Positions 1 to 64,000 of a stretch of 64,000 bases of DNA are shown piece by piece. The notes under the pieces were generated by a model. It was not told where the DNA came from, did no database searches, and worked only from the letters and a program-made list of their open reading frames with translations. Both the position numbers and the translations under genes were made by a program. This DNA is from Candidatus Methylobacter favarea (GTDB lineage Bacteria; Pseudomonadota; Gammaproteobacteria; Methylococcales; Methylomonadaceae), in the NCBI RefSeq assembly GCF_902806695.1, contig NZ_CADCXN010000091.1:1-64000 (forward strand). Direction: 5' to 3'. Positions within the stretch are counted from its first letter, which is position 1; each line of letters begins with the position of its first letter.

Positions 1-2
1 GC

Positions 3-131
3 ATCGGCCGTTCCATAACCTCGCTGTGCAACTATGAATGCTACGGCCTGCTCGAGGGTAATGCCGTTTTATACCGGGCATTGATTTCGCTGGCGCCGCT
101 GGAAACCATACTGAAATCGCTCAAGCCCTAG
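3..131 (+). CDS. C-terminal fragment of an unrecognised protein
   Basis: An open frame enters from the left edge and ends at a TAG at 129-131, giving the last 42 residues of a protein. The fragment ends in a hydrophobic stretch followed by a short basic tail (LKSLKP). Codon use looks like that of the neighbouring genes. No family could be recognised from so short a piece, and the start lies outside the window. The next gene is on the opposite strand, so this is the 3' end of a rightward unit. Confidence 0.5.
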   Translation: MGRSITSLCNYECYGLLEGNAVLYRALISLAPLETILKSLKP

Positions 132-299
132 GCCGTGCCCGGATATCCGGAATGGAATTACGGAGCAAGCGTATTAGTGATTTTGACAGCGAGGCTTTCT
201 ACACCTTAAATGTTAATTTCTTCACAGCTTGCTGCTTCAACACCGGTAAAGTTCAAGTCTGTAAACATCGCAAGCATTGCAATTAAAAGCGCGAGGACT

Positions 300-731
300 T
301 TATAAGCGCCCATAAAAATCTACTTGTTTAGTGAACATTAATCTATAGACTGACACGCCTATAATTGCCCCGATAAAATTAAAACCGGCATCGGTCAAGG
401 AGCCAAATCGGCCCGGCACGAATGTCTGATGCCATTCATCCAGAAAGCCATAACCAACCGTCAGTATCAGGGTCAGTATTAAAGTATAGGAAAATTTTGC
501 AAACCAATTGCGTAAAGACCAAAGCCAAAGCCAGGCAAGCACTGCATAAAACGGGATATGAAGAAAATTCTGAAGGTTCGGCGATATCCATGTGAGCGGG
601 TTTAAGGTATGGTTCGCAATGCCTTGATCGTCGGGAATGGAAGACAAGCAAAAAATCCCCGCCATATAGAGCAATGGCCAAATAATACTGGCGCGCAAGT
701 TGTGATAATGAATCGCGTAAGTTTTTTGCAT
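300..731 (-). CDS. VanZ-like family membrane protein
   Basis: A 143-residue membrane protein of the VanZ-like family. Members are small integral membrane proteins named after a teicoplanin-resistance factor; the molecular role of most is unknown. Hydrophobic segments lie near residues 14-32, 55-72, 80-96 and 112-130. The family signature follows the third: DEWHQ, then VPGR, then a serine, LTD and an NFIGA segment near residues 98-122. Length is typical for a single-domain member. The start ATG at 731 precedes a short basic stretch. It reads toward the 3' end of the left-edge fragment, with about 70 bp to nadA behind it. Family assignment is fairly sure; no resistance role is implied by the context. 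Confidence 0.85.
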   Translation of the reverse strand: MQKTYAIHYHNLRASIIWPLLYMAGIFCLSSIPDDQGIANHTLNPLTWISPNLQNFLHIPFYAVLAWLWLWSLRNWFAKFSYTLILTLILTVGYGFLDEWHQTFVPGRFGSLTDAGFNFIGAIIGVSVYRLMFTKQVDFYGRL

Positions 732-801
732 GGCAGGGATTGAATTATAGGCGGTTTTTTTGCAGCATCCTGATGCGGACTAAATGGAGCCGGCAGAAAG
801 A

Positions 802-1899
802 CTAATTTATAGTCAGCATATTATCCAGAGCCTTTTTAGCTAACCGCGCATCTTCTACGGGCACGGAAATCTGATTTATCACATGCCCTTCCGCGAGATT
901 TTCCAGCACCCAGGCCAAATGTTGAGGGTCTGTTCTGAACATCGTTGAGCACATGCACAGGGCAGGCGACATAAAATGCACATTTTTACCCTGAGACTTA
1001 CACTCTTCGTGCAGACGGTTGACCAGATTTAATTCTGTCGCAACCAGCCAGCGGGTATTGGCTTCGGCTTCGCGCACTGTGCGCAGAATAAACTCTGTAG
1101 AACCGATGTAATCGGATCTCTGGCAAACTTCAAACGAGGCTTCCGGGTGCGAGATTACTTTGGTTTCCGGAAAACGTTGCAGAAAGTTATCAATTTGTTC
1201 CGGCCTAAATACCTGATGTACCGAACAAAAACCCTTCCATAGGATTATTTTGGCATTTTTAATTTGCGCTTCGGTCAGTCCGCCCATCGGCTTGTTAAAA
1301 TCCCAGACAAGCATTTCCTCCAGCGGAATGCCCATGCTGTAGCCCGTGTTGCGGCCTAAATGCTGATCAGGGAAAAACAGCACTTTGGAGCGTTTGGAAA
1401 AACTCCATTCCAGTATTTTCCGGGCATTGGACGAAGTACAGACAATACCGTCATGCTTGCCGCAAAAAGCTTTAAGGTCTGCGGCGGAATTAATATAGGT
1501 AATCGGCGTAAGCTCGGTTTCCACATTGATAATTCTGGCCAGTTCATCCCAGCACTTTTGAACCTTCGCCAGATTTGCCATATCAGCCATGGAACAGCCT
1601 GCCGCTAGATCCGGCAAAATGGCAATCTGCTCGGGCCGGGAGAGAATGTCGGCTACTTCCGCCATAAAATGCACGCCGCAGAATACGATGTATTCGGCAT
1701 CCGATTTTGCCGCGTCCCTGGAAAGTTTTAATGAGTCGCCGGAAAAATCAGCATGTTTGAATACTTCATCGCGCTGGTAGTGGTGGCCCAGTACAACGCA
1801 ACGTGTCCCGAGCCGGGCTTTAGCCGCAATAATGCGGGCATCGCATTCCTCATCATCGAGTAATGCATAATCTTGTATGGGTAATGCAGTAGAAATCAT
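802..1899 (-). CDS. nadA: Quinolinate synthase NadA
   Basis: NadA condenses iminoaspartate (made by NadB) with dihydroxyacetone phosphate to give quinolinate in de novo NAD synthesis, and carries an oxygen-sensitive [4Fe-4S] cluster. The 365-residue product is close to the E. coli-type length. It shows the N-terminal GHHYQRDE motif, the FCGVHFMAE segment with the first conserved cysteine, the CTSSNA segment, and a C-terminal MCSTMF segment that supplies a cluster ligand. The protein is cytoplasmic. It stands alone, with neither nadB nor nadC beside it. The ATG at 1899 has only a weak ribosome site. An 18-bp palindrome lies about 170 bp upstream and could be a regulatory site, although no match to a known NAD regulator was seen. 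Confidence 0.96.
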   Translation of the reverse strand: MISTALPIQDYALLDDEECDARIIAAKARLGTRCVVLGHHYQRDEVFKHADFSGDSLKLSRDAAKSDAEYIVFCGVHFMAEVADILSRPEQIAILPDLAAGCSMADMANLAKVQKCWDELARIINVETELTPITYINSAADLKAFCGKHDGIVCTSSNARKILEWSFSKRSKVLFFPDQHLGRNTGYSMGIPLEEMLVWDFNKPMGGLTEAQIKNAKIILWKGFCSVHQVFRPEQIDNFLQRFPETKVISHPEASFEVCQRSDYIGSTEFILRTVREAEANTRWLVATELNLVNRLHEECKSQGKNVHFMSPALCMCSTMFRTDPQHLAWVLENLAEGHVINQISVPVEDARLAKKALDNMLTIN

Positions 1900-2070
1900 A
1901 TTAATTCAGGTTTGAATTCAAAAATATTGATTAAATCAAGGCCGCTATGGTTAAAGATGTTCATTTTGTTGACCATTGCCAATCTAACCGTATAACGGTG
2001 ATTTAATCCTCTAAAATTTATTAGACAGCTAATTTCTTTTCTATATCCCTGGTTTTGGCAAGTATGCGTA

Positions 2071-2088
2071 TGCAGTATGTATACTGCA
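2071..2088. promoter_or_regulatory. 18-bp palindrome in the nadA upstream region
   Basis: Two perfect 8-bp arms, TGCAGTAT and ATACTGCA, are separated by GT. It sits in the otherwise featureless 1900-2338 gap between nadA and the 3' end of aspS, on the promoter side of nadA. The symmetry and short spacer suit a dimeric repressor site better than a terminator, and no T-run follows. A shorter palindrome (ACCGT, ATA, ACGGT) lies near 1988-2000. No regulator can be named. Confidence 0.35.
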
Positions 2089-2338
2089 ATAAATTGAAAA
2101 CAAGAATTTACAAAAAACTTGATGGAGCCATTGGCTGAACCACATGCATTCTAACCAAAACCGATTTTTGCAAAGGTTATAAGGTTATGGTGTTAAAAGT
2201 GCTGATAAATATGTGCCTGCTGGACTGCTGAATGACGGAGTGGGATCACAACAGCCTTTAATAGAAAGAAAGATAAGCTCTGAAATAAACACTGGCATTA
2301 CGGTTTCGCGATCTGCTATCGTGATATTATTATTGCTC

Positions 2339-4123
2339 TTAAACTTTCTCTTTTCCCGCAGGTTTAATCAGGCGAATTCCCAGCTCCCGCAATTGCTCAT
2401 CTGTCACCAGGGCCGGGGCATTTACTAAAGGACATGCCGCTGACTGGGTTTTAGGGAAGGCAATTACATCGCGAATGGAAGCCGATCCGGTCATCAGCAT
2501 GACTAAACGATCAAGACCAAAAGCCAGCCCGCCATGCGGGGGGGCGCCGTATTTCAAGGCTTCCAGCAGGAAGCCGAATTTTTCTTCGGCTTCTTCCTCG
2601 CCAATCCCCAAAATATTAAAAACGGTTTGCTGCATGGCTGTGCGGTTAATACGAATTGAACCGCCGCCTACTTCGGTGCCGTTTAACACCAAATCATAAG
2701 CGCGCGATAGCGCTGCGCCCGGGTTGGCTACGAGCGCTTCATCTGAACAGCTCGGCGCAGTAAAAGGATGATGAATGGCATTGTAGCGCTGAGATTTTTC
2801 ATCCCAGTCAAACATCGGGAAATCGACAACCCAGACCGGCTTCCATTCACCTTCAAGCAGGTTAAAGTCATGGCCCAGCTTTACCCGCAAGGCGCCCATG
2901 GCTTCATTAACGACATTGGCCTTATCGGCGCCGAAGAAAATCAAATCACCGGTTTGCGCATTCGTTTTAGCAAGAACTTTCATCCAAATTGCATCCGGCG
3001 CAAATTTTAGAATCGGCGACTGCAAGCCGTCCATGCCGGCCTGGCGGTCATTGACTTTTATATAAGCCAGACCTTTTGCGCCATAAATGCTGACAAATTT
3101 TGTCAAGTCATCAATGTCTTTACGGCTTAAATCGCTTCCCCTAGGCAAGCGCAGCGCCACTACGCGGCCGTCAGGATCATTGGCAGGGCCTGAAAATACC
3201 TTGAAATCGACAGCTTTCATTTCCTCTGCAATATCGACCAGCTCAAGCAGAATTCGCAGGTCAGGACGATCCACGCCGAACCGGGACATGGATTCCTGAA
3301 AAGTCAGGCGCGGAAATTTGGCGTCCAGCTTGACATTAATCACCTTGGCAAACAGTTGCCGGATCATTTCTTCCATGATAGTCATAATCTCGTTTTCATC
3401 CATGAACGATGTTTCTATATCCAGCTGGGTAAATTCAGGCTGTCTGTCGGCGCGTAAATCTTCATCGCGGAAACAGCGCACGACTTGATAATAGCGATCC
3501 ATGCCCGCAATCATCAGCATTTGTTTATACAATTGCGGGGATTGCGGCAGTGCAAAAAAGGCGTTTTCATGGGTACGGCTGGGCACGATATAATCGCGCG
3601 CGCCTTCGGGCGTGGCTTTGGTCAGATAAGGCGTTTCGATTTCGAAAAATTCATTATCATCGAGAAAATTTCGAAGCGTCCGCGTCACATCCCGGCGTAT
3701 TTTCATTTTTTCCTGCATGGCCGTACGACGCAAGTCGATATAGCGATAGCGCAAGCGCAGTTCTTCATTGACTTCTATATCGCTTTCTACCGGGAAAGGC
3801 GGGGTTTCCGATTCGTTTAATATTTCAATCCGGGCGGCCAGCACTTCAATTTCACCCGAGTGCATATTAGGATTAACCGTGCCGGCAGGCCGATCCCGAA
3901 TTAGCCCTTTAATACTTAAAACATATTCACTGCGTGCGCTTTCGGCCACTGCGAAAGTTTCCGGAGAATCCGGATCAAATACCACTTGTACGAGACCTGT
4001 CCGATCTCTCAGATCGATAAAAATGACTCCGCCATGATCTCTGCGCCGATGAACCCAGCCGAATAACTCAACTGCTTGTCCTGAGTGATGTTTGTTTAAT
4101 TCTCCGCACTTGTGCGTACGCAT
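2339..4123 (-). CDS. aspS: Aspartate--tRNA ligase
   Basis: Class II aminoacyl-tRNA synthetase that charges tRNA-Asp, cytoplasmic and essential. The 594-residue length is that of the bacterial AspRS with its GAD insert. Visible in order: an N-terminal OB-fold anticodon-binding domain ([11 protein letters not shown], residues 20-32), class II motif 1 with the RYRYIDLRR segment near 135-145, motif 2 near 215 (VRCFRDED, then [10 protein letters not shown]), the GAD insertion domain at about 300-420, and motif 3 near 535 ([15 protein letters not shown]). The ATG at 4123 follows a GAGAG ribosome site. It is followed in the same direction by nadA after a 440-bp gap. The FmdB-type gene directly upstream is on the same strand 67 bp away and may be cotranscribed; that arrangement is common in gammaproteobacteria. 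Confidence 0.97.
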
Positions 4124-4190
4124 AAATTCTCTCTGTTAATCCCAAAAGCTGTCGATAGTACTTGCTTGAACTCCCTTATGCAAGACGGTG

Positions 4191-4502
4191 CTAATGATCG
4201 CCGCAGCTGCCGCCCGAAGGGCAGGCAGCGGGCTTTGAAGTCGACGAAGCGGCTGGGGAAGTAGCGGTCGAAGACGCCGTACTTGAGCTGCTGCTTTCAC
4301 CGGCTACATTTTTCCTTGAGCCGCTTTTAAAGTCAGTTTCGTACCAGCCGCTTCCTTTTAATCTGAATCCTGCCGCTGAAATCTTTTTTATCAGTTCCGG
4401 CTTGTTGCAAGCCGGGCAGTAAATTAATGGTTCGGCGCTGAATTTTTGTAAAGCCTCATGCTCATGACCGCATGATTGACAGTGGTACTCGTAAATTGGC
4501 AT
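4191..4502 (-). CDS. FmdB-family zinc ribbon protein
   Basis: A 103-residue protein whose first 40 residues form the FmdB regulatory-protein zinc ribbon: it begins MPIYEY and has two CxxC pairs (CQSCG near residue 8, CPAC near residue 29) for one zinc ion. Next comes the conserved GFRLKGSGWY(E/K)TDFK segment near 46-60. The tail is a serine/threonine/alanine-rich stretch ending in a cysteine-histidine motif, variable in the family. Function is unproven; the gene often lies upstream of aspS, as here. The ATG at 4502 follows a GGAG site. The 3' end overlaps a GC-rich stretch with self-complementary runs. Confidence 0.88.
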   Translation of the reverse strand: MPIYEYHCQSCGHEHEALQKFSAEPLIYCPACNKPELIKKISAAGFRLKGSGWYETDFKSGSRKNVAGESSSSSTASSTATSPAASSTSKPAACPSGGSCGDH

Positions 4503-4614
4503 TACTCACTCCGATAAGAAAAATAATAATAAAACTGAAATGAAGGGTCTGTGTTAGTTTTTCAAGACCGTTACTATAAAATAGTCATCTATTCTACAAA
4601 AAAGAACTTATATA

Positions 4615-5658
4615 ATGAAGAGATTAACCATTACCCGTCCTGATGACTGGCATGTGCATGTCAGAAGCGGCGCTATTTTAAAAACGGTCATGCCCCATAC
4701 CGCGCGGCAATTCGCCCGCGCAATCATCATGCCCAACCTGAAGCCGGCTGTTGCGACAGTGTCTCATGCTTTGGCTTACCGGCAAGAAATTCTTCAGGCG
4801 GTTCCTGAAACAGTGTGTTTCAAGCCGCTGATGACGCTCTATCTTAGCGGTTCGACAACCCTGGCTGAAATTAAAAAAGCCGCAGAATCTGAATATGTCC
4901 ATGCCTTTAAACTTTATCCGGCCGGCGCGACTACCCATTCCGACTCGGGCGTTGCCGATATAAAGGCCGTCTACCCGTTGTTTACGGCAATGGAAAAATA
5001 TGACCTGCCGCTGCTCATTCATGGCGAAGTCACCGATGAACACTGTGATATTTTTGACCGCGAACGGGTGTTTGTTGATACTACTCTGACGGATATCGTT
5101 CGTACTTTTCCGGGTTTGCGCATTGTTGTCGAACACGTTACCACTACAGAAGCCGTCCAGTTTGTGCAAGGGGCCGGCAGCAATATTGCCGCAACGATTA
5201 CCCCTCAGCATCTGATGTACAACCGTAATATCCTTCTGGCAGGCGGCATTCGCCCGCATTACTATTGCCTGCCGATTATAAAACGCGAACGCCATCGGCT
5301 GGCATTGGTTGCTGCCGCCACCAGCGGTAGTACAAAATTTTTTCTGGGCACAGACAGTGCCCCGCATTTATCCTCGTTAAAAGAAACAGCTTGCGGCTGT
5401 GCAGGCTGTTTCAGCGCGCACGCTGCGCTGGAACTTTACGCAGAACTATTTGAACAGGCTGGGGCCCTGGATAAACTGGAAGGTTTCGCCAGTTTTTTCG
5501 GTCCGGATTTTTATCGGTTGCCCAGGAATTCAGACTTTGTCACGCTGGAAAAAACCTCCTGGAAAGTTCCGGCTGTTTATGGACAAAATGGCATAGCGAT
5601 TACTCCGCTCAAAGCGGGCGAAGAGCTATTCTGGAAGCTGCAATCACAAGGGGCATAA
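4615..5658 (+). CDS. pyrC: Dihydroorotase (class II, E. coli type)
   Basis: PyrC cyclises N-carbamoyl-L-aspartate to dihydroorotate, the third step of pyrimidine synthesis, with a binuclear zinc site. The 347-residue length matches the E. coli-type enzyme. The metal-binding DWHVHVR motif is at residues 11-17, the carbamylated lysine lies in the AFKLYPAG segment near residue 99, the conserved LLIHGEV histidine is near 140, VEHVTT near 180, and GTDSAPH with the catalytic aspartate near 250. No aspartate carbamoyltransferase or other pyr gene is adjacent. The ATG at 4615 has a poor ribosome site, but it gives the usual N-terminus. It is divergent from the FmdB-aspS pair and convergent with mlaA. 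Confidence 0.96.
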   Translation: MKRLTITRPDDWHVHVRSGAILKTVMPHTARQFARAIIMPNLKPAVATVSHALAYRQEILQAVPETVCFKPLMTLYLSGSTTLAEIKKAAESEYVHAFKLYPAGATTHSDSGVADIKAVYPLFTAMEKYDLPLLIHGEVTDEHCDIFDRERVFVDTTLTDIVRTFPGLRIVVEHVTTTEAVQFVQGAGSNIAATITPQHLMYNRNILLAGGIRPHYYCLPIIKRERHRLALVAAATSGSTKFFLGTDSAPHLSSLKETACGCAGCFSAHAALELYAELFEQAGALDKLEGFASFFGPDFYRLPRNSDFVTLEKTSWKVPAVYGQNGIAITPLKAGEELFWKLQSQGA

Positions 5659-5707
5659 AATAGCTCAGCAGCAGTTACTGCCCAGTTATATGTCATTGAA
5701 AGTATAA

Positions 5708-6469
5708 TTAATAGGGTTGAACAGGCGCTAAATCATCCTTATCGAATTCTTCCTCATCTTCCAGCAAATGAGTATCTTCAGGCACATTACCGTCGTTAAT
5801 CAGGTATTCCCGCTGCTGGAAATAAGCGCTTTTAAAAAATGCATACCGGTCTAAAGCCGCCTCCGACGCAACCCTTTCAGTTTCCAGATTATCTGCACGC
5901 TGATCGGTAGCATTTACAGCGAACAGTCCGCTAGTGATAACGCCGCTGTCAAGATAACTGATAGGATTCATGGCCGCATCCCCGAGCAGGCCGCCAACGC
6001 CGCGCGGAGAACTGGAGCCCAAAAACGGCAGCACCAGATAAGGACCGGAAGGCAGACCCCAAACGCCTAGTGTCTGATCAAAATCTTCCTTGTGCTTGGG
6101 TAAATCAATCGTTGTCGCGGCATCGACAAAACCTCCGAGACCGACCACCGTATTGACAATAAACCGGGATCCGTCCCTGCCGGTTTGCGCCAGTTTCCAC
6201 TGCAGCAAATCGTTAAGGGTTACGCCCATATCGTTAAGGTTGCTGAAAAAATTAGTCACACCGCGGTCGGCGAATGCCGGCATGACCCATTGATAGCCTT
6301 TGGCCACCGGTTTCATGGCATACTGGTCAAAATTATCATTAAACACCTGTACACCTCTATTCCATCCTTCCCAGGGATCCCGGGGGTCTTCCGAGGTAGT
6401 TGCACATCCTCCCAGTATTGCAATCAAGGCGAGATAACCCAGTTGTACAAGCAACTTTTTCTTTTGCAT
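5708..6469 (-). CDS. mlaA: MlaA (VacJ) outer-membrane lipoprotein
   Basis: MlaA forms the outer-membrane channel of the Mla system, which takes mislocated phospholipids from the outer leaflet and passes them to MlaC. The 253-residue product has a lipoprotein signal ending in a lipobox (LGGC, cysteine near residue 22). The family's DPWEGWNRGVQVFND segment follows, then the ring-forming region with the FFSNLND motif and the GLGGFVDAAT and DFDQTLGVWGLPSGPYLVLP segments. The last 30 residues are acidic and probably disordered. The ATG at 6469 lies behind a very strong GGAGGGG site. No mlaFEDCB genes are nearby, which is normal for mlaA. Confidence 0.95.
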   Translation of the reverse strand: MQKKKLLVQLGYLALIAILGGCATTSEDPRDPWEGWNRGVQVFNDNFDQYAMKPVAKGYQWVMPAFADRGVTNFFSNLNDMGVTLNDLLQWKLAQTGRDGSRFIVNTVVGLGGFVDAATTIDLPKHKEDFDQTLGVWGLPSGPYLVLPFLGSSSPRGVGGLLGDAAMNPISYLDSGVITSGLFAVNATDQRADNLETERVASEAALDRYAFFKSAYFQQREYLINDGNVPEDTHLLEDEEEFDKDDLAPVQPY

Positions 6470-6598
6470 TTTATCCCCTCCAGTTTTGCTATTATTTTTA
6501 TTACATGTTGATTTTCGCGTAACATATCATAAACAGATCAAGCCATCGAGCACCCCATCCTTACTTCTCATCACTTTAATTCTCTGTATAACTCCATA

Positions 6599-7243
6599 AT
6601 GGATACCCCAGCCATCCCTTTAGGCAAGCGCTTTAGAGGATTCCTGCCGGTTATTGTCGATATAGAAACGGCCGGCTTTAATCCCAAAAAAAATGCCCTG
6701 CTGGAAATTGCGGCAATTATTGTTGAATACAATAGCAACGCTGATCTGGAAATCACCGAGCGCTACTCCACGCATGTCATTCCCTTTAAAAATGCCGAAC
6801 TGGACGAAGCGGCTCTTAAATTTAACGGCATAGATCCGCATCATCCTTTTCGGATGGCTATTGATGAGAAAGAGGCGCTGCACATGCTGTTTAAACCCAT
6901 CAAGAATGCGGTCAAGCGCAACGACTGCAACCGCGCCATTCTGGTGGGTCACAATCCGGCTTTTGACATTAATTTCCTGAATGCGGCTATTTACCGAACG
7001 CAAACCAAACGCAGTCCTTTTCATCCTTTCAGCACCTTTGATACGGCGACACTGGGGGGACTGGTTTACCAGCAAACCGTCCTGGCTAGAATTGCTCAGG
7101 CGGCAGGCATGGAATGGGATAACGAAAAAGCCCATTCGGCATTATATGATGCAGAACAGACCGCTGAAATATTTTGCAGGATTGTCAATCGCTGGAAACA
7201 ACTCGAATTACGGGATTCGGGTTCAGGAGAAATATGCCCATAG
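6599..7243 (+). CDS. rnt: Ribonuclease T
   Basis: RNase T is a DEDDh 3'-5' exonuclease that trims the CCA end of tRNA and matures 5S and 23S rRNA 3' ends. The 214-residue product has ExoI (PVIVDIETAGF, near residues 18-28, with the first Asp and Glu), ExoII (LVGHNPAFDINFL near 120) and ExoIII (HSALYDAEQTAE near 180, with the catalytic His and Asp). The RFRGFLPV start is typical of gammaproteobacterial RNase T. The ATG at 6599 has no clear ribosome site. The stop codon lies within a 12-bp inverted repeat shared with the convergent grxD gene. Confidence 0.96.
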   Translation: MDTPAIPLGKRFRGFLPVIVDIETAGFNPKKNALLEIAAIIVEYNSNADLEITERYSTHVIPFKNAELDEAALKFNGIDPHHPFRMAIDEKEALHMLFKPIKNAVKRNDCNRAILVGHNPAFDINFLNAAIYRTQTKRSPFHPFSTFDTATLGGLVYQQTVLARIAQAAGMEWDNEKAHSALYDAEQTAEIFCRIVNRWKQLELRDSGSGEICP

Positions 7244-7269
7244 AGCTGAAGCGAAAGGCTCTATGGGCA
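7235..7269. terminator. Hairpin between convergent rnt and grxD
   Basis: Perfect 12-bp arms at 7235-7246 and 7258-7269 flank an 11-nt loop. The left arm includes the rnt stop codon. There is no T-run on either side, so this may be a factor-aided or bidirectional end rather than a classical intrinsic terminator. Its position between two convergent genes supports a termination or 3'-protection role. Confidence 0.55.
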
Positions 7270-7303
7270 GAATAAGCTACCCGGACTTATTACACTGTAT
7301 TTA

Positions 7304-7624
7304 TTACACTGTGCCGTTGACGGCTGCCAGCATCTTTGGCAATTCACCTTTTTTATACAAATCAATGACAATGTCACAGCCGCCTATCAGTTCGCCGCCG
7401 ATATAGAGCTGCGGATAGGTCGGCCAGTTTGAATACGCCTTAAGCGCTTCCCGAAGCTCAGGATCTTCAAAAATATTCACATGTATATATTTTGCCTGAC
7501 AGGCATCGAGTATCTGAACCGTTTGGCCGGAAAAGCCGCATTGAGGGAAGTCAGGTGAACCTTTCATGTATAAAACTACCGGATTATTTTCAATCTGGTC
7601 TTTAATTCTTTCTATAACGTTCAT
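7304..7624 (-). CDS. grxD: Monothiol glutaredoxin GrxD (Grx4 family)
   Basis: Grx4-type glutaredoxins bind and transfer [2Fe-2S] clusters with glutathione and work with BolA. The 106-residue product has the monothiol CGFS motif at residues 29-32, preceded by the KGSP segment, then the TYPQLYIGGELIGGCDIV segment that binds glutathione (cis-proline TYPQ near 70, GGCDI near 82). Length and motif order are typical of E. coli GrxD. The ATG at 7624 lies divergently from argD. It is convergent with rnt and shares the hairpin in between. Confidence 0.96.
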   Translation of the reverse strand: MNVIERIKDQIENNPVVLYMKGSPDFPQCGFSGQTVQILDACQAKYIHVNIFEDPELREALKAYSNWPTYPQLYIGGELIGGCDIVIDLYKKGELPKMLAAVNGTV

Positions 7625-7790
7625 AATAGTCGCTCAACAAAATTATTTGGACCGGCTAATCTTATCAACTTTATGGCCCTGAAAAAAGTAAATCTTGCAA
7701 TTCAATCTTGCTTGGTAATAAATTGAAAACTATAATCAAAAACTTTTTAACAGGGGCAGATTGCGCCTGTTTTTGCTTACAGGATGCTCA

Positions 7791-9014
7791 ATGACCAGCC
7801 ATATTATGCCAACCTATGGACGCTTGCCGGTGACTTTTGAAAGAGGCGAGGGCGTATGGCTGTGGGATGAAAAGAATAACCGTTATCTGGATGCCTTATC
7901 CGGCATTGCCGTATGCAATCTGGGGCATGCACATCCGGCTATCCATGCAGCTATCTGTAAACAAAGCAGAGCCTTGCTGCATACGTCGAATTTATACGGC
8001 ATAGCCAAGCAGGAGCGATTGGCTGTAAAACTGGCTGAGCAAAGCGGCATGGATAACGTATTTTTTTGTAATTCCGGCGCCGAAGCCAATGAAGCCGCAA
8101 TCAAGCTGGCACGCATGTATGGTCATGAATCAGGCATAGACAAGCCGGCGATTATCGTCATGGAGAAAAGTTTCCATGGACGGACCCTGGCAACGTTAAG
8201 CGCTACCGGCAATTCAAAAGTGCAGCAAGGTTTTGCGCCATTGGTGGAAGGGTTTATCCGCGTTCCTTATAATGACGTCAGCGAAATCAAACTAGAGCTT
8301 GAACAGCATAAGAATATCGTTGCCGTTTTAGTTGAACCGATTCAGGGAGAAGGGGGCGTCAATATTCCCGGGGAAGATTATCTTAACCAGATACGCAGTC
8401 TTTGCGACCGGCATCATGTGCTGATGATGCTCGATGAAATCCAGACCGGGATCGGCCGCACCGGGGAATTTCTTGCATATCAGCACAACAATATCATCCC
8501 CGATGTCTGCACATTGGCCAAAGCCTTGGGCAATGGCGTGCCTATCGGCGCCTGTCTTGCTCATGGCAAGGCCGCGCAGCTGTTCACAGCAGGCAATCAC
8601 GGCTCTACTTTCGGCGGCAACCCCTTAGCCTGCAGCGCAGCGTTAGCGGTATTGGAAACCCTGGAGCATGAAAACCTGATTAATTCGGCTGAGCAAAAAG
8701 GCAATGCTATTTGTTCCGGGTTTACTGAACACTTACGGAATAATGAGCATATTGTTGATATTCGCCACAAAGGCCTGATGATCGGCATTGAACTCGATAA
8801 ACCCTGCGCAGAGCTGGTTAAATCAGCGCTGCAACAGGGATTATTGATAAACGTTACCAATGAAAAAACCATCCGTTTGTTGCCGCCCTTGATCATCAAT
8901 GATCAGGAAATTAATCAACTCGTTATCACTTTAACGACTCTGATTCAAGACTACACGGCTCATCTGCATACAACGCAAACCTATGAATCCCAGACACTTT
9001 ATAAGCCTGCTTGA
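7791..9014 (+). CDS. argD: Acetylornithine aminotransferase
   Basis: PLP-dependent class III aminotransferase that converts N-acetylglutamate semialdehyde to N-acetylornithine in arginine synthesis, and may also serve as succinyldiaminopimelate aminotransferase. About 407 residues. Visible: the N-terminal YGRLPV and G..WLWDE.. segments, [15 protein letters not shown], the SFHGRT segment, the [12 protein letters not shown] segment, the cofactor-binding aspartate in [13 protein letters not shown], and the PLP lysine in [11 protein letters not shown]. An in-frame TTG at 7761 would add ten residues, but the ATG at 7791 sits six bases after AGGA and gives the usual N-terminus, so it is preferred. 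The 3' end overlaps argF by 32 bp, implying coupled translation. Confidence 0.95.
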
Positions 9015-9885
9015 TTTAACCGGCGAAGAATTTCGCTATCTTATCAGTAGAGCCATTGAACTGAAAAATAATCGCGACCCTGATTATCAGCCTTTAAAAG
9101 GCCAGGTATTGGCGATGATTTTTGAAAAATCATCGACGCGCACGCGAATTTCCTTCGAAGCCGGAATGACTCACTTTGGCGGCAGCGCATTATTTTTATC
9201 GCCCCGGGATACACAGCTGGGGCGTGGGGAACCGCTGCAGGACAGCGCCAAAGTTATTTCCCGCATGGTCGACGGCATTATGCTGAGAACCAACAAGCAT
9301 GAAACAGTGACAACATTCGCCCAGCATTCCCATGTTCCCGTTATTAACGGTTTAACTGACCAGCAGCATCCTTGCCAGCTACTGGCGGATATGCAGACCT
9401 ATTTTGAACATCGCGGCGATATTAAAGGCAAAACTGTAGCCTGGATCGGCGACGGCAATAATATGTGCCATTCCTACATACATGCCGCGAGCGTGCTTGA
9501 TTTTAAATTGCACATTGCTTGCCCTTCCGGTTACCAGCCTGTAAAAGCTATTGTAGAGAGCGCCGGTGATCGTATCAGGTTTTTTGACACAGCCCTGGAG
9601 GCCGCTAAAAACTCCGATCTTTGCGTCACTGATGTATGGGCCAGCATGGGGCAGGAGGAAGAACTCAAACAACGCGAACATGCCTTTAAGGATTATCAGG
9701 TAAACACAGCCGTTATGAAGGCAGCAAATGATAGGGCCTTGTTCATGCATTGTTTGCCGGCACACAGGGGCGAGGAAGTCAGTGCTAATGTTATAGATGG
9801 GCCGCAGAGTGTGATATTCGATGAAGCTGAAAATCGGCTGCATGTTCAAAAAGCATTGCTGGAGTTTCTCATGGGTAAAAAATAG
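8983..9885 (+). CDS. argF: Ornithine carbamoyltransferase
   Basis: ArgF joins carbamoyl phosphate and ornithine to make citrulline. The 300-residue length is typical of the anabolic enzyme. The carbamoyl-phosphate loop SSTRTR is near residue 50, the [11 protein letters not shown] segment near 125, the DVWASMGQE segment near 220, and the ornithine-binding [10 protein letters not shown] segment near 260. The start codon lies inside the 3' end of argD, a 32-bp overlap in a different frame. Together argD-argF form a two-gene arginine unit. No ARG box was identified upstream. Confidence 0.96.
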
Positions 9886-9927
9886 CGTTATAGTTGCTTC
9901 CTTTGACGACTAACTAATAGGATTCAA

Positions 9928-10599
9928 GTGAAAAAAATACTGATATCTTTGTATGTTTTACTGGTAGTTTTTGCTTCAGCGCAGGCTGAAACAGTCTATG
10001 TTACGGATAGTTTGAATTTATCCTTAAGGAGCGAACCCAGCAATCAGAGTAAAGTAGTAAAACTGCTTCCTACCGGAACTCCTCTAACGGTTATAAGCGA
10101 GAACAAAAAAACCGGTTTTACTCATGTTCGCCTGGAGAACGGCATCGAGGGTTACATGCCGACGCGTAATACCATAAAGGAACCTCCCAGCCGCTTTCAA
10201 CTGGAAACAACCAATAAAACCCTTGCTTCCTTACAAACAGAAAATGCCTCCCTCAAAGCTGACATTGCCAAACTAAGAGACTCTATCACTCCAGGCACGT
10301 CTATTGAAAAGTCTTTAGCCGCAGAACGGGATCAGTTAAGCAGGGAACTTAGTGAATTGAAAAAAAGTGCTGCCAATACCTTACAATTAAAAAATGAACG
10401 GGATGAACTTCAGGAACGCGTGGTCAATGTGGAGCGGGATCTGCAGCAGTTTAAACTTGAAAACCAGGCATTGAAGGATAGTTCCAAACAGGACTGGTTT
10501 TTATACGGCGGCGTACTATCTCTGGCCGGCGTTCTTTTCGGATTTATTCTGCCCAAAATCGGCTGGCGCCGAAAAAACAGCGGCTGGGACAGTTTTTGA
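9928..10599 (+). CDS. SH3-domain membrane protein (TIGR04211/YgiM type)
   Basis: A 223-residue envelope protein. A signal peptide covers residues 1-20 (ending SAQAE). It is followed by a bacterial SH3 domain at about 22-85 (VTDSLNLSLRSEPSNQSKVV, then GFTHVRLENGIEGYMP), a long coiled coil of charged and leucine heptads at about 95-190, and one C-terminal membrane helix near 195-213 followed by a basic tail. This layout matches the TIGR04211 group and E. coli YgiM. The role is unknown; such SH3 domains often bind peptidoglycan. It starts with GTG at 9928, with AGGA upstream. It follows argF by 42 bp and may be read from the same transcript. Confidence 0.85.
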   Translation: MKKILISLYVLLVVFASAQAETVYVTDSLNLSLRSEPSNQSKVVKLLPTGTPLTVISENKKTGFTHVRLENGIEGYMPTRNTIKEPPSRFQLETTNKTLASLQTENASLKADIAKLRDSITPGTSIEKSLAAERDQLSRELSELKKSAANTLQLKNERDELQERVVNVERDLQQFKLENQALKDSSKQDWFLYGGVLSLAGVLFGFILPKIGWRRKNSGWDSF

Positions 10600-10670
10600 A
10601 GCTTTATGTTTGCCTGGCTAGCAGTTAAACCACAACCTTTATTTACATAACAACCTCGGGAAATTCTTGC

Positions 10671-12365
<1,695 letters not shown>

Positions 12366-12578
12366 TTGCTGGGCGGGCTGGGTAAGGAAGCCCGACAATA
12401 TCGTCCATCCAGGAACCCCAACCCCGAAAACTATTCCTAACTGCATTCAAACCCACCTCGCCTGGTTTTTAATCTGATCAATATTGCCCGCATTCGCCTC
12501 AGTTTCGGTAAAGCCAGGGAAGATTACGATTCAGTTATGGCTATGGATGACACTATTCACGCCAGACTTTCCAGACTT

Positions 12579-13800
12579 TCAGCGTTTAAACCCGAACGGC
12601 GGAATTCTGCGGTGACTGGAAAGGATATCGGCAGTGATCGGCTCCAGGAAATTTAGGCAGTAAATTACGTCATCGACGCCACGGTTGCGCCCGGGCCAGC
12701 CGCTTCGTTTTCGAATGGAAAATTCCTGCAACCATACCGGAAAACATAACTCCAGCACTTCCGGATCGGTAATCTGCGAGTTGGTCATGGGCGTGGGCAT
12801 CGCAGCCGCCAAAACCGGCCCCTGCCCATACGTCCACCGGTTCGTAATATGGGTAGCGGTCATTGCCGAAGATGAAATTGTTCATCGAGATCAAGGGGCG
12901 GCCAGCACGCGGACTGTGACGTACAAAGCCTCTACGATGTATTACGAGGTTTCGATATTGCCTTTTAGCACTGCGGCCGGATAGCCGATATTATGCATGA
13001 AGCGGCGGGTATGACACTTCCCGGCGGCTTCATGCAGCGGGCGTTGAGCGGGATGTCGTCCTGCACTAGCGTTACGAATACCTAAAGAACCGCCAGCGTG
13101 CATACCGCGGCAGGGACGTTGAAATTATTCGACAATTGCAGGAGACTACCCGTGAAGTTGATACAGGCTTGCTGCTGCTTACGAATATTGACGCCGATTT
13201 CTATGCCGTCATTTATGATATATCGGCAATCCTTTTCGGATAATTTCGTAAGCTCTGCAATGCGGGCTTCGGCCTTTCCAACACTATTTTGCATACATGC
13301 CTGCATTACTGGTAGCGGATATAGGCAATCGTGCAGCAGTTCGGGCGCCCTTTTGTTAGTGCAATTTGCGCCTGCAGGCCGGTGGCATCGAAAATTGCAC
13401 AGGAGAAATCAAGGCGTTACTTGGTATTGACTGAATACGCTGCATTCCAGCACAAATCCCTATTATTAGTCAAAGAATATCAATAGATTATAGCTTTTTT
13501 CAAGCACGACTGGATCTGCGCGGGTTCTGGCGGCAAATGCCTGATGCAGGTGCTCCGAGAGGGTCAACAACAAATCGCCATTGCTTTGCAGTTCTCCATG
13601 TCCGTCGGGTTCGATGGCAATGGTCGAGGTCGGATCTACGATGATCACAGGCCGGTCTGCCCTAGCGTATAGGCACGGTAGACCGGCGTGTCACGCCATC
13701 ACGAAAGACAGCATTGAAGGCGTCAAGCCAGTAAGTTGGACTGCCGAGGCTTGCCACTGTCACAGCTTCAACCGGCAATGGGGGGTTCTTAACAAAACCT
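12579..13800 (-). pseudogene. Wreck of a 5-oxoprolinase/hydantoinase (HyuA-HyuB) gene
   Basis: Read on the minus strand, this stretch is the scattered remains of an ATP-dependent 5-oxoprolinase-type gene. Around 13730-13480 is the end of the HyuA part (LPVEAVTVAS, TPVYRA, then IIVDPTSTIAIEPDGHGEL and the RADPVVLE linker). At about 13440-13385 is the start of the HyuB part (AYSVNTK, a stop, RLDFSCAIFDA). At 13306-13082 are MQACMQNSVGKAEARI and INFTGSLLQLSNNFNVPAAVC. Then comes L-stop-VFVTLVQDDIPLNARCMKP, YPAAVLKGNIETS, MNNFIFGN, and at 12800-12579 the ITDPEVLELCFPVWLQEFS and SSHRRIPPFGFK C-terminus. Frames change repeatedly, stops interrupt it, and most of both domains are deleted, including a large piece near 13350. 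About 400 of roughly 1200 codons remain. The identification rests on remembered family motifs. Confidence 0.82.
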
Positions 13801-14553
13801 GAAACGTTGCCGGTACTGTTGCTTGAAATTACTACTCCATCAAACCCTAAATTAATTCCCCGTACTAATCGGATAAATGCCCCTAACCTTAGCGTGGTCA
13901 GATCCTTTAAGGCTGACTCAGAGTTTTATAGAAATAGTTAATAAACGCCAAGCTGTTATCTTTACATCTGCCGGGAGAGTTACAGTTGCCCTATGGAATG
14001 ACTTTGCGCCTGTCAAAGCCCAACTCCACTCCAATCTGATTCATCTCCGCTGACCCTGTTAAAGACGCAAATCAGGTGTGCTAAAGCTTGAATTCCGGTC
14101 ATAGCACTTTTGCCTTATTCTGCGCTGGGCATGCTGGTTTTTTATAGGTTCAAGCTTGACTCTTTCCCCACAGTTCCCTCAAGTCGGTTTTGTAATCTTT
14201 TCATCGGTTCCCCGATAACGTTATCTCGAATTATTAGTAACGTCTACTATAATCTTTTAACTTGACCGAAGAAAACCAGAGGTTTTAGTAGGGGTTATTC
14301 AGGGATTATTGTACTAACGATAACAGGAAGATTGATTCACTAAAATATCTTTTTCTACTGTAGCGCGCCTCCAATAATCGGGTCAAAGCAGGTGTAATAG
14401 CTGCATGACATTATACCTGAAACCGTATATCTTTTTAGTCGGGATATATATGATTAATAAAGCCGAATTAGTTACAATAATAGTATTGTTAACGCCTTAA
14501 TAAGGTATATAGAGAAAATTAATAAATATTTTTCTTAGTTAGGAGTTTGATTC
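13801..14553. other. Gene-free, AT-rich stretch
   Basis: About 750 bp with no supportable gene. AT content rises toward the right, where the promoter of the next gene must lie; its ribosome site TAGGAG is at about 14540. The left end may hold further unrecognisable remains of the oxoprolinase gene: an open minus-strand frame runs from about 13900 into it without a good start. No repeat or RNA gene was recognised. Confidence 0.5.
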
Positions 14554-15294
14554 ATGCATAGAATCAATACAGTATTAAAATCTATGGAAACTTTCAACCA
14601 CCGCAGTGCATCACTTTTCTTGGTATTACTTATTTGTGGTGATCTTGCCTTTGTAGTCCTTCATTTTATTATGCTTTTTCTTAGATTAGAAAACTCTCCG
14701 CTTAGCCTCGAAATGGATAAAGGATACTCAGAGATATACCAGTACCTAAAGTATTTCTGGATTACCATTATTCTAATTCTTGTTTCATTAAAAGAAGCTT
14801 CGCTAAATTATATTGCATGGGTATTGGTTTTTGTATACTTTCTTTTTGATGATTCCTTGCAAATTCATGAGCGAGTCGGAAGCTACATCGCGGCAAACCT
14901 TAGTTTTATGCCAATTCTTGGGCTAAGACTTCAAGATTTTGGAGAACTTATTGTCTCAGCTGCTGCAGGAATTATTCTATTACTTCCTCTCGTATTGGCT
15001 TATAAGCACGGAACGAGGAAATTCCAAAAGATATCCCGAGACTTTGCTCTTTTAATACTTGTATTAATCTTCTTCAGTGTAGTTATAGACATGGTTCATA
15101 TCGCAATTAAACTGGGTTGGGAAGTTACCTTTATTCTAGGCGTGATTGAAGAAAGCGGCGAAATGTTGTCGGTGAGTCTCATTCTTTGGTATGTCTTTCT
15201 AGTGATGGTGCGCGACTGTGATCCTGGTTGTTATCTTTATGAATATGCAGCTACCCTCCTGACTAGACGCTCCATAAAAGCAGACAAGTTTTAA
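14554..15294 (+). CDS. Unrecognised multi-pass membrane protein, AT-rich
   Basis: A 246-residue protein with about six membrane helices (near residues 20-42, 65-80, 86-100, 122-148, 163-187 and 198-220). Between helices it has a DDSLQIHERVG motif near 107-117, LRLQDFGELI near 125-134 and a EESGEMLSV segment near 206. The spaced acidic and histidine residues (DD, IHE, GE, EESGE) inside or next to membrane helices could form a metal or catalytic site, but I do not recognise the family. The ATG at 14554 follows TAGGAG. Base composition is clearly more AT-rich than in neighbouring genes, and it sits beside a decayed gene, so recent acquisition is likely. Confidence 0.7.
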   Translation: MHRINTVLKSMETFNHRSASLFLVLLICGDLAFVVLHFIMLFLRLENSPLSLEMDKGYSEIYQYLKYFWITIILILVSLKEASLNYIAWVLVFVYFLFDDSLQIHERVGSYIAANLSFMPILGLRLQDFGELIVSAAAGIILLLPLVLAYKHGTRKFQKISRDFALLILVLIFFSVVIDMVHIAIKLGWEVTFILGVIEESGEMLSVSLILWYVFLVMVRDCDPGCYLYEYAATLLTRRSIKADKF

Positions 15295-15323
15295 CATTAG
15301 CTTGCGCAGTTTCGGAGCTTTCC

Positions 15324-15734
15324 GTGCCGTGGTTTCATAATACACTTATTGTTGGGTTGGCAATCGCGCTTAGTGCCTGCGCCGCACGGGGCGAACTCGC
15401 CTGCAAGAGCAGCGAGCGGTTGGCCGTCCATGAGTCGCTGTACTTCGGTACGGCCAGGCCAAATGGAACGGTGTCCTATGAGCAGTGGCGCGAATTCCTG
15501 AAAGCCACTATAACGCCCCGGTTTCCCCTGGGCCTTACGGTGTGGCAAGCGACTGGACAGTGGCGCTCCGCTAATGGCGAGATTAGCCGTGAATCATCTT
15601 ACGTTCTCGTCCTTGTTCATCCTGACGATGTAATCAGTGAGCGGGCTGTACTCGAAATTGTCGAAATCTACAAGTCCCGGTTTCAGCAGGAAGCCGTGCT
15701 TCGGGTTCGGGCCAGCGCATGCATGTCTTTCTAA
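15324..15734 (+). CDS. DUF3574 lipoprotein/secreted protein
   Basis: A 136-residue protein of the DUF3574 group, whose function is unknown. It has an N-terminal signal with a lipobox-like LSAC (cysteine near residue 19). The domain's conserved run follows: LYFGTARPNG near 45, SYEQWREFL near 55, TPRFPLGLTVWQATGQW near 67-83, and YKSRFQQEAVLRVRA near 115-130. It starts with GTG at 15324 after a GGAG site. It is 30 bp downstream of the AT-rich membrane gene on the same strand but has the normal base composition of the chromosome. It is expected in the periplasm or attached to the outer membrane. Confidence 0.8.
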   Translation: MPWFHNTLIVGLAIALSACAARGELACKSSERLAVHESLYFGTARPNGTVSYEQWREFLKATITPRFPLGLTVWQATGQWRSANGEISRESSYVLVLVHPDDVISERAVLEIVEIYKSRFQQEAVLRVRASACMSF

Positions 15735-15926
15735 TTGAGCCTGTTTACAAAATTGGCGTTTAATCCTGCGGGGAATGAAGCGCCCGAGGTAAAAGTTACG
15801 GGCTGATCTTATTAGCTTCATTCTCATTTTGCTTTATAAATAACTCTCATTGAGTGTTAATACTTACATTTTCATGACTTTTAGTTGTAGCATAGTATTT
15901 TGAACAATGGGAATTCCATTTTTCTC

Positions 15927-17102
15927 ATGGTTATAGCAAATGATTTCAAACAATTACACGCCGAAATGCGGCTATGGCGGCAGCATTTGCACCAGTTTCC
16001 CGAAACGGCTTTTGAGGAAACCGGGACAGCAAAATTTATCGCCGAGAAGCTGGCAGATTTCGGTTTGGACGTTCATCAGGGCTTGGGCAAAACCGGCGTT
16101 GTAGCTACGCTTTCTGCCGGCAGCAGCAGCAAAAAAATTGCCTTGCGGGCGGATATGGACGCTTTGTTCATTCAGGAACAAAACACGTTTGCCTATAAAT
16201 CCCGTCATGACGGAAAAATGCATGCCTGCGGTCATGACGGTCATTCCTCCATGTTATTGGGCGCAGCCAAATATCTGGCTGGCCATCGCAATTTTAACGG
16301 TACGGTGTATTTTATTTTTCAGCCTGCCGAGGAAGGCCGTGCCGGCGCTCAACAAATGATAGCCGACGGATTATTTGAAAAATTTCCGGCGGACTGTGTG
16401 TTCGGCATGCATAATTTCCCCGATATTCCGCCGGGTCATTTTGCCGTTAAATCCGGCGCGATGATGGCATCCTTTGATTGCTTTGAAATCATTATCACCG
16501 GGCAGGCGACCCATGCGGCAATGCCGCATCTGGGCAATGATGCGATTGTCGCTTCCGCCCATCTGGTTACCGCGTTACAGACGATTGTCAGCAGAACCAT
16601 CAATCCTGCCGATCCTGCCGTCGTCAGCATTACCCAGATTCATGCCGGAAATACCTGGAACGCAATACCGGAATCGGTTATTTTGCGGGGCACTTTCCGG
16701 TGTTTTGACCACACGGTTCAGAAAATCATTGCCGATAAAATCAGGCAATTGGTCAAGGCAATCTGCGAAGGTTTCGATGTTAAGGCGGAAATCAGGTTTA
16801 ACCCGGAAAATCCGGGTTATCCGGTGACATTTAATTCCGAAACTGAAACCGGGATGGCGTTAAAGGCGGCAATAGACCTGGCGGGAGAGGATGGTGTGGA
16901 TCGGCAACCTATTCCCTGCATGGGCTCGGAAGACTTTGCCTTTATGCTGCAGGAAAAGCCGGGCTGCTATATCTGGATAGGCAACGGCTCTTCTGAAAAC
17001 AATTGTTTACTGCATAATCCCCGTTATGATTTTAATGATGACATATTGCCGATGGGTGCGGCTTACTGGGTGAAACTGGCGGAAACGGTTCTGGGCGTTT
17101 AA
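15927..17102 (+). CDS. M20-family amidohydrolase (hippurate hydrolase-like)
   Basis: A metal-dependent peptidase/amidohydrolase of family M20D, the group that contains hippurate hydrolase, N-acyl-amino-acid hydrolases and IAA-amino-acid hydrolases. About 391 residues. Visible: RADMDAL near residue 79, the metal-binding MHACGHDGHSSMLLG near 103-116, QPAEEGRAGAQQMI near 136 with the catalytic glutamate pair, GMHNFPD near 165, the dimerisation domain with GQATHAAMPH near 190, and the C-terminal GSEDFAFML near 338. A TTG at 15900 would add nine residues; the ATG at 15927 is chosen, though neither has a good ribosome site. The stop overlaps the convergent ribA by four bases. Exact substrate unknown. 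Confidence 0.9.
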   Translation: MVIANDFKQLHAEMRLWRQHLHQFPETAFEETGTAKFIAEKLADFGLDVHQGLGKTGVVATLSAGSSSKKIALRADMDALFIQEQNTFAYKSRHDGKMHACGHDGHSSMLLGAAKYLAGHRNFNGTVYFIFQPAEEGRAGAQQMIADGLFEKFPADCVFGMHNFPDIPPGHFAVKSGAMMASFDCFEIIITGQATHAAMPHLGNDAIVASAHLVTALQTIVSRTINPADPAVVSITQIHAGNTWNAIPESVILRGTFRCFDHTVQKIIADKIRQLVKAICEGFDVKAEIRFNPENPGYPVTFNSETETGMALKAAIDLAGEDGVDRQPIPCMGSEDFAFMLQEKPGCYIWIGNGSSENNCLLHNPRYDFNDDILPMGAAYWVKLAETVLGV

Positions 17103-17713
17103 TCCTGCTCGTTTGTCGGCTGAAACAGTATATGCGCCATTTTTTTGGCCTTGGTTTTTAAATAGCTTAAGTTGTCCTTGTGTGCGACAACTTCAATCGG
17201 GACACGCCCCGCTACATTTATACCCAGCTTTTTTAAGCCTTCTATTTTTTTAGGATTATTGGTAATCAGTTTTATGGAGCGTATATCCAGATCTACCAGA
17301 ATTAAGGCGGCGATACTGTACTCTCTTTCATCAGCAAGGTGGCCGAGGTGAATATTGGCATCAACCGTATCCATGCCCTTATCCTGCAAATTATACGCCT
17401 GCAGTTTTTTCAGCAAGCCTATGCCGCGTCCTTCCTGACGAAGATAGATTAATACCCCGAAATCTGCTTCATCAATAAGCTCCATTGCCATATCAAGCTG
17501 CTCGCCGCAATCACATCGCCTTGAACCCAATACATCGCCGGTGAAACATTCGGAATGAATGCGCACCGGCACATCTTCTTTATCTGCAACATCGCCTTTA
17601 ACCAGTGCGATATGTTCTTTATCATCAATGGTATTGCTGTAATAATGAAGAATGAACTCGCCGTGCCGGGTGGGGATGGGGGTTTGTACTAAATCGTTCA
17701 GTTGTGGTTTCAC
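17099..17713 (-). CDS. ribA: GTP cyclohydrolase II
   Basis: RibA opens GTP to give 2,5-diamino-6-ribosylamino-pyrimidinone phosphate, the first step of riboflavin synthesis. The 204-residue length matches stand-alone RibA. The zinc ligands are at Cys56 (HSECFTGD), Cys67 and Cys69 (RRCDCGEQ). The catalytic region LRQEGRGIGL lies near 107-116, followed by YNLQDKGMDTVDAN, and the LITNNPKK segment near 155. It starts with GTG at 17713. It is single here, with no ribB, ribE or FMN riboswitch visible upstream. Its 3' end overlaps the 3' end of the M20 gene tail to tail. Confidence 0.96.
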   Translation of the reverse strand: MKPQLNDLVQTPIPTRHGEFILHYYSNTIDDKEHIALVKGDVADKEDVPVRIHSECFTGDVLGSRRCDCGEQLDMAMELIDEADFGVLIYLRQEGRGIGLLKKLQAYNLQDKGMDTVDANIHLGHLADEREYSIAALILVDLDIRSIKLITNNPKKIEGLKKLGINVAGRVPIEVVAHKDNLSYLKTKAKKMAHILFQPTNEQD

Positions 17714-18203
17714 GTAAATAACTAATCCAAAAACTCTTTATATTTTACTCAATTCAACTGCGCAAGCTAAAATTTTATTCCACTCTTTCGGATACAGGTT
17801 TTGTCCTTATTACAAATACGAGTAAAATCGCCGCTTTTTGTAAGCACTTTCGATTTTTCCAGGTTAAATTTTCACCACTTAATCACAGCATTGCTTTGTT
17901 ATGATAGTCTTTAGGATATATTTAATCCAGCTCGCCTAATCCGGAGCGAACTTGATGTTTGAACAGGTCATTAACGACCACCAAATGGAGCGAATTTTTA
18001 TACGTTTTTAACTGTGCCCCAGGCGTCATCCCGCTTATGGGCTTTATCCCCAAGGGCATGTTTCCTTAGTGCTTGCAGTATACCGAACATTGCTGCCAGT
18101 CATCATGAATAATAGTTTGTTTTTGAGAGGGATAAGGCCAGGTCGGGAATGCGTTATCGCGTATATTTATAGATGCGCAAAAGGTAATAGGGCAAGGTAA
18201 ACA
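17714..18203. other. Intergenic stretch between ribA and hspQ
   Basis: About 490 bp with no supportable gene. It must hold the divergent promoters of ribA and hspQ. I saw no conserved FMN-riboswitch core near ribA and no convincing sigma-32 site for hspQ. A TATGAT -10-like hexamer occurs near 17900, but it is far from hspQ. Confidence 0.4.
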
Positions 18204-18206
18204 GTG

Positions 18207-18518
18207 ATGCAAAAGGCAAATTTTTTTATCGGTCAAATTATTTACCACAAACTTTTCGACTATCGGGGGGTTATTTTTGATGCTGATTTTCAATTTCTGG
18301 GCAGTCAGGATTGGTATGACAAGATTGCCCGCAGCCGACCGTCAAAAAATCAGCCCTGGTATCATGTCCTGGTAGACAATGCCACACATCATACCTATAT
18401 TGCGGAAAGTAATTTAGAGCCCAGCAAAATAATCACACCGATTAATCATCCCTGGATTGATCGTTATTTCGAGCAGCTGGAGGATGGGGTTTATCAGCTT
18501 AAAACCAGAAAAAACTAG
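18207..18518 (+). CDS. hspQ: Heat shock protein HspQ
   Basis: HspQ (YccV family, hemimethylated-DNA-binding fold) is a small cytoplasmic heat-shock protein; in enterobacteria it tunes Lon protease and affects DnaA. The 103-residue product shows the family's FFIGQIIYHKLFDYRGVIFD start, DWYDKIARSRP near residue 40, QPWYHVLVDN near 52 and the YIAESNLEP segment near 67. The ATG at 18207 is nine bases after AAGG. A GTG at 18204 is an equally possible start and adds one residue. Downstream lies a decayed methyltransferase copy on the other strand. Confidence 0.93.
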   Translation: MQKANFFIGQIIYHKLFDYRGVIFDADFQFLGSQDWYDKIARSRPSKNQPWYHVLVDNATHHTYIAESNLEPSKIITPINHPWIDRYFEQLEDGVYQLKTRKN

Positions 18519-18539
18519 AGCTATCGGAGAAGCTTCCGA

Positions 18540-18790
18540 AGCCACCAAGCGAGGGCTTGGGATCCTTATTTCTAGCCTCAACCCAGATAAACATCTCTCC
18601 GCTCGCTCAATCCGTATCTTCTCAAAGGCGTAGCCTGAATGTGTTTGATCGTAGCCGGTAAAAATAGAGACTCCCTTTAGCACAACAACGGGATTGATCA
18701 ACTGCAGGGCGCCTGCCATCGCCGGTCATGAATTCAACATCTGTTCCAGCAATAAAAGCTGCGTATCCCGGCTTGTATAGGCCAGTTTTT
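18540..18790 (-). pseudogene. Decayed 3' copy of the 28.3-kb methyltransferase
   Basis: This gap holds a degenerate duplicate of the last third of the intact SAM methyltransferase at 28259-28876. Matching blocks in the same order include a CCTGAATGTGTTTGA run (18636 here, 28332 there), the GGATTGATCAACTGCA region (18691 versus 28393) and TGTTCCAGCAATAAAAGCTG (18741 versus 28443). In protein terms, LQLINPVVVLKGVSIFTGYD here corresponds to MQLINPLVVAMAGTHINRT there, followed by HSGYAFEKIRIERAE versus IQACAFDGVRIDERSG. The 5' two thirds are missing and small indels break the frame. It lies directly after hspQ. This is visible in the DNA itself and does not depend on family knowledge. Confidence 0.88.
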
Positions 18791-18894
18791 GCTATCGCCA
18801 AAACCGCTTTTAACGTTATGACTGAAAATTCCCTGACTCACAGAAATGTGATTTTGATGGTTTATTAAGTTTCATGCATTGTAATTATACATAT

Positions 18895-18913
18895 CTAAAT
18901 AAGAATCATTTGC
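18895..18913. promoter_or_regulatory. Fur-box-like site upstream of the porin operon
   Basis: A 19-bp stretch centred on AAGAATCATT matches about 12 of 19 positions of the classical Fur consensus, including the entire AATCATT core. It lies about 60 bp before the porin start, in an AT-rich promoter-like segment (a TATAAT occurs at about 18955). It suggests iron-dependent repression of the porin, FMN-binding and membrane-protein genes that follow. By-eye match only. Confidence 0.5.
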
Positions 18914-18971
18914 AATATTAGAGTTATTTAATTTATCATACCTGCACCCCAATTTTATAATCGGATGTGCA

Positions 18972-20360
18972 ATGAAAATTAACAACCATACGTTATTTAA
19001 AGGCAGTGTAATAACAGTGCTGATCGCTTTGACCACCTCGGTCAATGCATTGGAAAAACCGCAAACCATGGAGGAAATGTGGAAAATTATTGAGGCGCAA
19101 CAAAAGCAAATTGATGAAATGAAAACCGCAATGGCGGCCAAAGTGCCTAAAACTGCTGATGGAAGTGTGAAAAATCTGGAGCGAAAAACTGATGTATTGA
19201 GCCAGGAAGTGGAAAAACTGCGGACTAATCTGGTTATTCCTGAAGAAACCAAATATAAAAGTGCTTATGGCCTGGGCCCTGCCGCTTCTAAAGTCTATCA
19301 GGTCGGCAAAGGACTGTCGATTGGCGGCTATGGGGAAGGCCATTATCAGGCCAATGTGGGCGAGAAAGGCAATAACAAAGACAATGCTGACCTGGAACGA
19401 ATGGTTCTTTACGCCGGTTATAAATTTACTGATCGGATACTTTTCAATAGTGAACTGGAGTTTGAGCATGCTTCTACCGGAGAGGGAGCTGAAGAAAAAG
19501 GCGAGGTTTCGGTTGAATTTGCAGCGCTGGATTTCTTTATTGATCCATTAGCCAACATCCGTGCCGGCTTGGTGCTGATGCCCATGGGCTTTATCAACCA
19601 GATTCACGAGCCGCCGTTTTATTTTGGCAACAATCGGCCTGAAGTGGAACGCCGGATTATTCCCAGCACCTGGCGTGAAGTCGGCGTTGGTTTGTTTGGC
19701 CAAATCACGCCGGAGTTGACCTATACGACCTATGTAGTCAACGGCCTGGATGCTTCAGAGTTTAGCGCCGACGGCATCCGCGGAGGACGCGGCCAAGGCA
19801 GTCAGGCAAAGGCGGAAAACTTCGGTTTTGTCGGACGTGTTGATTACACGCCCGCGGCATTGCCCGGCGTCACCGTAGGCGGTTCCGCATATGTCGGCAA
19901 TTCCGGACAAAACCAGAGTTTTGCCGGAACAAAGGCCGATGTTTTTACGCAACTTTACGAAGGCCATTTGCAATGGAAATACCGGGGACTGGAATTCAGG
20001 ACCTTGGGTTCATGGGGCCACATCAATGATGCCGAATTGCTGAGCGCGCAAAAAGGCGAAGCCATCGGTTCAGAAAACTTTGGGTGGTATGCGGAAGTGG
20101 GCTATGACATTTTGCCATGGCTATTTAACGATACAACTCAATATCTTGCGCCATTCATCCGTTATGAAAGGCTGGATACTATTGCCAAAGCACCCGACGG
20201 TTTTGCCGATGATCTAAGCAAGGACTGGCAAATTTATCAGGCAGGCTTGCAATATAAACCTATCCCAAATGTCGTACTCAAGGCTGACTACCGCAACCGG
20301 GTTGCCAAACAGGGACCGCTATCTGATGATTTTAACCTCGGCTTCGGTTTTATTTTCTAG
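18972..20360 (+). CDS. Outer-membrane porin-like protein with N-terminal coiled coil
   Basis: A 462-residue secreted beta-barrel protein. A signal peptide covers residues 1-26 (cut after VNA). Next is a coiled-coil stretch at about 32-95 (EMWKIIEAQQKQIDEMKTA, then ERKTDVLSQEVEKLR) of the kind that anchors trimeric porins to the wall. The rest is alternating beta strands ending GFGFIF, a C-terminal phenylalanine typical of outer-membrane proteins. No substrate is clear. The family resembles OprO/OprP- or SLH-free OprB-like porins, without a firm match. It is followed by an FMN-binding protein and a membrane protein on the same strand and preceded by a Fur-like box, so an iron-related role is plausible but inferred. 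Confidence 0.8.
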   Translation: MKINNHTLFKGSVITVLIALTTSVNALEKPQTMEEMWKIIEAQQKQIDEMKTAMAAKVPKTADGSVKNLERKTDVLSQEVEKLRTNLVIPEETKYKSAYGLGPAASKVYQVGKGLSIGGYGEGHYQANVGEKGNNKDNADLERMVLYAGYKFTDRILFNSELEFEHASTGEGAEEKGEVSVEFAALDFFIDPLANIRAGLVLMPMGFINQIHEPPFYFGNNRPEVERRIIPSTWREVGVGLFGQITPELTYTTYVVNGLDASEFSADGIRGGRGQGSQAKAENFGFVGRVDYTPAALPGVTVGGSAYVGNSGQNQSFAGTKADVFTQLYEGHLQWKYRGLEFRTLGSWGHINDAELLSAQKGEAIGSENFGWYAEVGYDILPWLFNDTTQYLAPFIRYERLDTIAKAPDGFADDLSKDWQIYQAGLQYKPIPNVVLKADYRNRVAKQGPLSDDFNLGFGFIF

Positions 20361-20477
20361 CATCAAAAAGCATTGGGCGCTTCATAATTCAAATCCTATA
20401 GTATGATATTAATGAGCCGGTAAGTCGAAAAATACAGTCTCTCGTTTCAGTACTAACTGGAGCGCTGATTCGACCGG

Positions 20478-20527
20478 AAACTGCCAGTAAGATATTTCTT
20501 GTTAAAGAAAGATCTTACTGGCAGTTT
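20478..20527 (+). terminator. Long hairpin between porin and FMN-binding genes
   Basis: Two 23-nt arms (20478-20500 and 20505-20527) pair at 22 of 23 positions around a GTTA loop. The hairpin is followed by a weak T-rich stretch (GTTTTA). It lies 118 bp after the porin stop and 58 bp before the next start. It could be a terminator or attenuator that lowers expression of the two downstream genes relative to the porin, or a small mobile-repeat remnant. Confidence 0.6.
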
Positions 20528-20585
20528 GTTTTAAGTTGCCCGGATTTTTTCTGCTGGCAAACCCGATTCTTGAAGGAGAACAGAA

Positions 20586-21137
20586 ATGAAAGTAATCAGT
20601 CATAAGATATGTTTACTACTCTTATTGCTGCTGACAATTCCACAATCCAGCATTGCCACAATTTTTTACAGCAAGAATGAGGCGATGGAACTGGCTTTCG
20701 GTAAAAGCAAGCAAGTGGAATTGCTATCATTATTTCCGAATGATCAGGAAACGGCCAAAATTCAGAAATTAGCTAAAGTCAAGCTCGAATCCGGCTTATT
20801 TACATTTTATATCGGCAAGGAGCAAGGGAACATCCTTGGCTATGCGGCGATTGAATCCATAACTGTCAGAACCAAGCCGGAAACGTTGATGATTGTGTTG
20901 ACGCCCGAAGGCGAGTTACGCAATGTCTATACTCTTGCCTTTCACGAGCCGCCCGAATATCAGCCGCCCGAGCGCTGGTATCAACAGCTGTATAAACGTC
21001 CGTTAAGCGCGATGGATTTTAATAAAGGCGTGGATGGAATAAGCGGCGCGACCTTAAGTACGCGAGCGGCAATCACGAGTATCCGCAAGGTGATGGCGAT
21101 TTATCAGGTTCTCGTTAAAGACAAGAGTAAACTCTAA
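20586..21137 (+). CDS. Periplasmic FMN-binding domain protein
   Basis: A 183-residue protein with a signal peptide (residues 1-24) and a C-terminal FMN-binding domain of the type found in NqrC, RnfG and NosR. The signature is DGISGAT(L)ST near residues 150-160, where the threonine is the usual covalent FMN attachment site. Upstream, residues 60-130 fit the rest of the domain (FYIGKEQGNILGYAAIES, then VLTPEGELRNV). It probably carries out electron transfer in the periplasm. The ATG at 20586 follows AAGGAGAA. Its stop codon overlaps the next gene's ATG by one base (TAATG). It has no PepSY or heme motif. Confidence 0.85.
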   Translation: MKVISHKICLLLLLLLTIPQSSIATIFYSKNEAMELAFGKSKQVELLSLFPNDQETAKIQKLAKVKLESGLFTFYIGKEQGNILGYAAIESITVRTKPETLMIVLTPEGELRNVYTLAFHEPPEYQPPERWYQQLYKRPLSAMDFNKGVDGISGATLSTRAAITSIRKVMAIYQVLVKDKSKL

Positions 21138-21640
21138 TGCGTTATTTTGTAACTGGCGAACAGCATCGCAAATCATTGCTTAATACCCTGGTCCTGATGT
21201 TCCTCGGCTATATTGTTTTGTTATGGATAAGCAATGGCCTGATGTTTTTTCATCGCATGAATTTAACGCCTGATTCAGTGGTGAGCTATTATCTGGGTTC
21301 TGAAGAACAATTTATTCCGCCCAGAAGCTACGAAGGAATGCTGGAAGTATCTCATTTTCATTTGTTTTCTATGGGCATACTGGTAGTGACATTAACTCAT
21401 TTAATGTTAATGACCGAGTTTTCGACCCGGTTAAAAATCTGGATAAGCAGTTTGACTTATCTGTCCGCCATAGCCGATGAAGCGGGCGGGTGGCTGGTCA
21501 GATTCGTCCACCCGCTGTTTGCCTGGTTTAAAATCGCAGCTTTTTTATTATTAGAGTTTTCGTTGGCGGCGCTGCTGATCGTCGTCATTGTAGCGCTAAT
21601 TCGCGCCAGAATTCAGCTCCGTCAAAATATCAGGGCTTAG
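21137..21640 (+). CDS. Conserved membrane protein coupled to the FMN-binding protein
   Basis: A 167-residue protein with about four membrane helices (near residues 15-38, 72-92, 103-122 and 128-155). Histidines and aromatic residues are clustered at the second helix (the VSHFHLFSMG segment near 70-79 and LTHLM near 86), which could bind a heme or quinone. I do not recognise a named family. Translation is coupled to the FMN-binding gene by a one-base stop/start overlap, so a periplasmic flavoprotein with a membrane partner is likely. An electron-transfer role is inferred, not shown. Confidence 0.7.
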   Translation: MRYFVTGEQHRKSLLNTLVLMFLGYIVLLWISNGLMFFHRMNLTPDSVVSYYLGSEEQFIPPRSYEGMLEVSHFHLFSMGILVVTLTHLMLMTEFSTRLKIWISSLTYLSAIADEAGGWLVRFVHPLFAWFKIAAFLLLEFSLAALLIVVIVALIRARIQLRQNIRA

Positions 21641-21759
21641 AATTCATGCTGAGCAGTTTCCAGCCATACGGGGTCCAGCCGTGTTCATGTTACGGTCGGA
21701 ATAACCGACAGCTGTACATCTATCTGCACGGGCTTCTCAACATGAAGTTTGATGCAAAG

Positions 21760-24234
21760 CTAGCCATTGCCCTTTGCTAGGCCAGCAGACTCAGGCGTAT
21801 TGACGCGGTCTGACCTTGATAAATGCGTCCTGGCCGGTATGCGCATCTCGACGATCAGCGGCAGATGATCCGATGCGAGGCGGGAAAGCTCTGCCCTCGG
21901 CACTTCGACATTAAGCACTTCAATGCCGGAGTCGATAAATATATAGTCAAGACGCGCAGTGGGGAAACGGCCAAAAAAAGTGCTGCGCGGCCGGTATCGG
22001 CTCAGTTCGAGCTGAGCGTCCTGGAGGCGCTGGCGCAGCTGTCGGCAAATGGCAGAGGAAGGCCGCGCGTTGAAATCACCGCAAAGCACGGCTGGCGAGC
22101 GGCAGCTGGGATGCTGCAGCCAGGCTGCGCCAAGCAAGGCTTGCACCTGCATCTGACGCTCCCGGGGCGATAGCCCCAAGTGAGTATTGATGACTTGAAT
22201 CTCCATGCCGTTGAATTCAATTTCCACCCACAGCGCTCCGCGTGATTCAAGCTCCGGCCGCTTTGACAGGCGGGGCAAAGCGGCCGCCTTGATCAGGCGC
22301 ATCGGCAGACGGCTAAGCACTGCATTACCGTAACGCCCTTCTCCTATATAGCGAGCCGGATGAAAATGGAAATTCATTTCCAGAGACGCTGCGATGCGCC
22401 GAACCTGGTCGATGCCGCCGGTGCGGGCCCGCCCTACGTCGAGTTCCTGCAGAGCCACAACGTCCGGCCTGTGGCAGGCGATGACCCGGGCAATGCGTTC
22501 CGGCGAAGGCTGGCCATCCATGCCGATACAGCTATGAACATTGTAGGTCATAATTCTCAAGACCTCGCCAACGGAGCCCTGCCATTGACGCACCTGAGCC
22601 ATACGGCTCTCGGTTCTACCTAACAAATGGAGCGCTGCCTGGCGCAGATCAGCTGTACGCAGATAGCCGCGCTGTCGAGTCGGCAAGGGCAGGGGCGCAT
22701 CGTTGGGCAGCAAGGCAAAGGCGGTAGTCTCTTCGGGTGAGATGCCGCCGTGAGCGCCGTGTTCTATAGCGAACGTGTAAGCCGGGCCGTCGGCTCGCCA
22801 GCCACAGGCAATGAATTCGCCGGCCTCCGGATGATGACACAATTTGATCAGATCCTGGCTGGCTTCCTCGAGGAAAGGATGATCAGCGCCCAGGATTTGA
22901 ATGCTATCCTCGGGCAGCATGAACTCTCCGGCTTCGGTCCAGGCGCGCGCACGATTGGGGGCATCCTTGATCAGCACCAGCGGTATCCCGGCATCTTCCA
23001 CAAGATCCCGTGCGAGCTCGGCTCGCGTTTTGGACGCAAGTTCGCCGTTTCGGTAGATCATGGCAACGGGGCCCAGGGCGGCGACGGTCAATTGCGGACT
23101 TTCTACCTCGGCTTGCGAGTTATTTCGAACCGGAAGCAGCCGCTGGATCTTTTTGCCGCCGAGGAATTGCACCCTGTGCAGTTGAATGCCCCACGGGCCA
23201 TTGGATTGAACGGTAACCGGCTCATTCAGCTGCCGGGTGCACAACTCCGCGACTGCTTCGGCAAGGCTGCGGCCGTGCACCTGGTGGTAGGGCAGAGCGT
23301 ATTGCTGTCCATGATCCGAGTAGATCCAGACATCGTAATGGCGATGTGCCGAGCGCTGCGCTGCACGCCAGATACGCGCGATAGCATCATCGATCCCCTT
23401 GAGTGTCCAGTGGGCAAATTCCGAAGAAGGACCGCGCCGATGGGCTTGCTCATCGTAGCCAAGAAAATTCAGGTGGATAATGGGCAAGCCTCTGGCAATA
23501 TCGATTTTTACGCCAATCACAGCCAGTTCGCGGAGCAAAATCGCGATTACTACCCGCGTAGGCACGAATTTCAGTTCTGCGATCAGATCATGTCCATCGA
23601 TGAGTCCGCGGATGCAATCCACTAGCGCCAGCATCGTTTCGAGCACAAGCAGAGCCGCTGTACGCACGAAACTATGGGCATTACTGATAATGAGCAAAAC
23701 GAAGACCAGCGGGCTGGACTCGCGCAGGGAAGGTCCCCAGCCCAGGGCGTTCGGGCAAAAATGCGCCTCTGCGGCGCCGCCGGTATAATTGTCGACATAG
23801 GCACTGCCGCCCTTGAGCAGCGGCTCGGCTCCATATTTCTCCAATTTGCTCTCCACCAGGGCTGTGATCTCCGGCTCGAACATACGCACCAGTTTGCCGG
23901 AAGCGCGTTCCATGAAGTTAAAACCCGGCACTGCTGCTTTTATGCCATAAAACAACTCAGCCTGGACTGCAGCGGTAGTTGAGGGTATGCCCGCATACTG
24001 CGGATGCAGCCGGTAACGCTCACGCTTGATCAGACGTTGCAGGAAAGGCATCCCGCCCTGTTTCAGGCCATGGCTCAATTGCGAATGAGCCAGGCCGTCG
24101 ATCTGAATAAGCACCAGACCCGGTTCTGTGGCTGGGCCTGCCGACCTCGGCAGCCTTAACAGCCGCGCCAGCCATTCGCTCCGGCTCAAGCCGCGGCGCA
24201 GTTTCCGGATGAAGGCTTCTATGCGGCCGATCAC
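21760..24234 (-). CDS. Phosphodiesterase (alkaline-phosphatase fold) fused to EEP domain
   Basis: An 824-residue fusion. Residues about 40-560 form a type I phosphodiesterase/nucleotide-pyrophosphatase-like domain of the alkaline phosphatase superfamily: LVLIQIDGLAHSQL with the metal Asp, PSTTAA with the candidate nucleophile Thr, NFLGYDEQAHRRGP, IYSDHGQQ and EHGAHGGIS. A hydrophobic stretch near 195-235 interrupts it and may enter the membrane. Residues about 570-805 are an endonuclease/exonuclease/phosphatase domain: IMTYNVHS, VALQEL, INTHLGL, LCGDFNARP, LDYIFID and SDHLPL. Both active sites look intact. A longer ATG frame reaches 24345, but the GTG at 24234 overlaps the stop of the glycosyltransferase gene by four bases and is preferred. 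It is the last gene of a three-gene unit. The substrate is unknown; phosphodiesters of lipids or sugars are possible. Confidence 0.82.
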   Translation of the reverse strand: MIGRIEAFIRKLRRGLSRSEWLARLLRLPRSAGPATEPGLVLIQIDGLAHSQLSHGLKQGGMPFLQRLIKRERYRLHPQYAGIPSTTAAVQAELFYGIKAAVPGFNFMERASGKLVRMFEPEITALVESKLEKYGAEPLLKGGSAYVDNYTGGAAEAHFCPNALGWGPSLRESSPLVFVLLIISNAHSFVRTAALLVLETMLALVDCIRGLIDGHDLIAELKFVPTRVVIAILLRELAVIGVKIDIARGLPIIHLNFLGYDEQAHRRGPSSEFAHWTLKGIDDAIARIWRAAQRSAHRHYDVWIYSDHGQQYALPYHQVHGRSLAEAVAELCTRQLNEPVTVQSNGPWGIQLHRVQFLGGKKIQRLLPVRNNSQAEVESPQLTVAALGPVAMIYRNGELASKTRAELARDLVEDAGIPLVLIKDAPNRARAWTEAGEFMLPEDSIQILGADHPFLEEASQDLIKLCHHPEAGEFIACGWRADGPAYTFAIEHGAHGGISPEETTAFALLPNDAPLPLPTRQRGYLRTADLRQAALHLLGRTESRMAQVRQWQGSVGEVLRIMTYNVHSCIGMDGQPSPERIARVIACHRPDVVALQELDVGRARTGGIDQVRRIAASLEMNFHFHPARYIGEGRYGNAVLSRLPMRLIKAAALPRLSKRPELESRGALWVEIEFNGMEIQVINTHLGLSPRERQMQVQALLGAAWLQHPSCRSPAVLCGDFNARPSSAICRQLRQRLQDAQLELSRYRPRSTFFGRFPTARLDYIFIDSGIEVLNVEVPRAELSRLASDHLPLIVEMRIPARTHLSRSDRVNTPESAGLAKGNG

Positions 24235-25523
24235 CCGTTTTTTCCCGGCGGGGATTCGCTGCTGGCGAGCGCGGCGCTGGCAGCTTCTGTCATGCCTTTG
24301 ACAATCTCCCATTCCGTCTTGATGAACTGCAGCAATTTCTCCCATTGATATTCGGCTTCGGCGCGCTCGACAAATTTTTTCACGCGCAGGCTTTCATAGC
24401 AGGCCAGAGCCTTGGCCGTGGTGTGCGGCACCGAAAATTCCCTTGCTGTTTCACGGGCACAGTATTGCAGAGTTTGCAGACTCGCTTCAGGCAGGTTGAT
24501 CATCCAGGTCAGGGCTGATATGAATGCCGGCAGCGTTTTATCGCGCAATAGGCGGCCATTGTGGCCATCCCTGACTACTTCCTGCACGCCGGCCGCATCC
24601 AGCGCCACTACCGGCACGCCCGCTGCCATGGCCTCGGCCAATACGATGCCCTGGGTTTCACTTTCGGAAGCGAAGGCGAATACATTCATGGCGTCATAAG
24701 CATCAGCCAGCCGTGGCAGTTCCAGGATGCCGGCAAAGTGCAGCCGGGAGTCGAGATTTGCGCGCCTGAAAATAGCGCGAATAGATTCTTCCGACGGCCC
24801 CTTGCCGCCTACCAGAAAATGGGCTCGGGGTTGAGTTTCAAGAAAAGCGGCTACCGCTTCGGCCAGGAAAACCAGATTTTTTTCCGGAGCCAGACGGCCC
24901 AGGTGGCCGACGACAAAGGCATCCTGCGGAATACCCATGGCGGCGCGAAAGGGCGCTCCTTTACCTTGAGCAAAGCGTTCGACATCGATGCCGGTAGGCA
25001 CCGCTGTAATCGGCCTTATTACTCCCCTCTGCTGAAGGAGGACGGCGATGCTCTCACTGGGAGCAAAGACCTGATCGCACAAGTTGGCGTAGCGGGTGGC
25101 CAACTCGATCACGAAGCGCTTAAGGGTAGGCGAATTGCCCGGGACATAATGGGTATATTCCTCATAGCGAGTATGATGGGTAAATACCAGCGGCAGCCGG
25201 TGAAAGCGGGCCACGCGCAAGGCCGTCATGCCCAGGAGATAAGGATGATGGGCGTGCACGATATCCGGCCGGAGCTCATCAAGAGCGTCAGTAAGAAGGC
25301 CGGCGACCGGCAATACCACCGAAAAATCGCTGCCGTTAAAGTTCTGAACGGCGGGAATGCGTATCACGTCTGCCTCAGCCTGCGGCATATCGGCGAATTC
25401 AGGCGCTACCACCAGCACCCGATGGCCGCGCTGTCGATAAGCGTTCGTGAAGGTTTCCACCGAGCGCGCCACGCCGCCTACATGCGGGGTGAAAGTATTC
25501 GTCAGCATGACTATATTCATCAA
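24231..25523 (-). CDS. GT4-family glycosyltransferase
   Basis: A 430-residue group 1 (GT4) glycosyltransferase of the GT-B fold. The N-terminal part starts NIVMLTNTFTPHVGGVARSV, typical of enzymes that glycosylate lipids or diacylglycerol. HAHHPYLLG lies near residue 93, VPTGID near 180, GHLGRLAPEKN near 205, and the nucleotide-sugar signature ESETQGIVLAEAMAAGVPVVA near 290-310 with the E-x7-E pair. The last 60 residues look helical. It overlaps the glycosidase-like gene upstream (ATGA at 25523-25520) and the phosphodiesterase gene downstream by four bases each, so all three should be translated together. Donor and acceptor unknown. Confidence 0.9.
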   Translation of the reverse strand: MMNIVMLTNTFTPHVGGVARSVETFTNAYRQRGHRVLVVAPEFADMPQAEADVIRIPAVQNFNGSDFSVVLPVAGLLTDALDELRPDIVHAHHPYLLGMTALRVARFHRLPLVFTHHTRYEEYTHYVPGNSPTLKRFVIELATRYANLCDQVFAPSESIAVLLQQRGVIRPITAVPTGIDVERFAQGKGAPFRAAMGIPQDAFVVGHLGRLAPEKNLVFLAEAVAAFLETQPRAHFLVGGKGPSEESIRAIFRRANLDSRLHFAGILELPRLADAYDAMNVFAFASESETQGIVLAEAMAAGVPVVALDAAGVQEVVRDGHNGRLLRDKTLPAFISALTWMINLPEASLQTLQYCARETAREFSVPHTTAKALACYESLRVKKFVERAEAEYQWEKLLQFIKTEWEIVKGMTEAASAALASSESPPGKNG

Positions 25524-27775
25524 ATCACCTTTATCAAGCGGGCGCTGGTCTCACCGGGCAACACGCGGGAATGAACAAAGCCCGGCAGACGAAGCTCTAT
25601 TTTAGGCGGCTGGCCATGCCAGATCGCCTGCCATCTTATTTTAATTGCTTCAGGCGATGCCGGCTTTTCCGGCTCTATCGTCATCGAGACGGTGCCGAAT
25701 GCCGTCGGCGCCGGACCGAAGCTTAACGTCTCTTTATGAGACAGCCATGCCGGAAAAATGCCTTCACCCATGATCAGAGCCTCTCCTTCTTCGCGAAGAA
25801 AACAGTGACGCATCATGAGAATCCACTCGGCCGCCGCCCATACATGCTGGCCATCGCCCATACAGCCGCCGCCCGTACGCGGGTGGATAGCTTCGGGCCA
25901 CTGACCGGTCGGCGAGGCCATGCCGGCGACTGCATCCATAAGCTCCCGGTAACGCATATCGCCGGCTCGCAGCAGCACCTGGGCGACATGTAAGGTCAGA
26001 TAGGCATTGATGCCCGAATGAATCATATCCTGAAAAAAGCCGCCGCCGAAGAAGCAGTTTTTCAGTAGAAACTCTACTGTAGCGCTCAGCCGCAAGTCAT
26101 CCGGCGGCTGCAATTGCAAGGGATAGCCGCCGGCGAGCGAGCCGATAGCGCCGGCATCCAGCCGACGGTAGGGAGAAGCCGGCATAGCCGCACCGCCAGT
26201 GCGTTCAGCGACCAGGTCAAGACTGCGCTCCAGCGCTTGCCGGAAATCCTGAGCCTCATGTTTGAAGGTCTGTCCAAGGGTCTTGTCGCCTAGGTATCCG
26301 GCAAGCGCCGCCGCTGCATGCAGGCCGGCAATTCCCCAGAAATCATCCCAGTAATAATAATCATTGGGCCCCAGATGTTCGGCGCTGAAGCCCGCTGGGA
26401 AAAGGCCCGCCTGCAGCGCCTGGCCTTCTCCCTTCAAACGCTTGCGCACGATCCAGTTGGCGCCGCGTCGGGCGGCAAGCCACCAATCTGCTTTTGGCGG
26501 CCGGTTAGTAACTTCACAGAAGCGGCGCATAATCCAGAGCGCTTCGCCATTGGAATCCCATTCCCCATCCTGCGAGCGGAAATAGCCTGTTGGCGTTTGG
26601 CGCGCGGGAAAACGGTCCAGTGCGCGCTCGACGCGCTCGTTAAACCCGGCACACAGCAGGGCATGGAGAATGAAAGCCGCGTCGCGGAACCAGAACCGCT
26701 TGTAGGTATAAGGACCCGGATAGATATCGTCGGCGCTGTGCAGCACTAAGGTATGCAGCCCTGCATCGTATAGAAACTGAAAGCGCCTGTCGGGAATGCG
26801 CAGCGCACAAGCGCCCTGAAGGCTGCTTGTCCAGGTGGCTGCAGAGGCTGCTGTTTTATTCGTCCATTGCAGAGGCACATGCACCGTGATCGTCCGCGAC
26901 TGCCCGGCTTCCAGTTTAAACAGCGCCGCGGCCGTAGCCATGCCCACATCGCACTCGGTCTGCTGCTGATCTTCACGATCATTGAGATGAATTGAGACGT
27001 CGCCGCCGCGGTAATCCGAAACATGGTGGCGATCAACCGGTGCGCTGAAAGCAATTTTGCATTTTCCATCGACGAGCCAGCCCGTGCGCTCGGGCACGAG
27101 TTCTATGCGATTAATAAAACTGACGCCTTCCGGATTGTAAGGCCTGAGCGCCACTGCCAGCCAGCCGGGCCGGCTGCTGCGCGCTTCCAGTTGCAGCTGG
27201 CAGACGAGGCTCTCCGATACAGGCTCGACTGATGCCCTAGTGAGCAGCCAGAGATCGCCTTGCGTCGTCTCTGTCGTCACCACCGGACCTTGACTTAATT
27301 CCAGACGCTGTATGGTGGCGTCGGCACGCGATGGCAACAGAAGCTCGCCGTCCGATGCAATGACCCATCCGTCCAGCGACCAGCCGTCGTAAATGGGCGT
27401 CAGCAGTCCCCGTGGATCGATAATGGGTAAATCGGGGCACTCCGGCCAGCCGATAGCGGTCCAGTTACGATGAGTGAGATTGACATGGGTAATGGAAAAA
27501 GCCCTGGGCACGAAGGCATCATCCGCTGGATCAAACTGGCGTTCGATCCAGTAAGGCCATACCCAGTCCAGGTTATGCTGGATGACGCGGCTATTTATTA
27601 GCCCGCGGGCATGAAACAGGGCACCGGCGCGCAGCAACTCGACCGGCTGATCCACTTCGGAAGGCTGAGCGAAACGCTGCAGCCCAGCCAGGACTGTCAT
27701 CGGGTCCAAAAAGCCGTGACTGCGCGCCAGCCGGCGCAACACAAACCGCCACGGCATCCATTTCAGCCACGGCAT
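25520..27775 (-). CDS. Six-hairpin glycosidase-like protein (GH15/amylo-glucosidase type)
   Basis: A 751-residue cytoplasmic protein with no signal peptide. Residues about 60-320 look like a beta-sandwich domain. Residues about 330-690 look like an alpha/alpha six-hairpin barrel: FLYDAGLHTLVLHS, YTYKRFWFRDAAFILHALL near 350 (an RD pair common in such enzymes), WDSNGEALWIM near 400, YYYWDDFWGIAGL near 455, and GQWPEAIHPRTGGGCMGDGQHVWAAAEW near 640-665. Aspartate and glutamate residues in these motifs are candidates for catalysis. A small beta domain ends the protein. A TTG at 27790 is possible, but the ATG at 27775 has GGGGAG upstream and is chosen. It is the first gene of the three-gene unit. 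Substrate unknown. Confidence 0.78.
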   Translation of the reverse strand: MPWLKWMPWRFVLRRLARSHGFLDPMTVLAGLQRFAQPSEVDQPVELLRAGALFHARGLINSRVIQHNLDWVWPYWIERQFDPADDAFVPRAFSITHVNLTHRNWTAIGWPECPDLPIIDPRGLLTPIYDGWSLDGWVIASDGELLLPSRADATIQRLELSQGPVVTTETTQGDLWLLTRASVEPVSESLVCQLQLEARSSRPGWLAVALRPYNPEGVSFINRIELVPERTGWLVDGKCKIAFSAPVDRHHVSDYRGGDVSIHLNDREDQQQTECDVGMATAAALFKLEAGQSRTITVHVPLQWTNKTAASAATWTSSLQGACALRIPDRRFQFLYDAGLHTLVLHSADDIYPGPYTYKRFWFRDAAFILHALLCAGFNERVERALDRFPARQTPTGYFRSQDGEWDSNGEALWIMRRFCEVTNRPPKADWWLAARRGANWIVRKRLKGEGQALQAGLFPAGFSAEHLGPNDYYYWDDFWGIAGLHAAAALAGYLGDKTLGQTFKHEAQDFRQALERSLDLVAERTGGAAMPASPYRRLDAGAIGSLAGGYPLQLQPPDDLRLSATVEFLLKNCFFGGGFFQDMIHSGINAYLTLHVAQVLLRAGDMRYRELMDAVAGMASPTGQWPEAIHPRTGGGCMGDGQHVWAAAEWILMMRHCFLREEGEALIMGEGIFPAWLSHKETLSFGPAPTAFGTVSMTIEPEKPASPEAIKIRWQAIWHGQPPKIELRLPGFVHSRVLPGETSARLIKVI

Positions 27776-28258
27776 GGCGGGTCTCCCCAAGCGTCTTCGC
27801 GGATCTTTTTAACCCCGGCCTTGCGAACGGTTCGGTGAAAAAAGACGACGGCTTCTGAACTCATGATAAAACCCAAACCATAAAAACCTCATTCCGATGA
27901 TGCGCGTTCCAAGGCACTATAACTCCTGTCATTACTCAGGCAAATTTTTTGATTCTGATCCGTTTGAATAATCTTCTGGTATGAATAGAGATCGCTAATC
28001 AACCCAAAGTTCCTCGCCAGGGAAATGCTTCATCAATTGAGGTTAAGTTATTCAAGATTTTAATCCCCCCCTTATGCGAAAAGATGAATGTGAGGTTGGG
28101 CAAATACTGATTAGCGCGTGATGATTATCAAAGCGATTCTTGGCCTTTTCATTGCATAACAGGCTCATTGACCCATGCATTTAGCCACCCGGACACGTCA
28201 AGTAAGCTTAAGGTGTGCAATTTTCACACTTGATCGATCACTGGTGTTCAGAAGCTTC
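27776..28258. other. Intergenic stretch upstream of the glycosidase operon
   Basis: About 480 bp between the start of the glycosidase-like gene and the 3' end of the methyltransferase, both on the minus strand. It should hold the promoter of the three-gene operon. Nothing recognisable was seen: no gene, no strong hairpin with T-run, no known operator. Confidence 0.4.
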
Positions 28259-28876
28259 CTATTTTCTGGCTTCAATCAACTTGATCATATCGCCGCTGCG
28301 CTCATCAATGCGCACCCCATCAAAGGCGCAGGCCTGAATGTGTTTGACCGTAGTCCGGTTGATATGGGTTCCGGCCATCGCAACAACAAGCGGATTGATT
28401 AACTGCATGGCGGCTGCCAGCGCCAGGCGTGAACTTAATACCTGTTCCAGCAATAAAAGCTGTCCGCCCGGCTTGCATACCCGATACAGTTCCTTCAATC
28501 CTTTCAGGGGCGAGGGCACTGAACAAAAAACAAACGAACCGATAACCGTATCAAAACTGTTGCTGGCAAAGCACAAGGACTGAATATCCATTAATTCCAG
28601 ATCAACAGTGATGTTTTTTCTGCTCCGCTTGTGCGCCGCCTGCTGCAGCATCTTTTTACTGAAATCAATTGCGGTTATGCGCGCATCTTCAGGATAATAG
28701 TCAAAGTTCTTGCCCGTACCTACGCCTACTTCAAGGATATGATATCCCTCCACTTTTTCCCATAATTTTTGACGCCAGGATTTAAAAACCAAGCCTTCCA
28801 TCACCGCTTCGATGGCGTCGAAATAGGGCGCAATCTGATCATATCGTTTTTGTATGCGGGCGCTGTCAGGCTTCAT
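28259..28876 (-). CDS. Class I SAM-dependent methyltransferase
   Basis: A 205-residue Rossmann-fold methyltransferase of the UbiE/phosphatidylethanolamine-N-methyltransferase-like group. SAM motif I is ILEVGVGTGKN at residues 47-57, motif II ITAIDFSKKML near 68-78, and a motif III-like segment SFDTVIGSFVFCSV lies near 108-121. The post-motif region is LYRVCKPGGQLLLLEQV near 130-146. A hydrophobic helix near 150-170 (LAAAMQLINPLVVAMAG) hints at membrane or lipid contact. The substrate is unknown; lipid or quinone is plausible. A decayed second copy of its C-terminal third lies at 18540-18790. The ATG at 28876 has no strong ribosome site. Confidence 0.88.
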   Translation of the reverse strand: MKPDSARIQKRYDQIAPYFDAIEAVMEGLVFKSWRQKLWEKVEGYHILEVGVGTGKNFDYYPEDARITAIDFSKKMLQQAAHKRSRKNITVDLELMDIQSLCFASNSFDTVIGSFVFCSVPSPLKGLKELYRVCKPGGQLLLLEQVLSSRLALAAAMQLINPLVVAMAGTHINRTTVKHIQACAFDGVRIDERSGDMIKLIEARK

Positions 28877-29043
28877 AATGAATTAGTCATTGATTGGATT
28901 GTTGTAGAGCACCGCCAGACTTGATCGCTATCGACTTCCTGTCAGTGCTGCGGACAGATTGTAAAAAGTTTAAATACCGGCCAGCAACGAGAGCAAGCCC
29001 CAGAGTCTTGAGGCCAATTGCAGCGATAGGGGAGCCCTCCATA

Positions 29044-29466
29044 TCAAGTCAGTTTAATGATAGCGATGACGGCAGAAATGGTTAGGCCTAACGACCAGAA
29101 CATGAATCTGTCCAGGCGAGTGGTGATGATGGTTAAATGCTTATCGATTTGCTCAAAGCGCTTGTCCACCTGCTCAAAGCGCTTATCCACCTGCTCGAAA
29201 CGCTTGTCCACTTGCTCAAAGCGCTTGTTCATATCGGCGCGCATTTCATCAAAACGTTTGTTCATTTCTTCAAAACGCTTGTTGCTGTTCTCAAAGCCCT
29301 GCATCATCAACTCGCGCTGATGCTTGAGCTCTTCTTCAACACGGACAATACGCTCGCGGATATCCAGCTCATAACGCACATTGGCATTGGCAAATTCCGG
29401 ATGCGCAGCCAGGCTTTGTTCGATAAGCTGCTGGATTTGTTGCAGATCTTCTTGAGCAAGCGCCAT
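29044..29466 (-). CDS. Coiled-coil protein with C-terminal membrane anchor
   Basis: A 140-residue protein (counting from the ATG at 29466, which follows GGAG; a longer frame reaches 29529). Residues about 10-45 are polar and helical. Residues about 45-118 are a nearly perfect coiled coil containing four tandem KRFEQVD-type heptads preceded by looser KRFEEMN and KRFDEMR units. Residues about 120-139 form one membrane helix. This resembles the small DUF1640-like or hemolysin-XhlA-like tail-anchored coiled-coil proteins that are common and highly variable between strains. No function can be named. The heptads are encoded by a 21-bp tandem repeat. Confidence 0.75.
   Translation of the reverse strand: MALAQEDLQQIQQLIEQSLAAHPEFANANVRYELDIRERIVRVEEELKHQRELMMQGFENSNKRFEEMNKRFDEMRADMNKRFEQVDKRFEQVDKRFEQVDKRFEQIDKHLTIITTRLDRFMFWSLGLTISAVIAIIKLT
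29140..29223 (-). repeat. 21-bp tandem repeat, four units, coding for heptads
   Basis: Four consecutive 21-bp units (29140, 29161, 29182 and 29203), each ending in CTCAAAGCG or CTCGAAACG, encode seven-residue coiled-coil heptads. Degenerate units continue to about 29300. The near-identity of the DNA as well as the protein suggests recent expansion by slippage. Confidence 0.85.
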
Positions 29467-30365
29467 AATAATGGCTCCATCGGGGAATAGTTTTGATGCC
29501 ATATTAGCGACAATACAATTAATTGGCAACAGCGCCCTCTGCTTTATTCCGGTTATGAAGTCATCCGATTAACAGCCAAATGGATCAGGAAAATCGGGAA
29601 TTATAATAGCGGGCTCGCCTTCAATAGCGCATGAAAAATGGAGAAACCGCCTGCAAGATTACAGCCTGCGTTAACAGCACATTCAGAATTTCAAGGCGGG
29701 CGCATCCATGAAGTGTACTTGGGAAAGATAAAAAGATGCACTTGCATTCATTGGTGCGAGAGACATGGATTTTTCCGCAAACAGAGCCTGTTTGCCCTTG
29801 ATAACCAGGCAATACCCGAAGAATCCCAAACGCGACGTCGAACGACAATGCCTGGAAAATTAATGTCAAGGCGCCAACCGCCGCCTCACTGAAGTCTCTA
29901 TCGGTCTGAGAAGGCAGGCTTCCGTACCAAACCTGGGCTGCGAATTACATCGAGGGATGAGAAGGAGAAAATATCAGAGAGAGGCAGTTTTTTGTATCAA
30001 TCACGCCTGGCATAAGGCATTGAGCGAGTTTAAAGTGCTGGAAGCGCTTCGGGCGGCAAAAACCGGATCAAATATTGGGCAGATAGCGGCAATGCATTTT
30101 GTAACTCTGCATTTGTTGCTTGCCAGGCCAGTTGCTTGCCAATTCGGATTTTGTCGGGTATTTTCAAGATTCGATGAATATTTTTGCCGTTTACCGGGGA
30201 GTACCTGCGATAGAGGCAATTCTGATCAGGCAGCATCATCAATGCGTCTATTCGGAAAACCGCACGGAGCCGGCTTGGGCATAACAATATGCTACTGTAA
30301 ATTCCCTGAACCGAAGCAGCGATTGAATAATCTTATGGTTAGCAAATTTAAGGAGAATAAAGCGC
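29467..30365. other. Gene-poor stretch before msrP
   Basis: About 900 bp without a supportable gene. Open frames exist on both strands (the longest about 140 codons, 29957-30379 on the plus strand), but none shows a recognisable family, a good ribosome site or a convincing codon pattern. The plus frame would overlap the msrP start. It may contain remains of a decayed gene. The last 60 bp hold the msrP leader with its AAGGAG site. Confidence 0.4.
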
Positions 30366-31295
30366 ATGAAAAAAAATGAAGCACGGATTAAAGCCTCCGA
30401 AATTACCCCGCGCGAATTGTTTTACGCGCGGCGTCGCTTTATGCAATTGGCCGCCGGCGCGTCTGCCGCGGCATTGCTGCCTGAATCGGTCCTGGCCGGC
30501 GATAAACTGGCGGACGTTAAAACCTCGGCCTATACCTTGCCGGATAAATTAACGCCGATGGAAGATGTGACCCGATACAACAATTTTTACGAATTCGGCA
30601 CCGATAAGGAAGATCCGGCCAAAAATGCAGGCCGTTTGAAAACGCGCCCGTGGACGGTAACGGTGGAAGGTGAAGTTAACAAGCCCAAGGTTTTTGATAT
30701 CGACGAGCTGCTCAAACTGGCGCCGCTGGAAGAGCGCATTTACCGGCTGCGTTGCGTGGAAGCCTGGTCGATGGTAGTGCCCTGGGTGGGATTTTCCCTG
30801 GCCGAACTGATTAAACGCGTAGAACCTACCGGCAATGCCAGATTCGTGGAATTTATTTCCCTGCATGATCCGGAGCAAATGCCCGGGCAAAAATTTTCCG
30901 TGCTGGAATGGCCTTACCGGGAGGGACTGCGCATGGACGAAGCTATGCATCCTCTGACTTTGCTTGCCGTAGGCCTTTATGGAGAAGTGCTGCCGAATCA
31001 GAATGGCGCGCCTGTGCGTGTGGTCATTCCGTGGAAATACGGCTTTAAAAGCGCCAAATCCATCGTACGCATTCTTTTTGCGGAAAAACAGCCGGTATCG
31101 AGCTGGACCCAGTCAGCTCCCGGCGAGTACGGCTTTTATGCCAATGTCAACCCGGCTGTCGATCATCCGCGCTGGAGCCAGGCCAAGGAGCGCCGCATCG
31201 GCGAATTTCTTAAACGCAAGACCTTGCCGTTTAACGGTTATGCGGATCAGGTTGCGCATCTGTATACGGGAATGGATCTGATTAAAAATTTCTGA
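30366..31295 (+). CDS. msrP: Protein-methionine-sulfoxide reductase catalytic subunit MsrP
   Basis: MsrP (YedY) is a periplasmic molybdopterin enzyme that reduces oxidised methionines in envelope proteins, using electrons from MsrQ. The 309-residue precursor has a twin-arginine signal ([11 protein letters not shown], residues 21-31). The mature domain shows RYNNFYEFG near 70, WTVTVEGEV near 96, the cofactor ligand Cys130 in [15 protein letters not shown], and [16 protein letters not shown] near 220. Length and motifs match E. coli MsrP. The ATG at 30366 follows AAGGAG. msrQ follows after four bases. No MsrPQ-specific two-component regulator is adjacent. Confidence 0.96.
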
Positions 31296-31299
31296 TGCC

Positions 31300-31941
31300 A
31301 TGACTCTCAAGACTCTCGACGCCAGCTTTGTAGAGGGGATAAAAACAGGCGTTTTTTTGCTGGCTCTGGCTCCGTTGATTAAATTGGGAATTGGCTTCTA
31401 TATTGATGCATTAGGCGCTAATCCTATCGAAAAAATCACTAGGACGACTGGCTACTGGACGCTGACTTTTCTGTTGATTACGCTCTCCATTACTCCAGTC
31501 AGGCGATTACTGGGCTGGAATTGGCTGATTCGCCTGCGGCGGATGCTCGGCTTGTTCGCGTTTTTTTACGGCAGTCTGCATTTTCTGACTTATCTCGTGC
31601 TGGACCAGTTCTTCGACTGGCCCGCCATAGTCAAGGACATCGTCAAACGGCCCTATATCACCGTGGGCTTTCCTTCTTTTATACTGATGATTCCCTTGGC
31701 GATAACCTCAACCGACCGTATGATCAGCAGGTTGGGAGGCAAGCGTTGGCGCTGGCTGCATCGTTTGGTTTATCTGAGCGCAGTGGGCGGCGTGGTGCAT
31801 TACTGGTGGCTGGTAAAAAAGGATATTACCAACCCGGCCACTTTCGCCTTGCTGCTCGGGATTTTATTGGGTATCCGGCTGATTTACCGGGCGCGCGGTC
31901 TTATTAAAGTCAGGCTTGGCCCAAAGACTGTCTCGTCATAA
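31300..31941 (+). CDS. msrQ: MsrQ heme-binding membrane subunit
   Basis: MsrQ (YedZ) is the inner-membrane b-type cytochrome that passes electrons from the quinone pool or flavin reductase to MsrP. The 213-residue product has about six membrane helices of the ferric-reductase-like domain, with RRMLGLFAFFYGSLHFLTYL near residue 80 and WRWLHRLVYLSAVGGVVHYWWLV near 150-172 supplying the heme histidines, and TGYWTLTFLL near 50. It begins four bases after the msrP stop, so the two form an operon. Confidence 0.95.
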   Translation: MTLKTLDASFVEGIKTGVFLLALAPLIKLGIGFYIDALGANPIEKITRTTGYWTLTFLLITLSITPVRRLLGWNWLIRLRRMLGLFAFFYGSLHFLTYLVLDQFFDWPAIVKDIVKRPYITVGFPSFILMIPLAITSTDRMISRLGGKRWRWLHRLVYLSAVGGVVHYWWLVKKDITNPATFALLLGILLGIRLIYRARGLIKVRLGPKTVSS

Positions 31942-32048
31942 GGGTACCTATGAAGCGGTGGCGAATATTCGGCAGGCCGGTATAATGCTTAATTTAAGGT
32001 TAACAGATTTTATTTCACCCGGCCATATCTATGGGATACTACAAGTGT

Positions 32049-32076
32049 TGGGTTACGCACCAAGGCCGCTAACCCA
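32049..32076. repeat. Short inverted repeat at the edge of the restriction cassette
   Basis: Perfect 7-bp arms, TGGGTTA and TAACCCA, flank a 14-nt GC-rich loop about 50 bp before the DNA methyltransferase gene. Similar GGGTTA/TAACCC palindromes are common dispersed intergenic repeats in gammaproteobacteria. It may mark the boundary of the inserted cassette. Confidence 0.4.
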
Positions 32077-32126
32077 GCCTAAGGCCCTGTTGGCGCATGA
32101 CAAAATAATAAATAGAGAATGCACAA

Positions 32127-33116
32127 ATGATAAAAACAAGTTTTACATCTTTAGAGCTATGCGCCGGCGGCGGCGGGCAAGCTTTAGGGCTTGAAATGGC
32201 GGGCTTTAGTCATCAAGGGTTGGTAGAAATAGATCGCCAATGCTGCGAAACGCTACGCTTTAACCGCCCGCATTGGCAAGTTTTCGAACAAGACCTAGAG
32301 ACATTCTGCGGCGCACCTTTCAAGAGTATAGACCTGCTTGCCGGTGGTTTGCCTTGCCCGCCATTTTCAAAGGCTGGCAAGCAGTTAGGTAAGGCCGACG
32401 AAAGAAACATGTTTCCGTCGGCTATTCGTCTTATTGATGAAATCCGTCCCCGCGCCGTTATGATTGAAAATGTAAGAGGTATTCTTGACGCGGTTTTTGA
32501 TGATTACCGGAATTATGTATCAGGAAAAATAGGCAAGCTTGGTTATAAAACCGACTGGCGGCTTTTAAATGCTTCAGACTATGGCGTTCCACAGTTACGC
32601 CCCCGCGTGGTTTTTGTCGCCATCCGCAAGGAATACGCCGCAAATTTTGAATGGCCAACCACGAACACATATAACCCGCCAACAGTGGGAGAAACCCTTT
32701 TTGATCTTATGGCCGTGGACGGCTGGCGCGGCGCGGCAGCGTGGCGCGATCAAGCTAATCAGATAGCACCCACCATTGTTGGAGGCTCGAAAAAACACGG
32801 AGGCCCAGATCTTGGACCGACTCGCGCCCGTAAAGCGTGGTCGGCTTTAGGCGTTGACGGACTTGGTATAATTGATAAAGCACCGGAGCCTGATTTTTTA
32901 GGTATGCCGCGCTTAACCGTTCAAATGGTTGCGAGACTTCAAGGTTTCCCCGACGATTGGATTTTTACAGGGAAAAAAACGCCGGCTTACCGGCAAATTG
33001 GTAATGCTTTCCCGCCGCCTGTGGCGTGCGCTGTTGCCAACAAAATAAACGCTTGCCTTACCGCAGCCGACCAAGTTATTCAAATAACTACAGCACGAAA
33101 AAGGAAAACAGCTTAA
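32127..33116 (+). CDS. DNA (cytosine-5-)-methyltransferase
   Basis: A 329-residue C5-cytosine methyltransferase, the modification enzyme of a type II restriction system. It has motif I LELCAGGGGQALGLE near residues 7-21, the catalytic motif IV GGLPCPPFSKAGKQLG near 72-87 (PC dipeptide), motif VI ENVRG near 113, motif VIII (the QLRPRVVFVAI segment) near 157, a target-recognition region at about 200-260, and motifs IX-X (LTVQMVARLQGFPDDW near 268 and YRQIGNAFPPPVA near 290). The recognition sequence cannot be read from the protein. The stop overlaps the HNH gene by one base. It lies downstream of msrQ and is somewhat richer in AT. Confidence 0.93.
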   Translation: MIKTSFTSLELCAGGGGQALGLEMAGFSHQGLVEIDRQCCETLRFNRPHWQVFEQDLETFCGAPFKSIDLLAGGLPCPPFSKAGKQLGKADERNMFPSAIRLIDEIRPRAVMIENVRGILDAVFDDYRNYVSGKIGKLGYKTDWRLLNASDYGVPQLRPRVVFVAIRKEYAANFEWPTTNTYNPPTVGETLFDLMAVDGWRGAAAWRDQANQIAPTIVGGSKKHGGPDLGPTRARKAWSALGVDGLGIIDKAPEPDFLGMPRLTVQMVARLQGFPDDWIFTGKKTPAYRQIGNAFPPPVACAVANKINACLTAADQVIQITTARKRKTA

Positions 33117-33691
33117 TGACAGAAAAAAAGAAATCCAGTTCTAAGGAAAAAATAAGACAATTCCTTCTCGCTAACATCGGTAGAGTAATTAAATCCCATG
33201 AATTACAAGCAGCGGCTGATGGAGCCGTTCAATACAGCCGACGTCTTCGAGAATTGCGGGAGCAAGAAGGCTGGAAGATTCTTACTCACAATGACAGCCT
33301 TGAATTAAAGCCGGGCGAATATCTCTTAACAGAAGCGCCATCGGGCACATTGGATTTAGCTTTTGTTCGAGGTCTATCGTCAAAATTAAGGGCTGAAGTT
33401 CTTGATCGTAACGGTTTTACTTGTCAAATGTGCGGACTTACGCCAGGTGATATTGACCCAGGAACAAGGCGCAAGGTTCGGCTTCACATAGGGCATATAA
33501 AAGATAAAAGCTTAGGCGGTAAAGATGAATTGTCTAACCTTCGGTCTTTATGCTCAACTTGCAATCAGGGCGCTAAAAATATTACCGCCGAAAAACCAAC
33601 GGCCATTTGGTTATTATCTCAAATCCGACGCGCGGGCCAAGACGAGCAAAGAGCCGTTTACAATTGGCTTCGCGGAAGGTTCGGAGGTTAA
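33116..33691 (+). CDS. HNH endonuclease, probable restriction enzyme
   Basis: A 191-residue protein starting at the ATG that overlaps the methyltransferase stop (TAATG). The N-terminal 75 residues look like a winged-helix DNA-binding domain (EKIRQFLLANIGRVIKSHEL, then YSRRLRELREQEGW). The C-terminal part is an HNH nuclease: CQMCG near residue 110, LHIGHIKDKSLGGKDELSNLRSLCSTCN near 132-160, with the HIGH histidine, the asparagine and the two CxxC pairs of a zinc-bound beta-beta-alpha metal fold. Being placed between a C5 methylase and Vsr strongly suggests that it is the cognate type II restriction nuclease. A longer frame from 33026 is not needed. Confidence 0.87.
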   Translation: MTEKKKSSSKEKIRQFLLANIGRVIKSHELQAAADGAVQYSRRLRELREQEGWKILTHNDSLELKPGEYLLTEAPSGTLDLAFVRGLSSKLRAEVLDRNGFTCQMCGLTPGDIDPGTRRKVRLHIGHIKDKSLGGKDELSNLRSLCSTCNQGAKNITAEKPTAIWLLSQIRRAGQDEQRAVYNWLRGRFGG

Positions 33692-33712
33692 AACCTAAAG
33701 TAATGGCATCTG

Positions 33713-34123
33713 GTGGATAAATTAAGCCCTGCCCGCCGCTCCCAAAATATGAGGGCAATCCGCAGCACGGGAACAAAACCCGAAATTATTGTCCGCCGTC
33801 TTGCCCATGCAATGGGCTACCGTTTCCGGCTTCACCGCAAAGACCTTGCAGGCAAGCCGGATATAGTTTTTCCAAGCCGCCGCGCTGTTGTTTTTGTTCA
33901 TGGCTGTTTTTGGCATCAGCACCAAGACCCGGCTTGCAAGGATGCCCGCCCGCCAAAATCAAACATTGATTACTGGCGCCCTAAACTAACCCGCAACCAA
34001 ACTCGCGATACTGAACAAGAAGCCGCCCTCCTGGCTCAAGGCTGGCGTGTTCTGGTTATTTGGGAATGCCAAATCAAGGACACGGAAAAGATCAAACAGA
34101 CGTTAAAAGCATTTCTGGCTTAA
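33713..34123 (+). CDS. vsr: Very short patch repair endonuclease Vsr
   Basis: Vsr nicks next to T:G mismatches that arise when 5-methylcytosine deaminates, and starts repair back to C:G. The 136-residue product has the family's start (SPARRSQNMRAIRSTGTKPE, with the catalytic and metal-binding residues), LAGKPDIVFPSRRAVVFVHGCFWHQH near 44-69 with the metal Asp and histidines, the N..YW..K segment near 85-91, and WRVLVIWECQIKD near 112-124. It starts with GTG at 33713, 21 bp after the HNH gene. Its presence fits the C5 methylase beside it. Confidence 0.95.
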   Translation: MDKLSPARRSQNMRAIRSTGTKPEIIVRRLAHAMGYRFRLHRKDLAGKPDIVFPSRRAVVFVHGCFWHQHQDPACKDARPPKSNIDYWRPKLTRNQTRDTEQEAALLAQGWRVLVIWECQIKDTEKIKQTLKAFLA

Positions 34124-34426
34124 TTGTTTCATAAATATTGTGGCCCAAGAATATAAAACACAAGAAATGGTAACATCCGGTTTCTAGGATCCCATTTGCT
34201 GAGACTATCAGGCTGCTCTGGCCTATATTAATTGAGAATGGGCCCGCATTAATTAAGAACAGCTCTTAGCTGATTCAATACTCTCCTGTGTTATATTTTT
34301 TAAAATACCGCAGATACAGGTAAACTTGCTTTCTCGCTACCCGTAAAATGCTTCGGTTTCTTATCGCCAAACCGGGAAAACGTTTCTATCCGTCTATATT
34401 GAATTACTACTATTAAAAGGTATTAT
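34124..34426. other. Intergenic stretch after the restriction cassette
   Basis: About 300 bp, AT-rich, with no supportable gene. It contains a short repeated ATTAATT motif (at about 34225 and 34250) and the leader of the DUF475 gene with an AAAGG ribosome site. No attachment site or terminal repeat could be identified for the cassette. Confidence 0.35.
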
Positions 34427-35437
34427 ATGCAGCATTTTCGTCTTTCTTTAATCGTCACAGTCATTTGTCTGGCGGCAGCCTTTTATTGGGGCGGGATAAT
34501 GGGCGCAGTTATTGCCGTTATTCTCGGAATTCTGGAGGTCAGCCTGTCATTTGATAATGCGGTGGTCAATGCCTCCGTATTAAAGCGCATGGATGAGCGC
34601 TGGCAATTCTATTTTTTAACCTGGGGGATTTTGATCGCGGTTTTCGGCATGCGCTTGTTGTTTCCCATTTTGATTGTTGCAGCAGCGACCGGTATCGGCT
34701 TTGCGGGCGTGGCGGAGATGGCGTTAAACGATACGGCAACCTATGCGCGGCATTTAACCGAATCCCATGTGCAGATTGCAGCTTTTGGCGGCATGTTTTT
34801 ATTGATGGTGTTTTTTTCGTTTATTTTTGATGAAGGCAAGGAATTGCATTGGCTGGGACGGATAGAGGAAAAAATAGCCTCGTTTGGAAAGCTTGAAGCG
34901 ATTGAAATCATATTGGCCCTGGGGGTGCTTTTAATAAGCCAGCACTGGCTGCCCGAGGAAATACGCCTGAAAGCGCTGTTTGCCGGCATTTCAGGTGTGA
35001 TCCTGTTCGTTATTGTAGACAGTCTTGCGACTTTATTCGAGAGCGAGGAAGAAGGCGAAGAACTGTCTGTGGTGCTGAAAAAAGGCAGCATCATGAGTTT
35101 TCTGTATCTGGAGGTACTGGATGCATCATTTTCATTTGACGGTGTTATCGGCGCGTTCGCGATTACCAAGGATGTGATTATTATTATGCTGGGTTTGGCT
35201 ATCGGCGCCATGTTTGTCCGAAGCCTGACAGTTTATCTGGTGCGCCGGGGCACTCTCGATGAATATGTGTTTCTGGAACATGGCGCCCACTATGCCATTG
35301 GCGTACTGGCGGGCATTATGCTGGTAAGCATGCGCTATCATACGCCTGAAGTAGTAACCGGTCTGATCGGCGCCGTTTTGATCGGCCTGTCGGTACTTTC
35401 ATCGATTCGTTACAAAAAAAAGATGGCATTGATGTAA
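34427..35437 (+). CDS. DUF475 family (TerC-like) membrane protein
   Basis: A 336-residue protein with about eight to nine membrane helices of the DUF475 family, related to TerC and to YjgR-like proteins. Family features are the ILEVSLSFDNAVVNA motif near residues 35-49 and its repeat EVLDASFSFDGVIGAFAIT near 226-244, each with acidic residues in a membrane helix; in TerC-like proteins such residues are thought to bind metal ions. FIFDEGKELHW near 125 is another family segment. Function is unknown; metal export or tellurium-related stress roles have been suggested for relatives. It is alone on its transcript, with an AAAGGTATTAT leader. Confidence 0.88.
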   Translation: MQHFRLSLIVTVICLAAAFYWGGIMGAVIAVILGILEVSLSFDNAVVNASVLKRMDERWQFYFLTWGILIAVFGMRLLFPILIVAAATGIGFAGVAEMALNDTATYARHLTESHVQIAAFGGMFLLMVFFSFIFDEGKELHWLGRIEEKIASFGKLEAIEIILALGVLLISQHWLPEEIRLKALFAGISGVILFVIVDSLATLFESEEEGEELSVVLKKGSIMSFLYLEVLDASFSFDGVIGAFAITKDVIIIMLGLAIGAMFVRSLTVYLVRRGTLDEYVFLEHGAHYAIGVLAGIMLVSMRYHTPEVVTGLIGAVLIGLSVLSSIRYKKKMALM

Positions 35438-35538
35438 ATGCCATCACTCTTGCGCCGCGGCGGCTGTAACTGGAATTCTCCCCATTAAAGCCGCCGTTAT
35501 ATTTTCATTACTGCACAGGCCTGGATTGGCTTCTCGAA

Positions 35539-36744
35539 ATGCTGGTCACAGATACTTTTTATCACGCTCTCATCGCCGTTAAATCCCGGCCTTTGCGAGC
35601 TTTGCTTATTATTCTGGCCATGAGCATCGGCGTGGCTTCGGTTACTGTTTTAACGGCCCTGGGTGAAAGCGCCCGGAGCTATATTGTGCACGAGTTTGAG
35701 GCGCTGGGGACGCATCTGGTTATTGTCCTGCCGGGGCGCAATGAAACTACCGGCGGACATCCGCCGCTATTTGGAGAGACGCCGAGGGATTTAACGCTGG
35801 ATGATGCCGGGGCCCTAGCCGGCAGTCCTTATATAGCCGCGATTGCGCCGCTTACCATCGGCTCTGCGCCGGTTTCAACACGGGGCCTGGAGCGTGAAAC
35901 CAATATCTTCGGCTCGACTCATGCATTAAAACGGGTGCGTCATCTGAGTATGTCTCAAGGCAGTTTTCTGCCTGAAATGGAAGTCGATCAAGCCCTGTCG
36001 GTTTGCGTGATCGGCCAGACCATACGTGAACAACTGTTCGCCAATCAGCCGGCGCTTGGGCAATGGCTGCGTATTAATGACCGCCGCTTCCGGGTGATCG
36101 GCGTGTTGGCATCAAAAGGCCAATCCATCGGCGTCGATTTTGATGAAATGGTGATTATTCCAGTGGCCTCTGCCCAGGCTTTATTTGATACCCGCTCATT
36201 ATTCAGAATTCTTGTGGAAACCAAATCCGAACAGGCGATGCACAAGGCCGTCGAGCAAATCAAAAGCCTGATAAAGGCACGCCATGAAGGGGAGGAGGAT
36301 ATTACTATCATTACCCAGGACAGCGTGGTCGGCACCTTTGATAAAATATTAACGGCATTGACTTTAACGGTAAGCAGTATTGCTGCGATAAGCCTGGCCG
36401 TGGCCGGTATTCTGGTGATGAATGTCATGCTGGTCAGCGTTACGCAGCGCACGGCGGAAATCGGCTTGCTTAAGGCATTGGGCGCTACCCGACGTCAATT
36501 GCACTGGCTGTTTTTAACCGAGGCGGCCATGCTTTCTGTGGCCGGCGCAGTGTTGGGACTGATAGTGGGACAATTAACCCTTGCGACATTACGGATCGTT
36601 TATCCCGCTTTTCCCCTTGAGCTTCCGGTGTGGGCATTGTTTGCCGCGCTGCTCGTGGCCCTGTTTACCGGTCTGGTATTCGGGGTATTGCCGGCTCGGA
36701 AAGCGTCCAGGCTGAAACCTGTCGCGGCATTGGCCAAACGCTAG
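35539..36744 (+). CDS. ABC transporter permease, MacB/FtsX type
   Basis: A 401-residue inner-membrane protein. One N-terminal membrane helix near residues 22-42 (ALLIILAMSIGVASVTVLTA) is followed by a periplasmic MacB-like core at about 45-270. The FtsX domain with three helices lies near 275-300, 325-350 and 365-392, including the conserved TAEIGLLKALGATRRQ segment near 310. Such permeases move no solute through the membrane but transmit force to a periplasmic partner, as in MacB, LolCE or peptide exporters. The next gene is a similar permease three bases downstream. No ATPase gene is in the window beside them. Start ATG 35539. Confidence 0.87.
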   Translation: MLVTDTFYHALIAVKSRPLRALLIILAMSIGVASVTVLTALGESARSYIVHEFEALGTHLVIVLPGRNETTGGHPPLFGETPRDLTLDDAGALAGSPYIAAIAPLTIGSAPVSTRGLERETNIFGSTHALKRVRHLSMSQGSFLPEMEVDQALSVCVIGQTIREQLFANQPALGQWLRINDRRFRVIGVLASKGQSIGVDFDEMVIIPVASAQALFDTRSLFRILVETKSEQAMHKAVEQIKSLIKARHEGEEDITIITQDSVVGTFDKILTALTLTVSSIAAISLAVAGILVMNVMLVSVTQRTAEIGLLKALGATRRQLHWLFLTEAAMLSVAGAVLGLIVGQLTLATLRIVYPAFPLELPVWALFAALLVALFTGLVFGVLPARKASRLKPVAALAKR

Positions 36745-36747
36745 GCA

Positions 36748-37947
36748 ATGCGCTACGCCGACCTGATCTCCCTGTCATACCGGACGGTTATCAGCCATAA
36801 ACTGCGTTCCTCGCTAACGGCTCTGGGGCTGATTATCGGTATTGCCGCCGTGATTATCCTGACGTCCATAGGCCGCGGCATTCATACTTTTGTACTGGCG
36901 GAGTTCACTCAGTTCGGGACTAATCTGGCGAGCGTATTTCCCGGCAAAAAAACTACCTTCGGCCTCTCAGGAGCAACGATAAGCACAGTCAGGCCGTTAT
37001 CCCTGGCTGATGCAGCCAGTCTGGGCAAACTGGAAAATATTATTAATGTTGTGCCGCTGGTGCAGGGCAATGCCCGCATTGAAGCCGATAACAAACAGCG
37101 GCGCAGCAATGTTCTGGGTGTGGGTTCTGCGGTGCCGGAAGTCTGGAAATTAAAAACGGCCAGCGGGCATTTTTTACCCGCAGGCGAGCAAAGCAATCCG
37201 CGTCCTCTTGCGGTGTTGGGTAATAAATTAGCGGTGGAATTGTTCGGCACGGCCAGTCCCTTGGGCAAGCGTATCCGCATCGGCAGCGACCGGTATCGGG
37301 TCATCGGCGTCATGGAAAAAAAAGGCCAGATGCTGGGTTTTGATATGGATGACACCATCTACATCCCGGCCGCTAAAGCGCTGGAGCTGTTTGACCGGGA
37401 AAGCCTGATGCAGATTGACCTGCTGTATAAAAGCAATACGCCGATTGCAACCGTACAGCAAGACATCAAACGCTTGTTAGTCGCCCGGCACGGCGAGGAA
37501 GATTTCACGATTGTGACCCAGAATCAAATGCTGGAAGCCATGGATTCCATTTTGAATATCCTGACCATGGCTGTGGCGGCTCTGGGCAGCATTTCCTTGC
37601 TGGTCGGCTCGGTCGGCATATTAACGATTATGACTATCGCCGTTTCCGAAAGAATTTCTGAAATCGGCCTGTTGCGCGCCGTTGGCGCGGAGCGGCGAAT
37701 TATTTTTCAGCTATTTCTGGGCGAGGCCTTAATGCTCAGCATGGCAGGCGGCTTGGCCGGTGTTTTGGCCGGCATACTGGTTGTGCAGATAAGCCGCGTA
37801 CTACTGCCGGCGCTGCCGGTAGAACTGGCCTGGGCCTATATCGCCGCCGCGTTTGCAGTTTCCTTGCTGATCGGCTTGGTGGCAGGCGTGGCGCCGGCCA
37901 TGAAAGCGGCCCGTTTGGAGCCGTTGGAAGCTTTACGAACTGAATAA
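36748..37947 (+). CDS. ABC transporter permease, MacB/FtsX type (second)
   Basis: A 399-residue paralogue of the preceding permease with the same layout: N-terminal helix near residues 20-40 (LTALGLIIGIAAVIILTSIG), MacB-like periplasmic core at about 45-265, and an FtsX domain with SERISEIGLLRAVGAERR near 305 and terminal helices. It starts three bases after the first permease's stop, so the two likely form a heterodimer. The cognate ATPase is expected elsewhere, possibly also a membrane-fusion protein. A cluster of small hairpins follows the stop codon. Confidence 0.87.
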   Translation: MRYADLISLSYRTVISHKLRSSLTALGLIIGIAAVIILTSIGRGIHTFVLAEFTQFGTNLASVFPGKKTTFGLSGATISTVRPLSLADAASLGKLENIINVVPLVQGNARIEADNKQRRSNVLGVGSAVPEVWKLKTASGHFLPAGEQSNPRPLAVLGNKLAVELFGTASPLGKRIRIGSDRYRVIGVMEKKGQMLGFDMDDTIYIPAAKALELFDRESLMQIDLLYKSNTPIATVQQDIKRLLVARHGEEDFTIVTQNQMLEAMDSILNILTMAVAALGSISLLVGSVGILTIMTIAVSERISEIGLLRAVGAERRIIFQLFLGEALMLSMAGGLAGVLAGILVVQISRVLLPALPVELAWAYIAAAFAVSLLIGLVAGVAPAMKAARLEPLEALRTE

Positions 37948-38013
37948 GCGCCAATCTGATCAACAAGGGATCATCAGCTAAAAGAAGAAAGCGTCATACC
38001 CCTATTTCGTCCT

Positions 38014-38245
38014 TCCGGCAGGGAATGCCGGACCAATCCGCCAGGAGCGGGTTGGCATTTACCCCATCGGGGTGCGGGGCAGGAAAGCCCCGCATGAACC
38101 CAGAAGCCAGGGAAGGCAAGCCTCATTGCCACATTCACATCCCTGTGGCCTGGATTGCTCACCGCCTCCTTGCGGTTCGGGCTTCGCCCCATGCTGCGCA
38201 CGTCCAAATTCGCTCCCGGCGAATTAGTCCGGCACTCCTTGCCGG
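38014..38245. repeat. Cluster of REP-like hairpins
   Basis: Four compact hairpins follow the second permease: TCCGGCA/TGCCGGA (38014-38032), ACCCC/GGGGT (38061-38073), TGCGGGGC/GCCCCGCA (38073-38094) and CCGGCA/TGCCGG (38229-38245). The GGCA/TGCC cores resemble repetitive extragenic palindromes. They may insulate or stabilise the permease mRNA. Nothing here encodes a protein; the region also contains a stretch resembling a dispersed intergenic repeat. Confidence 0.5.
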
Positions 38246-38312
38246 TATAACGCCGTCATCTCAAAAAGTAATAATTTGTTGTAAGATTTCAACATTATCA
38301 TTGCGCTGTTGC

Positions 38313-38352
38313 TTGTAACAGAATTGTAATAATAGAGTAATTAAGCTGTCAT
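38313..38352 (+). promoter_or_regulatory. PhoB-box array, four half-sites, porin promoter
   Basis: Four 7-bp half-sites at exact 11-bp spacing: TTGTAAC (38313), TTGTAAT (38324), GAGTAAT (38335) and CTGTCAT (38346). The last is the perfect PhoB half-site; the others match 4 to 5 of 7 positions (5 to 6 if C is allowed last). The array ends 53 bp before the start codon of an OprO/OprP-type porin, the expected place for PhoB activation. By-eye finding. Confidence 0.6.
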
Positions 38353-38405
38353 TTTCCGGCCTTATTCTTGCTCTGGTAATTTTTTAATAACAACCGAGAG
38401 CATAA

Positions 38406-40034
38406 ATGAATTTCTCTAAACTTACATTGGCAATCGCAACCCTGTTAGGCGCAAGCGCATCATCCGGGGCTTTTGCTATTGATCTTTATGTGGATACCAA
38501 GACCAAGCAGCTTTACGCAGAACCGGGTCCGGGCCGGCAAAAAATGGGATCTTTCGTGCAGGTTGATGAAGCCGCCCCGAAACCTGCGGCTAAAGCCGGG
38601 GACACCGATGAAATAGCTGCTGTTCGTGAGGATTTAGCATTAAAAACTAACGAAATTAAAGCGCTTCAAGAACACATGACTGAGACAGAAGCAGTTAAAG
38701 TTAAGTTGGGAGATAAAGGTCTGGAAATTGAATCCAGTGACAAGAATTTTAAAATGGCTATGGGCGGACGTCTGCAGCTTGATGGTCAATTCAACGAAAA
38801 TGATCACAATATTCCGCAAAATGCACGGTTGAATAATGGCGCAGGCGTTCGTCGCGGCCGTTACCATATGGAAGGCACGCTTTACAAAGATTACGATTTC
38901 AAATTTGAATATGATTTCGTTCGCGGCAACGGCTCAACTGCAGCCGGTATCACCGATGCGTGGGCAGAATATACAGGCTTCAAGCCCTTCTCGGTTACAG
39001 TCGGACAATTTAAAGAGCCGTTCAGCTTGGAATCCGTTACAAGTAATCGCTTCCTAACCTTCGTAGAGCGTTCATTGCCTAATAATGCTTTTATAGAATT
39101 CGCTAATCCCTATCTATTAGGTATTAGCGGCCAATCCTTTGGGGAAAGATGGACTGCGCGCGCCGCACTCCAGGCAGAACCAATCGGCGGCGGCGGCTAC
39201 AACAATAATTCATCGTTAAATAATCAAGGCAATGCTAACCGGAATGGCCCAAGCGGCAATCCAACTTATGGGGTTACAGGTCGTGCAACTTTTCTGCCGA
39301 TTTTTAACAGCAAGACCGAATTACTCCATATAGGCGCCTCAGGCTCCTACCGTACCGTTAACAATACCAATAATGGCGCCAACGCTGCTACTGCGGCCGC
39401 CACCGGCGGCGCTAACACCACAAGCCCAACTGGCTTGGCATTCGCCAGCCAAGTGAGCGATGTAGACCGCTCCAATTGGGCAAATACCGGGATATTAACT
39501 GATACTTTAGGCACGCCAAACAGAAGAGTATTAAAGGATTATTACCGGGTAGGTGCCGAGTTAGCGGGCATACACGGCCCTCTTTCTTTCCAAAGTGAAT
39601 ATATACGTACTCAACTCAACGGTACAACCTATGATTCAAGCGATCATTTAGATGGCTATTATGTATATGCCACTTATTTTCTGACAGGGGAATCGCGTAC
39701 TTATGATGCCAAGAAAGGGGCGTTCGGGCGTCAAAAACCAAATCGTAACTTCGACCTTAAAAATGGCGGCTGGGGTGCGTGGGAAGTGGCTTCCCGCTTT
39801 GATGCGCTGGACATGAATACAGCTCATGTTAATGGCGGGCGTCTCCAAAGTGGAACATTGGCTTTAAACTGGTACCTCAATCCTCATGTACGAGTTATGT
39901 TAGATTATTCTCATATATTCAGTAATAAAACCATTAATACAGGCTTTGTTGGAGGAACTCGCGGAAGCCTCGCTTCCAATACCAGCGGGCAAAACCCGGA
40001 CATATTTATGGTACGTACTCAACTCGACTGGTAA
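38406..40034 (+). CDS. Phosphate-selective porin (OprO/OprP family)
   Basis: A 542-residue outer-membrane porin of the OprO/OprP family, whose members take up phosphate or polyphosphate. A signal peptide spans residues 1-24 (cut after GAFA). Next come a DLYVDTKTKQLY segment, a short coiled coil near 65-95, and then the barrel from about 100, starting FKMAMGGRLQLDGQFNEND, with GVRRGRYHMEGTLYKDYDFKFEYDF near 140-165 and TVGQFKEPFSLESVTSNRFLTFVERS near 200-225 that are characteristic. The protein ends MVRTQLDW. Glycine/asparagine-rich loops near 255-330 are probably surface-exposed. Upstream is a four-half-site PhoB array; a strong terminator follows. Anion choice is inferred. Confidence 0.88.
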   Translation: MNFSKLTLAIATLLGASASSGAFAIDLYVDTKTKQLYAEPGPGRQKMGSFVQVDEAAPKPAAKAGDTDEIAAVREDLALKTNEIKALQEHMTETEAVKVKLGDKGLEIESSDKNFKMAMGGRLQLDGQFNENDHNIPQNARLNNGAGVRRGRYHMEGTLYKDYDFKFEYDFVRGNGSTAAGITDAWAEYTGFKPFSVTVGQFKEPFSLESVTSNRFLTFVERSLPNNAFIEFANPYLLGISGQSFGERWTARAALQAEPIGGGGYNNNSSLNNQGNANRNGPSGNPTYGVTGRATFLPIFNSKTELLHIGASGSYRTVNNTNNGANAATAAATGGANTTSPTGLAFASQVSDVDRSNWANTGILTDTLGTPNRRVLKDYYRVGAELAGIHGPLSFQSEYIRTQLNGTTYDSSDHLDGYYVYATYFLTGESRTYDAKKGAFGRQKPNRNFDLKNGGWGAWEVASRFDALDMNTAHVNGGRLQSGTLALNWYLNPHVRVMLDYSHIFSNKTINTGFVGGTRGSLASNTSGQNPDIFMVRTQLDW

Positions 40035-40139
40035 CGACTATATAAGATTTGCTTGATCTAAAAAATTATTATCAGTGACAATCCGGCGTGAATTTCCCTC
40101 AACGCAAGCTATGATTAGCTTAAAGAGTCGCTGAACCAG

Positions 40140-40172
40140 GCCGCACTGGCTTTAATAAGTGCGGCTTTTTTT
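40140..40172 (+). terminator. Rho-independent terminator of the porin gene
   Basis: An 8-bp perfect stem, GCCGCACT (40140-40147) with AGTGCGGC (40158-40165), a 10-nt loop and a run of seven T follow the porin stop by about 100 bp. This is a textbook intrinsic terminator and separates the porin from the next lipoprotein gene. Confidence 0.9.
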
Positions 40173-40251
40173 ATGTGCCAGAATTCATATATCCTATGCA
40201 GTCTGCGAAGCTTATCAAGCTTTCAGCAAGACCTTATTCATAGCTGTATAT

Positions 40252-41793
40252 ATGGAACTGACATTGAAAACTTGTAATATTATCAAACTGCTGCCGATAC
40301 TAATTCTGGGTGCTTGCGCATCGGCCCCGACAGCACCCTATGGTTGGGGTATAGAGCCTGTCAGTCTCTATGATTCGGGCTATGAAAAAGGTACGGAAAT
40401 TATCAGCGTGCAGCCATCCACTTTGCGAGCGGTGCTCAGCAATTTCGAGACCGGTGAAGTTGATGTGCTGGATATCAGCCATCCCCGTCACTTGCAGAGA
40501 ATAGCGCGTTTCGACCTGAAACTAAACAACGGGGAAGAATTGACCTCGGTGGCTTTTCATCCTTCTCTGAACATGTTTGCGGCAGTGATTGATGCCGGCA
40601 GCAGTCCCGGCAGGCTGGAAATTCGTTCGGCGTCAACCGGTGAAATGATAGACCGCAACGCTGTCGGCTTTGGGCCTGATTCAGTGGTTTTTTCTAAAGA
40701 CGGCAAGCTTGCGCTGATCGCAAATGAAGGGGAAGACTTTTTGTTTGAGCCCTCAAAAAATCAGTTTTTTAAGCCGGAGGGCAGTATCTCGATTATTCAT
40801 CTGAATCTATCTGGCCATATCAAAAGCCACAAAAATCTTGAGCTGGCAAACATGCTCAATTATGAAGGGTTTGTTGTCAGCCAAGGCGGGAGATTCCTGG
40901 AAAGAGACATCGACTGGAACGGCGACGGCGTCATCAGTAAGCAGATGGATTTTGATGGTAATGGGGTTATAGAAAAGAAAAAAGTCAATTTGGGCCACTT
41001 TGAAGGTCATGATGTTTTTGGCGTCGAAACCCATGGCGAACGGAAGCTGCTAATTCCTGTAAAAACCCATTCTCCAGCCTTGTTGGAGCCCGAATATATC
41101 GCCATTACGCCCGATGCGAGCAAAGCTTATGTGACTTTACAGGAAGACGATGTGGTAGCGGTCGTCGATTTGATCAACGAACAGATTATCAGCTACTACG
41201 GTCTGGGGGCCGCCCGGCATAAAACCGATGCCCGCTATGACGGCTGGGTAAAATTTGACCAATCGATGACAGGTCTGCGCGAACCCGACGGCATTGCGAT
41301 GGCGGCCAGCGGCCGTTATTTTGTTACCGCCGATGAAGGCGACACCGAACCGGATGCTTCTCCATCTTCGGGGAAGCAGCCGGTCGGCGGCGGACGCTCG
41401 GTCAGTGTTTTTGATGCGGCGACCGGCACCTTGCTTGGCGATACCGGCAATCAACTGGACGAGATTGCCTTCGGAAATAAAGTCTATCCAGAACTGCGCA
41501 GCAACAAAAAAGGCTCGGAACCTGAAATGCTCGTTTCGTTTGATCTTGACGGCCTGCCTTTTGTAGCCGTCGGCATGGAAAGAGCCGGTGCAATTGAATT
41601 GATTTCCCTAGCCGACCCGTTTCATCCTGAAGTCGTCGCGCTGGGCAAGATTGCCGGCGATGAAAACAAGTCGCCCGAAGGGATCGAGCATTTTATAATT
41701 AACGGCGAGCATTATCTGCTGACGGCCAATGAAATGAGCGGAACGGTTGAATGTTTTAAAATTGTTAGAATCAATCCGCTTAGCGGACAGTAA
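40252..41793 (+). CDS. Choice-of-anchor-I / phosphatase-like beta-propeller lipoprotein
   Basis: A 513-residue lipoprotein: the signal peptide ends in lipobox LGAC (cysteine near residue 21 of the ATG at 40252; a longer upstream frame from 40159 is unlikely because that start lies in the terminator). The body looks like a beta propeller of the choice-of-anchor-I/PhoX-like group: DVLDISHPRHLQRIARFDL, TSVAFHPSLNMFAAVI, GPDSVVFSKDGKLALIANEGED, PEYIAITPDASKAYVTLQEDDVVAVVD, REPDGIAMAASGRYFVTADEGD and SPEGIEHFIINGEHYLLTANE. Two calcium-loop-like runs, DWNGDGVI and DFDGNGVI, lie near 220-240. Members often sit near phosphate genes, and an enzymatic (phosphatase or esterase) role is suggested but unproven. 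It sits between the Pho porin and a flippase. Confidence 0.78.
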   Translation: MELTLKTCNIIKLLPILILGACASAPTAPYGWGIEPVSLYDSGYEKGTEIISVQPSTLRAVLSNFETGEVDVLDISHPRHLQRIARFDLKLNNGEELTSVAFHPSLNMFAAVIDAGSSPGRLEIRSASTGEMIDRNAVGFGPDSVVFSKDGKLALIANEGEDFLFEPSKNQFFKPEGSISIIHLNLSGHIKSHKNLELANMLNYEGFVVSQGGRFLERDIDWNGDGVISKQMDFDGNGVIEKKKVNLGHFEGHDVFGVETHGERKLLIPVKTHSPALLEPEYIAITPDASKAYVTLQEDDVVAVVDLINEQIISYYGLGAARHKTDARYDGWVKFDQSMTGLREPDGIAMAASGRYFVTADEGDTEPDASPSSGKQPVGGGRSVSVFDAATGTLLGDTGNQLDEIAFGNKVYPELRSNKKGSEPEMLVSFDLDGLPFVAVGMERAGAIELISLADPFHPEVVALGKIAGDENKSPEGIEHFIINGEHYLLTANEMSGTVECFKIVRINPLSGQ

Positions 41794-42068
41794 TACCGTT
41801 GACAGTCCATTGGCGGGAGGTGAATCCCTGAAGTCAGCACATTCCGGGTAGCCTCGTAGGCTGGAAAGTGAGAGCTTCAAGATTTAGATTAGCCTTAATT
41901 TGGTTATTTTCATCAAGTCTTACTTGCCTTGCTGATCAGTAATATCGCGTTGTGTTGTCTTTCAATAACAAGTGATGTCTTAAAACCCCGCCAGCTTTAT
42001 CAGGTCACCCTTGCTGACGTGATAGTTTTTACTCAACCCAATCAAAACAATCAACGGATGGATTTATA

Positions 42069-43397
42069 TTGAACCCCAACTTTTCCGTCCAGCCTGATAA
42101 CTTCAGTTCCCTGATGCTGTTTGGCTTAAGCCTGAGCAATTATGCGTTAATGTATTGGGCGAATATTTTTTTGGACAGGCATCTGGCTATCAACGCGTTT
42201 GATGATTACAGCGTGGCGGTTTCCATCGTCACTTTGCTATCGACATTGGCCACTTTGGGATTGGAAAAGTACGCGCTGCGTGTGATTGCTCTCTATATTG
42301 AGCGCGAAAACTGGCCGCGCTTGCGCGGGTTTTGGCTGTTTTCGCTGCGCGTTATCGTCCTTTTCAGCCTATTGCTGATGGGCGTACTCAGTCTGGGACT
42401 GGAAACTTTTTTGGCTTTGCATAATGCTGATTATCATATTGCGATTGTAATTTATGCGGGCTTTCTGCCCGTGATTGCACTTTGCCTGTTTTTGATTGAA
42501 GTAATTACAGTCTACGGTGTGCAGATCCTGGCTTTAACGTTGTATCGTTTTTTTCTGCCTGCGGTGTTTTTGCTGCTGATTACCGCGTTAGACGATTTCC
42601 AGCTTGAAGTAACGGCTGTTTCTGCGGTGCTGTGTCTTGGCACAGCCTGGTGTTTGACGCTGATACTGATGCTGATTACGGCGCGGGCCGCCAGTCCTGG
42701 AGAGCTCGGAAAGACAAAAGCAAACTTGAAAAACCGGCCTTTGTGGCTGAAAAATTCTCTGCCATTATTGATAAGCAGTGTAATGATGACAGTGCTCACC
42801 AGCGCCGGCACTATTATTCTGGAAGTATTGCATCCCTCTGAAGCGGTGGTGGGTATTTACGCGGTCGCCATGCAAACAACGGCCTTAATTTCGCTGATCG
42901 GCACCTCGACCAATCGTTATTATTTGCCGATGCTGGTGGTTTTGCTGGAGCGGCGCGACCAGTGCGCCATTAATGCTTTACTCCATAAGCGCATGCGTTT
43001 GATTGCCGGTTTTATGATAGTTTTTATCAGCATTATCGGCGTTTGTGGGCGGCAAATACTTGAACTGTTTGGTTCAGAATTTTCAGAGGGTTACGCGACT
43101 TTATTCATTACTGCGGCCGGAGCTGCATTCAGCACACTGTTTTCCGATTCACCGTATTACCTGCACTTTGTGGGTCGCAATGGTTTGGTAGTCAGTTTAA
43201 TGTCAGCGGCTGCGATGAGTATGGTAGCCCTGAGTTTTATTCTGGGTTACCGCTACGGTTCAACTGGCGTTGCCCTGGCTTACGCTGTGCCGACAATGCT
43301 GCTGTTTTCCAGCCTGAAATGGCTGGCTAATCGGGATATGCGCAGCCTGTTTGCAATCAATGCGCCACCGGTTTCGACAAGCCGTAGAACGCACTGA
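42069..43397 (+). CDS. Oligosaccharide flippase family (MATE-like/Wzx) protein
   Basis: A 442-residue inner-membrane protein with about 12-14 helices of the polysaccharide biosynthesis/flippase family. The N-terminal segment SNYALMYWANIFLDRHLAINAFDDYSVAVSIVTLLSTLATLGLEKYALR corresponds to the first two family helices. AVVGIYAVAMQTTALISLIGTSTNRYYLP near residue 260 and GYATLFITAAGAAFSTLFSDSPYYLHFVGR near 340 follow. The start is a TTG at 42069, with GGATGG upstream; an internal ATG at residue 16 is the alternative. Its substrate is unknown. It could move a lipid-linked sugar, and no polysaccharide cluster surrounds it. Confidence 0.82.
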   Translation: MNPNFSVQPDNFSSLMLFGLSLSNYALMYWANIFLDRHLAINAFDDYSVAVSIVTLLSTLATLGLEKYALRVIALYIERENWPRLRGFWLFSLRVIVLFSLLLMGVLSLGLETFLALHNADYHIAIVIYAGFLPVIALCLFLIEVITVYGVQILALTLYRFFLPAVFLLLITALDDFQLEVTAVSAVLCLGTAWCLTLILMLITARAASPGELGKTKANLKNRPLWLKNSLPLLISSVMMTVLTSAGTIILEVLHPSEAVVGIYAVAMQTTALISLIGTSTNRYYLPMLVVLLERRDQCAINALLHKRMRLIAGFMIVFISIIGVCGRQILELFGSEFSEGYATLFITAAGAAFSTLFSDSPYYLHFVGRNGLVVSLMSAAAMSMVALSFILGYRYGSTGVALAYAVPTMLLFSSLKWLANRDMRSLFAINAPPVSTSRRTH

Positions 43398-43680
43398 GAA
43401 ACAAGGCTGATTCTGCAGCCCTGATTTGATATGATCCGTGGCGCACTTATCGTAGAGCCTGGATTTATTCGGATTTGCTACCCCTCACTTTGTATAGACG
43501 GGCCTTAACTTAAAGCCTATCAGGCAGAACAGGCTGACATCAATTTTAACGGTTGATCCTGATTCGCTCCTTATTTTCGAAGGTGCTGACCAGTTGCAAA
43601 GTATTATTTTATTAACAATGCCTGTTGTTAAACCGGTTCCGGTCTTGCAGCTTGTGCTCGTTATCCAGCGAAACAAGAAT

Positions 43681-43707
43681 AAAAAAGGCCGCTATTAACT
43701 AGCGGCC
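43681..43707 (-). terminator. Rho-independent terminator of phoX
   Basis: On the minus strand, a 7-bp stem (GGCCGCT/AGCGGCC at 43701-43707 and 43687-43693) with a 7-nt loop is followed by a run of six T. It lies 37 bp after the phoX stop codon at 43744, the right orientation and distance for its terminator. Confidence 0.88.
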
Positions 43708-43743
43708 GAGTGCTGCCTTCAGTCCTGGAACAATTTACTCATC

Positions 43744-45294
43744 CTATTCATGATATTTTCTGGGCTTAAAGCCGGTAATCCTGATCAAATCGTCAGTTGC
43801 GTAGTCATCGCGAGGCGCGCAATCGCTGCCGGCAACGCACGCCATATCATTGCTGTGCTGAACATGAACATAAGCCGTTTTGCCATCAGCGGTGAAGGCA
43901 AATCCGGTAGGCTCGGCGCTGCTGTCGCGAACAGACAGGACTTTCACGCAGCCGTCGGTTTTAACGTCACGATCTTCACCGTCAGGCAAACACGCCCATA
44001 TATCACCGAAAGGATTGTCTTCGATTACATACATATTGCCGGTGACAGGCTGGAAAGCCAGATTATCAGGCTGGTTAAGATCGGTATCGCCTTCTACTAC
44101 ACGGTTAGCCGCAGCCACTGCAAAGCCTTTGGACTCTGTGCTGTCGGCCAGATAAGTCAGGCCGTTGGCGTTGACATCAGGATTATTGACGGTTTTTTCA
44201 CCGCTGCCTGCCGGATTGGCATCAATCAGGCAAACCACTTCGCCATAGTTTTGAGCGCCGCTATTGCCGGTATTAGTCCAGCAGAACTTTACGCCTGCAT
44301 CGGTGTACATGGGATCGAAATGACCATCTTCGGGACGGTAAAAACCGGTCGCAGAGTTAGCGAAAGCCGAGGCGCGCAAGTTAGCCGTATCAACTTTTAC
44401 CCAGGCGCCTTCGCCGATTTCACAGCCTTGGCCGAATTGCGGAAAGCTGCTGCTGGTTCTGGACTGGCAAGAAGCCTGAAAAGCATAGACATTGCCAGCC
44501 GCCAGCGGCGACTGATCCAGGCGCCTGACAGGCGTGCCGTCCCAAAGCGCAGCAGGGACAAACTTGAACAGACTGCCGCCGTCAGCATCAGGGCCGCCCG
44601 ATCCCGGACGTTCTTCGTCACCGTAATAAACCACACCTTCATGAGTGATATCAAGCCCTTCCCATGCCAGCTTGCCGACCGCGCCGCGATATTCCACTTG
44701 CCCTGTTACGGCATGGCCCGTACTGTCAATTGTGTCGCTTGTGCCGCGTGCGACCAACGTCAGTTCAGAGGCAGTCATCGGATTAAGAATTTCATACAGA
44801 CCGCCGTCATCGGCTTCTTCTGTGGCAACAATAGTATTCCAGGGCGTGCGGCGAATTCCATCGCAACGGGTCATGCCGCGCAGAATCGTTTTTACTTTGC
44901 CGCTGATCAGATTGACTGTTTGTATGGAAGGCTTCAGTTTGGGTTTGCCGTCAGGATACGTACCGACGGCAGCGTTATCGGCTTCGACGCAGCTGACGAT
45001 ATGAGTAGGCGTCGAATCGTTAGGCCAGAAAGCTAGCATATCTGAATTTTGCGCGGATTTTCGCGTGACAATCCTGGCATCTAGGCCGGGCGCCACGTTA
45101 ATCAGATCCAATGCCGATTGCAGTGGAACTCGCGGTACAGTTACACTCTCAGGAGCGTCTAAAGGATTGATAATGCCAAAGTATTTGTTGGCATGGGCGG
45201 CCAGGTGATGCTGAACTTTCATGCCGAAATCATCGGCCGCGGCTACAATACCCGGCAAGGTCAGGCTTATAGTCAAAATTAGGGGTTTTTTCAT
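43744..45294 (-). CDS. phoX: PhoX-family alkaline phosphatase
   Basis: A 516-residue secreted calcium/iron-dependent phosphatase of the PhoX (DUF839) group that frees phosphate from phosphomonoesters. Signal peptide: residues 1-20 (MKKPLILTISLTLPGIVAAA). Key features are RCDGIRRTPWNTIVATEEADDG near residue 135-155, GKLAWEGLDITHEGVVYYGDE near 205, DGGSLFKFVPA, QPDNLAFQPVTGNMYVIEDNPFGDIWA near 415, and EPTGFAFTADGKTAYVHVQHS near 470. A frame from 45342 is longer, but the ATG at 45294 follows GGAGAG and gives the signal peptide. Four 11-bp-phased PhoB-like half-sites lie about 80 bp upstream. A terminator follows. An antisense frame of 428 codons is a shadow. Confidence 0.88.
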   Translation of the reverse strand: MKKPLILTISLTLPGIVAAADDFGMKVQHHLAAHANKYFGIINPLDAPESVTVPRVPLQSALDLINVAPGLDARIVTRKSAQNSDMLAFWPNDSTPTHIVSCVEADNAAVGTYPDGKPKLKPSIQTVNLISGKVKTILRGMTRCDGIRRTPWNTIVATEEADDGGLYEILNPMTASELTLVARGTSDTIDSTGHAVTGQVEYRGAVGKLAWEGLDITHEGVVYYGDEERPGSGGPDADGGSLFKFVPAALWDGTPVRRLDQSPLAAGNVYAFQASCQSRTSSSFPQFGQGCEIGEGAWVKVDTANLRASAFANSATGFYRPEDGHFDPMYTDAGVKFCWTNTGNSGAQNYGEVVCLIDANPAGSGEKTVNNPDVNANGLTYLADSTESKGFAVAAANRVVEGDTDLNQPDNLAFQPVTGNMYVIEDNPFGDIWACLPDGEDRDVKTDGCVKVLSVRDSSAEPTGFAFTADGKTAYVHVQHSNDMACVAGSDCAPRDDYATDDLIRITGFKPRKYHE

Positions 45295-45373
45295 TATAGG
45301 CTCTCCTGGTTTAGTTTTTAATCGGCTAATGGCTGATGCCACTAACCTTAGACTGGCACTATAAGGGCCTCTT

Positions 45374-45413
45374 ATTAATAACTAGTTACAGTTTCGTGAA
45401 TATTATGTGAATG
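45374..45413 (-). promoter_or_regulatory. PhoB-box-like array upstream of phoX
   Basis: On the minus strand, four 7-bp half-sites at 11-bp spacing: CATTCAC, TATTCAC, CTGTAAC and TATTAAT, matching the PhoB half-site at 4, 3, 5 and 3 positions of 7 (5, 4 and 6 for the first three if C is allowed last). The third is strongest. The array lies 80 bp before the phoX start codon. Phasing is more convincing than any single half-site. Confidence 0.5.
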
Positions 45414-45621
45414 TAAACCGGAAAGTGTTTGATAGTTGGCAGGCAGTAAACGTGTTGGCGATTATTATCGCTTCCACTATTTCATCAGGGCGACTTGCTG
45501 CTACTGACTTGTTCCCTATCCAGGGTGTCGGAGATAGCCCAGGTTTGCCCAGTTACGGTTTTGAGTTAAAAGCGGGGAGCGGGGACAGCTACTATAGCCC
45601 CTAAGTAAGACGGAAAATCTG

Positions 45622-46953
45622 CTAGCGTTTGTCTGATTTACTATATTCTCGATTTTCAAGAAATTTCAAAATGGCAAACGTGAGCCACCCGACCATGACC
45701 AGTCCAAGCGTAAAAATACTGTAGGAGATGGGCCAGGGTATGCCTTTTGTCATCATGGTGAATTCGGACATGCCGCCGATGCCGGCCAAGACATTGAGCG
45801 GCATAAAGACCACGCTGACTACTGTCAAGCGTTTAACGACCTTGTTCTGGTTAATATTGATGAAGCCTACGGCGGCATCCATCAGAAAGTTGATCTTGTC
45901 GAAAAGAAAGGCAGTATGGCCGTCCAGGGATTCAATATCGCGCAGTATCTGTTGAGAGTACTCCTGCTGCTCTTTGCCAAGAAACTTGCCGCGCATCAGA
46001 AAAGAGACGGCACGGCGCGTATCCATGACATTCCGGCGGATACGCCCGTTCAGGTCCTCTTCATTGGCAATGTCGATTAATATTCTGGCGGCTTCCTTAT
46101 CGCTCATTTGCTTGCTAAGCACATGATTGCCGACGGTTTCCAAAGCCAGATAAACATCTTCGAGCGCGTCAGCCGAATATTCGGCATTGGCCGCATAAAG
46201 ATCCAGCAGCATATCCCGGGCGTCGGAAACATAATTGGCTTGACTGAGCGCACGCAAACGCTGAAGCCGGAACACCGGGAGCTCTTCCTTGCGAATCGAG
46301 AATAAAATATCCTGATACAGAATGAAGGCGACAACGACATTGCGTGAGATGTCGCCCTTGTCAAGCAAAAAATCCGAATGCAAATGGATTTCGCCGTTTT
46401 CTTCCACATAGAAGCGCGCGCTTGATTCCAGATCACTCAATTTATCGGGGTCAGGAAATTCTATCCCGAAAATATCGCCGATTCCTATTCGATCCTCAAA
46501 CGTCGGCGCCACCAAATCTATCCAGACAGGTTTGGCCTCAAGCAAGTCCCGGGGCGTGTTAATCGAAATTTCGTGCAAGCGGCCCTCGTGTAAATTAAAA
46601 GCCTTGATTCTGGATTTTTCTGTCTTGTAGTCCTGTTTTTCAAGTATTTGCAGAATTGAAGCGGGGGCGTCCGGCAGAAGAGCTTGCTTATGATCATCAT
46701 CGAGCTGCTCCCAGATCAGCACTTGCTCTTCGGGCGCCACATGTTTCAGAATAGAGGCAATTTCCGCAGGCGGCAAATGATTAAGTATCTGCTGCAATTG
46801 CGCCATATTTTCTTTATGCACGAGCGTCTCCACCAGATCATGGTGGGGCATGTCCTGTTTATGCACCAACTCTGCAATAAGCTTGTGCTTTATCAAAATA
46901 TCATATACAGCTTGCTGGCTATTATAATGTTGAGCGGTCGGGTCTTTTTGCAT
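45622..46953 (-). CDS. CorA-like transporter with fused MgtE N-domain
   Basis: A 443-residue fusion. Residues about 35-120 look like an MgtE N-domain (HLPPAEIASILKHVAPEEQVLIWEQLDDD). Residues about 130-435 look like a CorA-type magnesium channel subunit with a soluble funnel domain, the long helix ending VGFININQNKVVKRLTVVSVVFMPLNVLAGIGGMSEFTMM, and a final membrane helix. The invariant CorA signature GMN is replaced by GMS, and the YGMNF context by GGMSEF. In classical CorA GMN is needed for ion selectivity, so transport properties may differ; comparable GMS versions occur in related proteins. Divalent cation transport is inferred. Confidence 0.82.
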   Translation of the reverse strand: MQKDPTAQHYNSQQAVYDILIKHKLIAELVHKQDMPHHDLVETLVHKENMAQLQQILNHLPPAEIASILKHVAPEEQVLIWEQLDDDHKQALLPDAPASILQILEKQDYKTEKSRIKAFNLHEGRLHEISINTPRDLLEAKPVWIDLVAPTFEDRIGIGDIFGIEFPDPDKLSDLESSARFYVEENGEIHLHSDFLLDKGDISRNVVVAFILYQDILFSIRKEELPVFRLQRLRALSQANYVSDARDMLLDLYAANAEYSADALEDVYLALETVGNHVLSKQMSDKEAARILIDIANEEDLNGRIRRNVMDTRRAVSFLMRGKFLGKEQQEYSQQILRDIESLDGHTAFLFDKINFLMDAAVGFININQNKVVKRLTVVSVVFMPLNVLAGIGGMSEFTMMTKGIPWPISYSIFTLGLVMVGWLTFAILKFLENREYSKSDKR

Positions 46954-47203
46954 AGCGGATTAACAGGGTTTAGCACAGTATGCCGGCGGATGATGAACGG
47001 GCCGAGTATTTGATGTGAAGGCAATTCTATCAAAGCGCTGTGATTTGTCGCGATTTTTATTCTGCCTTTCCAACTTCCCAGGCAACGGCTGATGACAGGC
47101 AGGCTCTGCTATTGCTTCATGTCGGCTTTGAAGAAGAGCCGTCGGTATAAATAAATTCAAATTACGGCAGTCGCTATAAGGCCGGCCTATAGTTAAAACC
47201 CTT

Positions 47204-47243
47204 CTGACGCTGATTTTTCATACTCTTGTCACCACCCTTTCAC
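47204..47243 (+). promoter_or_regulatory. PhoB-box-like array upstream of the phosphodiesterase
   Basis: Four half-sites at exact 11-bp spacing: CTGACGC (47204), TTTTCAT (47215), TTGTCAC (47226) and CTTTCAC (47237), matching CTGTCA(T/C) at 5, 5, 6 and 6 of 7 positions. The two right-hand sites are the strongest. The array lies about 140 bp before a small ORF and 250 bp before the glycerophosphodiester phosphodiesterase start. Confidence 0.6.
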
Positions 47244-47385
47244 ATTGATGAGTTATCGTTAAACCCATGCGTTACCGGATTAATTACGCCTTTGTCGAAT
47301 TTTCCTGATGACTATCCGCCTGGGGCAAAAGGTAAGCATAAACATATCAGTGTTATTAGCCCCTCGCTAATTAAGGAGTAAAGCC

Positions 47386-47460
47386 ATGAATAGGCTACAA
47401 ATCCCCGGCAGCACAGCCTTGAAGTTGCTGTTGCCGGTTCCCTTCAGGCCGGCGCTTTAA
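47386..47460 (+). CDS. Candidate 24-residue leader ORF with strong ribosome site
   Basis: An ATG at 47386 preceded by AAGGAG at about seven bases opens a frame of 24 codons ending at TAA 47460. The peptide is hydrophobic with a few basic residues (starts MNRLQIPG, ends PFRPAL). It lies 36 bp before the phosphodiesterase start. It may be a leader peptide that couples or attenuates translation, or it may be incidental. The ribosome site is better than that of most genes here. Confidence 0.35.
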   Translation: MNRLQIPGSTALKLLLPVPFRPAL

Positions 47461-47496
47461 AGCCTGGCGCTCTAACTGACCTTGATGGAGACTATC

Positions 47497-48741
47497 ATGA
47501 GCTTGTGTAAAAACGTTCTTGCTATAGCGGCTGTACTGGCAGCGCTATTGCCACTCGTCACTATAGCCCATCAAGACGATGACCATAGGCATGACCGGCA
47601 TGGCAGGCGAAATGTCCAGTTGGGCCCAAGACCCTTTTTTCTGGTCGAGGATATGGAGAACAGCGAGCTTAAAAGCGCGCTTCAGGAGTGTTCAAAAGGT
47701 CCTTTTTACAGAACCGATTTTTCGATTGGCCACCGCGGGGCTGCCTTGCAGTTCCCTGAACATACGCAGCAATCCTATGAAGCCGCTGCCCGGCTGGGAG
47801 CGGGTATTGTCGAGTGTGATGTCACTTTTACCAAGGATAAAGAACTGGTATGCCGGCATTCGCAGTGTGATCTGGAAACAACGACTAATATTCTGGATAC
47901 GAATTTAGCAAAAAAGTGTTCCGTTCAAGCCGATTTCAGCAGTGCCACCCCTTATAAAAATGTTAAATGTTGCACCAGCGATATTACGCTTGCTGAATTC
48001 AAGACCCTTAAGGGCAAGATGGATGCAGGCAATCGTAATGCCAAAACGCTTGCGGAATTTATGAATGCTACGCCCGGCTTCCGCACGGACTTATATGCCG
48101 GCAACGGCGTGCTGATGACTCATAAAGAAAGCATTGAATTGTTCAAAAAACTGGGCGTAAAGATGACGCCCGAATTAAAAGCCCCCGATGTTGAAATGCC
48201 GTTTAACGGCTTCACCCAGCAGGCTTATGCTCAAAAAATGCTTAATGAATATAAGATGGCCGGCGTTAAAGCCAAAAACGTGTACCCGCAGTCCTTTAAT
48301 CTCGAAGACGTCCGCTACTGGCTTGCCAATGAACCGGAATTCGGTAGCCAGGCAGTTTTTCTCGAAGATTTGAATGTGCCGGAAGATTCGCCTGCAGCGC
48401 TTGCAAGACTGCCATTACTGGCTGCGGAAGGGGTGAAAATCGTGGCGCCGCCGATGTGGGTTCTGGTGACGCTCGATGCCAATCACAAAATCATCCCTTC
48501 GGACTACGCGAAAGCCGCCAAAGCGGCGGGCTTGGACATTATAACCTGGACGCTGGAGCGTTCCGGTCTTCTGAAAGACGGCGGCGGTTACTATTATCAA
48601 TCGGTTACAGACGCTGTTAAAACCGATGGCGACACCCTGGTAATGCTTGATGTGCTTGCGCAGGATGTGGGCATACTCGGCATCTTCTCGGACTGGCCGG
48701 CCACCGTAACCTATTATGCCAACTGCATGAACCTGAAGTAA
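47497..48741 (+). CDS. Glycerophosphodiester phosphodiesterase
   Basis: A 414-residue secreted GDPD-family enzyme that cleaves glycerophosphodiesters to glycerol 3-phosphate and an alcohol. Signal peptide: residues 1-24 (ends TIA). The TIM-barrel motifs are [54 protein letters not shown] near 75-130, with the catalytic histidines (HRGA and the H before SQCDL) and the E and D metal ligands. An insert near 140-190 contains paired cysteines, and [12 protein letters not shown] near 340 is the end of the barrel. The usual ENT appears as EHT. The ATG at 47497 follows GGAG; the TTG frame from 47482 is less likely. Behind a PhoB-like array, so phosphate scavenging is likely. Confidence 0.9.
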
Positions 48742-48860
48742 TTTTACCATTAAACCGAAGACAGGCGTCCAATCAGAGTATTAATACGCGGGCAACTGGC
48801 CGGGACCGGGGCGTTCACGCTTTCCTGACGAGGGCGCTGAGCAGCGTGTGGGCATTATGA

Positions 48861-49850
48861 CTACAGCCAGCCGGCTTTTTTCAGGCGTAAATACAGCAGC
48901 AGACTGGCCAATGCGACGCCGCCGACTACCAGCGGATAGCTGTAGTCCCAATCCAGCTCCGGCATGTGCCTGAAGTTCATGCCGTACCAGCTGAACACCA
49001 TGGTCGGTATCGCCAGGATTGCTCCCCATCCGGCCAGCCGTTTGACGACTTCGTTCTGCCGCACTGTTTCAAAGGTAAGATGCACCTGCATCGCCGCCAA
49101 CAGCATTTCTCGCATGCCCCGGATAGCCTGGTCGATGCGTTGAATATGGTCGGCGATATCGCGAAAATACACCCGCACATCCTTGTGTATCATTCCGTTA
49201 TGAAAGCGCATCAGTTCATTGCAGATATCGATGACCGGCGTGATCGCGCCTTCCAGCAGCAACAGCTTGCGCTTCAATTCATAAAGACCTTCCAGAGTCT
49301 TCCGGCTGGGCCGGTATTGAAAAATCGCCGACTCCAGCACATCGAACTGTTCCTGCAGGCCGTCAATGACATGCACATAGTTATCGACGATAAAATCCAT
49401 AATTGAATACAAGGCAAAGCCGGGCCCTTTGGCCAATTGCTGCGGCATGGCCTCGCAGTGCTTTCTGACTTTACCGAGACCAGGCGAAGCCCCGTGCCTG
49501 ACCGTCACCAGAAAATGCGGGCCCAGGAAAACATGGATTTCACCGAACTCGATCTGATCTTTTGCAAGCCGGACGGTATGCAACACCATGAATATGGAAT
49601 CGCCGTATTCCTCGACTTTCGGGCGCTGATGCGCTGCGCAGGCATCTTCAATAGCCAGATCATGCAAGCCGAATTCCTCCTGGATTTTGGCCAACAGCTT
49701 GTTGTTTGCTTCATGCAGACCCAGCCAGACAAACCTGTTTTCCTGTTTCAGCACGTCACTGATGTCCTCGATGGTCACCTCGCCGATGCTGACGCCGTTT
49801 TGATAGGCCACGCATTTCATGACCATGCTGTTAGTGATTGTCTCTGTCAA
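48861..49850 (-). CDS. corA: Magnesium/cobalt transporter CorA
   Basis: A 329-residue classical CorA: a pentameric inner-membrane channel for Mg2+ (also Co2+ and Ni2+). The long N-terminal cytoplasmic domain (residues about 1-265) includes VWLGLHEANN and HDLAIEDACAAHQRPKVEEYGDSIFMVLHTV. The long helix near 240-270 contains LTFETVRQNEVVKRLAGWGAILAIPTMV, the selectivity motif YGMNF is intact near residue 291, and the second membrane helix near 305-322 precedes a basic tail. It starts 12 bp after the stop of the lipoprotein gene, so the two may share a transcript. It contrasts with the GMS-bearing fusion 3 kb to the left. Confidence 0.93.
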   Translation of the reverse strand: MTETITNSMVMKCVAYQNGVSIGEVTIEDISDVLKQENRFVWLGLHEANNKLLAKIQEEFGLHDLAIEDACAAHQRPKVEEYGDSIFMVLHTVRLAKDQIEFGEIHVFLGPHFLVTVRHGASPGLGKVRKHCEAMPQQLAKGPGFALYSIMDFIVDNYVHVIDGLQEQFDVLESAIFQYRPSRKTLEGLYELKRKLLLLEGAITPVIDICNELMRFHNGMIHKDVRVYFRDIADHIQRIDQAIRGMREMLLAAMQVHLTFETVRQNEVVKRLAGWGAILAIPTMVFSWYGMNFRHMPELDWDYSYPLVVGGVALASLLLYLRLKKAGWL

Positions 49851-49862
49851 AATGTCTCCCTA

Positions 49863-51071
49863 TTATTTGGAAATAGTGATTTCCGGCGCCCCTTGCCGTG
49901 CCAGATCGGTCATGGTCATTTGAAAAATCTGGCATAATAGACGAAAGCCTTCGCGGTTCCATTGATAGCCGGATTCCGGTTTGAGCGCATAATGCCAACT
50001 GCCAAACTGTACGCTGATATCGGCAGCCGACTCGTCATCGCTAACCAGCAAGGCCATCGTGTTCACCGGATTCTCTCTGACATAAGGGGTTTGCGGATGT
50101 TTGGCAACAGTATATTCGGGGTCGTCGCTGATGGACTGGCCGATAAAGTTCAGCACATTATGAAAGCTGCGCAAGCGGAAAACCCCATGTATCGGCCACT
50201 GTCCGCCAGGATGACCAGGGCGGATGTCGACGCTGACATCATTGTCTGACTCCTGATTGGCTTCTTCCTGCAAACGTATGCGCTCTTCATTGCTTAGCGT
50301 CATCGGATCATAATTGGTCAGCAGGATACGCCCGATTACCCGCTTGCTCAATGTAATTTGCTTAGGCTTAGCCTGATATACGATACTGAATTCTTTTTGC
50401 AGCGCAGCCATTTGTTCGGCCGTCAATGCTTCGGCCGGCATAGTCCAATGCTGATCAAACATCAACGGTTCGACAAATAACTGATGTCTATCCTGAATAG
50501 CCGACAAATGCAGCACGGCTTGACGGAACAACCGGTAGCCTTCAGCAGCGCGGGGTTTATTTAGATAAATGCCGCTGTTTGTGCCGCCTTTAATCCGCAC
50601 CTCGCCGGCCAGCAAGCGCAAAAGCAAGTCCACATCAACGCCTTGCCGCAGCAGCATGGTCAGTTTGCTTTCCTGAAACGGGGTAAGCAAGCGCCGGGTA
50701 AACTCCTCGCCCTCAATCGGCACGATGCTGATAGTCGGGTTCTCGGAAATCGAGCCGCCGAACACCGGCGTCAATAACGAGCCGGATTCTCCGGTAAGAG
50801 CCGGCGTCGCTCCGGCATTGAATTGAAAATTAAAGGTTGCGGCAATATTGGAAACGCCGGTGAAATGCATGGGCTGATGTTGATGGGCGCGGGCAATATT
50901 CAACAACAGTTGTTTGGACAGAATGTCCGTAGTGGCCTTGTCATAGGCGATGACAGCGCGATCCAGCGCTATCGGAGAAAAGCAGCCCTGAAGGCCGCAT
51001 AAAACCAGCATTGTCAGCCATCTTGCAGGGGCTTTGGTTAACACTAGCGGGCGGTAGAGATTGAAGATCAT
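49863..51071 (-). CDS. Unrecognised lipoprotein
   Basis: A 402-residue lipoprotein. From the ATG at 51071 (AAGGA upstream; a longer frame goes to 51167) the signal is basic, hydrophobic and ends in a lipobox LQGC. The mature part begins SPIALDRAVIAYDKATTDILSKQLLLNIARAHQHQPMHFTGVSNIAATFNF, a run seen in a family of conserved secreted proteins whose role I do not know. Later segments include GIYLNKPRAAEGYRLFRQAVL near residue 175 and a C-terminal acidic-to-aromatic stretch (WHYALKPESGYQW). It is on the same strand as corA with a 12-bp gap. It may be exported to the periplasm or the outer membrane. Confidence 0.7.
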   Translation of the reverse strand: MIFNLYRPLVLTKAPARWLTMLVLCGLQGCFSPIALDRAVIAYDKATTDILSKQLLLNIARAHQHQPMHFTGVSNIAATFNFQFNAGATPALTGESGSLLTPVFGGSISENPTISIVPIEGEEFTRRLLTPFQESKLTMLLRQGVDVDLLLRLLAGEVRIKGGTNSGIYLNKPRAAEGYRLFRQAVLHLSAIQDRHQLFVEPLMFDQHWTMPAEALTAEQMAALQKEFSIVYQAKPKQITLSKRVIGRILLTNYDPMTLSNEERIRLQEEANQESDNDVSVDIRPGHPGGQWPIHGVFRLRSFHNVLNFIGQSISDDPEYTVAKHPQTPYVRENPVNTMALLVSDDESAADISVQFGSWHYALKPESGYQWNREGFRLLCQIFQMTMTDLARQGAPEITISK

Positions 51072-51307
51072 ATCGTTCCTTTGAATTTGGCCATAAGAAC
51101 AATAGGAAAGCCAACCCGGTAAGTCAAATTCTTTGATTCTGGCCAGGTTATAAAAGGCTGCGCTCATTCTTCAGTGACTATAAGAACTGTAAGGAAAAGA
51201 TTTATCGTACTTGGGTATAGAAGTGCCTGCTCATTGCTGCCATGTAGATGTACATACACTCCAGAAATAGGATAATTAACCCATCTTCGGCCTGATAGGG
51301 CAATCGC

Positions 51308-52486
51308 TCATTCTGGCCCCGCTGCGAGAGCAATCGCCGCTCTTTGGCGTTTGCTAAATGATAGCGGCGGAAGACGATCTGCGAGCAGGGTATTGACGAT
51401 CGTTGCGGAGGCGGCGGGTTTGGCAAAACGCAGGGCGTTGGCTTTCATCCGGCTCAATCTGTCCGGGTCTTCCAGCAAGCGCTCCAGTTTGAAGGGCAAA
51501 GTGGTCAAATCGTTGCACTTGACGGCGATGCCTTCTTCCAACAGATGATCGCTATTTCTTTCCTCCTGCCCCGGGATCGGAGCGACCACGCACATGGGCA
51601 GGCCGCAAGCAATAGCTTCGGCGGTCGTCATGCCGCCGGGCTTGCCGATAAAAATATCAGCCATTTTCATCAATTTGTGCATTTCATTGGTATAACCCAG
51701 AACTTTAAAGCTGGAACTTCGATTATTGATTAATTGTAAAATGCGCTGTTTCAGTTCGCCGTTGCGTCCACAGACAACCACTGTCTGCGCGTTGCTATTC
51801 AGGTTGAGCAGCCGCTCCACCATGAATTCGGTAGGCCCCAGGCCAAAGGCTCCCGCCGACAGCAGCAAAACCGGTTTTTCCGGGTTCAATTCCAGTTCCA
51901 GGCGGCTTTGTTCGCGGTTGAGGGGCTGTTGAAAAACGGCATCAATGGGGATGCCGGACACCGTGATTCTTTCGCTGGGAATGCCGAGTACTTCAAGATG
52001 CGCTCTGGTTTCATCGATAGCGACAAAATAGCGATGGAATGAGCGTGACAACCACATGGCGTGAAAGTCGAAATCGGTCACTACAATGGACAGATGCGCT
52101 TGCAATTGTTTCGCCGCAATCAGGTGAGAGATGATGCCGGCAGGCATGAAGTGCGTGCAGACCGTGATATGGGGGTCGAATTCCCGGATAAACCGCACCA
52201 GCGGTTTGGTATTCAGCCGGTCCAGCATGTGCCGCATCCGGTCAGTGTGCCAGGGCTCGTCGCTGGTTTTATACCACCAGCCCAGAAAATTGGGCGCGGA
52301 CCGCACCAGCGATGTGTAAAATCCGGAATAGAAGTCCCGGAACAGCTTGTTGGTGTATTGCAGCGCATCATTATTGATGACTTCGGCAACCCGGCTGTCA
52401 GCGGCAAAGGAAAGCTCCAACGCTTCGGCCGCTTTGATATGGCCGGCTCCCGCCCCGGCCGACATAATCAAAACCCGTTTTTTCAT
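51308..52486 (-). CDS. MGDG-synthase-like GT28 glycosyltransferase
   Basis: A 392-residue glycosyltransferase of the monogalactosyldiacylglycerol-synthase/processive diacylglycerol-glucosyltransferase group (GT28 fold, related to MurG). The N-terminal domain has MSAGAGAGHIKAAEAL at residues 9-24 and TDFDFHAMWLSRSFHRYFVAIDE near 138-160. The C-terminal domain has PVLLLSAGAFGLGPTEFMVERLL near 205 and IGKPGGMTTAEAIACGLPMCVVAPIPGQEERNSDHLLEEG near 280-318, which binds the sugar nucleotide. Likely acceptor: diacylglycerol. The nudix gene is 27 bp upstream on the same strand, with LplT beyond. Glycolipid synthesis fits the phosphate-stress setting. Confidence 0.88.
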   Translation of the reverse strand: MKKRVLIMSAGAGAGHIKAAEALELSFAADSRVAEVINNDALQYTNKLFRDFYSGFYTSLVRSAPNFLGWWYKTSDEPWHTDRMRHMLDRLNTKPLVRFIREFDPHITVCTHFMPAGIISHLIAAKQLQAHLSIVVTDFDFHAMWLSRSFHRYFVAIDETRAHLEVLGIPSERITVSGIPIDAVFQQPLNREQSRLELELNPEKPVLLLSAGAFGLGPTEFMVERLLNLNSNAQTVVVCGRNGELKQRILQLINNRSSSFKVLGYTNEMHKLMKMADIFIGKPGGMTTAEAIACGLPMCVVAPIPGQEERNSDHLLEEGIAVKCNDLTTLPFKLERLLEDPDRLSRMKANALRFAKPAASATIVNTLLADRLPPLSFSKRQRAAIALAAGPE

Positions 52487-52513
52487 CAGTTTATAATGGA
52501 CTTGTTTGGTTGT

Positions 52514-52966
52514 CTAAAACCCGGCATGTTGGTTACGCGGCAGCGCCGGTCGTCCGGTTTGCCGATAGTGTGTATAGTCGGCGAGTACCTGGGCGTGATC
52601 GAACGCCAGGGATTCAGGCAGCTCATTCAGGCTGAACAGCCGGCAATTTTTAGCATCATCCGCAGCTTCCGGCAAGCCCGATGCTTCGGCTACATACACA
52701 GCCGTCACGGTATGGCCGCGGGTATCTCGGGGAGGATCGGAATAGATGCCAAGCAAGGCTTGCAGTTGCACCTCCAGTCCGACTTCTTCCTTAGCCTCGC
52801 GCATTGCGGCGTATTCGACCATTTCGCCCAGATCGACAAAGCCGCCGGGAATTGCCCAGCCGTAGGGCGAATAAGCGCGCTCAATCAATACGATTGGGCG
52901 ATCGGGAAAATCAGTCAGCTCAATAATAATATCGGCAGCGAGCAACGGCGTAATAGGTTTAGGCAT
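52514..52966 (-). CDS. NUDIX hydrolase
   Basis: A 150-residue Nudix pyrophosphohydrolase. The Nudix box (GX5EX7REUXEEXGU) is at about residues 42-64: GFVDLGE, then REAKEEVGL. The N-terminal TPLLAADIIIELTDFPDRPIVLIERAYSPYGWAIPGG and the TRGHTVTAVYVAEASG strand support the fold. Substrate unknown; ADP-ribose or a nucleoside diphosphate derivative is possible. It overlaps no gene, but it is only 27 bp upstream of the GT28 gene and 67 bp after LplT, so all three may be cotranscribed. Confidence 0.88.
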   Translation of the reverse strand: MPKPITPLLAADIIIELTDFPDRPIVLIERAYSPYGWAIPGGFVDLGEMVEYAAMREAKEEVGLEVQLQALLGIYSDPPRDTRGHTVTAVYVAEASGLPEAADDAKNCRLFSLNELPESLAFDHAQVLADYTHYRQTGRPALPRNQHAGF

Positions 52967-53033
52967 AATAGCCTCCGAATAAATGGGGGTGGCAGTTCAA
53001 AGCCCGGGCTTAAGCGATGCTGTCCTTTTTTTA

Positions 53034-54347
53034 TTAATCCTGATCATGGCCATGCTTTTTAGTAAGCATGGCCATTGTAACCGATACCACTAACCCAAAC
53101 ACGATCACGATGGCATTTACCGACAAGCGGGCTCTGATCATCAGCGCGTAAGCGCCCAGCATCAACAAAATGCTGAGATTTTCGTTGAAGTTCTGTACGG
53201 CGATGGAATGTCCCGAGCCCATGAGCTGGTGCCCACGGTGCTGTAGCAAGGCATTCATCGGTATTAAAAAACTGCCGGCCAGGATGCCAATCAATATCAG
53301 CATCAGCACTGCCAGCCGCCAGTCGGTTATCCATGCCATTGCGGAAACGGCTAATCCCATGACTATTCCCAAGGGCAGTACTTTCACGGCATGAGCCAAT
53401 GGCACAGCCTTGGCCGCCGCAACAGAACCGATAGCAAGGCCGACTGCGACTAGCGCAGTCAATTGGGTTGCCTGCTCCAGATCGAGATTCAGCGCCGCCG
53501 CGGCCCAGGCGAGAATAATAAAACGCAAGCTCGTTCCTGCTCCCCAAAACAGCGAGGTTACCGCGAGAGATACTTGCCCTAACGAATCCTGCCACAGCAG
53601 CAGGAAAGTTCTCCGGAAATCCGCCAACAGCAATCTCGGCGTTCGATTCGATAAGGGGTGCTCAATGGGCAGCCTGGGAATGTAATAATTGAGTATCGCC
53701 GCCGCGAAATAAAGACCGAGGATGACCAAAATCGCGAACTCGGGGGCGGTATCAATGCCGCCATTGAACTCAAGCCCGCCCAGTTGCCGGACAACCTGAT
53801 CCTCAACGCGATGTCCAATCAATAAACCGCCCAGAATGGCGCCCAGAATGATAGCTGCAACGGTCAGACCTTCCATCCAGGCGTTGGCCCATACTAATTT
53901 ACAGGGGGGGAGATATTCGGTCAGAATGCCGTATTTAGCCGGCGAGTACATAGCTGCGCCAATGCCGACAAAACCATAGGCGAGTAAAGGATGCAAACCC
54001 GATAACATGGCCGTGCAACCCGCTATCTTGATACTGTTGCTAATGAACATGACCCGGCCTTTCGGCAGCGCATCGGAGAAGGCGCCAACAAAAGGCGCGA
54101 GCCCAATAAAGGCGAACACGAAGAACTGTTGTAATACCGGGGTTTGCCAGGCGGGCGCATCGAGATCTTTGAGCACGGCGATAGCGGCAAAGAGCAGGGC
54201 GTTATCGGCCAATGATGAAAAAAACTGGGCCGCAAGGATGGTGTTGAAGCCGCGACTTATAGAATTAATTGTGCTGTGCGGCGCCTGGAAAACCGGAATC
54301 GCTGCACTATAAATAGTTAAAAGTTTTCTTTTATTAGTTGTTTTCAT
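53034..54347 (-). CDS. lplT: Lysophospholipid transporter LplT (MFS)
   Basis: A 437-residue major-facilitator protein of the LplT type, which flips lysophospholipids across the inner membrane for re-acylation by Aas. About 12 helices. N-terminal segment: NTILAAQFFSSLADNALLFAAIAVL near residues 34-58; then FIGLAPFVGAFSDALPKGRVMFISNSIK near 75-105, SPAKYGILTEYLPP near 133-146 and WANAWMEGLTVAAIILGAILGGLL near 150-175. The C-terminus includes NFNENLSILLMLGAYALMIR. In enterobacteria lplT is fused or adjacent to aas; no acyltransferase is seen here. Lipid turnover fits the surrounding genes. Confidence 0.9.
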   Translation of the reverse strand: MKTTNKRKLLTIYSAAIPVFQAPHSTINSISRGFNTILAAQFFSSLADNALLFAAIAVLKDLDAPAWQTPVLQQFFVFAFIGLAPFVGAFSDALPKGRVMFISNSIKIAGCTAMLSGLHPLLAYGFVGIGAAMYSPAKYGILTEYLPPCKLVWANAWMEGLTVAAIILGAILGGLLIGHRVEDQVVRQLGGLEFNGGIDTAPEFAILVILGLYFAAAILNYYIPRLPIEHPLSNRTPRLLLADFRRTFLLLWQDSLGQVSLAVTSLFWGAGTSLRFIILAWAAAALNLDLEQATQLTALVAVGLAIGSVAAAKAVPLAHAVKVLPLGIVMGLAVSAMAWITDWRLAVLMLILIGILAGSFLIPMNALLQHRGHQLMGSGHSIAVQNFNENLSILLMLGAYALMIRARLSVNAIVIVFGLVVSVTMAMLTKKHGHDQD

Positions 54348-54577
54348 CAGCTATAAACTTAAACCGGTACTGGCGATAAGACCTGACTGTTCGTACTTAT
54401 GTACAGTACGAGGAGCGGGATTGGGAATTATTTTTGACCAGGCGGTGCCTAGGCAGTCCGTTCATAATGCCATATCAAGGAACGGCTTATCCTTAAAATT
54501 GATCGCCCTGAATTTATAATCATGGAATTCATCGGAAGTGTTACAGCTTGCGGCGGCCCAGGTTGACAACGGTGCAT

Positions 54578-55369
54578 TTATCCATGAAGGTTGGCTTCCA
54601 GAGTCTCACTATCGGCAATGGCTGGTTCAGTCTTGCGCCAGTTCACGAGTTCCAGCGTGCCGTCCGCGCGTTCCACGATGGCGGTGCAGCTTTCCACGAA
54701 ATCCCCGGTGTTGACATATAAAAATCCATCCATATCCTTGATTTCAGCGTGGTGTATATGCCCGCAAATAACGCCATCCAGGCCCTGGTCCTTAAGCGTG
54801 CTGACAATGCTGTCTTCATAATCGGAAATAAACTGAACCACATTCTTGACTTTAAACTTGACGAAGGCGGCAAGAGAGAAATTTGATTGTATGCCCAATA
54901 AACGCCTGCTTATTCGAAGAAGGCGATTCACCTGAAGCAGAAAGTCATAACCTTCGTTGCCCAGCTTGGCAACCCACTTGTGGCATTTGGCAATAGTGTC
55001 GTATTCATCGCCGTGGACAACCAGAAATTGCTTCCCTGTGGATGTGGTATGCACATCCGAGTTTTTGACGATAATGTCGCCAAAGACATAATTATCGTAC
55101 TCCCGGACGTTTTCGTCATGGTTCCCCGGTATATAGATGACCTGGGTGCCGTGTCTGGCCTTGCGCAGGACTTTCTGAATTACCGTATTATGATCCCTGG
55201 GCCAGTACATTTTTCTGGAAAGCGCCCAAAAATCGATAATGTCGCCTACCAGGTAAAGCTTTTCGCTGTCGTTGTGTTTTAGAAAATCGAGTAAAACATC
55301 GGCCTGGCATTGCGTGGAACCCAGGTGCAAATCGGAAATCCAGATGCTTCGATAGGTGTTGTTAGCCAT
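54578..55369 (-). CDS. PlcP-like metallophosphoesterase (annotated UDP-2,3-diacylglucosamine diphosphatase)
   Basis: A 263-residue calcineurin-fold phosphoesterase. The metal site motifs are ISDLHLG at residues 10-16, GDIIDFW near 43-49, GNHDE near 84, HGDEYD near 118 and GHIHHAEI near 203-210. The spacing and segments YLVGDIIDFWALSRKMYWPRDHNTVIQKVLRKARHGTQVIYIPGNHDENVREYDNYVFGDI match the PlcP/LpxH2-like group better than E. coli LpxH. PlcP is a phospholipase C that converts phospholipids to diacylglycerol under phosphate limitation. The neighbouring GT4 gene supports this role. The ATG at 55369 begins right at the conserved domain; a longer frame reaches 55444. Alternative function: lipid A precursor hydrolase. 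Confidence 0.8.
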   Translation of the reverse strand: MANNTYRSIWISDLHLGSTQCQADVLLDFLKHNDSEKLYLVGDIIDFWALSRKMYWPRDHNTVIQKVLRKARHGTQVIYIPGNHDENVREYDNYVFGDIIVKNSDVHTTSTGKQFLVVHGDEYDTIAKCHKWVAKLGNEGYDFLLQVNRLLRISRRLLGIQSNFSLAAFVKFKVKNVVQFISDYEDSIVSTLKDQGLDGVICGHIHHAEIKDMDGFLYVNTGDFVESCTAIVERADGTLELVNWRKTEPAIADSETLEANLHG

Positions 55370-55542
55370 AATCCAACTGTTAACATTATTACCGGCGTGA
55401 GCTGCTTTGTCGATGAGCCTTAGCCGGTATTTGCTGGTGCTCATGGCTCGCTAAAACCACTGAGGCGTTTTTTTAACGGGCAACATTTCATTGGGACAGG
55501 ATTTTTAACAACTTTATTTACTGAGTTTGAGCGTAACAGGAA

Positions 55543-56601
55543 TCATTTTACCCAATGCTCAACTATTGAATTATTTTTGCTATCCCTGCTTTTTTCAAAA
55601 GCAGGAACAAGGTTATAAAAAAATTGTCTGGTGCAATTAGCCCAGGAATAATTCAAGGCATAATTTCGACAGTCCTGCGCGTCTAATTGCAGAGCCTCGG
55701 CAATCGCCTTCTTTAAATTTTCATCCAGTCTGCCGACTTTATCGCTGCCAATCACATCCACCGGCCCATTAACCGGAAAAGCCGCAACCGGCAGGCCACT
55801 GGCCAGCGCCTCCAGCATGACAATGCCGAAGGTATCGGTGCGGCTCGGGAATACAAACACATCTGCTGCCGCCATATAATTGGCCAAGGGTTCACCGGTC
55901 TGAAAACCGGCAAAAACCGTATCAGGGAATCTGGCTTTAAGCTCTTTCAACTGCGGACCATCACCGACAACGATTTTTGTTCCGGCAAGCTCCAGGGATA
56001 AAAAAGCGTCGATGTTTTTTTCAATGGCCACTCTGCCGACAAACATGCATACAGGGCGCGGCAGTGATATAAATGTTTTATCCCTGGGATAATAAAAATC
56101 AGAATTTACGCCGCGGGACCAGCGCACCAGAGTATTTTTAAATCCTCTTGCCTTCAAATCCGATTCTACCGAGGACGTAGCCACCATGATCTTTTTTGCC
56201 GGCGCATGAAACCAGCGCAAAAATCCATAACCCCACGATACCGGGATCTTAAAACGCAAATTAACGTATTCTGCGAATAAGGTATGAAATGACGTGGTAA
56301 ACGCCAGCTTCCGGTTCAGGCAATATCGCCTCGCCGCAATTCCCAATGGCCCTTCAGTAGCTATATGAATGCGCTGGGGATTGAATTCATTAAGCAGCCT
56401 TTTTAGTTTTCTGTTACAGGCATACGCTAATCGAATGGAAGGGTAAGTCGGACAGGGAATTGTTATAAATTGATCCGGAGTAATGAGCTTGATTTGATGG
56501 CCGGCCCGTTCCAGAGTTGAACACGTATTTTCAATGGTTGTAACAACCCCGTTTATTTGGGGATGCCAAGCATCGCTGATGAACGCAATTCTCAATGTCA
56601 T
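55543..56601 (-). CDS. GT4 glycosyltransferase, Agt-like (glycolipid synthesis)
   Basis: A 352-residue GT-B glycosyltransferase. N-terminal RIAFISDAWHPQINGVVTTIENTCSTLERAGHQI (residues 4-37), then IHIATEGPLGIAARRYCL near 78, SFHTLFAEYVN near 104, SWGYGFLRWFHAPAKKIMVAT near 122 and WSRGVNSDFYYPRD near 160. The donor motif is PSRTDTFGIVMLEALASGLPVAAFPV near 253-278. These segments match the Agt-like enzymes that add sugars to diacylglycerol and are adjacent to plcP in alphaproteobacteria; donor sugar is unknown. It lies 170 bp upstream of the phosphoesterase on the same strand, consistent with one operon. A weak PhoB-like site lies upstream. Confidence 0.82.
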   Translation of the reverse strand: MTLRIAFISDAWHPQINGVVTTIENTCSTLERAGHQIKLITPDQFITIPCPTYPSIRLAYACNRKLKRLLNEFNPQRIHIATEGPLGIAARRYCLNRKLAFTTSFHTLFAEYVNLRFKIPVSWGYGFLRWFHAPAKKIMVATSSVESDLKARGFKNTLVRWSRGVNSDFYYPRDKTFISLPRPVCMFVGRVAIEKNIDAFLSLELAGTKIVVGDGPQLKELKARFPDTVFAGFQTGEPLANYMAAADVFVFPSRTDTFGIVMLEALASGLPVAAFPVNGPVDVIGSDKVGRLDENLKKAIAEALQLDAQDCRNYALNYSWANCTRQFFYNLVPAFEKSRDSKNNSIVEHWVK

Positions 56602-56752
56602 AAAGGCCCTGAATTATTGTTTATTTACGTGATAGCAGGATAAACGAGTCGTAGTAATCGCCAACCATGCTGATTTTTTAAATCGGAAAATCGGATCTGT
56701 AAATTTCGGATCAACAGGATGACTTGGCAAAAGCCAATGTTATAGAACAAAT

Positions 56753-56784
56753 ATGACTATTTAATGAAAACAGTCCGGTAACAA
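56753..56784 (-). promoter_or_regulatory. Weak PhoB-box-like site upstream of the Agt-like gene
   Basis: On the minus strand, two overlapping registers of 11-bp phased half-sites occur: TTGTTAC with CTGTTTT, and TTTTCAT with TAGTCAT. Each matches the consensus at 5 of 7 positions if C is allowed at the last position. The site is about 150-180 bp upstream of the start codon, farther than usual. It is weaker than the other arrays in this region. Confidence 0.3.
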
Positions 56785-56903
56785 GCTTTTTTATGTTTTT
56801 CCGGTTTTGAACGGCTATGATTAAGCTGTTTTTTCTATGCACGCTATGCTTTTTGTATCGCGGCCTTGAAAAAATTCTCAAGGGAAGGGGGAGTTCAAGC
56901 TGA

Positions 56904-57209
56904 TCATGCCGCCTTCAACCGCCCGATTGTTCGCCATTTATCTTTTTTAGCTTCGCCAGAACACCTCGGACATAATCCGCGGCTTACGAAACTGCTTTTA
57001 ATAATGCTGGCAATCGGTATCAAAACCCGTCCATAAAAATCATCCGTATCTACGAAGCGGACGCTTCTGAAAGCAAGAGTCACAGGCTTCTGATAACGTG
57101 ATAGCCAAAATTGATCAAAATATGTCTGTTCGTTCGGCAGCTCCCCAGGCAAGGAGAGGTTGAGAGAATAACGCCAGGCAGACTTAACATTCCAGCCGCT
57201 TAAGTCCAC
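56904..57209 (-). CDS. Unrecognised 101-residue ORF, possibly a relic
   Basis: A frame from a GTG at 57209 to a TGA at 56904. The predicted peptide has a mixed sequence (SAWRYSLNLSLPGELPNEQTYFDQFW, then YGRVLIPIASIIKSS) with coding-like composition and a C-terminal CPRC pair. There is no ribosome site, and the frame is blocked by a stop just upstream, so this could be the tail of a decayed gene. No family recognised. It lies within the 950-bp gap upstream of the Agt-like gene; the rest of that gap shows nothing. Confidence 0.3.
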   Translation of the reverse strand: MDLSGWNVKSAWRYSLNLSLPGELPNEQTYFDQFWLSRYQKPVTLAFRSVRFVDTDDFYGRVLIPIASIIKSSFVSRGLCPRCSGEAKKDKWRTIGRLKAA

Positions 57210-57549
57210 GGCAGTCTTGGTGCCGTTAACATCAGTCTCCCTATGTTAAAAAGCTCTGCTTTTATATTACTGTAACAATTAGCTTGTATTCTGCCTTATC
57301 TATTACGGAATTATGCATAAGCGGCAATTACTGTCAGCCTCGTGACTTGCTTTTGAATCCCTCCCTGCGCATGGGTAGGGGCTAACGTTTCCGGCCTGAT
57401 AAAAGTATGGCTGGCTTTACGAAGGAGGGTCCGCTAATAGAGAGGCAGAGGAACTATTTTTGCCCTGTTTAACAGCTTCGCGTTGGTTGTTGCACGGCAT
57501 TTACTAATACGTTATTGTATTTTATGGTTAAGCTGATTATGGTAAAAAA

Positions 57550-58017
57550 ATGACTAACTTTTTCAGGTATGGGAAGTTATCAAGCGAATCGAGTATTGAT
57601 AAAGGCAATACCCGCAAGAAAAAATATGACGACTACAAAAAAGAAATTATTGATACCCTTAACCGGCATATAGAGCTTGTTGAAGATCCAGGTAAACTGA
57701 TCAGGCGGGGCAAGCATAAAGACCCCCCGTATATTATGACACTGTCGTATGTAGCAGATGACTTCAGTTTTATCGAGTTAACGCTGCGGTGCGGAAGTAA
57801 ATTGTTTGATTTTGGCGGGAAAAACGAGAAATATTTTAAATATATCGTTCCTGTTGAAGCGCGAACTGCGACGCTGGCCAAGACCATAAGAATCGCACTG
57901 CTGCACGAGCTTGTTGAACGCGTCGAAAACGATGAATATAAGGCCCAGATTAAAGCGTTTATACGCCGCCAGGCAAAACAGGGCATTGATGAAAAAAAGG
58001 GCGGCTGGTACTGTTAA
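57550..58017 (+). CDS. Unrecognised 155-residue basic protein
   Basis: A soluble-looking, lysine- and arginine-rich protein. The N-terminal third is very basic (KGNTRKKKYDDYKKEI near residues 18-33). Then a polar region IMTLSYVADDFSFIELTLRCGSKLFDFGG, and a helical C-terminus with AKTIRIALLHELVERVENDEYKAQIKAFIRRQAKQ near 105-140. No catalytic motif was seen. The ATG at 57550 has a poor ribosome site. Codon use is coding-like throughout, so a real gene is likely, perhaps for a nucleic-acid-binding or regulatory protein; no family was recognised. Confidence 0.5.
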   Translation: MTNFFRYGKLSSESSIDKGNTRKKKYDDYKKEIIDTLNRHIELVEDPGKLIRRGKHKDPPYIMTLSYVADDFSFIELTLRCGSKLFDFGGKNEKYFKYIVPVEARTATLAKTIRIALLHELVERVENDEYKAQIKAFIRRQAKQGIDEKKGGWYC

Positions 58018-58141
58018 ATCAACATCAGGATTTAACCGTCCTACTCAACGTTCCGGCTTTTTAAGTCGCCGTTAATGAAATAGTGCCGGTCAGTCCCATC
58101 TCGGAAGGAATAAACCACGAATCGTTTTAATAGGCACTTAC

Positions 58142-58603
58142 ATGATGCAATACTGGCTTATGAAATCCGAACCTGATGCGTTTGCTATAAATGATTTATA
58201 CAGCAGGCCCAACCAGACCGAGCATTGGGACGGCGTCCGTAATTACCAGGCCAGAAATATGATGCGGGATGCCATGAAGCTGGGTGACCAGGTATTCTTT
58301 TATCACTCCAACTGCGATGAGCCCGGTATTGTCGGTATTATGGAAGTGGTTCGGGAAGGCTACCCCGATTTTCTCGCCTTCGATTTGAACGACCAGCATT
58401 TTGATTCGAAAAGTGATCCTGCCAGGCCGCGCTGGATGATGGTTGATGTTAAATATGTCAAAACACTGGCCCGCACCATCACTCTTAAGGAATTAAAGCA
58501 AAAAGCGGAACTGGCGGACTTTGCCCTGATAAGGCCCGGCAATAGATTATCAATTCTGCCGGTGAGCAAAAAACAGTGGGATTTTATTCTTTCCCTGGAA
58601 TGA
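58142..58603 (+). CDS. EVE-domain protein
   Basis: A 153-residue EVE-domain protein of the PUA-like superfamily; such domains bind modified bases in DNA or RNA. Features: YWLMKSEPDAFAINDL at residues 4-19, WDGVRNYQARNMMRDAMKLGDQVFFYHSNCDEPGIVGIMEVVREGYPD near 30-78, and a C-terminal aromatic-lined part with RPRWMMVDVKYVKTLARTITLKELK near 97-121 and LIRPGNRLSILPVSKKQWDFIL. Two ATGs are adjacent (58142 and 58145). It lies alone between the unknown gene and ilvA. Confidence 0.92.
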   Translation: MMQYWLMKSEPDAFAINDLYSRPNQTEHWDGVRNYQARNMMRDAMKLGDQVFFYHSNCDEPGIVGIMEVVREGYPDFLAFDLNDQHFDSKSDPARPRWMMVDVKYVKTLARTITLKELKQKAELADFALIRPGNRLSILPVSKKQWDFILSLE

Positions 58604-58793
58604 GAAGGTTTTCAAGGCCATCAACTCAATAATATATAGACAAGCGGCGGGGTCGGGATGGGCTGCTTTGTGTAGGCGGTGTATGAATAGTTATGTTAAT
58701 CAGCCCTTTAAAATACCTGAAAACCAATAACTATAAAAATTTAACAAGGCCTGGTTTTATATGATCCGGATATTGGGCAAGAGAGAATAATAT

Positions 58794-60317
58794 TTAATTC
58801 ATCCCGCCTGAAAACAACCGATAGGCCGGGTTTTCAGTTTCTTCGCAGTAAGAAAAACCCAGACTGTCGAGACATTGTTGAAAAGCTTTCCGCTCAGAGT
58901 TCGGCATTTGCACGCCCATTAATACTTTTCCGAAAGCGGCGCCATGATTGCGGTAATGGAATAAACTGATATTCCAGTAGCCATCCAAAGCCGTTAAAAA
59001 ACGCAGCAGAGCTCCCGGCCGCTCAGGAAATTCCAGGCTATAGATAATCTCGTTAAGCTCGCACGGCGCATGGCCGCCAACCATATAGCGCACATGTTCC
59101 TTGGCTAATTCGTTGGCGGTCATGTCGGTAACAGGAAAGCCCTGTTCCTGAAGATAGTGGATTATTGACGCCCGGTCCGATTCCAGGCCACTGCTGGACA
59201 GGCCGACAAAAACCCGGGCAAGACTGTTGTCAAAATACCGGTAATTAAATTCGGTAATGCTGCGCCCCCCCAGCAATTTACAAAATTTTAAAAAACTGCC
59301 CGGCGTTTCCGGAATCGTAACAGCCAGTAAAATTTCCCTGTGTTCACCCACTTGCGCGCGCTCGGCCACATAACGCAGCCGGTCAAAGTTAATATTTGCC
59401 CCGCTGTCTATGGCAATCAGACTATGGCCGGTGATTTGCTCCCGTTCTATATATTTTTTTAATCCGGCAATGGCCAAGGCGCCAGCCGGTTCTGCAATCG
59501 AGCGGGTATCGTCAAAAATATCTTTAATTGCCGCGCAGATTTCATCGGTATTGACCGTTATCACTTCATCCACATAGTGTTGCGCCAGGCGGAATGGCTC
59601 GACGCCGATCTGCTTGACGGCCACGCCGTCAGCAAATAAACCGACCTGTTTAATGATAATCCTGCGACTTGCTTTCAAGGCCCGGTTCAGGCAATCGGCG
59701 TCATCCGGCTCAACGCCGATAATTTTGATTTCGGGCCGAACAAATTTTACATAGGCTGCAATACCGGCAATGAGCCCGCCGCCGCCGACAGGTACAAAAA
59801 TGGCATCCAGACGGCCGGTCTGTTGCCTGAGAATTTCCATGGCGACGGTGCCCTGGCCGGCAATGACATCGGGGTCATCATAGGGATGAATAAAAACCAT
59901 GGCTTTTTCGGCTGCCAGTTCCTGGGCGTGGCCGTAGGCTTCATCATAGGAATCGCCGAATAAAACTATTTTCGCGCCTCTGGCCTTGACGGATTCAACT
60001 TTTATTTCCGGCGTCGTTTTAGGCATGACTATCAATGCCTTGATACCGAGTTTTTTTGCCGACAAGGCGACGCCCTGGGCATGATTTCCTGCAGAAGCGG
60101 CAATCACGCCTTTTAATTTCGACGCTTCATCAAGCAGGGACATTTTGTTATAGGCCCCTCTCAATTTAAACGAGAAGACCGATTGCAGGTCCTCGCGTTT
60201 TAAATAAACGGTATTTGCAAAGCGTTCCGACAACAACGGTGCGAAATCCAGAGGGGTTTCTATGGCAACATCGTAAACTTTGGCGCGTAGAATTTTTTCT
60301 ATGTATTTTAATGGCAT
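58794..60317 (-). CDS. ilvA: Threonine ammonia-lyase, biosynthetic
   Basis: IlvA converts threonine to 2-oxobutanoate, the committed step of isoleucine synthesis. The 507-residue length matches the biosynthetic enzyme with two C-terminal ACT-like regulatory domains. The PLP lysine is Lys51 (FSFKLRGAYNK), with the substrate loop SAGNHAQGVA near residue 83, and GGGGLIAGIAAYVKF near 185-199 binding the PLP phosphate. The ACT-like repeats begin near 335 (ILLAVTIPETPGSFLKFCKLLGGRSITEFNYR) and 435 (IYSLEFPERPGALLRFLTALDGYWNISLFHYR). Divergent from rpiA. No ilv operon here; ilvD lies 46 kb left. Isoleucine feedback control is expected. Confidence 0.96.
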   Translation of the reverse strand: MPLKYIEKILRAKVYDVAIETPLDFAPLLSERFANTVYLKREDLQSVFSFKLRGAYNKMSLLDEASKLKGVIAASAGNHAQGVALSAKKLGIKALIVMPKTTPEIKVESVKARGAKIVLFGDSYDEAYGHAQELAAEKAMVFIHPYDDPDVIAGQGTVAMEILRQQTGRLDAIFVPVGGGGLIAGIAAYVKFVRPEIKIIGVEPDDADCLNRALKASRRIIIKQVGLFADGVAVKQIGVEPFRLAQHYVDEVITVNTDEICAAIKDIFDDTRSIAEPAGALAIAGLKKYIEREQITGHSLIAIDSGANINFDRLRYVAERAQVGEHREILLAVTIPETPGSFLKFCKLLGGRSITEFNYRYFDNSLARVFVGLSSSGLESDRASIIHYLQEQGFPVTDMTANELAKEHVRYMVGGHAPCELNEIIYSLEFPERPGALLRFLTALDGYWNISLFHYRNHGAAFGKVLMGVQMPNSERKAFQQCLDSLGFSYCEETENPAYRLFSGGMN

Positions 60318-60401
60318 TTTTAAAAAATCGGCTGAACTATCGGTGTATCTGCGCTATTATCGCATACCCTTTACTAACTTAACCGGATTTACGGCAGGCT
60401 T

Positions 60402-61058
60402 ATGAATCAAGATGACATAAATAAAAAGAAAGCAGCTCAGGCCGCTTTAAAATATATCAAGGATGTGCCGGTAATCGGCGTGGGCACGGGTTCTACCGTG
60501 AATCACTTCATCAATTTTCTGGCTGATAGCAGAGGAGATTTTGAAGGCGCGGTCTCGAGTTCCGAAGGGACTAGCGAACGCTTGAGAAAGGCCGGTATTC
60601 CGGTACTTGATTTAAACGCAGTCGGCACTATTGAAGTGTATGTGGATGGCGCTGACGAAGTCAATCCCGGTAAACAGCTGATCAAGGGCGGCGGCGGCGC
60701 TTTAACGCGCGAAAAGATCATTGCCGCGGCCAGCAGGCAATTTGTCTGCATTGTTGACGGCTCGAAATGCGTGGATGTGCTGGGCGCGTTTCCCTTGCCG
60801 ATTGAAGTAATCCCGATGGCCAGAAGCTATGTCGCCAGGGAAATGGTTAAATTAGGCGGTCAGCCGGTATGGCGGGAAAACTTCATTACCGATAATCACA
60901 ATCAGATACTTGATGTCCACAATCTGGATATTATGGAGCCTGTCAAGCTGGAGCAGATCATCAATAATATCACCGGCGTGGTCACGGTCGGCCTGTTCGC
61001 CATGCGCCCTGCGGATGTTGTGTTGATCAGCAGGGGCGATAAAATTGTAACGCTATAA
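60402..61058 (+). CDS. rpiA: Ribose-5-phosphate isomerase A
   Basis: RpiA interconverts ribose 5-phosphate and ribulose 5-phosphate in the pentose phosphate pathway (and in the RuMP cycle of methylotrophs). The 218-residue length is typical. [12 protein letters not shown] near residue 26-37 binds phosphate, DGADEVNP near 83-90 contains the catalytic region with the aspartates, and [15 protein letters not shown] near 95-109 contains the lysine and glutamate of the active site. It is divergent from ilvA and convergent with gspD, with a hairpin between. Confidence 0.96.
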
Positions 61059-61066
61059 ATTGTCCA

Positions 61067-61102
61067 ACAGGCTTATATCCAAAGCAAAGGCTATAAGCCT
61101 GT
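61067..61102. terminator. Hairpin between convergent rpiA and gspD
   Basis: Perfect 11-bp arms at 61067-61077 and 61092-61102, with a 14-nt loop. It contains the gspD stop codon at 61091-61093. No long T-run follows on either strand. It resembles the rnt/grxD hairpin and likely ends both transcripts. Confidence 0.55.
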
Positions 61103-63256
61103 ATTTCCCCGTCTTTTGATTGAACTAACCGGATATTCCTGATAAATACCGGTTAGTTTGCGCTTGAATTCATCAGAAATGAGCCGGGAATCCTGCTTGC
61201 TTTTCACCACGCGCGGCGTGATCAGGATAACCAGCTCTCTCTTGGTTCGGGTGAAAGTTGTATTGCCGAATAAGGGCCCTATCCACGGAAGCTCATGTAA
61301 AAAAGGAATCCCGCTTTTAACCGCATTATTAGTGTCATCAATTAAACCGCCCAATACGATGGTTTCGCCGTCATTTACGGCAATAAAACTCTCAATCTCT
61401 TTTTTGGCAATGGTAGGCGAAGTGGAGACGCCTGTATTTCCTAAAAAGGGGGTACTGAAAACCTGTTTGATTTCCATGATAACCACGCCGTTCGCATTAA
61501 CCCTGGGCGTCACTTCCAGGGTGACGCCCGTATCAAGATACTGAATTGACGCGGATTGAGCGATGCTGGGAGTCTGGCCGCCAGCGATAGGAAGCTGGGT
61601 TGTGCTGGTTTGTATGGGTACCTGGTCACCGACATTTATTTTGGCCTGCTGATTATTCAGCACCATTAAAGAAGGCGATGAAATTACATTAAGATTACCT
61701 TTATCGGCTTGCGCGCTTAAAATTGCATTCACAGCGCCTGAGTTGTATACTAGGCTGAGTCCGCCTGTTGCAAAGGCCGATGTGGCTGCGGCGGCAGTGC
61801 TTCCTAATGAAGTTCCAGGACCCAAGGCGCTGCCGATATTGCTATTGCCATTGTTTAAAAACCAGGCTATGCCGTACTTTAAATTATCCTTCAACTCAAC
61901 CGAGGCTATTGTCGCATCAATCAATACCTGCAAAGGCACTACATCGAGTTGAGCGATTACCTTTCGTATGACCTCATATTCCTGAGCCGTAGCGACAACA
62001 ACCACTGAATTATTGGCTTTATCGGCAATGATTCTTACCTCGCCCACATTCGCAACTTCTGCATTGCCGGTTTGTTTATTAGCAGACGATGAGCTTTTGG
62101 CCACTGACTGTTTGGCGGGATCTTTGTTGCTTAGCTCAGCCGATTTTTTACCCGATGCAACTTTTGCAGAGGAATCTTTTTTTTGAGCGCCGGTAAAAAT
62201 TTCATTTAATGTGCCTGCAAGCTCTTCGGCATCTGCGTGCTGAGCCTTATAGACATTAACGCCCCCGCCTGTGCCTGAATTGGCCCGGTCCAGTCTAAGC
62301 ACCCAATTTTCAATGTCTTTCAGATATCTGGCCTGGTGAGTGATAGCCATCACAGCATTCAATCTGTCAATGGCGATAAAACGGAAAAAGTCAGACTCTT
62401 CGTCACCTTTTTTATTAAAAACGGCCTCCAGCTCTTCAATAATTTTTTCCGGTTCCACATGAGTTAAAGGAAACAGGCCGAAAGAACGCCCCTTTAACAT
62501 ATCAATATCGAAAGTGCTGACCATATCCATGATTCGCGCCAGTTCATCTGCCGTTCCGGAAGCTAACAAAATATTGCGGGTGCCGTCAACATGAAGGATA
62601 GATTTTGCCGGTACCAGAGGTTTTAATACTTCAACCAGGTTTTCGACAGCCACATTTCGAACTGGTATGACTTTAATCTGATAGCCGGGCTTTCCCGTGC
62701 CTGCCGAAGTTGAAAAGCTGGTGTTGTAAAGGGCGTCTTCGGCAGGTTCTATATGATAAATCCTGCCGTCTTTGACCAAAGCGGCATTATTCATTTTCAA
62801 AACCATTTCTAACGTAGGCAATAATTCTTCCTTGGTCAAGGCCTGAGTTGTTTGCAAGGTTACCTTGCCCCCGACTTTCGGGCTTAATACATAGTTTTGC
62901 CCAAGAATATCGCTCAGAATAACTTTAGCCACCTCTCCGAGATCAGCTTCATCAAAATTAAGACTGTACGATGCTTCACCGCGGGTGCCGGTTCTTCGGT
63001 GCTGAGCTATTGAGCCTGCCGTAAACCGATCAGTGTCGAGAATTATTTCATTCTTGGGCCGAATGGTTTCGCTTGATGGAGGCTTATTTCGCAATTCTTT
63101 AAAAACAGCGCCGGTCTTGTCGCTTTCCTGGTCTTTTTTGGCAGGGACCAAAGGCAGTTTAGCGGCTTGTCGGGGATTTAATAGCTCACAACTTGAAAGC
63201 ATTAATGACGCTATCAAAAAGCACAATAACGCTTTTTTATTTCCCGGTGTATTCAT
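61091..63256 (-). CDS. gspD: Type II secretion secretin GspD
   Basis: The outer-membrane ring of the type II secretion system. 721 residues with a lipoprotein-type signal (cysteine near residue 23, LSSC). An N0-like domain is near 95-170 (LNFDEADLGEVAKVILSDILGQNYVLSPKVGGKVTLQTTQALTKEELLPTLEMVLKMNNAALV). N1-N3 domains follow at about 190-440, with a serine/lysine-rich linker in N3 near 355-405, and the secretin domain is at about 445-690, with VPIQTSTTQL near 565, IEIESFIAVNDGETIVLGGLIDD near 625 and VILITPRVV near 685. Absence of the S-domain is typical of lipoprotein-type GspD. Start ATG 63256 overlaps the upstream gene by 20 bp. Confidence 0.93.
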   Translation of the reverse strand: MNTPGNKKALLCFLIASLMLSSCELLNPRQAAKLPLVPAKKDQESDKTGAVFKELRNKPPSSETIRPKNEIILDTDRFTAGSIAQHRRTGTRGEASYSLNFDEADLGEVAKVILSDILGQNYVLSPKVGGKVTLQTTQALTKEELLPTLEMVLKMNNAALVKDGRIYHIEPAEDALYNTSFSTSAGTGKPGYQIKVIPVRNVAVENLVEVLKPLVPAKSILHVDGTRNILLASGTADELARIMDMVSTFDIDMLKGRSFGLFPLTHVEPEKIIEELEAVFNKKGDEESDFFRFIAIDRLNAVMAITHQARYLKDIENWVLRLDRANSGTGGGVNVYKAQHADAEELAGTLNEIFTGAQKKDSSAKVASGKKSAELSNKDPAKQSVAKSSSSANKQTGNAEVANVGEVRIIADKANNSVVVVATAQEYEVIRKVIAQLDVVPLQVLIDATIASVELKDNLKYGIAWFLNNGNSNIGSALGPGTSLGSTAAAATSAFATGGLSLVYNSGAVNAILSAQADKGNLNVISSPSLMVLNNQQAKINVGDQVPIQTSTTQLPIAGGQTPSIAQSASIQYLDTGVTLEVTPRVNANGVVIMEIKQVFSTPFLGNTGVSTSPTIAKKEIESFIAVNDGETIVLGGLIDDTNNAVKSGIPFLHELPWIGPLFGNTTFTRTKRELVILITPRVVKSKQDSRLISDEFKRKLTGIYQEYPVSSIKRRGNTGL

Positions 63257-63851
63257 TATTATTGTTCTCGAAATCGCCTTCAGCAGCTTCAGGCATAGGG
63301 GGCGTATTAGCCGGATTGGGTGTATTTTTGGGTGCAGGTGAATTTTTCGGTTTAGGTTTTCTAAGCAACAGTTCCTTCTGTTTAGCGCCTAGTGTCATGA
63401 TGACTCTGTCCTTTTTAATTTCAGTCAATGTCCAGCCGTCGATAGCAGTGCCTTTGGTTATTCTCCGATGATTATCTTTAGCGACCGTGGTGTTGGAACG
63501 GCTGAATAATGCTGCTGAGAGGCCTTTTTTTGTCGAATAGACTCCGTTCAGCAGCCAATCAAATGTCTCGGCTGCCGCCATGGCCTGCCCTTCTTCAAGG
63601 CGAGGTTCATCAACGGGTCTTCTGCCTTTGATGAAAAGAGGTCTTGCGACCAGATCCGCATAATTTTCTTCATGCTGCCTGGAGAGCTCTATGCGGGGCA
63701 TTTCATCTATCTGATATAAGGGTGCTTTCCCCGAGTTTATTAATCCGAGGAGGTTTTTTTGCGCCTGTTTTGCATATAGCCATTCACAGCCAATAATCAG
63801 CATCAACACGGCGCAAGCAGCAGCCATTAATTTAATTAGCCTGACGTTCAT
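63237..63851 (-). CDS. GspC/GspN-like type II secretion protein
   Basis: A 204-residue inner-membrane protein with one N-terminal helix (residues about 7-22), a short periplasmic linker, and a globular region near 60-160 (ARPLFIKGRRP, WLLNGVYSTKKGLSAALF, ITKGTAIDGWTLTEIKKDRVIMTLG) typical of the HR domain of GspC. The C-terminal 40 residues are proline- and asparagine-rich. It sits directly upstream of gspD and overlaps it by 20 bp, as GspC does in standard operons, so it probably links GspD to the inner-membrane platform. Naming as GspC is uncertain; some related clusters call it GspN-like. Confidence 0.72.
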   Translation of the reverse strand: MNVRLIKLMAAACAVLMLIIGCEWLYAKQAQKNLLGLINSGKAPLYQIDEMPRIELSRQHEENYADLVARPLFIKGRRPVDEPRLEEGQAMAAAETFDWLLNGVYSTKKGLSAALFSRSNTTVAKDNHRRITKGTAIDGWTLTEIKKDRVIMTLGAKQKELLLRKPKPKNSPAPKNTPNPANTPPMPEAAEGDFENNNNEYTGK

Positions 63852-64000
63852 TCAGGCTGTTTCCTCATAAAACTGACCGCCTGAAAATTAACGTTCAGCT
63901 CATTACTGGGCTCAATCTGGCGCGTTTTTCTATTCCTTCTGCCGCGCAGGGGTCTTATATCTATCTGGTCAACGATAATGAGCGGCGTCGAAGTTTCTAT
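63848..64000 (-). CDS. C-terminus of a GspM-like type II secretion protein (partial)
   Basis: The last 50 residues of a protein that enters from the right edge and stops at a TGA at 63850-63848. The sequence (ETSTPLIIVDQIDIRPLRG, then SNELNVNFQAVSFMR) resembles the C-terminal fold of a GspM/PilO-like platform protein. Its stop overlaps the start ATG of the next gene (ATGA), indicating coupled translation. It is the next gene of the same type II secretion operon. The start is outside the window. Confidence 0.65.
   Translation of the reverse strand: METSTPLIIVDQIDIRPLRGRRNRKTRQIEPSNELNVNFQAVSFMRKQPE

Follow-up and report, generated by a model that had tools for sequence, protein, structure and literature searches.

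Lipid remodelling by PlcP and Agt has been established by experiment in a gammaproteobacterium, Pseudomonas aeruginosa, which makes MGDG and GADG at low phosphate (PMC8528852). PlcP has also been reported in SAR86 (PMC4796936), and plcP in proteobacterial methanotrophs without exception, those of type I among them (PMC9239053). According to the latter survey, from 2022, plcP adjoins agt in Methylosinus trichosporium OB3b and in type Ib methanotrophs, with lipid remodelling at low phosphate; type Ia methanotrophs are described as being without agt beside plcP, and a diacylglycerol (DAG) glycosyltransferase is recorded in the plcP neighbourhood of Methylobacter tundripaludum/Crenothrix (PMC9239053). 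The novelty that the first-pass annotation of the present locus had seen in finding these functions in a gammaproteobacterium is therefore forestalled: bacteria of this kind, methanotrophs among them, were already known to possess the lipid pathway, and it is the gene arrangement that is unusual.

The window, that is, the whole 64,000-nucleotide stretch of DNA analysed here, comes from a Methylobacter-like type Ia methanotroph. The eight genes that had been named in less than 20 kb of it are real open reading frames (ORFs) at the places assigned to them, all with family support. The features of the region are the following:

38314..38352, plus strand: PhoB-like box of four half-sites phased at 11 bp ahead of OprO, ending 53 bp before the ATG
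38406..40034, plus strand: OprO/OprP-type outer-membrane porin (PF07396, Porin_O_P, 185 bits)
40159..41793, plus strand: choice-of-anchor I beta-propeller-like lipoprotein (PF22494, 97 bits, over the cut-off)
42069-43397: polysaccharide-synthesis-family membrane protein, within the region
43744..45342, minus strand: PhoX-like phosphatase (PF05787, 43.8 bits, cut-off 24)
45374..45412, minus strand: PhoB-like box ahead of PhoX, from the pattern scan and upstream-region scoring
47216..47243, plus strand: PhoB-like box ahead of GDPD, made up of three perfect half-sites (about 240-255 bp from the start)
47482..48741, plus strand: glycerophosphodiester phosphodiesterase, GDPD (PF03009, 77.5 bits; signal-like N-terminus)
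49863..51167, minus strand: lipoprotein-like gene of no family, downstream of GT28
51308..52486, minus strand: candidate GT28 diacylglycerol glycosyltransferase of the UgtP/MGDG-synthase type (MGDG_synth, 89.9 bits)
52514..52966, minus strand: Nudix hydrolase of the lipid module (family match)
53034..54347, minus strand: LplT lysophospholipid transporter (NF008397, 548 bits; NCBIfam equivalog cut-off 297)
54578..55444, minus strand: PlcP-like cytoplasmic metallophosphoesterase of lineage A (Pfam match over the cut-off)
55543..56601, minus strand: Agt-type GT4 diacylglycerol glycosyltransferase (Pfam match over the cut-off)
56753..56769, minus strand: two-half-site PhoB-like box TTTCATTAAATAGTCAT ahead of agt, then CTATAACAT

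Two CorA genes are also present in the region. The best reading of the region is a PhoB-type locus uniting phosphate capture with lipid exchange, a prediction that is well supported because the genes themselves, the promoter repeats, the recurrence of boxes in relatives and the residues of Agt all point to it. The coupling of the two functions proposed at first pass thus stands as a prediction.

Among the capture genes, OprO matched Porin O and Porin P as the sole solved chains (E about 1e-26); together with the family match these relatives place the protein in the OprO/OprP group, and phosphate selectivity is predicted for it. The choice-of-anchor I lipoprotein scored 192 bits against its NCBIfam model, under the model cut-off of 300, and adjoins OprO and PhoX also in genome G143 (locus L182). 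The PF05787 match of PhoX, which spans residues 217-497 of 532, is weak though over the cut-off, and the sequence search found no solved relative for this protein.

The pattern used for the boxes, three half-sites of TKTMAY every 11 bp, was run over the own genome. At two or fewer mismatches it gave 99 matches, against 71 with a reversed-pattern control, and most two-mismatch matches are therefore due to chance. The sole three-site match in the genome with no mismatch lies ahead of GDPD. Ten rows carry one mismatch: two belong to OprO, two to pst and one to an olsBA-like pair, while three of the remaining five fall within ORFs and two are located 447 and 530 bp before a start. The PhoX box consists of two overlapping two-mismatch matches, and phoB was recovered at two mismatches. 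The scan thus confirms the phased half-sites that had been noticed at three starts, and the genes concerned are OprO, PhoX and GDPD.

Upstream regions were scored against two nulls. The looser one was made of random windows from the loci of relatives. For the stricter one, the stretches ahead of 453 relatives' ORFs were used; as spurious ORFs, and possibly genuine Pho genes, are among these, it is probably conservative. Internal positives of the ranking were pstS, phoB and the olsBA-like pair. Three-site p values under the stricter null were 0.009 for pstS and 0.013 for the olsB-like gene, compared with 0.007 for GDPD, 0.009 for OprO, 0.035 for PhoX and 0.060 for agt. GDPD accordingly ranks above pstS, OprO level with it and PhoX lower; the agt box is moderate also when scored with two half-sites (p 0.077, same null). 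In the window, plcP lacks a separate box; its start lies 98 bp behind agt. As phased 11-bp direct repeats the boxes rank with that of pstS, and PhoB would be expected to bind them and to induce the genes.

Boxes recur in the relatives to differing extents. Ahead of OprO, examined in 14 of the 80 other genomes with an OprO match, the three-site p was below 0.05 under the random-window null in all 14, and 13 reached the stricter 5% mark. The same mark was reached by four of seven PhoX relatives and by just two of 14 GDPD relatives (one of the 14, L195, is a partial match and possibly no orthologue); an additional GDPD row, L155, gave p 0.085. With two of 14 at the mark, Pho control of GDPD is without clear conservation. 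An element of the agt box type precedes 15 of the 17 type Ia agt orthologues examined, a count that serves as description and not as a test, since the motif search was designed after the element had been seen. These 17 are the most similar among 23 further genomes of family f1 in which agt is matched (the remaining six match at 51-55%), and none of them has plcP in the stretch examined around agt. The two exceptions are L155 and L159, the latter with a different box-like site, and the element was absent from the three sequences outside f1 that were searched. Orthologues of plcP have a box of their own at two-site p<0.05 in 53 of 71 cases under the random-window null and in 33 of 71 under the stricter one; three half-sites at p<0.01 were present in 11 of 72 upstream regions, the plcP box being clearer with two half-sites. 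In the congener locus L009, all that is left of agt is the first ~30 codons plus a remnant resembling its tail, and its box is kept ahead of plcP with both half-sites perfect. This box lies >400 bp upstream of plcP, outside a 400-bp upstream scan.

Linkage was assessed by genome coordinates, since plcP loci reach at most 10 kb per side and many end at contig ends; OprO of the window is >14 kb from plcP, so that an OprO gene at this spacing falls outside 10-kb flanks. The lipid module, either as plcP-lplT-nudix-GT28 or as agt-lplT, recurs widely in relatives. Distances of 30 kb or less separate plcP from agt in 25 of at least 54 genomes with both genes, and plcP from GT28 in 15 of at least 24. 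For the capture genes, the same distance from plcP or agt was found for OprO in 5 of at least 74 genomes (expected at most 1.6, p 0.023), for GDPD in 3 of at least 35 (expected at most 0.7, p 0.03; 3 of at least 36 with the partial agt match G111, which the count omits) and for PhoX in 1 of at least 17 (expected at most 0.4, p 0.34), the p values being uncorrected for the ten pairs tested or for relatedness, and the expectation using one genome size and ignoring contig breaks and relatedness; the counts are of genomes other than the own. The excess of capture-lipid linkage over expectation is weak. Conservation of the neighbourhood, which had been put forward as a check, is hence seen for the lipid half; the capture half mostly does not recur, gene orders differ, and the evidence is against the whole region being a single conserved block.

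These counts bear directly on the possibility that the genes are chance neighbours, a recurrent lipid module beside shifting Pho-regulon capture genes whose proximity is unselected. Capture genes are rarely linked to plcP or agt, and the varying gene orders among relatives also favour this explanation, which is quite possible and falls only a little short of probable. It does not readily account for the occurrence of OprO near plcP or agt in differing genera (g30, g41 and g45, besides the own genus), for the clustering of plcP, GDPD and PhoX inside about 13.5 kb in genome G022, for the two other phosphatase-family genes beside plcP in L009, or for PhoB-type boxes on both halves of the region.

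A second alternative concerns the metallophosphoesterase, which might be an LpxH-like or other phosphoesterase taking no part in phospholipid breakdown. Its best named models are those of LpxH, at about 41-45 bits and far below the cut-offs, and its single solved relative is an LpxH. However, the true LpxH is encoded elsewhere in the genome (C58:125172) and scores 277 bits, against 41 bits for PlcP of the window. The calcineurin-type metal motifs (DxH, GDxxD, GNHD, H, GHxH) are invariant in 29 aligned sequences, and the protein shares 47-49% identity with Sphingomonas, Methylobacterium and P. aeruginosa homologues whose genes adjoin agt. In the PlcP tree, a long 100/100 branch parts lineage A from the rows of type Ib, of alphaproteobacteria and of Pseudomonas; a P. 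aeruginosa plasmid row, presumed to represent PA3219, is the only one taken to stand for an experimentally tested PlcP, those of S. meliloti, Phaeobacter, SAR11 and OB3b lying outside the sample. This separation speaks for the LpxH-like alternative. Two alignment columns whose fixed residues differ from one side of the tree to the other speak against it, as do the plcP boxes of many relatives and the linkage of plcP to genes for diacylglycerol glycosyltransferases, and we consider it improbable. PlcP-A would then release diacylglycerol from phospholipids; since the branch sets the lineage apart, we infer its substrate (PG or PE).

Downstream of plcP, LplT was found in 31 of 61 loci and the Nudix gene in 17 of 61. 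The gene at 49863..51167 matched no Pfam or NCBIfam family and has relatives in the plcP loci L009 and L053, and also in L179 and L180. In the window plcP and lplT are 230 bp apart, a gap that makes a single transcript less sure. A homologue from S. meliloti (L170) comes from the pSymB record; we do not equate it with the characterised PlcP, and the transporter next to it is not LplT.

In the SAR11 enzyme GTcp, changes at twelve residues abolished activity (PMC8231724). All twelve are present in Agt with matching spacing (G16, G82, G85, H104, R163, R190, K195, T257, F258, G259, E264 and W320; the first four are G18, G84, G87 and H106 in Agt, the rest identical), as is D256 of GTcp. Ser takes the place of T162, in a comparison that left out L56; T162 is a predicted diacylglycerol contact outside the strictly conserved set of the GTcp paper (PMC8231724). 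In the Agt tree the GT4 of the window groups with plcP-linked Agt and not with other GT4, of which three rows were included and are set off by a 100/99 branch; the type Ia rows are a single clade among Methylococcales Agt. Agt is thus predicted to add glucose or glucuronate to diacylglycerol. GT28 scored 231 bits against the diglucosyl-DAG synthase model, under the model cut-off. That GT4 and GT28 make surface polysaccharide instead of membrane glycolipid, as the 26 genome matches to the GT4 N-terminal family and the polysaccharide-synthesis-family gene inside the region might suggest, is very unlikely in view of the 45-63% identity of GT4 to plcP-linked Agt proteins, the kept GTcp residues whose loss abolished activity, the diacylglycerol contacts H104, R163 and W320 among them, and the almost full-length match of GT28 to the models for MGDG synthase and diglucosyl-DAG synthase.

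Taken as a PhoB-controlled phosphate-starvation neighbourhood, which we regard as probable, the region would combine phosphate capture with a swap to phosphate-free lipids. At low phosphate, PhoB would bind the 11-bp repeats and induce the genes. OprO would let phosphate pass the outer membrane. Organic sources would be tapped by the PhoX-like enzyme and by GDPD, with release of phosphate and glycerol phosphate, and phosphate would be imported by pst, encoded elsewhere. From the agt promoter, Agt and then, by read-through on one putative transcript, PlcP, LplT, Nudix and GT28 would be expressed. On the cytoplasmic side, phospholipids would lose their phosphate head groups to PlcP, yielding diacylglycerol, which the predicted activities of Agt (glucose or glucuronate) and GT28 (hexose) would convert to phosphate-free glycolipids; LplT may bring lysophospholipids back to the cytoplasmic side. 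The olsBA-like pair, located elsewhere with its own box, would contribute ornithine lipids.

A broader joint reading, which we offer tentatively and consider rather doubtful, is that type Ia methanotrophs have their own remodelling route built on PlcP-A, in which LplT returns lysophospholipids to the cytoplasmic side, PlcP-A removes the head groups of these, and two dissimilar glycosyltransferases, Agt and GT28, rebuild lipids free of phosphate. Here agt and plcP-A would be mobile Pho-boxed cassettes docking at lplT, fused under the agt promoter in the genus of the window, in a neighbourhood that keeps gathering scavenging genes.

Methanotrophs such as Methylobacter curb methane release from sediments, and phosphate may be limiting. 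For type Ia methanotrophs, agt, plcP-A and oprO provide testable Pho-regulon markers. New in this locus is agt adjoining plcP in a type Ia methanotroph, a counter-example to the absence published in the 2022 survey. Also new are the recurrent lplT linkage, the retention of the box of agt before plcP in a congener with gutted agt, and a plcP lineage that, judging from the tree, is apart from the agt-linked type Ib, alphaproteobacterial and Pseudomonas PlcPs. The region would connect a lysophospholipid transporter, LplT, to lipid remodelling; such a link was not found among the listed titles of literature on PlcP with LplT, or on LplT with lysophospholipid transport or phosphate starvation.

Compared with known systems, the locus resembles plcP-agt of P. 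aeruginosa (PA3219-PA3218, PA0842) in having a gammaproteobacterial PlcP, a GT4 Agt and Pho boxes (PMC8528852). It differs from the plasmid-borne P. aeruginosa pair, in which plcP comes first, agt follows, and lplT, Nudix and GT28 are all absent within 3 kb; PlcP of P. aeruginosa is about 48% identical to that of the window and falls on the opposite side of the tree. The difference from OB3b and from methanotrophs of type Ib is that agt here precedes a plcP of lineage A and is connected with lplT, Nudix and GT28. The plcP-lplT-GT28 order is shared with M. tundripaludum SV96 and OWC-G53F (L076, L006), whose loci have no agt, OprO, PhoX or GDPD match within up to 10 kb per side and whose plcP, in contrast to that of the window, has its own box-like site. 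The functions represented and the 11-bp-phased half-sites are those of the PhoBR Pho regulon (PstS, OprO/OprP, PhoX and GlpQ-type enzymes), from which the window stands out by three capture-gene boxes within 9 kb, adjoining a lipid module.

The contig bearing the window is 104.8 kb long and belongs to a genome of 4.07 Mb in 134 contigs. Its PlcP has its closest relatives in records of Methylococcales and of Methylobacter, with 88% across almost the full length and up to 91% across part; the organism is accordingly inferred to be a Methylobacter-like type Ia methanotroph. All eight genes that the first-pass annotation had claimed for the region, among them the capture genes (OprO, PhoX and GDPD) and the lipid-module genes agt (GT4), plcP, lplT and GT28, were recovered by family searches. 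Between them lie a polysaccharide-synthesis-family (PolyS) protein, two CorA-type transporters, a Nudix hydrolase and a lipoprotein-like gene. Further features are as follows.

45622-46953, minus strand: CorA-type transporter, inside the region
48861-49850, minus strand: second CorA-type transporter, unlike the first, inside the region
49863-51167, minus strand: lipoprotein-like gene, without a Pfam or NCBIfam family
47387-47461, plus strand: 24-codon short reading frame, lying downstream of the GDPD Pho box and ahead of GDPD itself
21760-24345, minus strand: 861-aa protein with type I phosphodiesterase and endonuclease/exonuclease/phosphatase domains
24231-25523: GT4 adjoining the 861-aa protein

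Relatives of the first CorA-type transporter were found near plcP or OprO in four relative loci (L020, L066, L073 and L176), and the lipoprotein-like gene recurs near plcP in L053, L179, L180 and L009, the last being the locus of the congener Methylobacter sp. STD1_208 (JAQUOU010000001.1; genome G120), the sole additional member of the genus among the genomes compared. A pair similar to the 861-aa protein and its GT4 is located behind the lipid module in L009.

According to the excerpted text of PMC8231724, change of any of twelve residues abolished the activity of the SAR11 enzyme GTcp. All twelve of these are present in the GT4 of the lipid module, together with D256, while GTcp T162 is replaced by Ser. 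Phylogenetically, the protein was placed with plcP-linked Agt of type Ib methanotrophs, alphaproteobacteria and Pseudomonas ('type Ia' and 'type Ib' are our own labels for families f1 and f4, assigned from the loci that carry names together with the plcP-agt arrangement in print). The metallophosphoesterase retained its metal motifs in the alignment, and a separate LpxH is encoded elsewhere in the genome. In the PlcP tree, where a long and gap-rich LpxH outgroup row leaves the root unsure, a 100/100 branch parts the lineage of the window (lineage A) from the type Ib, alphaproteobacterial and Pseudomonas rows; the type Ib rows are mostly encoded beside agt. Given this split, the putative function of lineage A is assigned by homology only. 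PlcP matches were present in at least 151 of the 201 Methylococcales genomes, and at least nine contained two; among the nine listed, seven possessed one lineage-A-like protein (76–81% to that of the window) and another at 44–51%. Judged from sequence, two lineages of predicted PlcP coexist within Methylococcales.

In order to rank the PhoB-like half-sites of the first-pass annotation, the whole genome was scanned for three TKTMAY half-sites (which we take to be the PhoB half-site consensus) at 11-bp spacing with up to two mismatches, resulting in 99 matches versus 71 for the reversed pattern used as control. The sole perfect match is positioned 5' of GDPD. Two overlapping one-mismatch matches, equalling four half-sites, were found close upstream of OprO, and two more, likewise overlapping, 87 bp 5' of PstS (298 bits). 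Another one-mismatch match precedes by 52 bp the start of an olsB/olsA-like pair (152 and 123 bits, below the equivalog cut-offs), and of the remaining five, three were within ORFs and two were separated from a start by 447 and 530 bp. A two-mismatch match was located just upstream of phoB (335 bits). With pst, the olsBA-like pair and phoB among its matches, the scan recovered Pho functions unasked. The box of the olsB/olsA-like pair (ornithine lipid synthesis; C53:18006-18033 of the genome and L141:4392-5982) is among the best in the genome.

The window itself contains three Pho-box sites in 9 kb. Three-site scores ranked against 453 upstream regions of relatives bore out the half-sites, with GDPD at the top (23.5, p 0.007), OprO level with pstS (20.0, p 0.009 each) and PhoX lower (15.4, p 0.035); the olsB-like gene scored 18.6 (p 0.013) and agt 11.9 (p 0.060). 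No Pho box was detected by this score upstream of GT28, Nudix, LplT or PlcP of the window (p ≥0.5).

Upstream regions of relatives were evaluated against random windows of their loci and, more strictly, against those of 453 of their ORFs. Three-site p values below 0.05 were obtained for 14/14 OprO relatives examined (13/14 past the stricter 5% mark), several displaying four phased half-sites, for 7/7 PhoX relatives (4/7) and for 6/14 GDPD relatives (2/14), many of the latter having a different phased element in common. For plcP orthologues of named relatives, two-site p<0.05 was reached in 53 of 71 (33 by the stricter mark), and a CTTGTAACATAACTTTCAT-like box is found upstream of many. In 15 of the 17 type Ia agt orthologues examined, TTTCATTAAAnnGTCAT is followed by an AT-rich hexamer; plcP was absent from the fetched stretch of all 17.

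In the window, plcP is devoid of a box and starts 98 bp behind agt, the promoter of which carries one. In the congener (L009:9490-10001), the agt box is kept with both half-sites perfect, followed by the first ∼30 agt codons, a short tail-like remnant and plcP; a full agt (G120:C1:106033) is encoded on that contig at a distance of ∼180 kb. The boxless plcP behind agt and the box retained before plcP in the congener suggest that the agt promoter may drive plcP in this genus.

The L009 remnant aside, no agt orthologue was identified beside plcP in 74 named plcP loci (E 1e-10, up to 10 kb per side); an unrelated GT4 is also near plcP in L009. In the 61 loci with at least 1.5 kb downstream of plcP, the genes following it included lplT (31 loci), Nudix (17) and GT28 (13), and agt was found at lplT in 7/20 fetched agt loci (other type Ia; L155, L158, L163-L167). 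Linkage was further assessed from coordinates in 201 genomes, excluding that of the window, with a 30-kb limit (p values for ten pairs, unadjusted for multiple tests or kinship). By this measure plcP was linked to agt in 25 of at least 54 genomes with both and to GT28 in 15 of at least 24. For OprO, proximity to plcP or agt was seen in 5 of at least 74 genomes (expected at most 1.6; p 0.023, kinship ignored), for GDPD in 3 of at least 35 (p 0.03, kinship ignored) and for PhoX in 1 of at least 17 (p 0.34). PhoX and GDPD were linked in 3/15 genomes (p 0.001), all of one genus; the counts were 1/7 for OprO-PhoX (p 0.1), 1/15 for OprO-GDPD (p 0.2), and 1/15 for Agt-GT28 and 1/16 for OprO-GT28 (p 0.23 each). 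The OprO of the congener (97% identical) is ∼32 kb from plcP, slightly beyond the limit, and two further phosphatase-family genes (PF04185; PhoX at 37.9 bits) adjoin plcP in L009. PhoX, a choice-of-anchor I gene, OprO and a PolyS relative occur together in one genome (G143). From these locus and linkage counts, the predicted lipid module recurs across relatives and the capture genes form its loose, changing company. Therefore, the region cannot be regarded as one conserved unit, the capture genes being near plcP or agt in few relatives. The proposed coupling of phosphate capture to lipid exchange is well supported as a prediction.

The pathway is not new to gammaproteobacteria, contrary to what the first-pass annotation had implied. 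Among the excerpted sources, PMC8528852 covers plcP-agt remodelling in P. aeruginosa, including its Pho boxes, recombinant enzymes and mutants. PMC4796936 reports plcP from SAR86, as well as Pho boxes at clusters containing plcP. PMC9239053 reports plcP in all proteobacterial methanotrophs, adjacent to agt in those of type II and type Ib, and places a diacylglycerol glycosyltransferase close to plcP in Crenothrix and M. tundripaludum. In the literature searched, Pho box and methanotroph were not found together, PlcP, agt and methanotroph co-occurred solely in PMC9239053, and no PlcP-LplT link was found, their single joint mention concerning, by its title, another subject. Unlike the type Ia methanotrophs in the excerpted text of PMC9239053, where agt is not immediately beside plcP, the window has agt adjoining plcP. 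What is new is the variant: agt fused to a lineage-A plcP-lplT-nudix-GT28 module in a type Ia methanotroph, within a Pho-boxed neighbourhood.
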